Of a DNA stretch of 45,902 nucleotides, positions 1-45,902 are shown one piece after another (within the stretch, counting starts at the first letter, position 1; each line of letters opens with the position of its first letter). The notes under the pieces were generated by a model. That model did no database searches. It saw only the letters and a list, made by a program, of their open reading frames with translations, and was not told the origin of the DNA. Source of the stretch: an uncultured Clostridia bacterium (GTDB lineage Bacteria > Bacillota > Clostridia > TANB77 > CAG-465). The position numbers and the translations under genes were made by a program. The stretch lies in the NCBI GenBank assembly GCA_947632635.1, contig CANRQA010000006.1:1-45902 (forward strand), in the 5' to 3' direction.

Positions 1-228
1 TTTTCCATATTCTTTCTTTAATTCTTTAGATAGTTTTTTCAATATTTCTGTACCATAGTCTGCACGATTTTCGCCTTCTAATTCTTCTTCTGCAATTCTA
101 TATCCTATAAACCAATTTCTTTCTACTAAAGCTATATTTACTGATTGATAAGCATAATCTCTTGCTGATTCAATAATAGAACATACGTCTTCTAATACAT
201 TATCAGTTTTTTGGTATTTAATAATCAT
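1..228 (-). CDS. DUF1016 N-terminal domain protein (YhcG-like), 3' part outside window
   Basis: The first 76 codons read as the start of a DUF1016 N-terminal domain, ending with YGTEILKKLSKELKKEYGK. The central region with ALVERNWFIGYRIAEEE matches the family's 'YWxIGxxIxxEE' core. DUF1016 proteins (YhcG family) combine this helical N-domain with a C-terminal PD-(D/E)XK nuclease, which would lie left of the window. The ATG at 228 has no Shine-Dalgarno. A better start with GTAGGT upstream lies at 259 (MSLEEK) but is in another frame, and a run of eight A residues (239-246 on the complement) sits between them. Losing one A would join the two frames. The gene is therefore either frameshifted or carries a sequencing error. 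It directly follows a deformylase remnant, which suggests an insertion and deletion hot spot. The domain call is fairly secure; intactness is not. Confidence 0.6.
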   Translation of the reverse strand, partial: MIIKYQKTDNVLEDVCSIIESARDYAYQSVNIALVERNWFIGYRIAEEELEGENRADYGTEILKKLSKELKKEYGK

Positions 229-262
229 TGAATTATTGTTTTTTTTCTTCTAAACTCATTTT

Positions 263-415
263 TTACCTACTTTCTTCTGTTAAATTAAACTTGTTTAACA
301 TTTTTTTAGTTGCAAAACCATTATGTTCTTTTACTCTTTCTAAAAATACAACTCCGTCCAAATAGTCACACTCGTGCTGTATATCCCTTGCAGTAAAACC
401 TTTTACCTGTATATA
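263..415 (-). pseudogene. Peptide deformylase remnant (C-terminal fragment)
   Basis: A start-less reading frame of about 50 codons begins after a TGA at 416-418 and ends at TAA 263-265. It contains GFTARDIQHECDYLDGVVF, which is motif 3 and the following strand of peptide deformylase (normally QHExDHLxG). The second metal-binding His of HExxH is replaced: the sequence reads HECDY. Motifs 1 and 2 are absent. This is a decayed C-terminal piece, not a working enzyme. A sigma-A-like promoter sits just upstream (452-480), so the remnant may now act as leader for the DUF1016 gene a few bases downstream. Confidence 0.75.
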
Positions 416-451
416 TCATTATTCTATCACGTTTCACTTTCTTATATCCAA

Positions 452-480
452 ATTATATCAAAAAAATCCTATTATTACAA
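452..480 (-). promoter_or_regulatory. Sigma-A-like promoter before the deformylase remnant
   Basis: On the minus strand, TTGTAA (475-480) and TATAAT (452-457) are separated by 17 bp. It would drive transcription through the deformylase remnant into the DUF1016 gene. Confidence 0.55.
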
Positions 481-666
481 TGAAACAATAAATTTTTTTA
501 CTTTTTACATAAAATCATGATATACAATATGTGTATTTTATAGTACACAGCAAAAACAACCGAGAAAATTTATATATATGTATTTACAAAGTCTAAAGAA
601 AAATCTGTAAATAAATTAAATTTTTTATTGAATTAAAATACTGAGTCGGGAAAAAGTCGGGAAATT

Positions 667-711
667 AAAAAAAATAGAGCCAAACTTAAGTTTTAAGTTA
701 CGCTTAGCTCT
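667..711 (-). terminator. Intrinsic terminator after tRNA-Arg
   Basis: On the minus strand, AGAGC (707-711) pairs with GCTCT (676-680) around an inner stem AACTTAA/TTAAGTT. A run of eight T follows (667-674). It lies about 10 bp past the tRNA-Arg 3' end and so ends that transcript. Confidence 0.8.
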
Positions 712-720
712 ATGTATATG

Positions 721-796
<76 letters not shown>

Positions 797-881
797 ATTA
801 CTATATAATAATAACATATTTTAACGTAAATTGTCAATAGTTTATGCAAAATTTAAAAAAATATTAAACAAAGGAAGATTT

Positions 882-1169
882 TTATTTATCTTCCTTTACT
901 ATTTTATATCCATACTTAATAATAAGTTTCAAAGTTTCTATTGAAGTATTTCTATCATACTCCTTTTCAATATCAGGTAAATCAGAATATGGTATAAGAC
1001 AAGGCGTAGTTTTTAAATTATCATCTCTTTTTTCACCATATTTCCACCCCTCATTTATTCTACTACTTGCCCATACATCATGAGTATTTTTTGCAAGTTT
1101 TTCAGCAAGTTCTAATATATCATCACTTAATGTTATATTTGATGTATCTTCTGGTGTTGGTTTATACAT
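882..1169 (-). CDS. RyR (ryanodine receptor repeat) domain protein
   Basis: This 95-residue protein is one complete RyR domain. It begins YKPTPEDTSNITL, has ELAEKLAKNTHDVWA and INEGWKYG in the middle, and ends with PCLIPYSDLPDIEKEYDRN followed by LIIKYGYKI. These are the hallmark blocks of the RyR repeat family, known from ryanodine and IP3 receptors and from many bacterial proteins. There is no signal peptide or membrane segment, so it should be cytosolic. The start has AGGAGAGG about 7 bases upstream. It begins 18 bp after a membrane protein that carries a second, divergent RyR-like C-terminus, so the two probably form an operon and work together. Bacterial RyR domains have been suggested to bind small ligands, but the ligand here is unknown. 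Domain assignment is strong; function is open. Confidence 0.85.
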   Translation of the reverse strand: MYKPTPEDTSNITLSDDILELAEKLAKNTHDVWASSRINEGWKYGEKRDDNLKTTPCLIPYSDLPDIEKEYDRNTSIETLKLIIKYGYKIVKEDK

Positions 1170-1187
1170 ATATCTTCCTCTCCTTCA

Positions 1188-2987
1188 TTATTTTAAAATC
1201 TGCGGAATGCTTTTTATTATATCCTCATCAGATTTTTTTAAATCTTTTTTTATAACATTTTCTATTTCCTCTAAATTTTCATACTCTGTAAGTGCTGGAT
1301 GAAGTTTTGCAAGATGATGTCTATAATCGTTTGTTATAAATACATATTTTTTCACATCTTCAACAGATGCACTGTTATATCCATCAGCTCTCATATATGC
1401 CATCCATCTATCATGTTCATTTTTTGATAATTTCTTAATAACATCCTTATTATTTAATAATTCTTCAAATAATTTTAAATCTTCTTTTAAATTATTCTTA
1501 AAATTATCTTTTAATATAGAATAAATTTTATATTTAATATGTAAAGCAGTTGCTCTTGATGACCTTACATTATATTCTAGTTTATAATATTCTATCAATT
1601 TTGTATCATCCGGATTATATGATAAATGTACTTTTTTAGCTAACTTTTCAATATTTGAATTTATTATACTACTATGTAAATACATTTGTCTTATACTTCC
1701 AAAAGCATTAATATTATAACTATTATTTTTTTCATTTTTTAATACATTAATTTGATTACTTTTTAAATCACTTTGAACAAAAGCATTAATAATAGGCATA
1801 TTTGAAAAGTTTTCTTTATCTTCTCTTAAAAAGAATCTTCTTAAGAATATTGCTGTATTAATATTTTCTTCATCACTATCTAATGCAACAATACAATAAT
1901 TTATTCCTGTTTTTGCAAGTTCATTTAATTTTAATGTAGCAAAACTTGAATTTATATCAGCAGTTACAAAATTATAATCGTAATTTTCAATAAGTTCTTT
2001 GTTATGGTTCAATAATTCTTCTTTTAGTTTATTTGCATTAATATCTATTATACTTATTTTTAATTTATAACCAATAAGTTGACCACACCAAGTAACAGTT
2101 TTTAAAAATTCTTTTGCCATTTTGCTAGTACCAACAATAAGTACAGAAATTATATTATTAGTAGCATGTAAATATAACGGCTTTCTATCAAGCAAGTTAT
2201 ATACTGTTCTTTCAATTTCATTTACAATTTCTAACTGTATATTTCCTTTATCTGTTGAATCTAATATTATTCTTGGTAAATCAGTATTTGTTATTAAATA
2301 TATTTTTATATTCTTCTGTTTATATTTTTCTATTAAACTTAATGTAATATCTAAATCTTTGTCACTATCATTTGATAAAATGTAGCAAGTAATATCTTTA
2401 CTTCTTATACTATTTAAATTAATGTTTTCTAGACTTTTTGTATATTTTATTATATTTGCCTCTTTAATATTTTCTAATATACCATTTTCTTCTTCTTTGT
2501 TATAATTTGCAAATAACATTGTAATATTTTTATTATCTAAACTTTCAGCAATAGTTATAGATTTTTCATTAATATTTGAAAATATAACAACTTTTTTATT
2601 AAAGTTAAATAATAATTTTATTTTTGAGGTAAAATCATTTATTAAAGATAATAAAAAAGATACTGTAAGAAGTGGCATTAATAAATGATGTATATACATT
2701 AAACCGATGTATATTATATTAACTATTCCAACAGTTTCTATACTGTTTATAATACTTATATCCTCATTTAATATTATAGTTTGTGCAGCATATATAATTG
2801 AAAATACAATTTTTGATACTATATTACTTGCCTCTATTAATGGATATACAAGTACAGTAAGTGAGATTGTAAGTCCAATTAAAAGTATTGGGATACATTT
2901 TTTTATATCATTAATGTGCCTTTTTGCTTTAATCCCTGTAAATATTAAAATTATACAAACAAGTATTAAATATATAATTTTTTCCAC
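1188..2987 (-). CDS. Membrane protein with Rossmann/RCK-like middle and RyR-like C-terminus
   Basis: A protein of about 599 residues. The first 120 residues are hydrophobic, with three or four membrane segments. A cytosolic region follows containing two Rossmann-like beginnings: KVVIFSNINEKSITIAESL near residue 135 and ISVLIVGTSKMAKEFL near residue 285. These recall TrkA-N/RCK nucleotide-binding domains of potassium channels. Near residue 520 comes EHDRWMAYMRADGY, the start of an RyR-like domain that runs to the C-terminus. The layout suggests a ligand-gated channel or sensor, but no pore filter motif is evident, so this is inference. GTG at 2987 is chosen because GAGGTG lies 6 bases upstream; a GTG at 2996 overlaps that ribosome site. 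It is followed after 18 bp by the small RyR protein. A sigma-A promoter lies at 3016-3044. Confidence 0.7.
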   Translation of the reverse strand: MEKIIYLILVCIILIFTGIKAKRHINDIKKCIPILLIGLTISLTVLVYPLIEASNIVSKIVFSIIYAAQTIILNEDISIINSIETVGIVNIIYIGLMYIHHLLMPLLTVSFLLSLINDFTSKIKLLFNFNKKVVIFSNINEKSITIAESLDNKNITMLFANYNKEEENGILENIKEANIIKYTKSLENINLNSIRSKDITCYILSNDSDKDLDITLSLIEKYKQKNIKIYLITNTDLPRIILDSTDKGNIQLEIVNEIERTVYNLLDRKPLYLHATNNIISVLIVGTSKMAKEFLKTVTWCGQLIGYKLKISIIDINANKLKEELLNHNKELIENYDYNFVTADINSSFATLKLNELAKTGINYCIVALDSDEENINTAIFLRRFFLREDKENFSNMPIINAFVQSDLKSNQINVLKNEKNNSYNINAFGSIRQMYLHSSIINSNIEKLAKKVHLSYNPDDTKLIEYYKLEYNVRSSRATALHIKYKIYSILKDNFKNNLKEDLKLFEELLNNKDVIKKLSKNEHDRWMAYMRADGYNSASVEDVKKYVFITNDYRHHLAKLHPALTEYENLEEIENVIKKDLKKSDEDIIKSIPQILK

Positions 2988-3015
2988 AACATTCACCTCA
3001 ATAAACTACAATATA

Positions 3016-3044
3016 ATTATATCACCTTTTTATGTAAATTTCAA
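3016..3044 (-). promoter_or_regulatory. Sigma-A promoter of the RyR operon
   Basis: On the minus strand, TTGAAA (3039-3044), a 17-bp spacer and TATAAT (3016-3021) lie about 30 bp before the GTG start at 2987. Confidence 0.7.
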
Positions 3045-3069
3045 GTGAATTAAATTAAAAAGCTGTAGA

Positions 3070-3113
3070 AAATAAAGCACTTACAATATATTTAATTGTA
3101 AATGCTTTATTTT
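3070..3113. terminator. Hairpin terminator between spoIIID and the RyR operon
   Basis: Inverted arms AATAAAGC (3071-3078) plus TTACAAT (3081-3087) pair with ATTGTAA (3095-3101) plus GCTTTATT (3104-3111), with one internal mismatch. T-rich tracts lie at the ends. It sits just past the spoIIID stop and would insulate the RyR operon promoter. Confidence 0.65.
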
Positions 3114-3121
3114 AAAAAGTA

Positions 3122-3391
3122 CTATTTCTTCATACTATATTTTCTCTTAGTGGCTTCTCCACCACGTATATGTTTAACTCGCGCATTATATTCTAATTTC
3201 TTTTTTACTTCATCTACTCTTGAAAGATTATACTTAATAGCACGTACACTCAAATCTATGTGTACAGAGCTTTTTGAAACATTAAGCGTTTCAGCCACTG
3301 TCCTAATTGTTTGTCCTTCTTTTAAGAAAAGCTCTATTTCCTCCTTTGTCCGCATAACCATTTCATTTTGATCTGCCCTTTTTCTTTCCAA
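3122..3391 (-). CDS. spoIIID: Sporulation transcriptional regulator SpoIIID
   Basis: An 89-residue DNA-binding protein of the SpoIIID family, the mother-cell regulator that acts with sigma-E and prepares sigma-K expression. The helix-turn-helix is clear (TIRTVAETLNVSKSSVHIDL, residues about 30-50). The C-terminal basic block HIRGGEATKRKY is the family signature (HLRGGEATKxKY in Bacillus). TTG at 3391 is preferred because AAGGAG lies 8 bases upstream; the GTG at 3400 overlaps that site. The gene stands alone, with its own promoter-like sequence at 3447-3475 and a hairpin after the stop. Its presence is the best single sign that the organism can form endospores. Length is normal for the family. 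Confidence 0.92.
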   Translation of the reverse strand: MERKRADQNEMVMRTKEEIELFLKEGQTIRTVAETLNVSKSSVHIDLSVRAIKYNLSRVDEVKKKLEYNARVKHIRGGEATKRKYSMKK

Positions 3392-3446
3392 AATTACCAC
3401 TCCTTAAATTTAATTTGTTTTTAACAGTATAGATAACATAATAACT

Positions 3447-3475
3447 ATTATACTATAATTTTTTTTATTTGTAAA
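3447..3475 (-). promoter_or_regulatory. Promoter-like sequence upstream of spoIIID
   Basis: On the minus strand, TTTACA (3470-3475), a 17-bp spacer and TATAAT (3447-3452). This looks like sigma-A, whereas spoIIID is transcribed by sigma-E in Bacillus subtilis. Confidence 0.5.
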
Positions 3476-3510
3476 GTGTATTTGTACATTTATTTTTTAT
3501 TTTTTATTTT

Positions 3511-5103
3511 TCATTTTTCATTTTTTACTTTTTCTAAATACTCATCATAAGTCATTCTTCTATCAATAACTCCATTATCTGTTATTTCTATAATTCTATT
3601 TGCTATAGTTTCAATAAACTGATGATCATGTGAAACAAAAATCATTTCAGCTGTACTACGAATAAGTCCGTTATTTAAAGCAGTTATACTCTCTAAGTCT
3701 AAATGATTTGTAGGTTCATCTAAAAGTATAAAATTAGGTTTTTCAAGCATACAGCGAGATAACATACACCTTGCTTTTTCACCACCGGATAAAACATTTA
3801 CCTTCTTTAAAGATTCTTCACCAGAAAACAACATCCTACCCAAAAAGCTTCTAATTATAGTTTCATCATTAATGTTATATTCATCTGCTAGCCATTTAAC
3901 AATAGATTTATCTGATTTAAAAAATTCTTCATTATCTTGTGGTAAATATGATGGTTTTATAGTTTTTCCAAATGTAATTTTTCCTTTATCTTGCTTTGTA
4001 ATTCCCATTATTACTTTAAATAAAGCAGTTTTTGCTATAGAATTAGAGCCAACAAGTGCAATTTTATCTCCCTTTAATACTTTAAATGAAATGTTTTTTA
4101 ATACTTGAACGCCATCAATATTTAAACTAATATTATCTACATCTAATATTTCTTTTCCAGATTCTACTTCAGGTTTAAATTCTATAAACGGATATTTTCT
4201 TGTAGATGGTACTATTTCATCAAGCACAATTTTTTCTAATGTCTTTTTCCTTGACGTAGCTTGTTTTGATTTTGAAGCATTAGCACTAAATCTACGTATA
4301 AAATCTTCAAGTTCTTTTATCTTTTCTTCCTTTTTCTTGTTTGCCTCTTTCATCTGTTTTAAGGCTAACTGACTTGATTCATACCAAAAATCATAGTTTC
4401 CTACATATAATTTTATTTTGTTATAGTCTATATCTACAATATGTGTACAAACTTTATTTAGAAAATGCCTATCATGAGATACTACTATTACAGTATTTTC
4501 ATATTCAATTAAAAATTCTTCAAGCCAAGATATTGCATCTATATCTAGGTTATTTGTAGGCTCGTCAAGAAGTAATATATCTGGGTTTCCAAATAGAGCT
4601 TGAGCAAGTAATACTTTTACTTTTTGTGGTCCTGTAAGCTCTTTTACATATTTATCATGATACTTTGTTTCTATTCCAAGACCATTTAAAAGTTTTTCTG
4701 CATCACTTTCAGCCATCCAACCATTTAAAGCCTCAAATTCGGCTTCTAGATGTCCTGCTTTTATTCCATCTTCTTCATTAAAATCTTCTTTTGAGTACAG
4801 TGCCTCTTTTTCTTTCATTATATCATATAGCCTTGTGTTTCCTCTAATTACAGCATCAAGCACTTTTACATCATCATATTCATAATGGTTTTGTTTTAAA
4901 ATTCCAATTCTTTCATTTGGCGAAATAAATACTTCTCCCTCACTTGGTTCTATCTGACCTGAAAGTATTTTTAAAAAAGTAGATTTTCCTGCACCATTTG
5001 CCCCTATTACTCCATAACAGTTTCCTTTTGTAAATTTTATATTCACATCTTCAAATAACGTTCTTTTTCCAAATCTTAAAGTTACCCCACTTGTTCCAAT
5101 CAT
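3511..5103 (-). CDS. ABC-F family ATPase, YkpA/YbiT type
   Basis: A soluble 530-residue protein with two ABC ATPase domains and no membrane segments, so an ABC-F translation factor rather than a transporter. Domain 1 has Walker A GANGAGKS (residues 34-41) and LLLDEPTNNLD with VIVVSHDRHFL. The signature reads LTGPQKVKVLLAQALF instead of LSGGQ, and the second Walker A is GSNSIAKT. Both departures are typical of the YkpA/YbiT branch. The inter-domain linker is basic and helical (region around RRFSANASKSKQA), as expected for the P-site tRNA interaction motif. Domain 2 has NVLSGGEKARCMLSR and ILLDEPTNHLDLES. ABC-F proteins act on the ribosome; some protect it from antibiotics, but this branch is not a classical resistance group. 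The start has GGGAGG upstream and a promoter at 5134-5162. Confidence 0.9.
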   Translation of the reverse strand: MIGTSGVTLRFGKRTLFEDVNIKFTKGNCYGVIGANGAGKSTFLKILSGQIEPSEGEVFISPNERIGILKQNHYEYDDVKVLDAVIRGNTRLYDIMKEKEALYSKEDFNEEDGIKAGHLEAEFEALNGWMAESDAEKLLNGLGIETKYHDKYVKELTGPQKVKVLLAQALFGNPDILLLDEPTNNLDIDAISWLEEFLIEYENTVIVVSHDRHFLNKVCTHIVDIDYNKIKLYVGNYDFWYESSQLALKQMKEANKKKEEKIKELEDFIRRFSANASKSKQATSRKKTLEKIVLDEIVPSTRKYPFIEFKPEVESGKEILDVDNISLNIDGVQVLKNISFKVLKGDKIALVGSNSIAKTALFKVIMGITKQDKGKITFGKTIKPSYLPQDNEEFFKSDKSIVKWLADEYNINDETIIRSFLGRMLFSGEESLKKVNVLSGGEKARCMLSRCMLEKPNFILLDEPTNHLDLESITALNNGLIRSTAEMIFVSHDHQFIETIANRIIEITDNGVIDRRMTYDEYLEKVKNEK

Positions 5104-5133
5104 ATGTTTTTGCCTCCCTTTTTAATAAAATAT

Positions 5134-5162
5134 ATTTTACTATATATTTTACTTAAAATCAA
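5134..5162 (-). promoter_or_regulatory. Sigma-A promoter of the ABC-F gene
   Basis: TTGATT (5157-5162), 17 bp, TAAAAT (5134-5139) on the minus strand, about 30 bp before the ATG. Confidence 0.65.
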
Positions 5163-5167
5163 GCATA

Positions 5168-5201
5168 ACAAAATCGCTATTAAACATATGTAAAATAGCG
5201 A
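5168..5201 (-). terminator. Terminator after the DUF5684 gene
   Basis: The stem TCGCTATT/AATAGCGA (arms 5174-5181 and 5194-5201) is followed on the minus strand by TTTTGTT. It lies between the DUF5684 stop and the ABC-F promoter. Confidence 0.7.
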
Positions 5202-5244
5202 CTAATTTAAATATTTTTTCCTATACAAAATTTAATACTTTGTA

Positions 5245-5676
5245 TTATGCGATAGCTTGATGTTCTGAACTATCAAATGCAAGTATTGCCATAAATATTA
5301 TATTTAAGAATATTAGACCAACGGCAAATCCGCCACCTTTTCCAAATGCTTTAGCAAGATTTACATATAATAGTATCATAACAATAATATTTGCAATTGG
5401 TACAAGCATAAGAAGTAATAACCATGGATTCATATTTGCAACTTGGAATAACACTACCATATTGTATATTGGAATAAGTGATGCCCAACCTGGTTTTCCA
5501 GCCTTTGTAAATATCTTCCACTGACATATTATTGCAAACACAGCAATTAACAATGATATAATATAAAACATTACACCCATTGCTGCAATAGCGCCAAATA
5601 ACGCTCCAAAAGCTCCACTTTCTTCAGCTGTTAAAGCTGTTGTTCCATAATCATACATAGTACTATAATCGTACAT
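5245..5676 (-). CDS. DUF5684-type small membrane protein
   Basis: A 143-residue hydrophobic protein with about four membrane segments. After a tyrosine-rich N-terminus (MYDYSTMYDYG) comes a long hydrophobic helix, then WKIFTKAGKPGWASLIPIYN, a motif seen in DUF5684 proteins and in the membrane parts of some signal-peptidase-like proteins. Then follow a Pro-containing hairpin (LLLMLVPIANIIVMI) and LAKAFGKGGGFAVGLIFL. The biochemical role is unknown. The ATG at 5676 is chosen because AGGAGGGG lies just upstream and a consensus promoter sits at 5696-5724, which leaves a leader of only about 13 nt. Upstream in-frame codons are therefore not part of the protein. The gene is a single transcription unit, followed by a terminator. 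Confidence 0.75.
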   Translation of the reverse strand: MYDYSTMYDYGTTALTAEESGAFGALFGAIAAMGVMFYIISLLIAVFAIICQWKIFTKAGKPGWASLIPIYNMVVLFQVANMNPWLLLLMLVPIANIIVMILLYVNLAKAFGKGGGFAVGLIFLNIIFMAILAFDSSEHQAIA

Positions 5677-5695
5677 AATATCCCCTCCTGTAGTT

Positions 5696-5724
5696 ATAAT
5701 ACAACATTTTATAATCTTTGTCAA
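5696..5724 (-). promoter_or_regulatory. Strong sigma-A promoter of the DUF5684 gene
   Basis: A perfect TTGACA (5719-5724), 17-bp spacer and TATTAT (5696-5701) on the minus strand. Confidence 0.8.
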
Positions 5725-5783
5725 TAAAATAACATAATTTCATTTCTATTTTTTTATTTTTTTCGACATTTTTCTGATATTTA

Positions 5784-5812
5784 TTGATTTTACTAAATTA
5801 TTAAGTTAAAAT
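5784..5812 (+). promoter_or_regulatory. Sigma-A-like promoter of mscL
   Basis: TTGATT (5784-5789), 17-bp spacer, TAAAAT (5807-5812) on the plus strand. The expected start of transcription is around 5819, only about 10 nt before the ATG. Confidence 0.55.
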
Positions 5813-5828
5813 ATAATTGGTGATTAAA

Positions 5829-6392
5829 ATGAGTAAGAAAAAAGATTTTGATAAAACTAAAGAAATACTAAAAGAACAAAAAAAGAAAAACGAAGAAAAA
5901 GCTAAAAAGGCTTTAGATGAATACAAGAATTTTGCAATGAAAGGTAATGTTATTGATCTTGCTATTGGTGTAGTTATTGGTAGTGCATTTACAAATATTG
6001 TTAATACTTTAGTAAGTGCTATAATAACACCTATTATTAGTCTTTTAACTAATGATGTTGATCTTTCAACTTTATTTATAACTCTAAAAGGTGGTCATTT
6101 TGATACACTTGCAGAGGCAAAAGCTGCAGGTGCAATAACACTTGATTATGGTACTTTTCTTAATGCAATCATTAATTTTTTAATTATATCTATTGTTCTT
6201 TTTATAGTATTTAGAAAAATTATGAAAAGTAATAGAAATAACGCTAAAGAAGAGGCAGAAATTAAAGAAGTTACAACAAAAACTTGCCCATATTGTATGA
6301 GTACTATTCCAATTGAAGCTTCTAAATGTGCATATTGTACAAGCTCTTTAGAAAATATACAAGAAACTGAAACAAACTTTAAAATTGAATAA
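5829..6392 (+). CDS. mscL: Large-conductance mechanosensitive channel MscL with C-terminal zinc ribbon
   Basis: A 187-residue protein. MscL is a homopentameric inner-membrane channel that opens under membrane tension to release solutes during osmotic downshock. The core is recognisable: DEYKNFAMKGNVIDLAIGVVIGSAF (split across the N-terminal helix and TM1), TM1 with the ISLLTN loop end, and a TM2 around INFLIISIVLFIVF. Family members are about 130-150 residues. The extra length comes from a highly charged N-terminal helix of about 35 residues and a C-terminal CPYC/CAYC zinc ribbon in place of the usual amphipathic bundle. ATG 5829 is chosen over TTG 5817 because GGTGAT precedes it at proper spacing. 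It is the only clear plus-strand gene in the window and ends in a hairpin shared with the converging gene. Confidence 0.93.
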   Translation: MSKKKDFDKTKEILKEQKKKNEEKAKKALDEYKNFAMKGNVIDLAIGVVIGSAFTNIVNTLVSAIITPIISLLTNDVDLSTLFITLKGGHFDTLAEAKAAGAITLDYGTFLNAIINFLIISIVLFIVFRKIMKSNRNNAKEEAEIKEVTTKTCPYCMSTIPIEASKCAYCTSSLENIQETETNFKIE

Positions 6393-6403
6393 GAAAAACT
6401 AAA

Positions 6404-6439
6404 AATACTCTAATAGCCAAAACTACTAGAGTATTTTTT
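6404..6439. terminator. Bidirectional terminator between mscL and the Replic_Relax-like gene
   Basis: AATACTCTA (6404-6412) pairs with TAGAGTATT (6427-6435), and T residues follow to 6439 on the plus strand. A-rich sequence on the other side gives a T tract for the minus strand too. The two genes converge here. Confidence 0.8.
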
Positions 6440-6440
6440 C

Positions 6441-7469
6441 TTATTCTATTACCATATTTGAATTAAATTTCATATCATTTCCTATTTTTTTATCATTACT
6501 TGATGCATTTGCTCCCTCTTTTAATATATCCAATTTCTTTGTTACTACTTTATATTTCTTGCTTTCACTATCTAATTCAAAAACACTAATAGAGTTTTCT
6601 AAATTTGGCTCTAAATGTTTTAATTCAGTAGTAAAATACAGATCTTCATCTTTTAAGAAGGTACTTACTTTTTTTATTATTCTAAACATCTCTGCAATAT
6701 GTTTTATATCTTCTCCAACAAAGACAAGTTGAGGTACGTTATAAAAACCTGCATCATTTTTTGCAAAATTTTCGTAAAAGTCAGAATATAATTGTACTTT
6801 TTCTGCAAACATATTTTCCCAATCTTCATTTCTTCTAACTACTTCAAATACAAAATTTACTTCATCTGCGTCTTTTTTTAATGTTACCATTCCACCAGTT
6901 GGTTTAAATTTTACATTGTATTTTTTTGAATAAAGTAGTATGTTAGGGTCAGTAGATTTATATGCTTCTACTTTCTGCATATATGCTATTATAACCTGAT
7001 TACCTGCTAGTTTTCTTTTTACTGCATATGCTGGTTTTGTATTATCTGTTGGTTGCCATGTTGTAGGTATATTTCTTTGTTTTAATATATACGTAGCAAT
7101 TTTATCCATTGCATAAGCCCTATATGAACTCTTACCAGATTCACTTTGGAAATAATAACGTGCTATTACCTTTGATTTAGTTAAATCTTCTAGCCATTTT
7201 GCAACTTTATTCTGCTTTTTATCTTCTTCAATATCATCTAATTTACCTCTTAAGTCTAAAATTTGTGTAACTTGTCTTGATGTTACAAATCCAAATTCAT
7301 TAACAACTTCTAATGCCTTTATATGAGATTCATTTATATATCCCATATCCATTTTAAATACTACTTGGTTTATTGATGCAAATCCATCCTTTCCATCAAA
7401 AACCTTTACTTCATTTTCCCTTACAGCAAATGGGGAAACAACTGTTTTTACTTCTTTATCATTTACCAC
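6441..7469 (-). CDS. Replication-relaxation (Replic_Relax)-like winged-helix protein
   Basis: A soluble 342-residue protein. Residues about 45-135 form a winged-helix region (HIKALEVVNEFGFVTSRQV, then KWLEDLTKSKVIARYY). The second half has ADEVNFVFEVVRRNEDW followed by EKVQLYSDFYENF, which resembles the restriction-endonuclease-like half of Replic_Relax proteins; those are found on plasmids and conjugative elements. The C-terminal 60 residues are not recognisable. The start is GTG 7469, with GGAG 8 bases upstream. The gene has its own promoter (7569-7597) and a leader of about 90 nt containing a 10-bp inverted repeat. It is separated from the upstream S1-domain gene by a terminator. Proximity to the secretion cluster suggests it handles DNA or regulates that cluster. 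The family call is moderate and is not backed by a search. Confidence 0.55.
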   Translation of the reverse strand: MVNDKEVKTVVSPFAVRENEVKVFDGKDGFASINQVVFKMDMGYINESHIKALEVVNEFGFVTSRQVTQILDLRGKLDDIEEDKKQNKVAKWLEDLTKSKVIARYYFQSESGKSSYRAYAMDKIATYILKQRNIPTTWQPTDNTKPAYAVKRKLAGNQVIIAYMQKVEAYKSTDPNILLYSKKYNVKFKPTGGMVTLKKDADEVNFVFEVVRRNEDWENMFAEKVQLYSDFYENFAKNDAGFYNVPQLVFVGEDIKHIAEMFRIIKKVSTFLKDEDLYFTTELKHLEPNLENSISVFELDSESKKYKVVTKKLDILKEGANASSNDKKIGNDMKFNSNMVIE

Positions 7470-7513
7470 TTAAAACACTCCTTAAATTTTAATTTTGAAA
7501 TTTAACATTCAAT

Positions 7514-7537
7514 TATCTAAATATAACTATTTAGATA
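7514..7537. repeat. 10-bp perfect inverted repeat in the leader of the Replic_Relax-like gene
   Basis: TATCTAAATA (7514-7523), a four-base loop TAAC, then TATTTAGATA (7528-7537). It lies between the promoter and the start codon. It could be an operator for a dimeric winged-helix protein or an RNA hairpin. It has no T tract, so it is not a terminator. Confidence 0.7.
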
Positions 7538-7568
7538 TAATACAAGGAAAATTTCTTCCTATAATTTA

Positions 7569-7597
7569 ATTATACACCACATTTTTATTCTATGCAA
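7569..7597 (-). promoter_or_regulatory. Sigma-A promoter of the Replic_Relax-like gene
   Basis: TTGCAT (7592-7597), 17 bp, TATAAT (7569-7574) on the minus strand. Confidence 0.7.
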
Positions 7598-7607
7598 TAG
7601 AAAAATA

Positions 7608-7637
7608 GAAAAAAAGTAGTAACAAAAAAGTTACTAC
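7608..7637 (-). terminator. Terminator after the S1-domain gene
   Basis: GTAGTAAC (7616-7623) pairs with GTTACTAC (7630-7637); on the minus strand a run of T follows immediately. It closes the long secretion transcript just past the S1 gene stop. Confidence 0.85.
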
Positions 7638-7643
7638 CCAAAT

Positions 7644-8438
7644 TTATCCAATAATTACAAGTTTTATTTTCTTTTTTTCAATGTTTATTTTCTTTATACT
7701 TACAAGTACTTTTTGACCATATTCTATTCCGTTTACATGTTCAGCAAGTCCTACTAAATTTGGCTTTAATTCAACAAAGACACCAGATTTTATTCTATTT
7801 CTAATTATTCCCTCTACTATGTCGCCTTCTTTTATTTTTTTTACATTTTCTTCAAATGTTCCAAGCAATTCTTTATATGATAATTCAATTCTTCCTGTGT
7901 CTCTATCATATTTTTTTACTACTACTTCTATTCTTTGACCAATTCTAAACATATCTTTTGAGTGCTGAAGTGGCATATCTGACATATCTTGAAGTTTTAA
8001 TATTCCTGTAACTCCACCACCTACATCTACAAAAGCTGCATACTCTGTTGTACTTACTACAACACCTCTTAATTTCATTCCTGCTTGAAGATGCATATAC
8101 ATCCAACGTCTAACTTTAAGTTCAAGAATTTTTTTAGACATTATTAGCTCTATATTATCTGCATTTTTAATAATATCTTTTATACATACTTGTATTACTT
8201 TTCCTTTTTTGTTTTCAATATGTTTTTTATCTACAAGTCCATCTTCTGAAGCTATACTTGATGCTTCTTCTCTTGGTACCATTGCTTTTATATTACTTCC
8301 TACTTTTCCTACCATATTTAAACTATCATCAATATCTTCAACATACATGTCTAAAACTTGCTCTTCTTTTTTTATTTTTTCTAATTCTTCTAGAGTATAT
8401 ACTCTATTTTTTTTGCTACTTTTTCGTGTGTTTTCCAT
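7644..8438 (-). CDS. S1 RNA-binding domain protein
   Basis: A soluble 264-residue protein. Two S1 (OB-fold) domains are clear: residues about 118-190 (GMKLRGVVVSTTEYAAFVDV, GILKLQDMSD, then RIGQRIEVVVKKYDRDTGRIELSYK) and about 202-264 (EGDIVEGIIRNRIKSGVFVEL, ending IEKKKIKLVI). An earlier segment with VGSNIKAMVPREEASS looks like a degenerate S1 unit. The N-terminal 40 residues are charged. S1 domains bind RNA, as in ribosomal protein S1, but three short units differ from housekeeping S1. It starts 12 bp after the upstream bitopic protein gene (Shine-Dalgarno AAGGAG), and a terminator follows its stop. It thus appears to be the last gene of the secretion operon, an unusual partner for such machinery. 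The role is unknown. Confidence 0.75.
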   Translation of the reverse strand: MENTRKSSKKNRVYTLEELEKIKKEEQVLDMYVEDIDDSLNMVGKVGSNIKAMVPREEASSIASEDGLVDKKHIENKKGKVIQVCIKDIIKNADNIELIMSKKILELKVRRWMYMHLQAGMKLRGVVVSTTEYAAFVDVGGGVTGILKLQDMSDMPLQHSKDMFRIGQRIEVVVKKYDRDTGRIELSYKELLGTFEENVKKIKEGDIVEGIIRNRIKSGVFVELKPNLVGLAEHVNGIEYGQKVLVSIKKINIEKKKIKLVIIG

Positions 8439-8450
8439 ACAAAACTCCTT

Positions 8451-9272
8451 TTAATTATTAATATTTTCTACACTTAATATTTTAAATTTATTTTTGCCAA
8501 ATAACGAATTTATTTTAAAAGTTACTTTCTTTTTTTGACAACTTCTACCTTCTCCTGTTTTTTCTACATTGTCAAAATTTCCAGTTATAATATTACTGTC
8601 ATTATTTTTTGCTTCTATTAACGTAGGTAAGAAACTTGTATCAACTACATTATCTTTAAAATGGTAAAGTTCCATAGTATATATATCATTTGACTTAGAC
8701 ATTTTTTCTACACCTATAAAATTACAAGAGGCTTCCATATTAGTTTGTGTTGATGAAATATAGCAGGTATCATCAGATTCATTATAATATAATGAATTTG
8801 TGTACTTTTCAGATTCAGCCAATTCTTCTTTACTAGCTTTTATTCCAAATACTTCATCTAGCAATTTAATTAGTTTTAAAGATTTTATAGTATATTCATA
8901 TTCATAATTTTTTCCCTTGTTAATATATACTGGCTCTTTAAGTTTTTTCAACTCATTATTATATTGCAATGCAATAAAAAATTGATTCATAAGATTTGTA
9001 TATTTATTTATATCTTCTACTGTAATTTTATCTGTTTCTTTTGGTATTTCATCTATATCAAGCAAGTTAGCAAAGTAATCAGATTCCAAAAATGATTTTC
9101 TAATATTATCAGTTAGTAATATATCTCCATCTGATGCATTATTTAATTCAAGAGTACACATAAACATTTTATCTGTAAATATAGCTATACATACAAATAC
9201 TACTGCACTAATTAATATTATTAAAATTAAAAAAATTACAATCTTTTTAAATATATTGTTATTGGAGCCCAT
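8451..9272 (-). CDS. Bitopic membrane protein of unknown function, secretion cluster
   Basis: A 273-residue protein with one N-terminal membrane anchor (residues about 8-34) and an extracytoplasmic domain of about 235 residues. I do not recognise the domain. It contains four or five cysteines, for example DDTCYISS, MEASCNF and GRSCQKKK, so disulfides or metal binding are possible. ATG 9272 is chosen because GGAGGT lies five bases upstream; the ATG at 9284 overlaps that site. It is close before the S1-domain gene (12 bp) and is separated from the big hydrolase gene by 106 bp containing a long palindrome. Its size and layout resemble the other single-anchor proteins of this cluster (13373-14842, 16474-17397, 17423-18007), which suggests an envelope-spanning scaffold or adaptor. 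Confidence 0.6.
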   Translation of the reverse strand: MGSNNNIFKKIVIFLILIILISAVVFVCIAIFTDKMFMCTLELNNASDGDILLTDNIRKSFLESDYFANLLDIDEIPKETDKITVEDINKYTNLMNQFFIALQYNNELKKLKEPVYINKGKNYEYEYTIKSLKLIKLLDEVFGIKASKEELAESEKYTNSLYYNESDDTCYISSTQTNMEASCNFIGVEKMSKSNDIYTMELYHFKDNVVDTSFLPTLIEAKNNDSNIITGNFDNVEKTGEGRSCQKKKVTFKINSLFGKNKFKILSVENINN

Positions 9273-9311
9273 TTTTACCTCCATTTATACCTTTTATATT
9301 TTATTATCTTA

Positions 9312-9350
9312 TTCTAGTAATAAAGTATTTTAAATACTTTATTACTAGAA
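9312..9350. repeat. 39-bp near-perfect palindrome in the secretion cluster
   Basis: A 19-bp arm (9312-9330) is exactly complementary to 9332-9350 around a single central T. As RNA it would form a hairpin of about 17 bp. No T tract follows on the minus strand, so it is not a canonical terminator. It sits between the large hydrolase and the next gene, where it could be an RNA processing or stabilising site or a protein-binding site. Confidence 0.8.
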
Positions 9351-9378
9351 TTTAATACAAGCTCTTTTAGTTTAGTAA

Positions 9379-9657
9379 TTAATTATCGCTAAGGATAGTT
9401 ATAATATAATTAATATTTCTAAAATTCTCTACTTTAGCCAAATCTTTTATCTTTATCCATCCATAAGTTTTTATTGGATATTTCGCTCTATTTTCATTTT
9501 TTATAGCATCTTTTCCTGTTTCTTTTTCATGTTCTTCATATGGATTTCCAAGATATACTTCACACTCATCTTCACTATCAGCATTTCTTATATCAAGCAA
9601 AGTCATAATATGCCCTACATCTGTATAAGGTGTTCCACCGCACCTCACTAATAACAC
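9379..9657 (-). pseudogene. Out-of-frame C-terminal end of the large wall hydrolase (C39-like peptidase tail)
   Basis: This frame encodes VRCGGTPYTDVGHIMTLLDI followed by CEVYLGNPYEEH. That is the second half of a C39-like cysteine peptidase, with the catalytic His in VGH and the Asp or Asn in GNP. The first half, with the catalytic Cys, is the end of the preceding frame (SSGCGPTSLSI near 9890). The two halves overlap around 9593-9657 in different frames and would join by a +1 shift near 9645-9665. It has no ribosome site of its own. I read it as the severed tail of the upstream gene, not a separate gene. Confidence 0.8.
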
Positions 9658-12600
9658 AAGGTCGTTTTGCTTTCAAATTCTCTTTTATAATTTCAATATA
9701 ATCCTCATCATTGTCTTTATTTTCTTCATAATATACCTTACATTTTAATTTTAATTTTTCAGTTATAGTTTCACTTAATGTTATATAACTAGTAATATTT
9801 CCTTTGTTATTTTTTATATAATCTGCTATCGTTTTTGGCGTTTCATTTTTTCCATAACCACTAGCAATTATTGAAAGTGAAGTAGGCCCACAACCTGATG
9901 ATTTTATAGTTCCTCCCCAATATGGTGAATTTGACCAAGGCTCTTTGTTTTGTTGATATAATATATATGTTCTTCCATCAGAAGAGTTTAATGTACCTGC
10001 TGTCCCCTCAAAGATATTTTCAGCATTTTGTTCTTCTTGTGTATAACTTCCGGCTGCGTCTTGATTATAATATCTTAACACATGTTTTAAATAATCAGGA
10101 TCGCCACCACCAACATCACCAAAAACAGTATACCCAGTTGTTTTATACCACTCAAGAGATTGCATCCAGCCATTATCACCAGAATATACATAATCCATAT
10201 ATTCCTCATCGGTTACTCCAAAATATATTTCGCCTTTAGAATCATTTCTTGTGCCTCCATTTGTAATGTAATGAGTTATTGTCCTTTTTATTCCACCTGT
10301 TCCTAAATTATATGCTTGTAAAGCTACTAAAATATTACCCTCAAAGTCACTAATTCTATTTTTTAACTCAGCACATCCAACTTGTATCTGCAAATCAGGA
10401 TTTGAAGCTAACTCATCATTAGTAAATTCTAAAGTTTCAGTTTGATCATCAACATAATTTGCTACAACAGATGTTCCATTCTTTTTCTCCCATTGCATAA
10501 GACCTATAGCAGCACCATTTGCATTCGGGTTTCCACTACTTTCTTGTGCAATCATTGCAATTACTAAATATGGATCTAAACCAAATCTATCTGTCCATTT
10601 TAAAACAGTGTCAAAATACTTCATGGCATTTTTATATGAATCACTATCAAGAGATGTTCCAATCTCTATTCCTGTACCTGTTAAATCTCCAAAATTAGTA
10701 TTAGTTGAACCATTTAAACTATTATATGAAGATGCTTTCAAATCATTTATGCCAGTATATGTTTTATATCCAAGACTAGCTCCCCAAAAAAACGGTAAAG
10801 TTCCAGATGAAAAATAATCCTTAAATAATGTTTTCAATTCATCATATGAAAGTGTTAAAAATGATCTACTAAATCCTACATGGTTTGCATATTTTTCTTC
10901 TTTTTTCATATAAGTTAGATAATTAGCTGGCTTTGAATTCATTATATCTATTCTATTTATTTTACTTCCAGATTCAATTAAAAATCTATAATAATTTTCA
11001 TCTTCATAAGTAAACTCATTTATATCATTCTTTTTTTCTTGATCTTCAACATCTTTAATTGTTATCTTAGTATTACCTTTTATATCATCATATAGCATAT
11101 CTAATTTATGTAAGTTATATGTTTCTACAATATTAAATACTGTATTTTTATATGTTTCCTTTGAACTTTCAGTATTTTCTAAATATTCAGCTCCAAGTTC
11201 TGTAAGTACACTTTTTATTCTTTCTTTATAATCTTCTTCTACACCAGATGTTATTTCAGTTGATGCGATTTCTCTTGCATTTTCAAATGCTATAGAAGAA
11301 GTATCGGTTGCAAGTTTATTTGCATAAGCCTCTATTTGAACAATAGTACCTGTTGTTTCTATACTTGGATATGTACCAGAATATCCTGCAATTGTTTTCT
11401 GGTTAAATAGGCTTTTGTTTCTATCCATTGTTAAAGATTTAGCTTTTGGGTTATCTAATTTTTCTTTAGCAGCAGCTATATTTGTAAATCCTCCTTCTTG
11501 TACAGCTTGAGCAACTAAAACGGAAGGTAATATTTTACCATTAGTCTGTATAGAAGCAGCTATAGCATAAGGAAATAACCATCTAAGATTTTCTAAATTT
11601 GAATCACCTGTAGGTATCACATCAAGAATTTTTGAATTTAAATCATCTTTTTCTATATTTGATAAACTAACATCTCCATATACATTATTATACTCTTTTA
11701 CATCGGAATAAGTATAATCTGTTATACTTGTATCTCCAGTTTGTTCAAGAGTGTCTTCCCATGTTCTTGTAGCATATTTATAATTACCAATATTAACTTT
11801 ATATCTTACATATCTTATGCCACCATCAATAAAATCTTCTTGACCATATTGATCTGAATTAACAGCTTCACCTACTGCAATACTTGTTCCTGTAAATCCT
11901 TGTGTGTTTTCCCTCCTATTTTCTACATCATTATCATTATATTGTATATAGTTAAACACATTTGATATTCTTACATCAAACATATTTGCCTCTTTAATAT
12001 AATATTCAGGCGTTACAGTTACATTTTTACTTACATATTCTTCAAGCATAGGATTAACATTTCCACTTGAATCAAGTCTAGTATTTACATGCTCTCTATT
12101 AGTCTCCGTATAATCTTGTATAAGTTTATAATTTGGATATTTTCTCTCTTTATCCCATGTATCATAATATATACTGTATTTTTTTTCGTATGTTACTACG
12201 TCATATTCTTTATATCTTGTTTTTAACTCACATTTTGATATATCATATCTGTTTACTGTTATATCTGACATAGCATCTTTTAAGACACTATAAGCAAAAT
12301 TTGCACTTTTGGAATTTTTTTCATTATTGCTATTTGCCATAAGTCCTGAATGCATAGCTAGTGGTACTAACCAATTTTGTAAATATGGAAAAGTAAAGTC
12401 TATAAAACTATTTAAATTTGTATTACTCTGATCTTGCGGATATGTAAGCCCTAAATTCACATCAGCCGTCATCTCACAAGGAGAACCCGCATAACCATGA
12501 CCATATTTTTCCCACTTAATTTCGTTAAAATTGTATTTTTCAGTTAATAATATATGCTTATATAGTGGTAATTTATCGTCAGGACTAACTACCCTATTTG

Positions 12601-13348
12601 TAGTTGTACCTTGACCACCACTTACACTACCTACTCCATCTATCCAATTACTATTTATTCCGCCTTGTCCATTAAATATAGTTGTCGCATTAGCCGGATC
12701 TATAGATGCGGCTGCTTCAGGTGTAATTCTACCTACAGATTCAAATCCCTTACTGTACTCTGACAATTTTTCTCTTCTTAAGCCATAACCTAAATCGCCA
12801 CCGTATGATGGACCTGGACCATGACCTGTACAATGAATAACTTCATCGTTTCCAACATATAACAAAACGTGGCAAGAACATGACATTAACAAATCTCCGG
12901 GGCGTAAAATATTTCTTAACGTTTCAAGTGGAATTTTTCTTCTAGAAGCAATCGCTCCATATATCTGAGTAAAACCATCAAAATAATTTCCGCGTTGTCC
13001 TGCATATTTCGTACCAACCCCATCTGGTTGCGCATAAAATCTAAATCCATGGCTTAATACTCCCCTTTGTAATTTAGTGGATTGATATATTGCAAAACTT
13101 ACCCAACCAACGCAATCAAAATTATATTTATCATTAGAACCCTTTTTTCCATATGTTACGGCTAAACTCCTATTAGAAGTGCTATAATTGGTCTGATCGG
13201 CATAATTATCAAAAAAATTAATAGCAAATTGTGCGAAATACTGTCCAGCCTCTTCCTGCGTTAATGCCTGTACATTTTCATTTAATAATAAACAAACAGA
13301 AACAAATACAAAAGCAAATATTATTTTTAAAATATTTTTTAACTTCAT
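9593..13348 (-). CDS. Secreted multi-domain peptidoglycan hydrolase (NlpC/P60, glucosaminidase-like, SLT, C39-like), frameshifted near the C-terminus
   Basis: The product is 1251 residues as read, about 1320 if the frameshift is repaired. A signal peptide ends near VQA (27-29). Domain 1 (about 35-210) is NlpC/P60: YNFDCVGWVSFA with catalytic Cys79, and CHVLLYVG with His160. Around residue 613, KILPSVLVAQAVQEGG followed by LFNQKTIAGYSG resembles the FlgJ-type glucosaminidase fold. Near 936, VIAMIAQESSGNPNANG and IGLMQ are the catalytic Glu region of a lytic transglycosylase (SLT), completed by LVALQAYNLGTGG. Near 1153, SSGCGPTSLSIIAS starts a C39-like peptidase whose second half lies in another frame (9379-9657). 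It should cut both glycan strands and peptides to open the wall for the secretion apparatus, the job of VirB1-type proteins. The start has AGGAGG upstream; it is in the operon, 24 bp after its upstream neighbour. Confidence 0.85.
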   Translation of the reverse strand: MKLKNILKIIFAFVFVSVCLLLNENVQALTQEEAGQYFAQFAINFFDNYADQTNYSTSNRSLAVTYGKKGSNDKYNFDCVGWVSFAIYQSTKLQRGVLSHGFRFYAQPDGVGTKYAGQRGNYFDGFTQIYGAIASRRKIPLETLRNILRPGDLLMSCSCHVLLYVGNDEVIHCTGHGPGPSYGGDLGYGLRREKLSEYSKGFESVGRITPEAAASIDPANATTIFNGQGGINSNWIDGVGSVSGGQGTTTNRVVSPDDKLPLYKHILLTEKYNFNEIKWEKYGHGYAGSPCEMTADVNLGLTYPQDQSNTNLNSFIDFTFPYLQNWLVPLAMHSGLMANSNNEKNSKSANFAYSVLKDAMSDITVNRYDISKCELKTRYKEYDVVTYEKKYSIYYDTWDKERKYPNYKLIQDYTETNREHVNTRLDSSGNVNPMLEEYVSKNVTVTPEYYIKEANMFDVRISNVFNYIQYNDNDVENRRENTQGFTGTSIAVGEAVNSDQYGQEDFIDGGIRYVRYKVNIGNYKYATRTWEDTLEQTGDTSITDYTYSDVKEYNNVYGDVSLSNIEKDDLNSKILDVIPTGDSNLENLRWLFPYAIAASIQTNGKILPSVLVAQAVQEGGFTNIAAAKEKLDNPKAKSLTMDRNKSLFNQKTIAGYSGTYPSIETTGTIVQIEAYANKLATDTSSIAFENAREIASTEITSGVEEDYKERIKSVLTELGAEYLENTESSKETYKNTVFNIVETYNLHKLDMLYDDIKGNTKITIKDVEDQEKKNDINEFTYEDENYYRFLIESGSKINRIDIMNSKPANYLTYMKKEEKYANHVGFSRSFLTLSYDELKTLFKDYFSSGTLPFFWGASLGYKTYTGINDLKASSYNSLNGSTNTNFGDLTGTGIEIGTSLDSDSYKNAMKYFDTVLKWTDRFGLDPYLVIAMIAQESSGNPNANGAAIGLMQWEKKNGTSVVANYVDDQTETLEFTNDELASNPDLQIQVGCAELKNRISDFEGNILVALQAYNLGTGGIKRTITHYITNGGTRNDSKGEIYFGVTDEEYMDYVYSGDNGWMQSLEWYKTTGYTVFGDVGGGDPDYLKHVLRYYNQDAAGSYTQEEQNAENIFEGTAGTLNSSDGRTYILYQQNKEPWSNSPYWGGTIKSSGCGPTSLSIIASGYGKNETPKTIADYIKNNKGNITSYITLSETITEKLKLKCKVYYEENKDNDEDYIEIIKENLKAKRPCVISEVRWNTLYRCRAYYDFA

Positions 13349-13372
13349 TTATTACTGCCTCCTAATAATTTG

Positions 13373-14842
13373 CTATAATTCAATTTTTATATTTGTATCA
13401 TCATAATATAACCTACCATTTTCATATTTTGATATATTATAATCACTATTTCCTTTAATAATTTCTTTTGTCTGTCTTTTTACAGCATTATATACATATA
13501 TTCCCTCTTCAGCAACACTATAAGCTAAATTATTATCATCTATCCAAATTTTAGAATTTATATTTTCTAATATTTCTGATTTTGGATACTTGTTATCTAA
13601 TGATATAATCAGTAAGTTATAATTATCGTTATATAATGCAACAAAATTATTACTTCCCTCATCTGTAAAGTCATCGAAGATATAATGTTGTAATCTTTCT
13701 TCTTCATTTATATATACTAAACTTGTATTTTTTACATATACATACTGTGGTAGTTCTTTTTCTTTGTTTATAACTTGTCCAATTGATAAATCTGGTGTTA
13801 TATTTCCATTAAAATCATCATATAATGTTATTCCATGTTCGTTATCTACATTAAATTTAATTTCTATTCCTTTTAATGTATATCGTAATGATTTTGCATC
13901 TCCCATATCATTATAATAACTATCATAATCTTTCCAATTACTTATGAGATTATTGAGTAATTCAACTGAATTTTTATTCTCTAAAAATGTATCTGTAAAT
14001 TTTGCAAATTCAGTAGTATCATATTTTTCAACTCGATATACAGATATTGATTTATTATAATTATTATCACTATTATTAAAGAATATATAAAAATCATCTG
14101 TTTTATATCCAATAATACCGCCATCTATATTTCCATAAGTAGGTGTACCTAATGTATTTACAACATTTGTAAAATCACTACCTACACTTAAATTATTTAT
14201 AACTGGTTTAGTAAATTTATCTGTAAAAACAATATTAAATATTTTTCCATCTACCTGTCTTACTTCTATTCCCTCATCAAAAAATATATTATATTCTAAA
14301 AATGTGCTTTCTTGAGTTCCAAAATTTATACTACTATAGTTCCAATCATTTTTTATACAATTATTTAACATATCACAAACATTACTAGTATTTGTTATCT
14401 CTGCAGGTTTAAAATTTTCTATTACACTATTTTTCTCCATATCTGCAAAATATGTTTTTGAACCATTTATATTATAATCTGTTACTTTAGTACCATCACA
14501 AGTAACATTAATACGTATATTATTTGAATTATCAACTAAAGTAAAGTTTTTAAATTCTAAAACATTTGCAACCATTCCCATTAATTGATTATAAAACTGT
14601 TCGTAGCTTGTTCCGTTTTCATACGGTTTATTTTTTAACTTTAAGTATATAACTGTTTCATCTTCGGATGTAGATTCATCTATATATTTGCAATCTAAAT
14701 ACTTTATAACTTCTTTTACACTTTTAAAATCATTTACTGACGTATATTCTTTTTTATTAACTATATTTATAATATATACTATTAAGATAATTATTATAGC
14801 TATAATTAATATTCCAAATATTATTTTTTTACTTTTACTCAT
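13373..14842 (-). CDS. Bitopic membrane protein of unknown function, secretion cluster
   Basis: A 489-residue protein with one N-terminal membrane helix (residues about 6-28), then a large extracytoplasmic region rich in Asn, Asp and Tyr. Two halves may have similar folds. The second half contains short beta-strand repeats such as ALYNDNYNLLIISLDN and KIWIDDNNLAYSVAEEG, resembling propeller or WD-like strands, but I cannot name a family. AAGGTG precedes the ATG. It lies between the CHAP hydrolase (29 bp upstream) and the large hydrolase (24 bp downstream), so it is co-expressed with the wall-opening enzymes. A structural or substrate-presenting role in the envelope is a guess. Confidence 0.55.
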   Translation of the reverse strand: MSKSKKIIFGILIIAIIIILIVYIINIVNKKEYTSVNDFKSVKEVIKYLDCKYIDESTSEDETVIYLKLKNKPYENGTSYEQFYNQLMGMVANVLEFKNFTLVDNSNNIRINVTCDGTKVTDYNINGSKTYFADMEKNSVIENFKPAEITNTSNVCDMLNNCIKNDWNYSSINFGTQESTFLEYNIFFDEGIEVRQVDGKIFNIVFTDKFTKPVINNLSVGSDFTNVVNTLGTPTYGNIDGGIIGYKTDDFYIFFNNSDNNYNKSISVYRVEKYDTTEFAKFTDTFLENKNSVELLNNLISNWKDYDSYYNDMGDAKSLRYTLKGIEIKFNVDNEHGITLYDDFNGNITPDLSIGQVINKEKELPQYVYVKNTSLVYINEEERLQHYIFDDFTDEGSNNFVALYNDNYNLLIISLDNKYPKSEILENINSKIWIDDNNLAYSVAEEGIYVYNAVKRQTKEIIKGNSDYNISKYENGRLYYDDTNIKIEL

Positions 14843-14871
14843 TAATTTTTCACCTTTTTAAATAATAAACA

Positions 14872-16455
14872 TTAACTTTTTGGCTCATCTAGATAAAGAA
14901 AACCCTCAAGTTCATGGTCTGAAAATGGAGAACCACCAAATGGAATTTTATTAATTCCATACCAACTTACCCCCACACCAGCATGACTTATGTAAAAATA
15001 TTTATTTACATTATCCACAGCTTCAACATAAGCTACATGGCCTCCTTTTGTTCCACCGGGAAATACTGCTAAAGAATTTTCTTTTGGAGTAGTTCCCCAA
15101 TTGAAATATTTTTCATAATTTTTTATAAATTGTCCACCATTTGCTAAGCCATCTGGCCATTTTTTTCTTGTAGTACCATATTTTGCAAGATAAGTTGCAG
15201 CTCTTCCTCTTGCCCACCACACACATTGATAAACTTCTGATTTTAATGTTGATATTAACCCATCAACTGCTTTAAAATAATCCTCACCAATTTGAGCAGC
15301 ATTACTATCTTTAACTCGTAATTTGTCATCTCTTGTCACTCTAGTTCCTGAAGCCACTAGTAATTGTTCTGGTGCACTTACTAAATTATATTGTGCTTCT
15401 ATACTTTTTTGTAACTCGAGTATTTTATCATCATTAACACTGCCGTCCGCGTTATATACATTTATGCCATTATGCATATCTGTACCAGCACTACTAAAAT
15501 TTGAATAAATATATTCTGAATAATCATCTACACTAATTATTTTTCCTTTTATAGTTTCTTTATTATACCCCTCTACCCTTTTTTTGTAATCTTCAGAGGA
15601 TTCGCCTGACTTTTGAGGTATAAATATAGCAATATCTTCCTCACTATTTAAGCCATCAATTGATGTATCCTGCACAGTATATACGCCATGTCCTTCTAAT
15701 AATATTTTTGTGCCAATTTCAAAATTATTACTTGCTACCATTCCAAATTTTAAGGCTTCACCATTTGGAGTAAGTCTTGTTGAAGAATTTTCATCTGTTG
15801 GCAAATTTGTATAAAATGATACATTAAATGTTTTTTCCTCTCCTGGTACTTCCATTTTTACATTATCAAGACCACCTTGATCCCATGTCCCGTTTCCAGT
15901 AGTTATACTACCTGGGCCAGTTGCAACAGTGGAAGACTCTAATACTTCACGTGTTCCTAAAACATATTGGAAACTTTTTTTAATAACAGACGAATAACCG
16001 TTATTTTTATCAAAGCTATCATATATTTTATTTATAGCAGTTAACGGAAATTTAAGGAGACTTGCCCTTTCTTTATAATCTTCTTTTTGCTCATCTGTTA
16101 AATTTGCATCAGCTGCATTAACTAATTTATTAACTTCATGTGTTACATGCTTTGCCGTTTTGTCAGTTAAATCTCCTTGGGCTAAAATAACTAATATGAC
16201 AAAGACAATTATTAATAGAAAAGCAATTTTTACAGGTGTAGGTATTACTGCATTTACAATTGTAAAAACTGTTTTAGCGCCCTTTTCTAATGTAGTTGTA
16301 ATAGTTGTCTTGGCTTTACCTTTGATTCCAGAAATACCACTTGGTGCTTTTGGTTTTCCATTTGAGTCTTGACCAGGCTGTTCTTCTTGTGTTTCTTCTT
16401 GTTCTTCATCTTCTAAATCATTTTCATCAGGTAAATTATTCATATCATCATTCAT
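14872..16455 (-). CDS. Membrane-anchored 3D-domain + CHAP peptidoglycan hydrolase
   Basis: A 527-residue protein. The N-terminal 45 residues are acidic and Pro-rich (cytosolic), with a single membrane helix at about 75-92 and the rest outside. Residues about 225-330 look like a 3D/double-psi beta-barrel: LTPNGEALKFGMVASNN, IGTKILLEGHGVYTVQD, then DIAIFIP. The C-terminal about 130 residues are a CHAP amidase/endopeptidase: YQCVWWARGRAATYL with catalytic Cys near 409, and GGHVAYVEAV with His near 475. CHAP domains cut peptidoglycan cross-links, and TcpG-like or VirB1-like proteins of Gram-positive conjugation systems use them to breach the wall. ATG 16455 has AAGGGGG upstream; the GTG at 16464 overlaps that site. 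It follows the 307-residue bitopic gene by 18 bp. Confidence 0.8.
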   Translation of the reverse strand: MNDDMNNLPDENDLEDEEQEETQEEQPGQDSNGKPKAPSGISGIKGKAKTTITTTLEKGAKTVFTIVNAVIPTPVKIAFLLIIVFVILVILAQGDLTDKTAKHVTHEVNKLVNAADANLTDEQKEDYKERASLLKFPLTAINKIYDSFDKNNGYSSVIKKSFQYVLGTREVLESSTVATGPGSITTGNGTWDQGGLDNVKMEVPGEEKTFNVSFYTNLPTDENSSTRLTPNGEALKFGMVASNNFEIGTKILLEGHGVYTVQDTSIDGLNSEEDIAIFIPQKSGESSEDYKKRVEGYNKETIKGKIISVDDYSEYIYSNFSSAGTDMHNGINVYNADGSVNDDKILELQKSIEAQYNLVSAPEQLLVASGTRVTRDDKLRVKDSNAAQIGEDYFKAVDGLISTLKSEVYQCVWWARGRAATYLAKYGTTRKKWPDGLANGGQFIKNYEKYFNWGTTPKENSLAVFPGGTKGGHVAYVEAVDNVNKYFYISHAGVGVSWYGINKIPFGGSPFSDHELEGFLYLDEPKS

Positions 16456-16473
16456 ACCTAACACCCCCTTCTT

Positions 16474-17397
16474 TTAAAATCTTACTACTAAATCTTGTTT
16501 TTCGTTTCCAATTTTTACGTTATAAAAAACCATACCAGAAATATCATTTTGATATTGCATATTAATTGGAAAATACATATTTCTAACTAAATATGAATCT
16601 TTAGTTAATTCATTTGTTGAAGCTGACAAAGCAGTAGATGTTTGCTTTATCTCTCCATCATTTCCTACTAATAGCCCTACATTTGCAATAGTATTAAAGT
16701 TAAATGTTACTTTATCATCATTGTTATTTGTTATTTGAACTCTATATGTAATACTTGAATCTCTCCTAGTTTTCTCAGTTATTTCAAACTTAAGTCCATT
16801 TACTGTCCTAATATATGAATGTTCAATTGCTGTTGGAATAGTGTCTTGCAAAAAAGAAATTGTATATTCATATGGAAATGTTTCAATTAAATTAACATAT
16901 CCTATATAGAATTTCATTTTATATTTTATTCTATAAATAGTTGTATCATTTTCTTGCTTTCCAGACTCCATTGATAACATTTCTATATTGTCATCGCTTG
17001 TCCCAATTAAATGCTTACTAACTAGATAATTATATAAACTATCTTTATTAAATCCTTGAGATGTTAAATATCCTTGATCCACTTTTGCAAATAATTCATC
17101 ATAATTATCAGTTCTTAATAAACGATTCATATCATCAAAATATCCATTTGAAATTGCAGTTTTACTGTCTTGTTCAGAATTAACATTATATTTATTAATA
17201 TCATTAGTATTTACTTTATATTCATTTGCACTAGTATTTGTTGTATCGTCTGTTGTTATATTTGAGCCATCTACAATAACTACTTTATCTTTATTCCAAA
17301 TGAAATTTATATATATTAAAGTTCCCACTATAACTGCAACTGCAATAACTATTATTAAAATTACAACTTTTCTTTGATCTTTTAATATTTGCTTCAT
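16474..17397 (-). CDS. Bitopic membrane protein, possibly VirB8/TcpC-like
   Basis: A 307-residue protein with one N-terminal membrane helix (about 9-32), a Thr/Asn-rich linker, then an extracytoplasmic domain. The part from about 90 to 135 is helical (YDELFAKVDQGYLTSQGFNK, then LYNYLVSKHLIG). It is followed by a strand-rich half with repeated beta hairpins (RIKYKMKFYIG, EYTISFLQD, YRVQITNNND). A helix pack followed by a curved sheet is what NTF2-like VirB8/TcpC channel proteins show, and position in the cluster fits, but no family motif confirms it. It starts after the 194-residue bitopic gene with a 25-bp gap and has its own Shine-Dalgarno. Treat the VirB8-like role as inference. Confidence 0.5.
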   Translation of the reverse strand: MKQILKDQRKVVILIIVIAVAVIVGTLIYINFIWNKDKVVIVDGSNITTDDTTNTSANEYKVNTNDINKYNVNSEQDSKTAISNGYFDDMNRLLRTDNYDELFAKVDQGYLTSQGFNKDSLYNYLVSKHLIGTSDDNIEMLSMESGKQENDTTIYRIKYKMKFYIGYVNLIETFPYEYTISFLQDTIPTAIEHSYIRTVNGLKFEITEKTRRDSSITYRVQITNNNDDKVTFNFNTIANVGLLVGNDGEIKQTSTALSASTNELTKDSYLVRNMYFPINMQYQNDISGMVFYNVKIGNEKQDLVVRF

Positions 17398-17422
17398 TTT
17401 TCCCTTTCCAATTTATATAATA

Positions 17423-18007
17423 TTAAAATATGTAGAAAATATTATATGAATTATTTTCTAATAATTGAATCCCAATATATGAAGTTGTGCCCTCTTTTGA
17501 GGTATTTAACTTGCAAATATACATATTAGAGTCATATGTATATTCATCCAATTTATATATCGTATTAATAATATCTTGATTTTTTACAAATATACTGTTA
17601 TTCTGGTAAACAACAAATTTTTCCATCATATCATGTGAAAGTTTCATATATTCAGATTTACTTACGTATTTTCTATATTTTGAAGATAATACTTTATAAT
17701 ATGACTTTCTAGTATATTTAGATGTACTTTTTTGATTTACAAGTCCTAACGAACTTATTTCGTTATTATATGAAGAAAGAAAAGAGTATATAATATCGTT
17801 TAAAATCCAGTACTCTTCTCTTGTTTTTGTTTCAGTTGAATAGTTTAATATTTCATCAATATTAAACTCTTTATAATTTATATTATTATCTTTTTTTCCT
17901 ATAGAGGCTATAATACTAGTTGCAATTGCAAGTAGTATTATACCTACTATACCTAAAGCTATTTTTTCATTTATTGTCATCTCTTTTATATCAATGATTT
18001 TTTTCAT
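17423..18007 (-). CDS. Small bitopic membrane protein, secretion cluster
   Basis: A 194-residue protein with one membrane helix (about 15-36) and a short extracytoplasmic domain. The domain starts with helices (WILNDIIYSFLSSY, YMKLSHDMMEKFVVY) and ends in strands (MYICKLNTS, SYIGIQLLEN). That order is compatible with a small NTF2-like fold, as in VirB8-type proteins, but similarity is not demonstrated. GGTGAT lies before the ATG, and the gap to the VirB6-like C-terminal gene is only 12 bp. I do not recognise a family. Confidence 0.5.
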   Translation of the reverse strand: MKKIIDIKEMTINEKIALGIVGIILLAIATSIIASIGKKDNNINYKEFNIDEILNYSTETKTREEYWILNDIIYSFLSSYNNEISSLGLVNQKSTSKYTRKSYYKVLSSKYRKYVSKSEYMKLSHDMMEKFVVYQNNSIFVKNQDIINTIYKLDEYTYDSNMYICKLNTSKEGTTSYIGIQLLENNSYNIFYIF

Positions 18008-18019
18008 AAATAATCACCA

Positions 18020-19075
18020 TTAATCAATATCTCCAACATCAAAAATATCTCTTTCAAAGTCTTGATATTGTCTTTTTGCTTCATTATACTTAGTAAGTTG
18101 TATCCTTCTTTTTTCAATGGCATCTTTTGCCTCTTTACTAGTGCTTGCAACATCACGTACAAAACGTTCTTTTGTTACTTGATAATCTTTTACTTCAGTT
18201 GCAACATCAGCAAGCCCTTTTACAGGTTTTACAGCAGCACCGCCAAGGAAGTCTCCAACACCCATTCCAACAAGTCCAGCTTGTACAGCTTCTTTTCCTT
18301 CTCCTATTGCTATACCCCCAACTGCACCCATTGTTCCAACAGAGATTGCTCCAGCAGTTTCTGTTAAGCCAGATATTCCAGAAAATACAGCATCTCTACG
18401 TTTCTTTCTAAGCTCAGCCATTTTATCTTGATAATCATCTAATTTTCTGTAATAATCATCTAATGCTTTTTGATCCATTCCAGCATTTTGAGTTGCTGTG
18501 CCAGATGTACCTGGTGCACCTGGCGCACCAGGTGTGCTTGGTGCAGTTGGTGATGCAGGCTGTGGTACTGGTGCTGGTTGTGGTGATTCTGGTAGTGGCG
18601 CTCCTCCTGCAGCCCCATCTGCTGGTACAGCTCCACCTTGACCATATCTTTTCATATCTCTTGCAAATCTTGATTTTTGTTGAGTCATTGCTTTACTTGC
18701 ACCATAAACACCGGCTATACCACCACCGATTTTTTTAAAGTTATCTCCAACACGTCCAGCAAGTTTTGCAGCCATCATTGTTGTTGCAAGAGATTTTAAA
18801 CCTCCACGCATAGATGGATCTGTAACTCCTGGCTGTATTTTAAATATTTTCTTTACAAGTTCTTCAATTTTTGATATTGATGCTAATGCTATAACAGCTA
18901 TCATACCTGTACTTGCAACTAAATCTCCTCTATCAATTCCACTAGAGTTTTCTGGTGTCATAACAGATATAATTAAAACCATTATAATTGCAAAAATAAA
19001 GGCCTGTATTGTTTGTATTAATACTAATGAGCAAAACTCTCTAATCCAAGTATTAAAAATATTATTACCTTTCAA
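18020..19075 (-). CDS. VirB6/TrbL-like channel protein, C-terminal half (split gene)
   Basis: A 351-residue protein. It begins NIFNTWIREFCSLVLIQTIQ, then a hydrophobic helix and a second at about 53-71. This is the usual continuation of VirB6/TrbL proteins of Gram-positive systems, where a hydrophobic stretch ending in an 'MAPxxxxxD' motif is followed by FxxWxxEF and more helices. Here that preceding part is the separate upstream gene. Residues about 150-200 are a low-complexity Pro/Ala/Gly linker, flanked by a Gly-rich amphipathic region and a C-terminal coiled coil (EAKRQYQDFERDIF). The start codon is TTG, with a near-perfect AAAGGAGGAG upstream, so it is translated independently. Gap from the upstream gene is 19 bp. 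Probably part of the inner-membrane channel. Confidence 0.7.
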   Translation of the reverse strand: MKGNNIFNTWIREFCSLVLIQTIQAFIFAIIMVLIISVMTPENSSGIDRGDLVASTGMIAVIALASISKIEELVKKIFKIQPGVTDPSMRGGLKSLATTMMAAKLAGRVGDNFKKIGGGIAGVYGASKAMTQQKSRFARDMKRYGQGGAVPADGAAGGAPLPESPQPAPVPQPASPTAPSTPGAPGAPGTSGTATQNAGMDQKALDDYYRKLDDYQDKMAELRKKRRDAVFSGISGLTETAGAISVGTMGAVGGIAIGEGKEAVQAGLVGMGVGDFLGGAAVKPVKGLADVATEVKDYQVTKERFVRDVASTSKEAKDAIEKRRIQLTKYNEAKRQYQDFERDIFDVGDID

Positions 19076-19094
19076 TTTTTCTCCTCCTTTATTT

Positions 19095-20576
19095 CTACGT
19101 TAACGATTTACTTAAAAAATCTATAACTACAATTGCTGGTGCCATAATAGCAAGAACTACTATGTAAAAGAATCTTCGTATATACGAAAAGAAATATAAT
19201 ATAGATTGTGCTACAAATATTGCATATAGCAAAGCACCTTGTACTGTTAATTTACTACGATACCAACCTGTAACTTCCCCTGTATCATCATCTGTTGGTA
19301 TAACAAAAGCTGATTCTTTAAAATATTTTGCAAGAGAAGCCATCAGATCAGGAGATGTACTAGTTGCCTCTTTTCTATATATATCATTATATATCGTTGT
19401 CATAATGTTTACATACTGTTTATAATAACTAACATCAGTATGTTTTGAATCACCAAGCTCAAACTTGGAAATGTGATATAGAAAAAATTCATATCCATCT
19501 GTTTTTTGTAATTCATCATCAGATTTATTATTAAGTGAATCTATTAATTCTTTAATAGTAATAGTTTTTTTCTCTGTAGTTGTATTAACAAAAGTTCCAT
19601 CCTCATCTGTGCTAGTTATTTCTGTTACTCCATATTCAATTGATTGACCATTAATTAAATTAATGTCCACAGCTAATTCAATAATAGATTGCTTTCCATT
19701 TCCTGTAAAAGTCTCTTTAAACCAGTTCCTAACCTTCTGTGATGAATACTTAAATGCATCAAATAAAATAGAATCTCTATAACTTTCTGATGATATTAAT
19801 TTATTTGCAATTTCTTTGTTATTTTCAATTGTCTCTTTAGCATCTGCTGTTTCATTTCCTATATGTTCCTTATTAGTTTCTAAAAAAGTACTAATTGCAG
19901 TATCAGCATCAATAGATGTTGCTTCTTCAATTAATTTTATTGCAGCAGTATCTAAACTTTCTGACATAATATTACTTGCAATTTCTACCATTTTTTCATT
20001 TAAGAAAAATACAAATGACATTATATTATGCATTAAAAATAACATAACTATTGAAAATAACCATTTTGTTAAGGCCTCTTTGTATTTTGCCTTTTCACTT
20101 GCTAAACTACTTATTGCCATTTTAATTGCAGCTATTGCTACTACTATTCCCAAAAAAGCTACAGCAATTGATAATATTGTAAAATATGTATTTCTTACTA
20201 TTCTACCAAGTATGCCATCATTTTGAACATATAAAGAACCTCCATCAGCATTAAAGAAATTAACATCTAAAAGTGGAACTGCATTAAAAAGTATCCTATC
20301 AGCCCATGGAAAAGTGGCTGAACCAGTTAGGCTCTTAAAAGCCGTTCCCACAAGTTTTTCAACTAATGATGCAAGAGAGTAAACAAATGAAGCAAGCATA
20401 TCTATTACTGTACTTTCTTTTATTTTTTCATCTATTAAATCATCTGTACCTGCATCTTCATATCTTGACTGATAATTTTCGTTTATTGCTGCATTTACAT
20501 TACATGAAAATACTGGTAATACAACCAATACTAATAATATTATTGCTATTAACTTACTTCTTACATCATGTTTCAT
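19095..20576 (-). CDS. VirB6/TrbL-like channel protein, N-terminal half (split gene)
   Basis: A 493-residue protein with a signal peptide (about 1-30) and membrane helices at about 130-158 and 168-200. A long extracytoplasmic helical region (about 200-440) follows, then two helices ending in the VLAIMAPAIVVIDFLSKS motif at the C-terminus. In related TrbL/VirB6 proteins this 'MAPxxxxxD' motif continues directly into the rest of the chain, which here is the next gene, started by its own TTG. VirB6-type proteins form the inner-membrane platform through which substrate passes. The start has AAGGTG upstream. It follows the VirB4 gene by 39 bp. The assignment rests on topology, motif and order rather than on a search. 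Confidence 0.75.
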   Translation of the reverse strand: MKHDVRSKLIAIILLVLVVLPVFSCNVNAAINENYQSRYEDAGTDDLIDEKIKESTVIDMLASFVYSLASLVEKLVGTAFKSLTGSATFPWADRILFNAVPLLDVNFFNADGGSLYVQNDGILGRIVRNTYFTILSIAVAFLGIVVAIAAIKMAISSLASEKAKYKEALTKWLFSIVMLFLMHNIMSFVFFLNEKMVEIASNIMSESLDTAAIKLIEEATSIDADTAISTFLETNKEHIGNETADAKETIENNKEIANKLISSESYRDSILFDAFKYSSQKVRNWFKETFTGNGKQSIIELAVDINLINGQSIEYGVTEITSTDEDGTFVNTTTEKKTITIKELIDSLNNKSDDELQKTDGYEFFLYHISKFELGDSKHTDVSYYKQYVNIMTTIYNDIYRKEATSTSPDLMASLAKYFKESAFVIPTDDDTGEVTGWYRSKLTVQGALLYAIFVAQSILYFFSYIRRFFYIVVLAIMAPAIVVIDFLSKSLT

Positions 20577-20615
20577 TTAATTCACCTTTTCTTCAATTAT
20601 ATATAATAAAATTAG

Positions 20616-22646
20616 TTAAATAGAATTTTCTCTATTTGTTCTTTTGTTTCTCATTTCAATCATCTTCGATAAGTTAGTTTCAACAAATTCAAATTCTCTT
20701 TGAGTAGGTCTAATTGCGATAACTGCTGATGAATATCCTATTTTTATAAGGCCCTCACCACGTGTACAAGTAATTAAGAAATTAGCCTCTCCATCACTTA
20801 GTTTAAATACCTCTTGTAAGTATTCTATTTCAGATTTATCTTGTGCTAAGAATAGTTTAGTTTCAGCAGATGTTAAAACTGCTTGAACAGATTTATTTTC
20901 ATAGAAATCTTGGAACTTCTGTGATACAACTGTAAGTGAAACATTTCTTTTTCTTGCACGTCTTGCCATTGTATTTAAGAAGTCAACAGCCTCAGGATAC
21001 GCAAGTAACATCCATGCCTCATCAACTAATACCCTTTTATTTCTTGCTCTTGATTTATCTTCACTATTTTTCTTAACATATTTTTCCCAAATCCAAGAAA
21101 GCAATATTTGCTGAGCTAGTGGTCTTGCGAATCTTTCTTCTAGTTGAGATATGTTTATATTTATAAATAATGAGCCATCTTGTAATTCAAATGTAGATTG
21201 TCCATCAAAATATGCCATTTGTCCATCATATTTTCTAACATATTGTTTCATTACTTTTACTAAATAATCATAATGGAATTTATATGTTTCATTATCATTT
21301 TTCTTTGCTTTTTCAACAAGTCTATCATACCAAGATCCAATTGTGGGCATAAGTTTCTTTTTTTTAGTAACAGAAAAATCTCTTGTTTGCTCTTCGTTTT
21401 CAAAATCTCCAAAAGAATCTTCATATAATGAGTTAGGATCACTTGTGATACCTGCTGCAGCATATTCTTCAGCTGCTATTTCTGCAATTATTTGTTTTGT
21501 AAGCTCGTTAACTTCTTCTGACTTTGTTGCACCTCTAGCCATTGTTAGCAATGCTTGTGTTACGTCCTCAACTTTATTTTCTACATTTAGCACATATACA
21601 TCTCTTCCTGTAATTTCATCCTTTTCAATTTCTGTTTCTATATCAAATATATTTATTATTGTGTTAGAGTTTGGAGAAATATTAACATTTATACCTCTTA
21701 AAGCTTCAGCAACAACAACATATTCTCCTTCTGCATCAAGCACTAGATTTTCTACTCCCATAAGTATTGCTGAACGTGCCATTATTGTTTTAATTGTAAC
21801 AGATTTACCAGCACCAGACTTACCAAATATTATCATGTTATAATTAGTCATAGAATTATTAAAATTATCAAATATTACTGGAAGTCCAGTTTGTTTATTA
21901 ATGCCTATTGGTACCCCTGTGTTATGTCCAGCATCTGCATTAACAAATGGGAAAACAGTGGCCATTGAACCTCTATCAAAAGTATGTCTTCTTGAAATTG
22001 TATTTGTATTAAGAGGTAAATTAGATTTAAATCCTTCCTCTTGCAAAGCCCATGCAGTTTTTAACCCAAGTAAGTTCTTAGATGCTTCCATTGCAAGTAA
22101 TTCTGACATTTTATCAAGTTCGCTCTTGTTATATGCAAATAGTGTACAAATAATAGTTGCATCAAATAACTTGTTATATCCAGCAGCAATTTGATCTCTT
22201 AAACTTTCTGCTTCAGCTTGTTTTGTAGCAAGGACTGATTCTCTGTTTATATCTCCTCTATCATGAGCTACATATCTTTCTGATTGTAATTCAACAATTT
22301 GTTTATTTAATTCATTTTGTGACTTTGTTTCAGATATTGGTGTTATATATACTGATGTATTTACATCACCAAATTCATATATACCTGACAAGAAATATGG
22401 AAAAGTAGCTTGTCTTGGTATAGTTGTCAAATAAAAAGTTCTTGCAAATCTTGAAACTTTTGAAAAAATCTCTAAATAATCGTAATGAGTTGCATCAATT
22501 CCGGACGGAGCTAATAAATCTTTTAAAGTAGATTTATTAAGTTGCAATGAACTTTCAAGAAGCTCATCTGATTTTACAATTTCTTCTTGAACAATTTCTT
22601 GCTCATTTCCTTTTTTCTTATTTTTCTTTTCTTTTCCCTTACCCAT
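20616..22646 (-). CDS. virB4: VirB4/TraC-type secretion ATPase
   Basis: A soluble 676-residue ATPase that powers assembly and transport in type IV secretion. The N-terminal domain has LLAPSGIDATHYDYLEI and RTFYLTTIPRQATFPYF, as in Gram-positive VirB4/TraE proteins. Walker A FGKSGAGKSVTIK is near residue 277, followed by NLVLDAEGEY. Walker B is RVLVDEAWMLL near 541, then ARRARKRNVSLTVVSQKFQDF. GEGLIKIGYSSA is the typical C-terminal strand. All catalytic motifs look intact. It is the most diagnostic gene of the cluster and lies between the TraC-N-like gene (22 bp) and the VirB6-like gene (39 bp). No VirD4 coupling ATPase is present in the window. The N-terminus is a Lys/Glu-rich tail. Confidence 0.93.
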   Translation of the reverse strand: MGKGKEKKNKKKGNEQEIVQEEIVKSDELLESSLQLNKSTLKDLLAPSGIDATHYDYLEIFSKVSRFARTFYLTTIPRQATFPYFLSGIYEFGDVNTSVYITPISETKSQNELNKQIVELQSERYVAHDRGDINRESVLATKQAEAESLRDQIAAGYNKLFDATIICTLFAYNKSELDKMSELLAMEASKNLLGLKTAWALQEEGFKSNLPLNTNTISRRHTFDRGSMATVFPFVNADAGHNTGVPIGINKQTGLPVIFDNFNNSMTNYNMIIFGKSGAGKSVTIKTIMARSAILMGVENLVLDAEGEYVVVAEALRGINVNISPNSNTIINIFDIETEIEKDEITGRDVYVLNVENKVEDVTQALLTMARGATKSEEVNELTKQIIAEIAAEEYAAAGITSDPNSLYEDSFGDFENEEQTRDFSVTKKKKLMPTIGSWYDRLVEKAKKNDNETYKFHYDYLVKVMKQYVRKYDGQMAYFDGQSTFELQDGSLFININISQLEERFARPLAQQILLSWIWEKYVKKNSEDKSRARNKRVLVDEAWMLLAYPEAVDFLNTMARRARKRNVSLTVVSQKFQDFYENKSVQAVLTSAETKLFLAQDKSEIEYLQEVFKLSDGEANFLITCTRGEGLIKIGYSSAVIAIRPTQREFEFVETNLSKMIEMRNKRTNRENSI

Positions 22647-22668
22647 CTATATCATACCCCTTATATTT

Positions 22669-24123
22669 TTATATAATTAAGTCATCATCGTCAGATGAAT
22701 TATTATTATTTTTTTCATTTTTGTTGTTATCTTCAGGTTTCAAGTTAGTATCAGAAACTAAACTATCATCAGCATTTGAAAATCCCATTCTGTCATCTAA
22801 AATACTTTCATCTTGTATTTGTTGTTTCTTAGGTTCTTCTTTTACTTTATCTTCAGGTTCATTGTTATTATTTATATTATTTTGATTTTGGTTATTTATA
22901 TCATCTTTAATATTACTATCACTTTTTTGTGTATTGCTTCTAATAGAAGCCATATCCTCTAATACCTTATTTTTATCATTTACAAAATCCTCTACTAAAA
23001 TCTCTTTTGCCTTTTGTTTTATTTCATTTGGTATAGGTTCTTTCTTTACTATTTCAGCAGCAGCCTTACTAGTTCTTTCCATTACATCTAATTTTTCTGC
23101 TTCAGGTGATATATAAGAGCCTTCATCTATTGCTTTCTTTATTGCGTCCATTGCTTTTATTTCTGCAACTTCTTGTATTTCTTTTTGTAGTTTTTCTTGT
23201 TTTTTCAAGAAAACATCTTCAGATGTTGAATATAATCTATAAAAGCCTGATTCAACAGCTTCTCTTATACTTACTAAGCCTTTATCATCTCTGTTATATG
23301 CAGTATATAACAAATCAGCAAGTTCATTAGAATCTAATACTACTCCAGTAACTGAGCAACTTGAAAGTCCACTAATTATTGATTGTGCTCTTGTTAATAA
23401 TTCGTTATAACATATATTTATAGTTTCCTCTTTTGAAAAGCTATCAGTTGCTGTGATCTCAGAAGAATAATATGATACAAGTACATAAAAATTTCTTTGT
23501 AAAAGATTTTTATTTAAGCTTAGTTTTTCAACATAGTTAATGATATCTGACGCATATTCATAAACGTTAAGTATTCTATTTCTGTGTTCCTCCACTCTTT
23601 GAATATCTTCTTTTTTTGCATCAAATTGTTCTAATAGATCATTGTACTCTTTATTTACTTCTTCATACTCTTCTTTTATACTACTTGCATTTTCTTTATA
23701 TGTATTTATTGCTCCTTTTAAATCTATGTTTTGTGCTTGAACATATAACTGAATTGGAAATCTAAGTGTATTTAGAAATGTTATAAAGCCTTCTTCAACA
23801 GCAAGCTGCTCCATATCTGACATCAAATCATAATTTATTCCTTTACATTTAATTGCCATAGTAAATTTTGTACCTTTGTTCTGTATAATCATGTTATCTT
23901 GTATTTTATCAAATTCCATAAATTTAAATATATCTTCTTTAGGAATATTTTCATTTGATGCCTTGGAATTACCATTCTTTTCTCCACTTGTAGAAGTATT
24001 ACTACTTGCTTTTTTTTTGCTTTCTTTTCCTTTTTGTTTATTAATAATTATTAAAAATACTGCGCCAAATATTAAAATTACACCTAATAAAATCATTGGT
24101 AAAATAAGTTGACTCATATCCAT
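22669..24123 (-). CDS. Membrane-anchored TraC N-terminal-like protein of the secretion system
   Basis: A 484-residue protein with one N-terminal membrane helix (about 6-27) and a Lys/Ser-rich linker. The domain starting FMEFDKIQDNMIIQNKG and including EEGFITFLNTLRFPIQLYVQ resembles the N-terminal domain of TraC/VirB4 ATPases ('I...G.......EV.GIN..L.s..EQ...'), but no ATPase domain follows. Next come long coiled coils (about 150-205 and 300-345) and a disordered tail very rich in Asn, Asp and Glu. A stand-alone TraC-N protein next to a full VirB4 suggests an adaptor that docks VirB4 to the membrane. It starts 3 bp after the PrgI gene, which indicates coupling. Confidence 0.65.
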   Translation of the reverse strand: MDMSQLILPMILLGVILIFGAVFLIIINKQKGKESKKKASSNTSTSGEKNGNSKASNENIPKEDIFKFMEFDKIQDNMIIQNKGTKFTMAIKCKGINYDLMSDMEQLAVEEGFITFLNTLRFPIQLYVQAQNIDLKGAINTYKENASSIKEEYEEVNKEYNDLLEQFDAKKEDIQRVEEHRNRILNVYEYASDIINYVEKLSLNKNLLQRNFYVLVSYYSSEITATDSFSKEETINICYNELLTRAQSIISGLSSCSVTGVVLDSNELADLLYTAYNRDDKGLVSIREAVESGFYRLYSTSEDVFLKKQEKLQKEIQEVAEIKAMDAIKKAIDEGSYISPEAEKLDVMERTSKAAAEIVKKEPIPNEIKQKAKEILVEDFVNDKNKVLEDMASIRSNTQKSDSNIKDDINNQNQNNINNNNEPEDKVKEEPKKQQIQDESILDDRMGFSNADDSLVSDTNLKPEDNNKNEKNNNNSSDDDDLII

Positions 24124-24126
24124 TTT

Positions 24127-24477
24127 CTATTTTCCTCCTCTGTTCAAATTATACATATAAATTTTCTTTTTTCTCTTGAAAGTTAAAAATCTAAACGCTA
24201 TATCTGTTAAATTTTCTCCACCAGCTTTTCTAAATTTTCCCATAATAGGTATATCTGGTATCTTAACAGTTCCAAATAAATATCCAATTACGCCAAAAAT
24301 TACAGTTATTATTATTCCGGGAACTAACCCCATACCAAATAAATTACTTCCTAAATACCAAATTCCTGCCCCTATTAGTCCTATAGCTACTGTAGTTACA
24401 AAAGATTTGATAGAAAAAATGTATAACAATCTAGTTTCTCCTTTTACACTACGTGGAACATAATATGTTTTTCCCAT
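24127..24477 (-). CDS. PrgI family (VirB3-like) membrane protein
   Basis: A 116-residue protein matching the PrgI family, the Gram-positive counterpart of VirB3. It opens with YYVPRSVKGETRLLYIFSIK, has two adjacent membrane helices (about 22-42 and 48-68), and ends in a cytosolic basic tail (FRKAGGENLTDIAFRFLTFK). PrgI sits beside VirB4 in most such clusters and recruits it to the membrane. ATG 24477 is chosen because GAGGTG lies 3-8 bases upstream. Length is typical. The downstream gene begins 3 bp after its stop. Confidence 0.88.
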   Translation of the reverse strand: MGKTYYVPRSVKGETRLLYIFSIKSFVTTVAIGLIGAGIWYLGSNLFGMGLVPGIIITVIFGVIGYLFGTVKIPDIPIMGKFRKAGGENLTDIAFRFLTFKRKKKIYMYNLNRGGK

Positions 24478-24496
24478 AATCACACCTCTTATATTA

Positions 24497-25330
24497 TTAT
24501 TTTAATAAATCATTTATTACAATTGAAATATAATTTAATAATCCTACTGCACAAAAAGATAATATAATTCCAATTAAGAATTGTCCTGATTTTGCTTTTA
24601 AATCTGCTTTTCCTTCTGCTCCTGCAAATATATATCTTATTCCTACGTAAAGTATAGCTCCAATAGCAAGGAAGTTAGCAATAGTTGTCGCGGTAGAAAA
24701 TATTATTGAAAGTGGAGTTGTATAACTTGTTGCATCACTTGGATTAAATATAAAATCACCATTTGGAAATAATAGATTCCATATTGAGTTCCAACCAAAG
24801 AAAAATACACATGCAACAAGTAAAGTAACTAAGCTTTCTTTTACATCTGCTTTTGCTTCAAATGTTCCAAACATATATTTAATTCCAAGAAATATAGTAA
24901 CTAATACTATTACTGTCGTTCCTAAAATATTAACCATTGTTCCAAATTCTGATATTATTTCTGCTGCTGAAGCATCTACTGCTCCAATAGTGCCATAATC
25001 GTCCTTCCCACGATTAAACCAATTAACAGCTTGCTTCCAAAAGTTACCACTATTATTTATTTTAAGGTAATCTTTAGCAATAGGCATTTCAAAATCAGTA
25101 TATTTTATATTTGCAAACTCATCATCACTTTCAAAGTCTTGAGAAAGCTCTACCTGATCACCTTTTTTAAAATGGTGAGTCCCATGACTTGAAATAACAT
25201 CACAATCTTGGCTAATTTCTAAAATATCTCCTGCTTTATATAAAACCTCAGCATAAGCATAATTACATATAGACAGAAAAATTGAAAAAGCAAATAAAAT
25301 ATTAAATGCAACTATAAGCCTTTTTTTCAT
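24497..25330 (-). CDS. Double-domain VirB2/TrbC-like pilin protein with extracytoplasmic N-domain
   Basis: A 277-residue protein. Its signal peptide ends around AYA (about 25-27). Residues 28-95 form a beta-rich domain (VLYKAGDILEISQD, KKGDQVELSQDFESDDEF) that is clearly related to the N-domain of the neighbouring 198-residue pilin. Two pilin-like helix pairs follow. Each is a hydrophobic helix, the loop motif GIKYMFGTFEAKADVK or GIRYIFAGAEGKADLK, then a second hydrophobic helix. The same loop motif defines the three smaller pilins upstream. VirB2/TrbC pilins have this two-helix hairpin with a short charged loop; two in tandem is unusual. It has its own promoter (25357-25385) embedded in the preceding terminator and is followed by PrgI after 19 bp. 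Confidence 0.75.
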   Translation of the reverse strand: MKKRLIVAFNILFAFSIFLSICNYAYAEVLYKAGDILEISQDCDVISSHGTHHFKKGDQVELSQDFESDDEFANIKYTDFEMPIAKDYLKINNSGNFWKQAVNWFNRGKDDYGTIGAVDASAAEIISEFGTMVNILGTTVIVLVTIFLGIKYMFGTFEAKADVKESLVTLLVACVFFFGWNSIWNLLFPNGDFIFNPSDATSYTTPLSIIFSTATTIANFLAIGAILYVGIRYIFAGAEGKADLKAKSGQFLIGIILSFCAVGLLNYISIVINDLLK

Positions 25331-25356
25331 TATCTCACCTCATATACGTCTATATA

Positions 25357-25385
25357 ATTATATCAATTTTATAAAAAAAAGTCTA
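25357..25385 (-). promoter_or_regulatory. Promoter of the double pilin gene, overlapping a terminator
   Basis: TAGACT (25380-25385), 17 bp, TATAAT (25357-25362) on the minus strand. The -35 box lies within the 3' arm of the preceding terminator hairpin. Confidence 0.6.
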
Positions 25386-25417
25386 TGCTTTTTGTAAAAA
25401 AAACACAGACTTTTTTT
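25372..25417 (-). terminator. Internal terminator between pilin genes 3 and 4
   Basis: On the minus strand, an A-run plus AGTCTGTG (5' arm within 25403-25417) pairs with CATAGACT plus a T-run (3' arm about 25373-25387), with one mismatch and a U/A-rich loop. T residues continue after the stem. Confidence 0.75.
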
Positions 25418-25466
25418 ATATTAAATACAAATGTTATAAAATTGAAACATTAATGAAATATTATGT

Positions 25467-26063
25467 TTAAACATTGGTAATTTGAGTAAATAAAGTAACT
25501 AAAAATTGTATAACTATTGTAGATGCAAATACTAAAACCATACCTATTACAAGAGGGACTAAACTCTTCTTTATATCTGCTTTTTGATCCGCTGACGTAT
25601 ACAAATATCTAACTCCTGCAAATATAATTCCAGCAAAAGCAGCTATTCTTATCAGTGATAAAATTGTGTTCCAAATTCTTTGTACCGGACTAAGTATCTG
25701 GCCTGGTATTTTCTCACCACTTGGTATATTACTATAATCAAAGCCGTTACCCAGATTATCATCAGGTTCTGTTTTAGGTGCTATGGCTACATTCAAATCA
25801 AGATCACTAACTGCAATATTTGCCTCACTTCCATCATACATAAAATATGCCCAAAGATCTCCGACGTATAAATCTTGTGATAACTCAATTTTGTCCCCCG
25901 ATTTTAGCTCAATAGATTTAGTACTAGTAATATTAACGGTTGTAGTTGCTCTTACAGTTAATTTTGTACCAACCGAGTATAATACTTCTTCTGCAAAGCA
26001 TAAAGAAAAAGAACACATAAATACACATATAGTAGCTATTACACAAACAATTTTCTTTTTCAA
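25467..26063 (-). CDS. VirB2/TrbC-like pilin with extracytoplasmic N-domain
   Basis: A 198-residue protein with a signal peptide ending at CFA (about 22). The beta-rich N-domain (VLYSVGTKLTVRATTT, LKSGDKIELSQDLYVGDLWA) parallels residue by residue the N-domain of the double pilin at 24497-25330. A linker follows, then two hydrophobic helices around GVRYLYTSADQKADIKKSL, the pilin loop motif of this cluster. TTG 26063 is chosen as start because GAGGTG lies 6 bases upstream; the in-frame GTG at 26072 overlaps that site. It has its own promoter built into a terminator (26079-26108) and is followed by another terminator, so its transcription is partly separate. Confidence 0.75.
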   Translation of the reverse strand: MKKKIVCVIATICVFMCSFSLCFAEEVLYSVGTKLTVRATTTVNITSTKSIELKSGDKIELSQDLYVGDLWAYFMYDGSEANIAVSDLDLNVAIAPKTEPDDNLGNGFDYSNIPSGEKIPGQILSPVQRIWNTILSLIRIAAFAGIIFAGVRYLYTSADQKADIKKSLVPLVIGMVLVFASTIVIQFLVTLFTQITNV

Positions 26064-26078
26064 TAATATCACCTCAAA

Positions 26079-26108
26079 ATTTTACACTATTTTATGTTAA
26101 AAAGTCAA
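26079..26108 (-). promoter_or_regulatory. Promoter of pilin gene 3, overlapping a terminator
   Basis: TTGACT (26103-26108), 18 bp, TAAAAT (26079-26084) on the minus strand; the -35 box is inside the 3' arm of the hairpin 26099-26130. Confidence 0.6.
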
Positions 26109-26130
26109 TGTTAAATAACATTGACTTTTT
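26099..26130 (-). terminator. Internal terminator between pilin genes 2 and 3
   Basis: A perfect 15-bp stem: 26099-26113 pairs with 26116-26130 around AA. The stem ends are A and T runs, so it could act on either strand. Confidence 0.8.
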
Positions 26131-26160
26131 AATAAATAATCAACAATAAATATTTTCAAT

Positions 26161-26541
26161 TTAAATTTTTAATATTTGCTCTGCCAATTTATGTACTATT
26201 TTAACAAGTGGTCCAGCCGCAAATATAAGTATTATTCCTAATATAATAAATATTAAGCTACCTTTTATATCACTTTTCTTATCAGCTGAAGCAAACATAT
26301 ATCTTAGCCCAACAAATATAATGCCAATGAAAGCTAATACTTGCACTACTACTGTAATTGTGCCCCAAACTCTATCCACAGTGTCATCAATACCAGATAT
26401 AGCTGACGCATTAGGATCACCACTTACCCATGGCTGTAAAGGCTCAACATCTGTACCAGTTGCAAAAATATATGTATTAAAACAAAATAACAGCAACAAC
26501 AGTATAAAAGATATACATATAAATCTTGTATAGTTATTCAT
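26161..26541 (-). CDS. VirB2/TrbC-like pilin
   Basis: A 126-residue protein with a signal peptide-like N-terminus (hydrophobic about 8-27, ending IFA). A short acidic/Pro linker (VEPLQPWVSGDPNAS) follows, then two hydrophobic helices around GLRYMFASADKKSDIKGSL. This is the standard VirB2 layout and size. ATG 26541 is chosen because TTGGAG lies a few bases upstream. It starts 39 bp after the first pilin gene without a terminator between them, so the two are probably made together. A perfect hairpin follows its stop. Confidence 0.8.
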   Translation of the reverse strand: MNNYTRFICISFILLLLLFCFNTYIFATGTDVEPLQPWVSGDPNASAISGIDDTVDRVWGTITVVVQVLAFIGIIFVGLRYMFASADKKSDIKGSLIFIILGIILIFAAGPLVKIVHKLAEQILKI

Positions 26542-26580
26542 AAAAAACTCCAATATATCTACATAGTATTTTAATAAACA

Positions 26581-26958
26581 TTATACAATTCCTGTAGTAG
26601 CTTGGTCAAATAAGCCCATTATCACTTGTACTAAAGTACTTGCTCCAAATACAAATATTGCACCTACTACAAGTATAACTGTTTGTTTCTTTATATCAGC
26701 TTTTTGGTCAGCTGAAGCAAACATATATCTTATACCTGCAAATATAATAGCTATAAAGGCAATAACTTGAGCAACAACAGTTACAGTTGTCCATATATTT
26801 TGTGCTAAATCAGTAATACCTGCTATTTCACTACCACCTGTTGGATAATCAGTATCTACGCCACCAGTAGCAAATAAACCATTGCCACTAGTAAAAACAA
26901 CTAAAAGTAGTATAACTACTGGTATCATTCTTAAAATAAATTTCTTTGAATTTTTCAT
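26581..26958 (-). CDS. VirB2/TrbC-like pilin, first gene of the cluster
   Basis: A 125-residue protein. Hydrophobic signal sequence (about 8-30, ending LFA), then a linker (GGVDTDYPTGGSEIAG), then two hydrophobic helices around GIRYMFASADQKADIKKQT. The motif is nearly the same as in the other three pilin genes, so these are paralogues. A strong AAGGAGG precedes the ATG and a good promoter lies at 26993-27020. As the first gene it may be the most expressed, as expected for a major pilin. VirB2-type proteins polymerise into the extracellular pilus or surface fibres of the apparatus. Confidence 0.82.
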   Translation of the reverse strand: MKNSKKFILRMIPVVILLLVVFTSGNGLFATGGVDTDYPTGGSEIAGITDLAQNIWTTVTVVAQVIAFIAIIFAGIRYMFASADQKADIKKQTVILVVGAIFVFGASTLVQVIMGLFDQATTGIV

Positions 26959-26992
26959 AAAATTTCCTCCTTAAAGTACAAATCATATTTTT

Positions 26993-27020
26993 ATTATATC
27001 AATTTATAAAAAAATTGCAA
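26993..27020 (-). promoter_or_regulatory. Main promoter of the secretion cluster
   Basis: TTGCAA (27015-27020), 16-bp spacer, TATAAT (26993-26998) on the minus strand, about 35 bp before the first pilin ATG. Confidence 0.7.
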
Positions 27021-27077
27021 TACTTTTTAGGCATTTTTTTTATATTTTTAACTAATTGTAACATTTTTGTAATAAAA

Positions 27078-28628
27078 TTATACATATATATCAAAGTTTC
27101 TAATAGTGCCTTTTTTTACCATATTTTCCACTATATAGTTTCTTACTTTTTTAGATTCTTGCCAAAACATATCTTTTTCATCGTTTATTATAAAAATCTC
27201 TATATTTCCTTTTTCATGTAACTTTTCTAATTCATCAATTAGGCCTTGCTCCCCTTTTCCGCCAAGATTTCCTAAAAACGGTAAATCAAATTTTCCATTA
27301 CTTATTTTTAACGGTATCATATATAAAGCTGCCTCTTTATCCAATATAATAACAGTTATATTTTCTTCTCTTTTTTCTTTTATATATCTTGTTATATCAT
27401 TTATTTTTGATATATTTTCTTTATCCATTAGTAAATTATCAAATACATTAGATGCTTCTATTTTACCAATATAATTATTTTTATATTTCAAATATAAATT
27501 TATATCTTTTATTGAACTATATCCAAGCATTACAATTATCACAATATTTATAATATATGGCGTTAACTTTATTAAATTAACCTCTTTAAAGTTATCAAAG
27601 ATTAATATTTGTGTTAAATATAAAACAAATACATTTGATATAATAGTAGCCATTTTTACATGATAAATATTAAAAATTGGATAAAAGATAAAAAGAAATG
27701 GTAATGAAACTATCATTATATCTACTAATTTATTTAATTTTTCTTTTGATATCTTTTCGTCAGTTTTATTTAATTTACATATGATTAATGTAGTAATAAT
27801 AGAAATTAATGTTATAATTAAAAGCATTATTCTAAAATCAAAATATGTGATACTTATCCAAATATTATTTTGTTTAAATTCATTTATACCAAAAACTATA
27901 TAATCTAAAAATGAGCCAAGTTCGCTTGTTTTATACATATATAGTAAAAAGATTAGTAAAAGAATAAAGGCAGATGATAATTGTATAAATAAAGTTTTAA
28001 AAAATGTTTTTAAATCTTTTTTTCGTATAAATTCTACTATGATAATTGATAAAATATAAAAAGCACCTATATTTTGCTTTGTTAAAAATACTATAAACAT
28101 ACTAACGCCAATTAAGCTATTATATATAGTTTCTTGTCCTTTAGATATTTTATCTCTTTTCTCATATATTTTAAAATATAACGTAAGTCCAATTAAGACA
28201 AAGCACATTGCTAAAGTATTGTAATTTGCAGCATATAGAGTAGTTTTTAATAAAAATATTATAATTGTTGTATAAGTAAATGAATAAACTTTCTTTTTTA
28301 TTATAACATTAATTAAACTATATAGTGACATATACATTAATACTGCAATGAAAATAGCATATATTCTAAATGAAAATAATGTTGCACCAAATATTTTCAT
28401 AAATATTAAACCAATATAAAAAAATAGTGGTGTTATTATTATATTTGTATCTGTATATATTCCATATCCATTGTATATTTTATATAAATTTTGAAAATTC
28501 CAAAGTTCATCTGAAGCATCTATTTTTTTTGATAGTATTAGACCTATGAACATACCAATTCCAATTATTATAATAAATATATAATCTATCATAGGAATTT
28601 TCTTTATATTATTTATAATTTTATGCAC
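27078..28628 (-). CDS. GT-C fold (GT39/ArnT-like) membrane glycosyltransferase-like protein
   Basis: A 516-residue polytopic protein with about ten membrane helices and a C-terminal soluble domain of about 120 residues. The first loop after TM1 contains KKIDASDELWNFQNLY, the acidic loop (DxxDE-like) that carries the catalytic Asp in polyprenyl-phosphate-sugar-dependent GT-C enzymes such as PMT and ArnT families. The C-terminal part (YIKEKREENITVIILDKEAA) is typical of soluble tails of such proteins. It would transfer a sugar on the outer face of the membrane; acceptor unknown. GTG 28628 is preferred because GGTGG lies just upstream; GTG 28637 overlaps that site. A terminator separates it from the histidine kinase gene. 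No promoter was recognised. Confidence 0.6.
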   Translation of the reverse strand: MHKIINNIKKIPMIDYIFIIIIGIGMFIGLILSKKIDASDELWNFQNLYKIYNGYGIYTDTNIIITPLFFYIGLIFMKIFGATLFSFRIYAIFIAVLMYMSLYSLINVIIKKKVYSFTYTTIIIFLLKTTLYAANYNTLAMCFVLIGLTLYFKIYEKRDKISKGQETIYNSLIGVSMFIVFLTKQNIGAFYILSIIIVEFIRKKDLKTFFKTLFIQLSSAFILLLIFLLYMYKTSELGSFLDYIVFGINEFKQNNIWISITYFDFRIMLLIITLISIITTLIICKLNKTDEKISKEKLNKLVDIMIVSLPFLFIFYPIFNIYHVKMATIISNVFVLYLTQILIFDNFKEVNLIKLTPYIINIVIIVMLGYSSIKDINLYLKYKNNYIGKIEASNVFDNLLMDKENISKINDITRYIKEKREENITVIILDKEAALYMIPLKISNGKFDLPFLGNLGGKGEQGLIDELEKLHEKGNIEIFIINDEKDMFWQESKKVRNYIVENMVKKGTIRNFDIYV

Positions 28629-28665
28629 ATTATCCACCTTTCTTAAAATGATTTAAGCTTATTAG

Positions 28666-28702
28666 AAAATATTAGTTGAAGAAAAACTCCAACTAATATT
28701 TT
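28666..28702. terminator. Terminator after the histidine kinase gene
   Basis: A 13-bp stem, 28666-28678 with 28690-28702, with T runs on both outer sides. It ends the NRPS-kinase transcript. Confidence 0.8.
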
Positions 28703-28718
28703 TAATTATAAATTTAAC

Positions 28719-30470
28719 TTAAGCTCTAGGTATTGAAATGTAAAATGTTGTTCCCTCACCTTTTTCACTATCAAATGTTATATCACCATTAAAGTTACCT
28801 TTTATAACAGAATATGCAAGATAAAGACCAAGTCCTGTACCAATAGTACCTTTTGTTGTTAATATATTTTTAAATATATATGGTGCTATTTCTTCATCAA
28901 TTCCACCTGCATAATCAATAACTTTTATTAAAGCCATAGACTTTGGAGCTTTTTCAACAACAAGCTCTACTTTTCCGCCTGCTTTTCCAGCATATGCTTG
29001 TGCTGCATTTACAACTAAATTAGTTAATACTTGTCCTAATTTTGTTGGATCTCCATTTACTTCTAAATCATCTTTTATATCTATGACAATTTCAGCATTA
29101 TTTTTCTTCAACTCATGAAATGTTATATATTTTATATCATTAATAACATCACTAATCTTAAACTTAACATTATTATCAGAGCCTAAATTTCTAATTTGAT
29201 TTCTCATGCTATTTACAATATTAATAATTTTAGTTGCACAATTATCCATTCTTTCTAATATTTCTTTTTCTTCATCAGTCTTAGCGCAACCCATTTGGTC
29301 TAGCATAAGAATTCCTGTTTTTATTGCTGATATAGGAGTATTTATATCATGGGCTACTCCTCCTGCAAGTTCACCAATTGAAACAAGTTGTCCCTGCTTT
29401 ACGATAATATCTTGTTTTTCTTCTATCTGTTTAATATCTTCTTTATGCTGCGTTATATCCTTAAAGAGTAACAAAGTTCCAACATATTCTTTTGAATTTG
29501 ATGTAGCAGAAATTGGATGTATATCCACTTCAAAATATCTATCAAAACCTTTTGTAACAAAATGATATTCATCTGTTACTATTTTACCTGTTTTACGTGT
29601 CTTATCAATATTTTCCTTTAATTTTTTTAAACTAATTGTTTTGGTATTTTCAATTAATTTAAATAAATTATCATCCTTTGAAATATCAAAAGCCTCTTTA
29701 AATTTATTTTCAAAAGTCTTATTCATTTCAGCAATTGTGCCATCATCTGATATAACAACATAAGCATCAGACATTGTATTTATAACTGTCTTAAATGCAA
29801 CTGGTGTTATATTTAGTGCTTTAAACTTAAATATTGCTAAATAATAACAAATTGATGTAACAATGAAAAGTATTGGAGTAATATATATAGTCATTGATAT
29901 TATCTTTAAAGTCCCAAAAATATTAACGACAATTGGTACAAGTCCACCTAGTACCATAAGGCAAGTTTGTATTGAGAAAAAACCTGATTTTCTCATTGAA
30001 GCCACTATAAGATTTACCATTGCTAAAAATATTAACAAATATGAATATGCTGAATATATATAGAAGAACGGTCCATATATTACTTCTTGTATATTTGTTG
30101 AATATTGTTGGAAAAATAAATGATGTAAATCATTTGTCCATAAAACTATTATCCATATCAAAGGGAATAATAATAATATTTTTATCCTATTTATACATAC
30201 ATTAGAATGTTTAAAAGTATGTGATATAAAAAAGAAAAATACAGGTGTAAAGAACACTCCAAAATATGCTATGTAATCAAAATATATTGGTGGTATATTT
30301 GTATTAACAAATATTAATTGTAATATTAATCCAAATATATGAATATTAAGACATATAAATAATGCAAAGAATTCCTTAAACAAAAGTCCTTTATCTTTTT
30401 TCTTTATTAATCTATATTCCATAAATAAAACTACTAAAAGAGATATAATTAAGCAAATTAAATTAATCAT
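28719..30470 (-). CDS. Orphan membrane sensor histidine kinase (7TM-PAS-HisKA-HATPase)
   Basis: A 583-residue protein. The N-terminal about 215 residues hold seven predicted helices of the 'histidine kinase N-terminal 7TM' kind. A PAS domain (about 225-345, DAYVVISDDGTIAEMN at its start) follows, then the H-box GELAGGVAHDINTPISAIK with the phosphorylated His near 372. The ATPase domain has LTNLVVNAAQAY (N box), VIDYAGGIDEE (G1) and GTGLGLYLAY (G2). All catalytic motifs look intact. No response regulator is encoded nearby. ATG 30470 lies inside the last codons of the NRPS gene: its start and the NRPS TAA overlap by 8 bases, and GTAGGTGA within the NRPS codons is its ribosome site. This translational coupling links it to the NRPS, perhaps to sense the product or the state of the membrane. 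Confidence 0.88.
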   Translation of the reverse strand: MINLICLIISLLVVLFMEYRLIKKKDKGLLFKEFFALFICLNIHIFGLILQLIFVNTNIPPIYFDYIAYFGVFFTPVFFFFISHTFKHSNVCINRIKILLLFPLIWIIVLWTNDLHHLFFQQYSTNIQEVIYGPFFYIYSAYSYLLIFLAMVNLIVASMRKSGFFSIQTCLMVLGGLVPIVVNIFGTLKIISMTIYITPILFIVTSICYYLAIFKFKALNITPVAFKTVINTMSDAYVVISDDGTIAEMNKTFENKFKEAFDISKDDNLFKLIENTKTISLKKLKENIDKTRKTGKIVTDEYHFVTKGFDRYFEVDIHPISATSNSKEYVGTLLLFKDITQHKEDIKQIEEKQDIIVKQGQLVSIGELAGGVAHDINTPISAIKTGILMLDQMGCAKTDEEKEILERMDNCATKIINIVNSMRNQIRNLGSDNNVKFKISDVINDIKYITFHELKKNNAEIVIDIKDDLEVNGDPTKLGQVLTNLVVNAAQAYAGKAGGKVELVVEKAPKSMALIKVIDYAGGIDEEIAPYIFKNILTTKGTIGTGLGLYLAYSVIKGNFNGDITFDSEKGEGTTFYISIPRA

Positions 30471-33400
30471 TTTTATCACCTACATTTATAAATTTGATAT
30501 CAATCAAATACTGTATGTATTTCTTTAAATATTCTTTGTCAATATTAGGCCATTGAAAATTCAGTTCTTTTAAAATTTTTTTTGTAAATTCTGATTTAAT
30601 AATAATATTATTATTATACCTTAAAGAACCATCTTTATCAATGTCGGATAGAATTCCTTCAATCTCACTTACTTTATCATTATTAGATAAATATTTATTA
30701 ATAAGTTTTTGAGTTTCTTCATCAGAAATTACATTGATATTAATACCAAATTCTTTTAAAGTATCTATAACAAATGGCATTTGAGCATGATTATGATTAA
30801 ATAAATGATATATATTATAATTTTCATCTAATTTAGCTATTTTTACAACGGCATTAGACGCATAATCAATAGGAGTCATTTCTAAATAAATATCAAATAC
30901 ATTTTTTGGCATTACTTTTAAATTAACCAATGTTTTTATTCTGTTAGAAAAAGCATTTTCTTCGACATTAGGTTGAAATTTTCCATCCGTATATCTTCCT
31001 GTAAGATTGCCTAATCTTATAATTTTAGCTTTTAGATTATATTCACTTATAGCTTCTAATACCAATCGTTCAGCTAAAAATTTAGTATAAACGTATACAT
31101 TATCCAAATCTTGGCCAATATACAAATCTCTTTCTGAATATTCTTTAATTCCTACTATTCCTTTTTGTATTACTTGTCCCCCCTCAATTATATTTCCCGA
31201 TACGCTTAAAGTAGAGATTTGGATTAATTCCTTATTATATTTATTACAAAATTTTATTAAATTTCTTACAGCATCTACATTAATATTCATAAAATATTTT
31301 AAATTACCATAATGTTTTACACAAGCTGCACAGTTAATTATAATATCTATATTATTAATAATATCTGAGTTATCTATATTTGCAAATATATTTTCATTTG
31401 TAAGATCTCCTTTTATTAATTCTATTTTATCTAATATAATTTTTGATTCTGTTTCGTTAAAGAAAAATTTTAATTGCTTTCTAATTCTAGTATGTATATT
31501 TTCATTATTTTTTTCTCTAACCAAACAATATACTTTTTTTACCCCACTTTTTATCAGTTCATCTAATACATGTATTCCTAAAAATCCAGTGACTCCAGTA
31601 AGTAGTACATTTCCTAAATTATTCTTAATATTAATTTTTTTATTAGAAATTATATTATTTTTAATTATACTATTTATACTTTTATAATCATAATTTTCTA
31701 TCCCATTAGATATAGAATTTTTAGGACTATTATTAAATAAATAATTATAAATCTCTAAAACTGTAGTATATTTAAAAACATCTGAATATGTTAAATTATA
31801 TCCATTTTGCACCATTTCTGATACCAAAGATACTACTAATAAAGAATCACCACCATTCTTAAAGAAATCACTTGTTATTCCTATATTATCATTAGATAAG
31901 ACTTTTTTATAAATTTTTAAGAGCTTTCTCTGTTCTTCATTTTTTGGTAGGTCAACTTTATTTTCATCGAATAAATCTATAATAGGCAGAGATTTTTTAT
32001 CAACTTTTCCGTTTTGAGTAAGTGGAATCTTGTCTATCTCAACAAACTTATAAGGTATCATATATACTGGTAAATATTTATTCAAATAAGCTCTAATTTC
32101 TTCTTCTTTTATTTTACTTGACGCCACATAATATGCAATTAGATATTTTTGATTGCCTTTCTCTATAATATTTATAGCTACTTCCTTTATACCATTTATC
32201 TCCAGTATTCTATTTTGAATTTCAAGTATTTCTATTCTTTGTCCTCTAATTTTTATTTGGGTATCGATTCTGCTAATATAATTTAGATTTCCCTGATTAT
32301 CCCAATATGTTAAATCACCAGTTTTATATATTTTTTCTCTTACTTGTTCAATATTAGTAAATTTTTCTTTTGTAAGTTCTTCTCTATTAATATACCCCAG
32401 TCCTAAACCATCACCTCCAACATATAAGTCACCTGGAACTCCTATAGGACAAATTCTACCACATTTATCTATTACATAACAAACGTTATTAGAAACTACT
32501 TTCCCTATAGGTATATCTTCATTATAAATCTTATCTATTAAATTAGCTGTACATATTACTGTATTTTCTGCTGGTCCATATACATTATACAACTTCACAT
32601 TCGGACAATTAATATGTAAATTATTTGCATATTTAGCTAGCATAACGTCACCACCAACATATATAGATTTCATTGTTTTAAACATTCCAGCATCATATTC
32701 AACCAATTTATTAAATATAGGTGTAGGAATAAGAGTAGTTGTTATACTATTATTAGATATATATTTCTTATATACTAAAGGATTCAATACATCTTCTTTT
32801 AATAACATATGTAATGTCATTCCATTTATAAAAGCTCCCCATATTTCAAATGTGGAAGTATCAAAAGTAAGAGTTCCCGAATTTAACATTACATCATTTT
32901 CAGTAAAACTTAAATAATTTGAATTAGTAACAAGTCTAATAATTCCTCTATTAATTATCATTATTCCTTTAGGATTACCAGTTGTTCCAGATGTATATAT
33001 TATGTGTACTATATCATTACTTGTTCTATTTATATTAATGTTTGTGTTATCTAACTTGCAATATTCATCATAAACTTTATTAACATCAATAATAGGTATA
33101 TCTACTATATCTCTATAATATTTTTCAAAAGTTAGTATTAGTTTAGAATTTGCATTTAATATCATATATTTCATACGTTCATCTGGCAATTCTTTTGTTA
33201 GAGATATATATATAGCCCCACATTTTAATACAGCTAAAATACTTATAATATATTCAATAGATTTATCCATCATTATACTTATTATATCATTAGGTTTAAC
33301 TCCTATTTTAATCAAATATCTAGATAATTGATTTGCTTTATCATTTAATTCCTTGTATGTTAAACTTTCGCCATAAAAGATAATTGCTTTTTTGTTTGGA

Positions 33401-36400
33401 TATTTTACAACATTTTCCTCAAACAAATCTATAACAGTTTTATCATTCGGATAATCAGTTTTAGTATCATTATATTTGTTAAGTATTGTATCTTTTTCTT
33501 CTTTTGTAATTATATCTATATCAGATAATTTACCTGATTTATTATCAAGCATAGAATTTATTGCATTTATATAATGGTTAGCAAACCTATTAATTGTTTC
33601 TTTAGAAAACAAATCAGAAGCATATTCAATATTAATATCAAAAACATCATTATTTGGCATAACTTCAAGTGTAATATCAAATTTTGAAGTATTTGTAGAT
33701 ATTCCTGATAATTCCACTTTTTCATTTTCAAATCTAATATCAGGCATACCTGTATTTTGATAAACAAACATTACATCAAACAATGGATTTCTTGATGGGT
33801 CTCTTGTAATATTTAAATCTTTTACTAAACTTTCATATGAATATATATCATTATCAATACTATCTAAAACTCTTGTTTGAGTATCCTTAATATAACTTAT
33901 AACATTATCATCAACGTTTAGTTTTGTCCTAAAAGGTATAGTTTTAACAAACATACCAATTTGGTCTATTTCCTCTTGTATATTTCTTCCAGATGTTGCC
34001 ATTCCAACAATTATATCATTAGAATACATATATTTTGATAATAACAAGTTAAACATTGATAAAAATACACTATTTAATGTAACTTTATTATCATTAACAA
34101 AATTATATATTAAATTAGATGTTTTCTTATCTATTTTAAAAGTTAACTTATTACCTACAAAAGTTCTTTCCTTTTTTCTTTTATTATCTAAAATCATATT
34201 ATTGTCAGGTAATTCTTCAGCAAACATATCAGTAAAATACTTTTTTGCTTTGTTATATTTTTCACTTGTTTTTAATTCTTTTTCATATAACGCAAATTGT
34301 CCAAAAGAATTTTTTTCTTTTTCTAGGTTTTCTTCATTATATGCTTTCTTTAATTTATCTAAAAATATATTCATTGATAAGCCGTCAAATATTATATGAT
34401 GAATATTTACAACCATATATACATTATTTTCTGTTTTAAATATATTTATATTAAATAACAAGTCATCTAATAAATCAAAAGATTTTAAACAGTCTTTTTT
34501 TCTTTTCTCATAATCTTTTTCTAATATATAATATACAGGAACATCATATTTCCTAGATTTATCTATTTTTTGGAACAACTCACCATTTATCATTTCTATT
34601 TTTGTAAAAAATGTATCAGCTGAGTTTACAACTTGTTTTACAGCGTTAATTAGTTTTTCAATATTTATATTATTTGAAAATTTCATTTCAAATGGTATAT
34701 TATACATAATATTATCTGGGTTTAATGAATAATTAGTAAATATTCCAAACTGTGCGGAAGATAATGGATATTTTTCAGATTTTATATTAAAATTAGATTT
34801 ATTTTTATCTAATTTTTCTATATATTTTTCTATATCCTGAACTGTACAATTATTAGATAGTTCTCTAATTGAAATCTCAACACAAAACTCATCATTTATT
34901 CTTGTTATTAATTGAATTAAAGAAAGTGAATCTCCACCCAATTCAAAGAAGTCATCATTTATACCTATATTGTTAATTTTTAAGACTTCTGAAAAAATAT
35001 AAGAAATTTTCCTTTCAATTTCATTTTTTGGATATATTTTTTCATTTACTGCTAACTCTATTTTAGGTAATTTTTTTCTATCTACTTTTCCTAAAGTATT
35101 TATTTCAAATTTATCCACTTGTTTATATAATTTAGGAATCATGTATTTAGGCAACTTAGATTTAAGATAATTATATATTTCATTATAATCTATAGGTTTT
35201 GAAGAAGTATAATAAGCACATATTTGCTCTTTTTCGTTTATAATAACAATAGCCTCTCCTACATCATCATATTCTTTTATAACATTCTCTATTTCGGATA
35301 TTTCAATTCTTAATCCATGCAATTTTATCTGTGAATCTAACCTTCCTAAATATTCAAGTTCTCCTTTGTAATTATATTTAGAAATATCCCCAGTTTTATA
35401 TGTTAATCTATCGTTATAATATATAAACTTCTCACTTGTACTTATACTATTGTTATAATATCCTTTTGCTACTCCATCGCCAGATATACATAGCTCACCA
35501 TTACTACCAATTGGGACTAATCTATTCTTTTTGTCTAATATATACGAAACTACATTTGGAAGTGATTTTCCTATATTTATTTCATTTTCTGCCATAATTT
35601 CTTTTGCTGAAGACCAAACAGTTATTTCTGTTGGTCCATATCCATTATATATTTTTGCATTTTCAGCATATTTTCTTAAAAGACTATAATATTGTGGTGG
35701 AAATACTTCACCACCAAGCATTATCCTTTTTAAACTTTTAATTGCATTATCAATATCACTTGAGCTTAACAATAATTTCATTCTAGTTGGGGTCATATTA
35801 ACAATTTCTATTTTATATTTTTTTATTAAATTGCTAATTTTAACTGGAATTTTCTGTTCATCTTCATTTGCAAGAATAATTTTTTTTCCAAAAACAAGTG
35901 GTATAAAGAATTCTAATATTGATATATCAAATGAATATGATGAAAAAGCCCCAAAAACACTTACTTCTTCTAAATTTTGATATAAATATACACTATATAC
36001 CAGATGTAATAAATTTTTATGCTGTATCATTACTCCTTTTGGTCTACCTGTAGTCCCAGATGTATATATTATATATACAAGATTATCTAAACTATTATTA
36101 ACTTTTATATTTGTAGACTTAAAATCTTCAAATGAGTTTATTCTTAAATCAATTTTTGATATTACTTCAGAAGAAAAATCAATATTATGTATAGCTAATT
36201 TTGAGTTACTATCATTTAGCATATATTCTATTCTTTCGGTTGGAAAATCAGGGTCAATTGGAAGATATGCAGCACCCGATTTTAATACACCTAAAATAGC
36301 TATAATCATGTCAAATGACCTTTTAAGTATTAATGCTACAATATCATTTGGCTTTATTCCTTTTTCTTCTACAAGATAATGTGCAAGTTGATTTGCTTTT

Positions 36401-37866
36401 TCATTTAACTCTTTATATGTCATAGACTTATCTTCAAAAACAAGTGCAATATTATCAGGTGTTTTTTCTACTTGTTCTTCAAATAGTTCAATAACAGTTC
36501 TATCTTTTGGATATTCTCTATATGTATCATTAAATTCATATAATATTTTGTTTTCTTCATCTATACTCATAATGCGAATATCTTCAATATTAACATCAAT
36601 ATTTTGAATTGCATTATTAATAAGTGCCATAATTCTTGTATGCAAATATTCAATTTCTATACTATCAAATAATTCGTTCAAATAATCATAGTTAATTGTT
36701 AAGATACCAGTATCATCCATATCCATTATATGTATTTGCAATTCATCTTCAATAGCTTTAGAAAAAGGCCAACTAGTGCTATACTTATTATTATCAAATA
36801 TATTTGTCCTAGCATTTTGATAAGATATAATAATATTATATAGATTAGTTTTTATATTGCTATTTGCATGAACATACTCTAAAGTTTTTGAATATGGATA
36901 TTTTTGATGTCTAAATAAAGTCATATTATCAAGTGCTATTTTTTTTGCTAAATCAATAAATTTCTCATTTTCACTAATTTTAATACGAACAGGCATAGTA
37001 GATACAAACATACCTAACATTTGCTTTTCTTTAAACGTTGACCTATTTAAAATCGGTGTACCTATTACAAAATCATTTTTATCTTTTATTCTATAAACAT
37101 ACGTAGAAAGTGCAGTTAAAAATAGCACATATGGTGATATTTTATTTTCTTTGCAATAGTTTAGTATTTTTTCATTTATTTCTTTATCAAGTTTTACACT
37201 ATATCTACTTGCTTTAGTTGATACAATATTTGTATGGTCTTTTAGAGAGATAACTTCTTCTATTCCACTTAAATACTCTTTCCAAAACTCACTATCTTTT
37301 GTATATTTTTCTGAATTTTCATATTCTTTTTCAGAATTTATATACTCTATATAGCTTGGTTTGCTTTTTTCTATTTCTTCATTATTACTTCCGTCTGTAT
37401 TTTCCATGTACTGTATAAGTTGTGTCCCTATTTTGCTACATGACCATGCATCAGCTATAATATGGTGTATACGCATAAATATACTACCTTGATTTTCGTT
37501 ATATTTTAATATTTTAAAGTCATATAACTTTTCATTATATAAATTTAGAGATTGCAAAGCATGACTATCTATATACTCTGCAATTTCCTTTTCAGAGTAT
37601 GATGTCATATCTACAATCTCAATTTTTTCATATTCATAATCTAAAATTGTTTGAAAAGTTTCACTTCCCTCTTTTATAACTCTAGCTCTCATAATATCGT
37701 TATTTTTTATTACATTATTAATTGCTCCATCACATAAAGAGGCATTAAAACCATTTTTTATATTTACAAGTCCTGTTATTACATTTATTGGTGTGTTTTC
37801 ATTAAAGTTCTCCATAAGCCAAATATTTCTTTGTGGAGATGTTAAATCGTATTTGCTACTATTCAT
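30463..37866 (-). CDS. Two-module nonribosomal peptide synthetase with terminal reductase (C-A-PCP-C-A-PCP-R)
   Basis: A 2467-residue megasynthase. C1 has HHIIADAWS (about 135). A1 (about 485-930) has YTSGTTGRPKG, NGYGPTE, YKTGD and GKVDRK. PCP1 has FFELGGDSLS (about 976). C2 has HHIIFDG (about 1158). A2 (about 1490-1955) has YTSGTTGNPKG, NVYGPAE, YKTGD and GKVDKK. PCP2 has FFKNGGDSLL (about 2005). R has the NAD(P)H motif TGVTGFLG (about 2092) and YVYTKFLAE (Y-x-x-x-K, about 2258). All core motifs look intact. Such reductive-release NRPSs make dipeptide aldehydes that cyclise to dihydropyrazinones or pyrazinones, known from gut clostridia. A leading C domain suggests N-acylation of the first residue. 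ATG 37866 has AAAGGTAG upstream; ATG 37884 lacks a site. No phosphopantetheinyl transferase or exporter is near. Confidence 0.93.
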   Translation of the reverse strand: MNSSKYDLTSPQRNIWLMENFNENTPINVITGLVNIKNGFNASLCDGAINNVIKNNDIMRARVIKEGSETFQTILDYEYEKIEIVDMTSYSEKEIAEYIDSHALQSLNLYNEKLYDFKILKYNENQGSIFMRIHHIIADAWSCSKIGTQLIQYMENTDGSNNEEIEKSKPSYIEYINSEKEYENSEKYTKDSEFWKEYLSGIEEVISLKDHTNIVSTKASRYSVKLDKEINEKILNYCKENKISPYVLFLTALSTYVYRIKDKNDFVIGTPILNRSTFKEKQMLGMFVSTMPVRIKISENEKFIDLAKKIALDNMTLFRHQKYPYSKTLEYVHANSNIKTNLYNIIISYQNARTNIFDNNKYSTSWPFSKAIEDELQIHIMDMDDTGILTINYDYLNELFDSIEIEYLHTRIMALINNAIQNIDVNIEDIRIMSIDEENKILYEFNDTYREYPKDRTVIELFEEQVEKTPDNIALVFEDKSMTYKELNEKANQLAHYLVEEKGIKPNDIVALILKRSFDMIIAILGVLKSGAAYLPIDPDFPTERIEYMLNDSNSKLAIHNIDFSSEVISKIDLRINSFEDFKSTNIKVNNSLDNLVYIIYTSGTTGRPKGVMIQHKNLLHLVYSVYLYQNLEEVSVFGAFSSYSFDISILEFFIPLVFGKKIILANEDEQKIPVKISNLIKKYKIEIVNMTPTRMKLLLSSSDIDNAIKSLKRIMLGGEVFPPQYYSLLRKYAENAKIYNGYGPTEITVWSSAKEIMAENEINIGKSLPNVVSYILDKKNRLVPIGSNGELCISGDGVAKGYYNNSISTSEKFIYYNDRLTYKTGDISKYNYKGELEYLGRLDSQIKLHGLRIEISEIENVIKEYDDVGEAIVIINEKEQICAYYTSSKPIDYNEIYNYLKSKLPKYMIPKLYKQVDKFEINTLGKVDRKKLPKIELAVNEKIYPKNEIERKISYIFSEVLKINNIGINDDFFELGGDSLSLIQLITRINDEFCVEISIRELSNNCTVQDIEKYIEKLDKNKSNFNIKSEKYPLSSAQFGIFTNYSLNPDNIMYNIPFEMKFSNNINIEKLINAVKQVVNSADTFFTKIEMINGELFQKIDKSRKYDVPVYYILEKDYEKRKKDCLKSFDLLDDLLFNINIFKTENNVYMVVNIHHIIFDGLSMNIFLDKLKKAYNEENLEKEKNSFGQFALYEKELKTSEKYNKAKKYFTDMFAEELPDNNMILDNKRKKERTFVGNKLTFKIDKKTSNLIYNFVNDNKVTLNSVFLSMFNLLLSKYMYSNDIIVGMATSGRNIQEEIDQIGMFVKTIPFRTKLNVDDNVISYIKDTQTRVLDSIDNDIYSYESLVKDLNITRDPSRNPLFDVMFVYQNTGMPDIRFENEKVELSGISTNTSKFDITLEVMPNNDVFDINIEYASDLFSKETINRFANHYINAINSMLDNKSGKLSDIDIITKEEKDTILNKYNDTKTDYPNDKTVIDLFEENVVKYPNKKAIIFYGESLTYKELNDKANQLSRYLIKIGVKPNDIISIMMDKSIEYIISILAVLKCGAIYISLTKELPDERMKYMILNANSKLILTFEKYYRDIVDIPIIDVNKVYDEYCKLDNTNININRTSNDIVHIIYTSGTTGNPKGIMIINRGIIRLVTNSNYLSFTENDVMLNSGTLTFDTSTFEIWGAFINGMTLHMLLKEDVLNPLVYKKYISNNSITTTLIPTPIFNKLVEYDAGMFKTMKSIYVGGDVMLAKYANNLHINCPNVKLYNVYGPAENTVICTANLIDKIYNEDIPIGKVVSNNVCYVIDKCGRICPIGVPGDLYVGGDGLGLGYINREELTKEKFTNIEQVREKIYKTGDLTYWDNQGNLNYISRIDTQIKIRGQRIEILEIQNRILEINGIKEVAINIIEKGNQKYLIAYYVASSKIKEEEIRAYLNKYLPVYMIPYKFVEIDKIPLTQNGKVDKKSLPIIDLFDENKVDLPKNEEQRKLLKIYKKVLSNDNIGITSDFFKNGGDSLLVVSLVSEMVQNGYNLTYSDVFKYTTVLEIYNYLFNNSPKNSISNGIENYDYKSINSIIKNNIISNKKINIKNNLGNVLLTGVTGFLGIHVLDELIKSGVKKVYCLVREKNNENIHTRIRKQLKFFFNETESKIILDKIELIKGDLTNENIFANIDNSDIINNIDIIINCAACVKHYGNLKYFMNINVDAVRNLIKFCNKYNKELIQISTLSVSGNIIEGGQVIQKGIVGIKEYSERDLYIGQDLDNVYVYTKFLAERLVLEAISEYNLKAKIIRLGNLTGRYTDGKFQPNVEENAFSNRIKTLVNLKVMPKNVFDIYLEMTPIDYASNAVVKIAKLDENYNIYHLFNHNHAQMPFVIDTLKEFGININVISDEETQKLINKYLSNNDKVSEIEGILSDIDKDGSLRYNNNIIIKSEFTKKILKELNFQWPNIDKEYLKKYIQYLIDIKFINVGDKND

Positions 37867-37919
37867 TTTAAAACTACCTTTCATTTCACAATTTTAATTA
37901 CCTAATATTTTACATGAAT

Positions 37920-37948
37920 AGTATATCAAATCTACAAACTTAATTCAA
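37920..37948 (-). promoter_or_regulatory. Sigma-A promoter of the NRPS-kinase operon
   Basis: TTGAAT (37943-37948), 17 bp, TATACT (37920-37925) on the minus strand, about 50 bp before the NRPS ATG. The rest of the 284-bp gap up to 38150 holds only AT-rich sequence and the hairpin at 38090-38121. Confidence 0.75.
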
Positions 37949-38089
37949 CTTATTTTTACAAAATTTAATTTAAAAGCATTACAGTTCTTTAGTAAAATGC
38001 AAAAATATATACTATATTTAGACAAAATATGTGTATCATAATGTTTATATGTCGATTTTAAAATTACGAATAAAACTACAAAGCCAAAC

Positions 38090-38121
38090 GCCAGTGTCAG
38101 AATATCCTAACACTGGCTTTA
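38090..38121. terminator. Hairpin between the 208-residue bitopic gene and the NRPS promoter
   Basis: GCCAGTGT (38090-38097) pairs with ACACTGGC (38110-38117), with a partly paired loop. It is the most GC-rich stem in its surroundings. The T tract is weak on the minus strand (GTTTGGCTTT), so termination is probable but not certain. Confidence 0.55.
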
Positions 38122-38150
38122 TCTTATTTCTTATTTTTTTATACACTTTA

Positions 38151-38777
38151 TTAATTTGTTGTTTTTTCTATTACAAAAACTGAAATATACCCCTCTTCAT
38201 CATACTCAACATTTACATTATAATTTGATTTAACATCAAAACTTAATGATAAATCATCTAATTCGGATTTTTCAACATATATTTTATCATTATATGACAC
38301 TTTTAATTTTCTATTTGTATATTTTTTATTTTGTTCTTTAACTGCATTTATAACATCAGATAAATAAACACCTTGATATTTACCAATATATGAACTAATT
38401 TCATCATTATATTGTGATATACCTAAATCTTTATCATCTTCATTATATATATTTACATCAGTATTACTACTATTATTACCATTATTATCTATAATATTAC
38501 CGCTACTATTATTGTTATTGCTATTGCTGTTATTTTTATCATTATTATCTATATTTGTAAGCAAATCACCTACACCATTTAATACTGAACTATCTCCATT
38601 TAATTCTGGCATATTAATCCTATTAACACTATTAATTATATTAACAATAATAAATATTAATAAAATACTAGCCATTATTACAACGATTATAAAAAATATT
38701 TTATTAATCATAGGTTCATCTTTATAAGATTTCTTTTTTTGCTTTTCGTCTGATAAATCATATTTATAACTATCCAT
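38151..38777 (-). CDS. Bitopic membrane protein with Asn/Ser-rich linker
   Basis: A 208-residue protein. A charged cytosolic N-terminus (about 1-25) precedes one membrane helix (about 26-48), a low-complexity linker almost entirely Asn, Asp, Ser and Gly (about 78-110), then a small extracytoplasmic domain of about 85 residues (YNDEISSYIGKYQG, then VNVEYDEEGYISVFVI). The C-terminal domain is not recognised. The layout resembles the single-anchor proteins of the secretion cluster, but here the neighbours are a prepilin-like protein and murD. AAGGAG precedes the ATG. It lies 24 bp after the 158-residue gene, so the pair is likely an operon from the promoter at 39306-39334. Confidence 0.55.
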   Translation of the reverse strand: MDSYKYDLSDEKQKKKSYKDEPMINKIFFIIVVIMASILLIFIIVNIINSVNRINMPELNGDSSVLNGVGDLLTNIDNNDKNNSNSNNNNSSGNIIDNNGNNSSNTDVNIYNEDDKDLGISQYNDEISSYIGKYQGVYLSDVINAVKEQNKKYTNRKLKVSYNDKIYVEKSELDDLSLSFDVKSNYNVNVEYDEEGYISVFVIEKTTN

Positions 38778-38801
38778 AGCAATTCTCCTTTGTTAGTTTG
38801 C

Positions 38802-39278
38802 TCATTTACTATCTTCTGCAAGTGCCTCATTTATCCATTTTATTTCATCTTTTGTTAAAGTATTTTCAACAATATCCTCATCTTTAACTAGTGTAATTTT
38901 ACCTTGTGAAATAACTAAATTATTAACATATATACCATCATGTAATGTAGATAAACTTCTTATTATATTATTTATTGTAGAGCCATTTAAAAGAACACCA
39001 TCTATTTTTACACTAGTATTGTCAGCATCTAATGATTTAGAAAGAAAACTTTCTCCGCCAGCTGCCGCAACACCTTTCTTTTGAGAAATCCACTCTTGTA
39101 ACTCTGACTTAAAAGTAGAAATTTCAACAACAATTTGCTCTTTTGCCTCTTTCCTTGCTTTCATAACATTACTAATAACTATAACTGTAGTTACAATTAA
39201 TATTATTGCCAAAACTGCAATAATTATAATTTTTACATAGTTAATACCTTTTTTACTTGTTATATCCATATTTTTCAT
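38802..39278 (-). CDS. Small single-pass protein with prepilin-like N-terminus
   Basis: A 158-residue protein. Its start, with SKKGINYVKIIIIAVLAI, has the shape of a type IV prepilin: a short basic leader, K-K-G, a hydrophobic helix of about 22 residues, then a polar amphipathic helix (KARKEAKEQIVVEISTFKSE). The conserved Glu at mature position 5 is replaced by Lys, and no prepilin peptidase gene is near. The C-terminal part (ITLVKDEDIVENTLTKDEI) is compact and unrecognised. It could be a minor pseudopilin or simply a signal-anchored protein. TAGGTGGG precedes the ATG, and a good promoter lies at 39306-39334. Confidence 0.5.
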   Translation of the reverse strand: MKNMDITSKKGINYVKIIIIAVLAIILIVTTVIVISNVMKARKEAKEQIVVEISTFKSELQEWISQKKGVAAAGGESFLSKSLDADNTSVKIDGVLLNGSTINNIIRSLSTLHDGIYVNNLVISQGKITLVKDEDIVENTLTKDEIKWINEALAEDSK

Positions 39279-39305
39279 AAATTCCCACCTACAATCTTCA
39301 TAATC

Positions 39306-39334
39306 ATTATAAATTATTTAAAAACTTTTATCAA
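39306..39334 (-). promoter_or_regulatory. Sigma-A promoter of the two small bitopic genes
   Basis: TTGATA (39329-39334), 17 bp, TATAAT (39306-39311) on the minus strand. Confidence 0.7.
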
Positions 39335-39353
39335 TATTTTTTATTATTTTTTA

Positions 39354-40772
39354 TTAATTTAATGAATTAACTAAATTTTTAAAATAATTACCACGTTCTT
39401 CAAAGTCTTTATACATATCAAAAGAAGCACTTGCAGGTGACATTACTACGATATCCCCTTTTTTAGCCACTTTATTTGCATGATTTACAGCATCGCTTAA
39501 ATTATTATATTTTATAATATTAATTTTTTCATCTAAATTTATGTTTTGTTTTTCTGCCTCTTTAATAACAGCTTCTTTTATTTTTTCAGATGTAGCACCA
39601 ACAAGTATTAATTCCTTTACTTTATCAATAATATACTTTCCTATAACATCATAGGAAATCTTTTTATCATATCCACCAGCAATAAGTATAACCTTTTTAT
39701 TAAAAGAAACAAGCCCTGCAATTGTGCGAGTTGGCGAACTTGCAATAGAATCATTATACCACTTTACATTATTTAACTCTCTTACAAATTCCATTCGATG
39801 TTCTACTCCACCAAATTTAGTTATAACATTAAGTATATCTTGTATAGTAACAAAATCATATACTGCTGATATAGCTGCACAAATATTTGCAATATTGTGC
39901 ATTCCTACAAGTTTTACTTGTTCTTTTTTACAAATTGTAACATTTTTGTTATCTTTCCTTAAAATAATTTTATTATCACTAAAATATGCCCCATTTTCTA
40001 CATTTTTTTCTATACTAAATTTTCTTATTACTGTTTTTATATCATTTTTTGCTATAATATCAAGATATTTTTTTGTAAATTCTTTGTTATCTTCATTTAA
40101 TACAAGTATATCATTTTCATTTTGGTAATTAAAAATATTTGCTTTTGCCAAAATATACTCTTCAAAATCTCTATGATAATCTAAATGATTTGGAGAAATA
40201 TTTGTAATAACTGAAATATTTGGGCTTTTATTTAAAGTCATAAGTTGAAAACTACTTAGTTCTAAAACTATTATATCCTCACTTTCCATATTATCAATAT
40301 TTGCAAAAATAGGGTAACCTATGTTTCCACCAATATGCACAGTATATCCAGCCTCTTTAAGAAATTTAGAAATAAGTGTTGTAGTTGTTGTTTTACCATC
40401 ACTTCCAGTAACCCCAATTATCTTACATGGTGCAAGTTCAATTAAAAGCTCTATTTCAGAAGTAAGTTTAACACCAGCATTTTTTGCGTTTTCTATTTCT
40501 TTTAAAAATGGCTTTATACCTGGTGAACGTAAAATATAATCATAATCATTTAGATTATCTAAATATTTGCTTCCAAGTATAACTTCTATACCTAGTCCTT
40601 CTAATTCATCTTTTGTTTTTATTATATCTTCTTTTAAATCTCTTGCAGAAATATTTGCACCCAAACTATGTAAATATTTAATAGCAGGTATATTACTTCT
40701 ACCAAGTCCTAATACAGCTATTTTTTTCCCTTTTATATTTTTTTTGAAATCTTCTAATTTTTGATTTAGCAT
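39354..40772 (-). CDS. murD: UDP-N-acetylmuramoyl-L-alanine--D-glutamate ligase MurD
   Basis: A 472-residue cytosolic Mur ligase that adds D-glutamate to UDP-MurNAc-L-Ala in peptidoglycan synthesis. The N-terminal UMP-binding Rossmann part has IAVLGLGRSNIPAIKYL. The ATP-binding loop is GVTGSDGKTTTT (about residues 115-126). ELSSFQL and NISPNHLDYH are the classic central-domain motifs. The C-terminal domain has VILIAGGYDKK and VMSPASASFDMYKDFEERG, both diagnostic for MurD. Full length for the family, and all motifs intact. GAGGG lies upstream of the ATG. A TATAAT-like -10 is visible near 40800, but its -35 is poor. The other mur genes are not in the window. Confidence 0.96.
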   Translation of the reverse strand: MLNQKLEDFKKNIKGKKIAVLGLGRSNIPAIKYLHSLGANISARDLKEDIIKTKDELEGLGIEVILGSKYLDNLNDYDYILRSPGIKPFLKEIENAKNAGVKLTSEIELLIELAPCKIIGVTGSDGKTTTTTLISKFLKEAGYTVHIGGNIGYPIFANIDNMESEDIIVLELSSFQLMTLNKSPNISVITNISPNHLDYHRDFEEYILAKANIFNYQNENDILVLNEDNKEFTKKYLDIIAKNDIKTVIRKFSIEKNVENGAYFSDNKIILRKDNKNVTICKKEQVKLVGMHNIANICAAISAVYDFVTIQDILNVITKFGGVEHRMEFVRELNNVKWYNDSIASSPTRTIAGLVSFNKKVILIAGGYDKKISYDVIGKYIIDKVKELILVGATSEKIKEAVIKEAEKQNINLDEKINIIKYNNLSDAVNHANKVAKKGDIVVMSPASASFDMYKDFEERGNYFKNLVNSLN

Positions 40773-40836
40773 AAATTCCCTCTTTTCTTTACAACTATAT
40801 TATATGTTATTTCTTTTAAAAAGGAAATAGTTTTAT

Positions 40837-40877
40837 GAAAAATAATACGATAAGCAATGTTTACTTACCGTATTATT
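40837..40877 (-). terminator. Terminator after the DUF1540 gene
   Basis: On the minus strand, AATAATACGGTAAG (40864-40877) pairs with CTTATCGTATTATT (40841-40854), with one mismatch, and TTT follows. Confidence 0.8.
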
Positions 40878-40882
40878 ACAAT

Positions 40883-41095
40883 TTAAGAGTTATAGTCCAT
40901 ATTTTCTTTCTCGTTTAAATCTCCTGCATAATGATATGAAGAACAAGCTGTTCCGTCTTCTGATTTTGCATATTTCTCATTAGTACAAGGACAAACTTTT
41001 ATTTCTTCTAATCTACAAGTTGAATCATGTACACAATTATGCACACAATCTACAACATTACATTTGATTTTTTGATTACTATACATTTTTGACAT
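40883..41095 (-). CDS. DUF1540 cysteine-rich small protein
   Basis: A 70-residue protein with seven cysteines in the DUF1540 spacing: KCNVVDCVHNC, STCRLEEIKVCPC and GTACSSYHY. DUF1540 proteins are small, probably metal-binding proteins common in spore-forming clostridia. Their function is not established. ATG 41095 has GGGAG nine bases upstream; the in-frame TTG at 41104 is too close to that site. It lies between uvrC and murD with its own terminator, so it is likely a single unit. Confidence 0.8.
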   Translation of the reverse strand: MSKMYSNQKIKCNVVDCVHNCVHDSTCRLEEIKVCPCTNEKYAKSEDGTACSSYHYAGDLNEKENMDYNS

Positions 41096-41173
41096 ATTTA
41101 TCAACTCCCATATATATTATTTGCAAATACCAAACAAATATATTAGATATATATGGAAATTTTGAAAAATTTT

Positions 41174-42793
41174 TTAATTTTTCTTTGAAACTTTAACGCT
41201 ATCTCTTAATTTTCTATGATAAGTAATAGTAAATCTATGAACTTCATCTTGCAAAAAAGTTAAAAAATTTAATATCTTTTTTTTATTACTTAAATCTATC
41301 TCCTCATTATTACTATCAATTAGACCTCTTGTTCTATGTTTATCATTTTTAACCATTCCGTAAAGATTAGTAGATACTCCTTTTTCTTTAAATGCCTTTT
41401 TTACCATACTAAGTTGGGTTTTTCCACCGTCAAGTAATATGACATCAGGAAGTGGCCATTCTTTTTCATGATTTAATCTTCTTGATATAATTTCATACAT
41501 ACATTTAGGATCATCTTGTGTTAATGTACTTTTTATCTTAAATTTTCTATACATTTTTTTATTTAATTTACCATTTTCAAATCTTATCATACAACCTACA
41601 ATATATTCATTTCTTAAGTTGGATATATCATAGCATTCAATTGAATCAATCTGTTCTTTAAATCCAAGTAAGTTTGAAAAATCATCAAGTACACTACTTT
41701 TCTTATCTTCAATATTAATATGTATATTATTTTCTACCATTTTTACTAAATTTAGTTTTTCACCTTTTTTAGGACAATATACATTTAATTTAATTTCTTT
41801 TTTTACAAAAAATTCATTTAAAAGCAAAATATTTTCTTCATTAAGTTTTACATACAATTTTTTAGGTACGTCATTATTTTGCAAATAATATCTTGATATA
41901 ATTTGCGACATAGCTTCTTGTAATTCTTCACTTTCTACTTCATCAATTTTTACATCATCATGAAGCACCACTTTATAATCTCGTATTTTGAAAACTTGAA
42001 TATACAACGTATTTTGATTATATACATATCCCCATATATCTGTGCTATTTTCATTTAAGTTTGCTACTGTCTGCTTTTGACTCATTTTTTCTATTTCATC
42101 AAGTCTAAATTTTAAAAGTTTAGCTTTTTCAAAATTTAAAGTACTAATACACTCATCAATTTCTTGTTTTATAACTTGTTTTATTTTATTTGTATTTCCT
42201 TGTAAAAATAACACAACTTGATTTATCATTTCCCTATATTCTTTGGAATTTACATCATTAGAGCATGGAGCAAGGCATTTACCTATATGATAATATAGAC
42301 AAGGTGCTCTTTTAGTTTTCAAATCATATTTACACCTTTTTAAAGGAAATATATTTTTTATGGTTGCAAGTACATCACGCATTGCAGAAACATTTGTATA
42401 TGGTCCAAAATACATAGCTCCGTCATTTTTTTTATTTCTTGTAACATATACTATTGGATATTCATCTTTTAGTGTTATTTTTATATATGGATAACTTTTA
42501 TCATCTTTTAACATTACATTAAATTTAGGATTAAAGTTTTTTATATAATTGCACTCTAAAACTAAAGCCTCTACTTCATTTTTAGTAACTACATATTCTA
42601 TATCACGTACAAGAGAGGCCATTTTTTCGATTCTTTTGGTTTTGTTATTTTTTTGAAAATATTGTCTTACTCTTTTCCTAAGTGATATTGCTTTTCCAAC
42701 ATATATAACTGTTCCTTTTTCATCTTTCATTATATATATACCAGGTTCAAATGGTATTTTTTTTACTATTTCACCTACATATGGATTTGTCAT
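41174..42793 (-). CDS. uvrC: Excinuclease ABC subunit C (UvrC), lacking the C-terminal HhH domain
   Basis: A 539-residue subunit of nucleotide excision repair that makes both incisions around a UvrB-bound lesion. The GIY-YIG nuclease is N-terminal (GIYIMKDEKGTVIYVGKA, residues about 18-35). A UVR motif for UvrB contact lies around 205-225 (ISTLNFEKAKLLKFRLDEI). The RNase H-like C-nuclease has IECYDISNL, GCMIRFENG and LLDGGKTQLSMV. The chain ends KLRDSVKVSKKN, just where other UvrC proteins continue into a helix-hairpin-helix domain of about 60-70 residues. Nothing resembling that domain follows the stop, so the shortening looks native. Start ATG has AGTAGGG upstream. The spoVG terminator lies before it. 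Confidence 0.93.
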   Translation of the reverse strand: MTNPYVGEIVKKIPFEPGIYIMKDEKGTVIYVGKAISLRKRVRQYFQKNNKTKRIEKMASLVRDIEYVVTKNEVEALVLECNYIKNFNPKFNVMLKDDKSYPYIKITLKDEYPIVYVTRNKKNDGAMYFGPYTNVSAMRDVLATIKNIFPLKRCKYDLKTKRAPCLYYHIGKCLAPCSNDVNSKEYREMINQVVLFLQGNTNKIKQVIKQEIDECISTLNFEKAKLLKFRLDEIEKMSQKQTVANLNENSTDIWGYVYNQNTLYIQVFKIRDYKVVLHDDVKIDEVESEELQEAMSQIISRYYLQNNDVPKKLYVKLNEENILLLNEFFVKKEIKLNVYCPKKGEKLNLVKMVENNIHINIEDKKSSVLDDFSNLLGFKEQIDSIECYDISNLRNEYIVGCMIRFENGKLNKKMYRKFKIKSTLTQDDPKCMYEIISRRLNHEKEWPLPDVILLDGGKTQLSMVKKAFKEKGVSTNLYGMVKNDKHRTRGLIDSNNEEIDLSNKKKILNFLTFLQDEVHRFTITYHRKLRDSVKVSKKN

Positions 42794-42837
42794 ATCTAAA
42801 CCCTACTTTTCTTATTTTTTAAATCTATTATATATAT

Positions 42838-42861
42838 TAAAAGAGGGCTATATAACCCTCT
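42838..42861 (-). terminator. Terminator after spoVG
   Basis: AGAGGG/CCCTCT stem (42842-42847 with 42856-42861), followed on the minus strand by TTTTAA. Confidence 0.75.
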
Positions 42862-42879
42862 ATAATTATCAAAATATAA

Positions 42880-43137
42880 TTATTCTTCTGTTTCATTGTA
42901 TTTATCAATGATTGTTTTTTGTAACATTTCTCTAGTTTCAGTGTTAATTGGATGAGCAATATCCTTAAACTCACCATTTGGAGTTTTTCTGCTAGGCATA
43001 GCGATAAATAACCCTTTATCACTTTCAATAACTTTAATGTCATGTATTACAAATACATCATCGATTGTTATAGAAGCAATAGCTTTCATTCTGTTTTGAG
43101 AAGTCACTTTTCTAACTCTTACGTCAGTTATTTGCAT
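42880..43137 (-). CDS. spoVG: Septation/regulatory protein SpoVG
   Basis: An 85-residue RNA/DNA-binding regulator conserved in Bacillota. It starts [20 protein letters not shown], then [20 protein letters not shown] and [17 protein letters not shown], all nearly invariant in SpoVG. It affects septation and gene expression in sporulation and, in other species, virulence and cell-wall traits. ATG 43137 is chosen because it gives the standard family N-terminus and is preceded by GGCGGTG; in-frame codons upstream of it are leader. A consensus promoter lies at 43171-43199. It is a single-gene unit closed by a terminator. Confidence 0.96.
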
Positions 43138-43170
43138 GTTCCACACCGCCTTCCTGTATAGTACACTTAT

Positions 43171-43199
43171 ATTATTGCACAATATTATTTTATTGTCAA
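43171..43199 (-). promoter_or_regulatory. Strong sigma-A promoter of spoVG
   Basis: Perfect TTGACA (43194-43199), 17-bp spacer, AATAAT (43171-43176) on the minus strand. Confidence 0.75.
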
Positions 43200-43256
43200 T
43201 AGTTTTACACCGATAAATTGGAAATTTTTTATATAACTTGATATATGAAAAACTAT

Positions 43257-43934
43257 TTATCTATATAATATTTTGGTCCTTTTTACATTATATTTTATAT
43301 CTTCATCTATAAATTCTCTAAATCCTGCCATTATTGTATCTGGTTTTAAATTAGCATTTGACCCAGCAAGTACACTTATTTCTAAAGAATTATCAAGTGT
43401 AAATTCATACATTATTATTTGTGGCTTTATATCAATTCTTTCCATTCTATTTTTTGATTTTTTTAAAACTAAAATATTTTTTTGCTCAAGATATTCATTT
43501 AACTTATCAATATATCCTTTTTTTATATCTTCAATTTCTCTTTTGGTTTTATCTTTAAAAATCTCTTTATTATATACTAACTCAATAATATATGTTGCTG
43601 CATATACACGTGACATTATATTTTTTGCATTTAAATTTACATACTCTGCAGAAAGTACTGTTATTCCATTTGGTAGAACTCTATTCATTTGTTTTATAAA
43701 ATACGAAGTTTCTATATATTCAGTAAGTATAATTTCTACAACCTCACCTGTACTTTCTATTCCAACAGATAAGGGATGTGCAAATACAAGTTCAGGTCTT
43801 GGATTAAACCCATTTGAATATGCAACAGGTATATCTGCCCTTGACAGTGCTTCTTCAAACACTTTTACAATATCTAAATGTGACATATATATTGCTTCTT
43901 TTGATTTACTATATATAACTTGTAACTTTTCCAC
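43257..43934 (-). CDS. DUF2344 / TIGR03936 radical-SAM-associated protein
   Basis: A 225-residue protein with the DUF2344 signatures: [20 protein letters not shown] at the N-terminus, then [20 protein letters not shown] and [18 protein letters not shown]. In most Clostridia it is encoded next to a B12-binding radical SAM protein and often near ribonuclease G and ribosomal protein genes. Here the partner is not in the window: spoVG lies on one side and an LRR gene on the other, so the usual cluster has been broken or its partner lies elsewhere. It is cytosolic. The molecular role is unknown, with tRNA or ribosome modification suggested by its usual neighbours. The start is GTG with AAGGTGGG upstream. 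Confidence 0.85.
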
Positions 43935-43958
43935 AAGCCCACCTTACCTTCTAGTTAG

Positions 43959-43988
43959 ATTATACCATAGGTATATTTAAAAAGTAAA
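43959..43988 (-). promoter_or_regulatory. Promoter-like sequence before the DUF2344 gene
   Basis: TATAAT (43959-43964) with a weak TTTACT -35 (43983-43988) at 18 bp on the minus strand, about 25 bp before the GTG. Confidence 0.5.
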
Positions 43989-44260
43989 GGTATTTTTTTA
44001 AATAAAAAAAGTTTACTAAAAATAATACTAAATTTGTTAAAAATTTAACTCTAAAACTCTTATATTAACAAAATTGTACTTCTTATTGTTCTAACTTATA
44101 ACTGTTATTATCACTATTAAATTTATTCTTATTCAATTTTTTTCATATTCTCTTCTACTTATTTTTTAAGTGAAAATTGCTAGTATTAGAGTATCTTTCA
44201 TATTTCTTTAGAAATTTTACATTCTAAATTCTTGTCTTTTTAACTTACAACATCAACTGT
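43989..44260. other. AT-rich intergenic stretch without a recognised gene
   Basis: About 270 bases between the LRR gene stop and the DUF2344 promoter. I see no reading frame with a ribosome site, no tRNA and no clear terminator hairpin. It may serve as the 3' region of the LRR transcript. Confidence 0.5.
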
Positions 44261-45902
44261 TTAAAAGTTTACATTTTCTCCAAATCTTTCTTTTAGCTTT
44301 TCTTTTGAGGTGTCATTTAAATTTACATTTCCAGCTAAATATATACTTGTAGAAGGATCAAGTTCTAGTAATGCAGTTGCATCTATTATTGCATTATTTT
44401 GTAAATACAGTTGTAAATTGTTATTATTTCTTAACGCTTTTAATGACTCTAAATCTTCACTCCATAATTTATTATTATCTAACTTTAGATATGTCAAACT
44501 TCTCAAATTTGAAAAGTTTATATTAGAAAGCTTTTCATGAAAATCATTATTTATAATTACTAATTTATTAAGATTTATAAAGTTTGATATATTTTCAAAA
44601 TTTTGAATATCAGTTTGATTTGCTTCAAATTCAGTTAAATTAGTAAATGTATTTATATCTAATATATCTAAACTAGATTTATTAAATTTTAAACTTGTTA
44701 TTAAATCTTTATTCTCACATTGTTTTAATGTTTCACATTGACTTTTATTTACAGTTAAAGTTATATTATTTTTTAATATATCTTGTATTTGCGATAAGTT
44801 TACATTATTATTTACTCCGGATAATTTTAAAGTATTTAATCTTGTTAAGCTATTTATAGCACTTATATCTGTTAAATTATTATTTTGTAAATCCAAATAT
44901 TCAAGCTTTGCCATACTTCTAAGTATGTTCCTACTTTCCTCATCTTCTAATGTTATTTTATTTTCTGATAGTTCTAAATGGACTAAATTAATTAATCCTT
45001 TTAATGGTTCTAATGTAGTTAAGTTTTGAGAACTTAGCTCTAAATTTTTATAATTGGTAAATAATCCTAACTTATCTATATCTACATTTATTACTCCATT
45101 TCTATCTAATATTTCTCCTATCTTATTTAGTGCTTCTAATCTTTCGCCTGTATAATTTTCCCTATTTCCATCTATATTAGGATTTCCTAATAATTTCAAA
45201 GTCATTAGTCTATCATTTTGACTAAGTGGCGTTATATCACTTATTAAATTGTTTGTCGCATCCAAATATCTCAAATCAGGTAATGTTTTTACAAAATCAA
45301 TTGATTCAATTTTATTATCACTTATATATATATCTTTTAATTTAGTACATTTTCCTATTTCTTCTATATTTTCAAAATTGCATTTATTAGATTTTATATC
45401 TAAAGACTCTAAATTTTTTAATTTACCTAAATTCTTTAAATCTGTTATTCCAGATCTTATAGTAAGACTTATTAAGTTTGGTATATCTTTTAAAATATCT
45501 ATAATTTCATCATAATTAAATTGAGCACCAATTATAGTAAAGTTTTTTAATGATTTTACATTCCTTATATTATCATAATCTTTTACTACAGTTTTATTAT
45601 TGCGTATACGCAAAGTTTCTAGCTTAGTACAATTTTCTATTCCATCTAAATTTTCTAGAATTAATCCATTTATTTCTAACCCCGTTAAATTAGGAAAGAA
45701 TACTAAATCTTCTAGACTTGTTATTGTGGAATCAGTTATTTCAAGATATGTCTGATTTTTCATCCATAAAAATATCATATCTTCTTCTTTTGCACCTGAT
45801 ATTCTTGATACATAATCTCCAAATTCTTTATTCTTAAACCTTATATGTGTCTCATCTTCTAATATCTTCTCATCTACTTTATCTCCATATTCTTTTCCTT
45901 TT
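44261..45902 (-). CDS. Leucine-rich repeat (internalin-type) protein, 5' end outside window
   Basis: The visible 546 residues are open to the right edge; the frame continues through GKEYGDKVDEKILEDE at 45850-45900, so the ATG at 45778 is not the start. At least 17 repeats of about 22 residues are visible, for example NLTGLEINGLILENLDGIEN, LRYLDATNNLISDITPLSQN and LEYLDLQNNNLTDISAIN. Spacing and the I-x-D-I-x-P-L style match internalin repeats. There are two blocks: one before and one after a helical insert with GERLEALNKIGEILDRNG. The C-terminus ends soon after the last repeat, with no LPXTG or membrane anchor. A surface or protein-binding role is typical, but export cannot be judged without the N-terminus. 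Confidence 0.85.
   Translation of the reverse strand, partial: KGKEYGDKVDEKILEDETHIRFKNKEFGDYVSRISGAKEEDMIFLWMKNQTYLEITDSTITSLEDLVFFPNLTGLEINGLILENLDGIENCTKLETLRIRNNKTVVKDYDNIRNVKSLKNFTIIGAQFNYDEIIDILKDIPNLISLTIRSGITDLKNLGKLKNLESLDIKSNKCNFENIEEIGKCTKLKDIYISDNKIESIDFVKTLPDLRYLDATNNLISDITPLSQNDRLMTLKLLGNPNIDGNRENYTGERLEALNKIGEILDRNGVINVDIDKLGLFTNYKNLELSSQNLTTLEPLKGLINLVHLELSENKITLEDEESRNILRSMAKLEYLDLQNNNLTDISAINSLTRLNTLKLSGVNNNVNLSQIQDILKNNITLTVNKSQCETLKQCENKDLITSLKFNKSSLDILDINTFTNLTEFEANQTDIQNFENISNFINLNKLVIINNDFHEKLSNINFSNLRSLTYLKLDNNKLWSEDLESLKALRNNNNLQLYLQNNAIIDATALLELDPSTSIYLAGNVNLNDTSKEKLKERFGENVNF

Follow-up and report, generated by a model that had tools for sequence, protein, structure and literature searches.

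In monoderm bacteria, type IV secretion systems (T4SSs) have been described almost exclusively as parts of mobile elements, and a T4SS cluster of 17 genes in an uncultured Clostridia bacterium raises the question of whether it belongs to such an element or to its host. The window, the 45,902-nt stretch of CANRQA010000006.1 that was analysed, carries all 17 genes on the minus strand, from 26958 down to 6441. A sequence-only reading had described PrgI, VirB4, a split VirB6, a TraC-N-like protein, four pilins and two hydrolases, running in one direction from one main promoter. Domain matches and the shared strand bear out this gene set, and a good extended -10 candidate lies at 27020-26993, 35 bp upstream of pilin 1, in a sequence where promoter-like matches are no commoner than in shuffles. 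The cluster limits, 6441-26958, are biologically right, because relatives carry the same block as one unit. Its features are as follows.

27078..28637, minus: GT-C (PMT-like) glycosyltransferase, probable accessory (PF13231, 2.1e-3)
26993..27020, minus: main promoter candidate, extended -10, TTGCAA-16-TATAAT with TG
26581..26958, minus: VirB2/TrbC-type pilin 1 (PF04956, 1.1e-11, 45.3 bits, above cut-off)
26161..26553, minus: VirB2/TrbC-type pilin 2 (PF04956, 1.2e-8)
25467..26072, minus: VirB2/TrbC-type pilin 3 with N-terminal domain (PF04956, 3.6e-6, and PF18895, 8e-6, both slightly below cut-off)
24497..25330, minus: pilin-like protein 4, two pilin-like stretches (PF04956, 5.9e-7)
24127..24483, minus: PrgI/VirB3-like (PF12666, 1.6e-3, below cut-off)
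22669..24123, minus: TraC-N/TrsD-like, the VirB4 N-terminal domain as its own protein (N-terminal part of NF045975 VirB4, 1.5e-5)
20616..22646, minus: VirB4 ATPase (NF045971, CD1110 family, 6e-62, below equivalog cut-off)
19095..20576, minus: VirB6-like, part 1 (NF045848 conjugal transfer membrane protein, 7.5e-6)
18020..19075, minus: VirB6-like, part 2, C-terminal portion as its own ORF; parts 1 and 2 are fused in several relatives, in some as a single protein of ~840 aa
17423..18007, minus: bitopic protein, 194 aa, kept within the family
16474..17397, minus: bitopic protein, candidate VirB8, with TM, putative NTF2-like and Ig-like domains (AlphaFold model)
14872..16464, minus: CHAP-domain wall hydrolase (PF05257, 1.4e-10)
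13373..14842, minus: variable gene, signal-anchor N-terminus, clear orthologue in closest relatives only
9593..13348, minus: SLT transglycosylase with C39-like peptidase, VirB1-type (PF01464, 1.2e-14; PF13529, 6.7e-6)
8451..9284, minus: variable gene, 277 aa, without homologue in relatives
7644..8438, minus: S1-domain nucleic-acid-binding protein (PF00575, 1.3e-16)
6441..7469, minus: Replic_Relax (MOB_C superfamily) protein, RR, winged helix and divergent C-terminal domain (PF13814)
6401..6438, minus: terminator-like hairpin closing the cluster, 17 pairs and a T run

VirB4 matches a solved relative (4ag5, 1.2e-29) and, weakly, CedD. The key residues of its Walker A and B motifs are invariant in 18 orthologues, in agreement with the earlier argument that intact ATPase motifs speak against simple decay. 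Besides these motifs, the PrgI/VirB3 and TrsD-like neighbours of FATA-type systems are present, and the place of the PrgI-like gene ahead of TraC-N/VirB4 is kept in about 100 loci. The lack of VirB2 described for such systems does not extend to this cluster, whose four TrbC/VirB2-type pilins score 27.5-45.3 bits against a PF04956 cut-off of 27.9, three of them above it. The AlphaFold model of the candidate VirB8 (pLDDT 81.6) has a C-terminal domain that matches YjhA (Z 9.7), and its residues 81-186 align weakly with the PBP2a N-terminal region (Z 7.1); no VirB8 chain is among the matches listed for this model.

No coupling protein had been seen in the sequence, and a VirD4 gene elsewhere, together with a relaxase, had been named beforehand as a refuting observation. 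The VirD4 part is borne out by a VirD4-like ATPase of 817 aa on contig C59 of the genome, adjoining pth-rplU-rpmA and unlinked to the VirB cluster. In a genome of a sister genus (G028) VirD4 is contiguous with the VirB cluster and the S1-RR pair; the pair adjoins VirD4 or lies within a few kb of it in G032, G039, G043, G047, G051 and G056, and RR alone, without S1, lies near it in G049. No part of the system is kept as widely as VirD4, which is present, essentially as a single copy, in 177 of the 191 genomes of this order of uncultured gut Clostridia; a second comparison found it in 17 of 18 genomes, against two distant relatives in 373 other Clostridia. Contig C18 carries a VirD4 gene interrupted by a stop, and contig C49 a VirB4 gene with four stops. 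Neither was accepted as part of the system; both look like conventional ICE debris.

The supposed absence of a relaxase has to be revised as well, since 6441-7469 encodes a protein of the Replic_Relax/MOB_C superfamily. PF13814 matches 14 of 14 RR homologues (best 1.1e-6), the window protein itself scoring 22.3 bits, below the cut-off of 25.3. Reasoning from a missing relaxase and a missing VirD4 therefore fails. RR is 70-89% identical within the family, and its gene is paired with the S1 gene across the order and on plasmids; MOBP (PF03432), MOBQ (PF03389) and MOBT (PF02486) relaxases were not found in the assembly. With the MOB_C relaxases of the pAM373/pAD1 TraX type RR shares its Pfam family, similar scores (5.2e-6 for the pAM373 relaxase against PF13814), a winged helix and a VirD4-like neighbour, and the conjugative plasmid pGIAK1 has been described as carrying both Replic_Relax and VirD4 (PMC3756968). 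The link to TraX rests on the shared Pfam family, because direct profile-profile comparison with TraX-type relaxases was not significant. D152, E170 and E172 are invariant in the TraX-type relaxases, whereas alignment to them reveals no recognisable D...E-x-E catalytic motif in RR; only E209 is invariant, G193 and V/I211 are placed by motif, and the C-terminal alignment is not reliable. RR is unlikely to be an active relaxase of the ordinary kind, and the unrecognisable MOB_C active-site residues weaken the case for DNA transfer of the classical type. An AlphaFold model of RR built from a three-sequence alignment (pLDDT 34) was discarded.

The lack of an integrase and of att repeats was confirmed: no integrase is present among the window proteins scanned, and neither att-like repeats nor ICE ends, the latter also named beforehand as a refuting observation, were found around the cluster. 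The tRNA-Arg gene at 719-795 was considered as an att site and rejected, without a supporting repeat. The flanks had been called unrelated to the cluster, which holds downstream but not upstream, where the GT-C gene recurs with the cluster elsewhere, its homologues lying beside or within it in 13 other loci. A search for empty sites found the MscL-ABC-F pair of the downstream flank without the T4SS in two genomes (G018 and G007), and the upstream flank genes of the window were not found beside the pair there. Across genera the cluster occupies the same chromosomal site, and within families the sites are fixed: in family f1, NMNAT-pgi-SSB-M23 lies upstream of the pilins, and in f3 genomes the site is mnmE-mnmG-rsmG-parA-parB-DUF4446, an oriC-type region. 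The window's own site is the exception, differing from the family's usual one, and this counts against our best explanation.

An orthologue of VirB4, at 60-97% identity, is present in 141 of the 191 genomes of the order, one more having a 32% relative only. In the comparison with other Clostridia, 15 of 18 genomes carry an orthologue and none of 373 do, with one 33% relative outside. VirB4, VirD4, S1 and RR are jointly missing from four genomes. Fisher tests of co-occurrence gave p = 1.9e-4 for VirB4 and RR, 1.4e-3 for VirD4 and RR, and 0.07 for VirB4 and VirD4; VirB4 is absent with VirD4 present in about a quarter of genomes, so these two do not co-occur strongly at the level of the order, and this too counts against our best explanation. 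Inheritance of VirB4 is nonetheless congruent with that of the unlinked VirD4 gene, their distance matrices giving a Mantel r of 0.87 overall, 0.63 for family and 0.43 for genus (p <= 0.0003). Order-wide spread, an essentially single copy, fixed sites, intact ATPases and congruent inheritance together make domestication, one of the possibilities raised at the outset, well supported.

Could the cluster nevertheless still move, or be in decay? An ICE or integrated plasmid that remains mobile, its relaxase (RR) and coupling protein merely unrecognised, would account for the full VirB/VirD4 gene set, the MOB_C affiliation of RR, the unusual site in the window and the exchange of some VirB clusters between genera, which likewise counts against our best explanation. 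We consider such an element improbable, given the lack of an integrase among the window proteins scanned and of att repeats, an unlinked VirD4 gene that sits by pth-rplU-rpmA, the same chromosomal site across genera and orthologues limited to one order. The suggestion that these are the remains of an ICE is not supported where it means decay; the cluster is real and intact. A functionless remnant could explain the frameshift near 9640, which lies in the C39-coding part of the SLT gene (9593-13348) and puts the C-terminal end in another frame, and the stops in some MAG copies; it is very hard to reconcile with a VirB4 frame open in nearly all orthologues, invariant motifs, the identity of 60-97% across the order and a gene arrangement shared by about 100 loci.

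Plasmids provide the closest relatives of the machine. On plasmids of Thermoanaerobacterium, Aneurinibacillus and Paenibacillus, the gene for the RR homologue is always preceded by an S1 gene; these homologues match RR with a profile-profile probability of 98%. These S1-RR plasmids are among the best VirB4 matches of 72,556 (31-33% identity), and one of them is the best VirD4 match. Large Bacillota plasmids with joint relatives of VirB4, VirD4, S1-Replic_Relax, pilin and PrgI are typed as relaxase-less. The plasmid gene order of pilin, PrgI, TraC-N, VirB4 and VirB6-like is that of the cluster; Thermoanaerobacterium pMU3262 (NC_017998) and Paenibacillus polymyxa pSC2 (NC_014628) share it with a PF18895 pilin, as found on related plasmids, and a wall hydrolase, and both have the S1-Replic_Relax pair, with a related VirD4 on pMU3262. 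The TraC-N profile finds its counterpart on two plasmids (4e-38 and 1.5e-24), and the profile of VirB6-like part 2 matches the VirB6-like protein of two plasmids. The plasmid genes are spread over distant loci, at 24-33% identity to those of the cluster, whereas the order's cluster is chromosomal, order-wide and has S1-RR at its end. Conjugation by plasmids of this related lineage is putative, which counts against our best explanation.

DNA uptake of the competence type, as by Helicobacter ComB or archaeal Ced, would fit the weak match of VirB4 to CedD, the chromosomal fixation and, in family f1, the presence of an SSB-fold gene immediately upstream. It is nevertheless unlikely, VirD4 being so widely kept while ComB-type systems, to our knowledge, use none. 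Protein delivery to another cell, or intimate contact with it, through a chromosomal machine as proposed for Patescibacteria is a tentative but serious alternative. By analogy, the nearest functional parallel would be the Patescibacteria T4SS, which is MPF_FATA-derived (PMC12102498) and, like the cluster, chromosomal, near oriC in some lineages and without a relaxase near virB4, with its T4CP far from virB4, a TrsD-like gene beside VirB4 and variable VirB2 pilin arrays. In such a system RR, in which the catalytic motif is not recognisable, would have lost catalysis and taken on an adaptor or regulatory role, and the rapid evolution of pilins and hydrolases would reflect adaptation to partners; identity is 70-90% for VirB4 and RR, both cytosolic, compared with about 25-56% for pilins, VirB6 and hydrolases. 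Against protein delivery, no effector family was identified, and the S1 and winged-helix proteins, of nucleic-acid-binding type, are among the best-conserved parts and adjoin VirD4. The cluster also differs from the Patescibacteria systems in its Clostridia hosts and in its conserved large VirB1-type hydrolase and MOB_C-family protein. MPF_FATA systems of the CD1110/Tn1549 and pGO1/pWCFS103 types have the PrgI/TrsC-TrsD-VirB4 order, a VirB1-type hydrolase and VirD4 in common with the cluster but, unlike it, are mobile with a MOBP or MOBQ relaxase; the VirB4 proteins of the cluster and pWCFS103 are 23% identical.

We therefore favour, as a reasonably probable account, the domestication of a plasmid-type conjugation machine in the order's ancestor; the machine would belong to a Bacillota lineage that has gone unrecognised and would since have been inherited as a host trait. 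Its distribution, fixed sites, intact ATPases and components common with plasmids argue for fixation in the chromosome of VirB2-type pilins, PrgI, TrsD-like protein, VirB4, VirB6, wall hydrolases, VirD4 and S1-Replic_Relax. We propose a model where pilins and secreted proteins make cell contact, the CHAP and SLT hydrolases open the wall, and VirB4, with PrgI and VirB6 as anchors, powers assembly and transport. The S1 and Replic_Relax pair would bind cytoplasmic nucleic acid and hand it to VirD4, which, though encoded elsewhere in the genome, would receive the substrate. Such a handover would make DNA or nucleoprotein, passed to neighbouring cells, a slightly likelier cargo than a free protein effector. 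The system would serve the host and be no selfish element. More speculatively, and rather doubtfully, members of the order may hand chromosomal DNA or nucleoprotein from cell to cell through a new module of S1, Replic_Relax and an often unlinked VirD4. A group of large Bacillota plasmids classed as non-mobilizable would owe its transfer to the same, overlooked module.

Searches of open-licence papers found no account of this system. Monoderms outside Patescibacteria have been described as lacking a VirB2 pilin (PMC12102498, PMC12857230); according to a recent review, Patescibacteria alone among monoderms have a T4SS with VirB2 pilins and a non-conjugative role (PMC12857230). The order described here is a second monoderm group with such a T4SS, which is encoded in the chromosome and defines the clade, and VirB2-type pilins occur in the related plasmid systems as well. 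Beyond the order, the S1-Replic_Relax pair is a testable candidate for the transfer of large Bacillota plasmids that have a T4SS and no known relaxase.

The sequence-only reading had described a type IV secretion-like cluster that lacked a coupling protein, and a genome search corrects it here: a VirD4-like gene, adjoining pth-rplU-rpmA, lies on contig C59 of the same metagenome-assembled genome (1.59 Mb in 98 contigs, of which the window is contig C6, entire). Of 191 genomes of the order, 177 carry VirD4 (161/175 of good quality), nearly all in single copy, and all 24 proteins checked have GATGTGKT as their Walker A motif and YIDEF as their Walker B motif. In one genome of the sister genus, G028, a single contig carries pilins-PrgI-TraCN-VirB4-VirB6 followed by bitopic-hydrolase-S1-RR-VirD4, S1 being an S1-domain gene and RR a Replic_Relax protein gene. 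The S1-RR pair adjoins VirD4 or lies within a few kb of it in six further genomes (G032, G039, G043, G047, G051 and G056), and on a short contig of G049 RR is near VirD4 without S1. Given this contiguity and proximity, VirD4 is part of the secretion system, unlinked in the window's genus. Elsewhere in the window's genome, a VirD4 ORF (contig C18, locus L061) and a VirB4 gene (contig C49), both broken by stops, look like debris of a conventional ICE.

The cluster itself comprises the following genes.

Part of 26958-6441, - strand: four pilin-like genes, PrgI, a TraC-N/TrsD-like protein and VirB4
Part of 26958-6441, - strand: VirB6 in two ORFs and two bitopic proteins
Part of 26958-6441, - strand: a CHAP hydrolase, an SLT/C39 hydrolase and two variable genes
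Part of 26958-6441, - strand: an S1-domain protein and a Replic_Relax protein

The first pilin gene is preceded, at a distance of 35 bp, by an extended -10 promoter, and a strong hairpin follows the last cluster gene. The genes scanned on either side are ordinary chromosomal ones. The protein at 16474, modelled with a transmembrane segment and NTF2-like and Ig-like domains, is a weak candidate for VirB8. The glycosyltransferase gene at 27078-28637 recurs 5' of or within the cluster in 13 other loci, and its product may modify surface parts of the machine. The SLT hydrolase shifts frame near 9640, within its C39-like domain, through assembly error or a real frameshift, and the end portion of that domain is carried by ORF 9379-9657 (window 9379-9760). 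The window also holds a two-module NRPS with terminal reductase, of peptide aldehyde/pyrazinone type (30463-37884), immediately 5' of a 7TM histidine kinase and the glycosyltransferase, and a small RyR-domain protein adjoining a 602-aa membrane protein (882-2996).

Nor is the cluster devoid of a relaxase-family gene, as had been supposed. RR (6441-7469) and all 13 homologues tested match PF13814 (best 1.1e-6), the MOB_C relaxase domain as recognised by CONJscan (PMC5357655); the MOB_C-typed protein of pAM373 matches at 5.2e-6. MOB_C relaxases are relatives of PD-(D/E)XK nucleases (PMC12857230). D152, E170 and E172 are invariant in the TraX type, and no clear counterpart was found in RR, the C-terminal halves aligning without confidence; a look-alike motif in RR has invariant G193 and E209, with V or I at position 211. 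RR is probably a DNA-binding member of the relaxase family that has diverged and may be inactive. No MOBP, MOBQ or MOBT relaxase was found in the assembly (93% complete).

VirB4 at 60% identity or above occurs in 141 of 191 sampled genomes of the order, with a 142nd match in G113, a 32% relative. In a class-wide sample VirB4 was found in 15 of 18 order genomes against 0 of 373 others, where the sole relative stood at 33%, and VirD4 in 17 of 18 against two distant matches outside. A scan of named genomes gave matches only in MAGs of uncultured Clostridia and Clostridiales, animal guts being a frequent source. S1, RR, VirB4 and VirD4 are jointly missing in 4 of 57 relatives. RR co-occurs significantly with VirB4 and with VirD4, and VirB4-VirD4 co-occurrence at order level is not significant, all p-values being indicative because the genomes are related and MAGs incomplete.

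The cluster is fixed in the chromosome, at sites that recur within families. Most members of family f1 have, 5' of the pilins, a whole or partial row of NMNAT, pgi, an SSB-fold gene and an M23 peptidase; several members of f3 have mnmE-mnmG-rsmG-parA-parB-DUF4446, an oriC-type neighbourhood, and other f3 members an M16 peptidase pair (locus L137, plus many f3 genomes by gene length). Site genes were identified by sequence and Pfam for G016, G053 and L137, and by gene length in most genomes. The window's cluster is at a different site, adjoining MscL-ABC-F, a pair that occurs without the secretion system in two relatives. VirB4 distances track those of the unlinked VirD4, with a strong correlation overall and a weaker one within the genus, and trees indicate that the VirB cluster has been exchanged to some extent between genera. 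One genome of another family, G122, has two VirB4 genes, its own (66%) and a 97% copy of the one in the window (contig C39, apparently locus L093), the latter through either bin contamination or recent transfer.

Among 72,556 plasmids, RR homologues were found on Thermoanaerobacterium, Aneurinibacillus and Paenibacillus plasmids, each immediately preceded by an S1-domain gene (large Bacillota plasmid loci L207, L209, L210 and L211 carry the pair). The same plasmids are among the best plasmid matches of VirB4, and the best plasmid relative of VirD4 is on the Thermoanaerobacterium plasmid. pMU3262 (Thermoanaerobacterium, NC_017998) and pSC2 (Paenibacillus polymyxa, NC_014628) share the cluster's order of pilin, PrgI, TraC-N, VirB4 and VirB6-like genes. 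MOB-suite typed the RR-bearing plasmids as non-mobilizable, yet typed a mating-pair apparatus on 3 of 4, and the plasmid S1-Replic_Relax pair is a candidate unrecognised transfer module. A second, distant system (32% VirB4) occurs at L196 and L202 (G041, contig C24) and L197 (G113, contig C23); in G041 a VirD4 split among three ORFs comes next, then genes for an S1-domain and a DUF5697 protein, another link of VirD4 with S1 and a second small partner.

Within the family, identity to the window's proteins is 75-90% for VirB4 and 70-89% for RR, about 25-56% for pilins, 27-48% for VirB6 and 25-39% for hydrolases. The machine's exterior evolves quickly and its interior is nearly constant, which fits recognition of diverse partners, or escape from phage or immunity, and is compatible with either DNA or protein cargo. 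Family f5 has the VirB6-like gene amplified to tandem giant copies of about 770-1866 aa (seen in composites of G039, L046+L045, and G043, L043+L044), an arrangement that recalls the extended VirB6 arrays of Rickettsiales.

Gene content, linkage, distribution and plasmid relatives are established here. By homology, the components would assemble and energize the machine, and we propose that S1-RR would act as a substrate adaptor for VirD4, any assignment of cargo being likewise conditional. The nearest organisational parallel is the type IV secretion system of Patescibacteria, in which the coupling protein is dispensable for epibiotic growth, whereas in this order VirD4 is retained more widely than any other component. 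The simplest account is that of one type IV secretion lineage, domesticated in this order.
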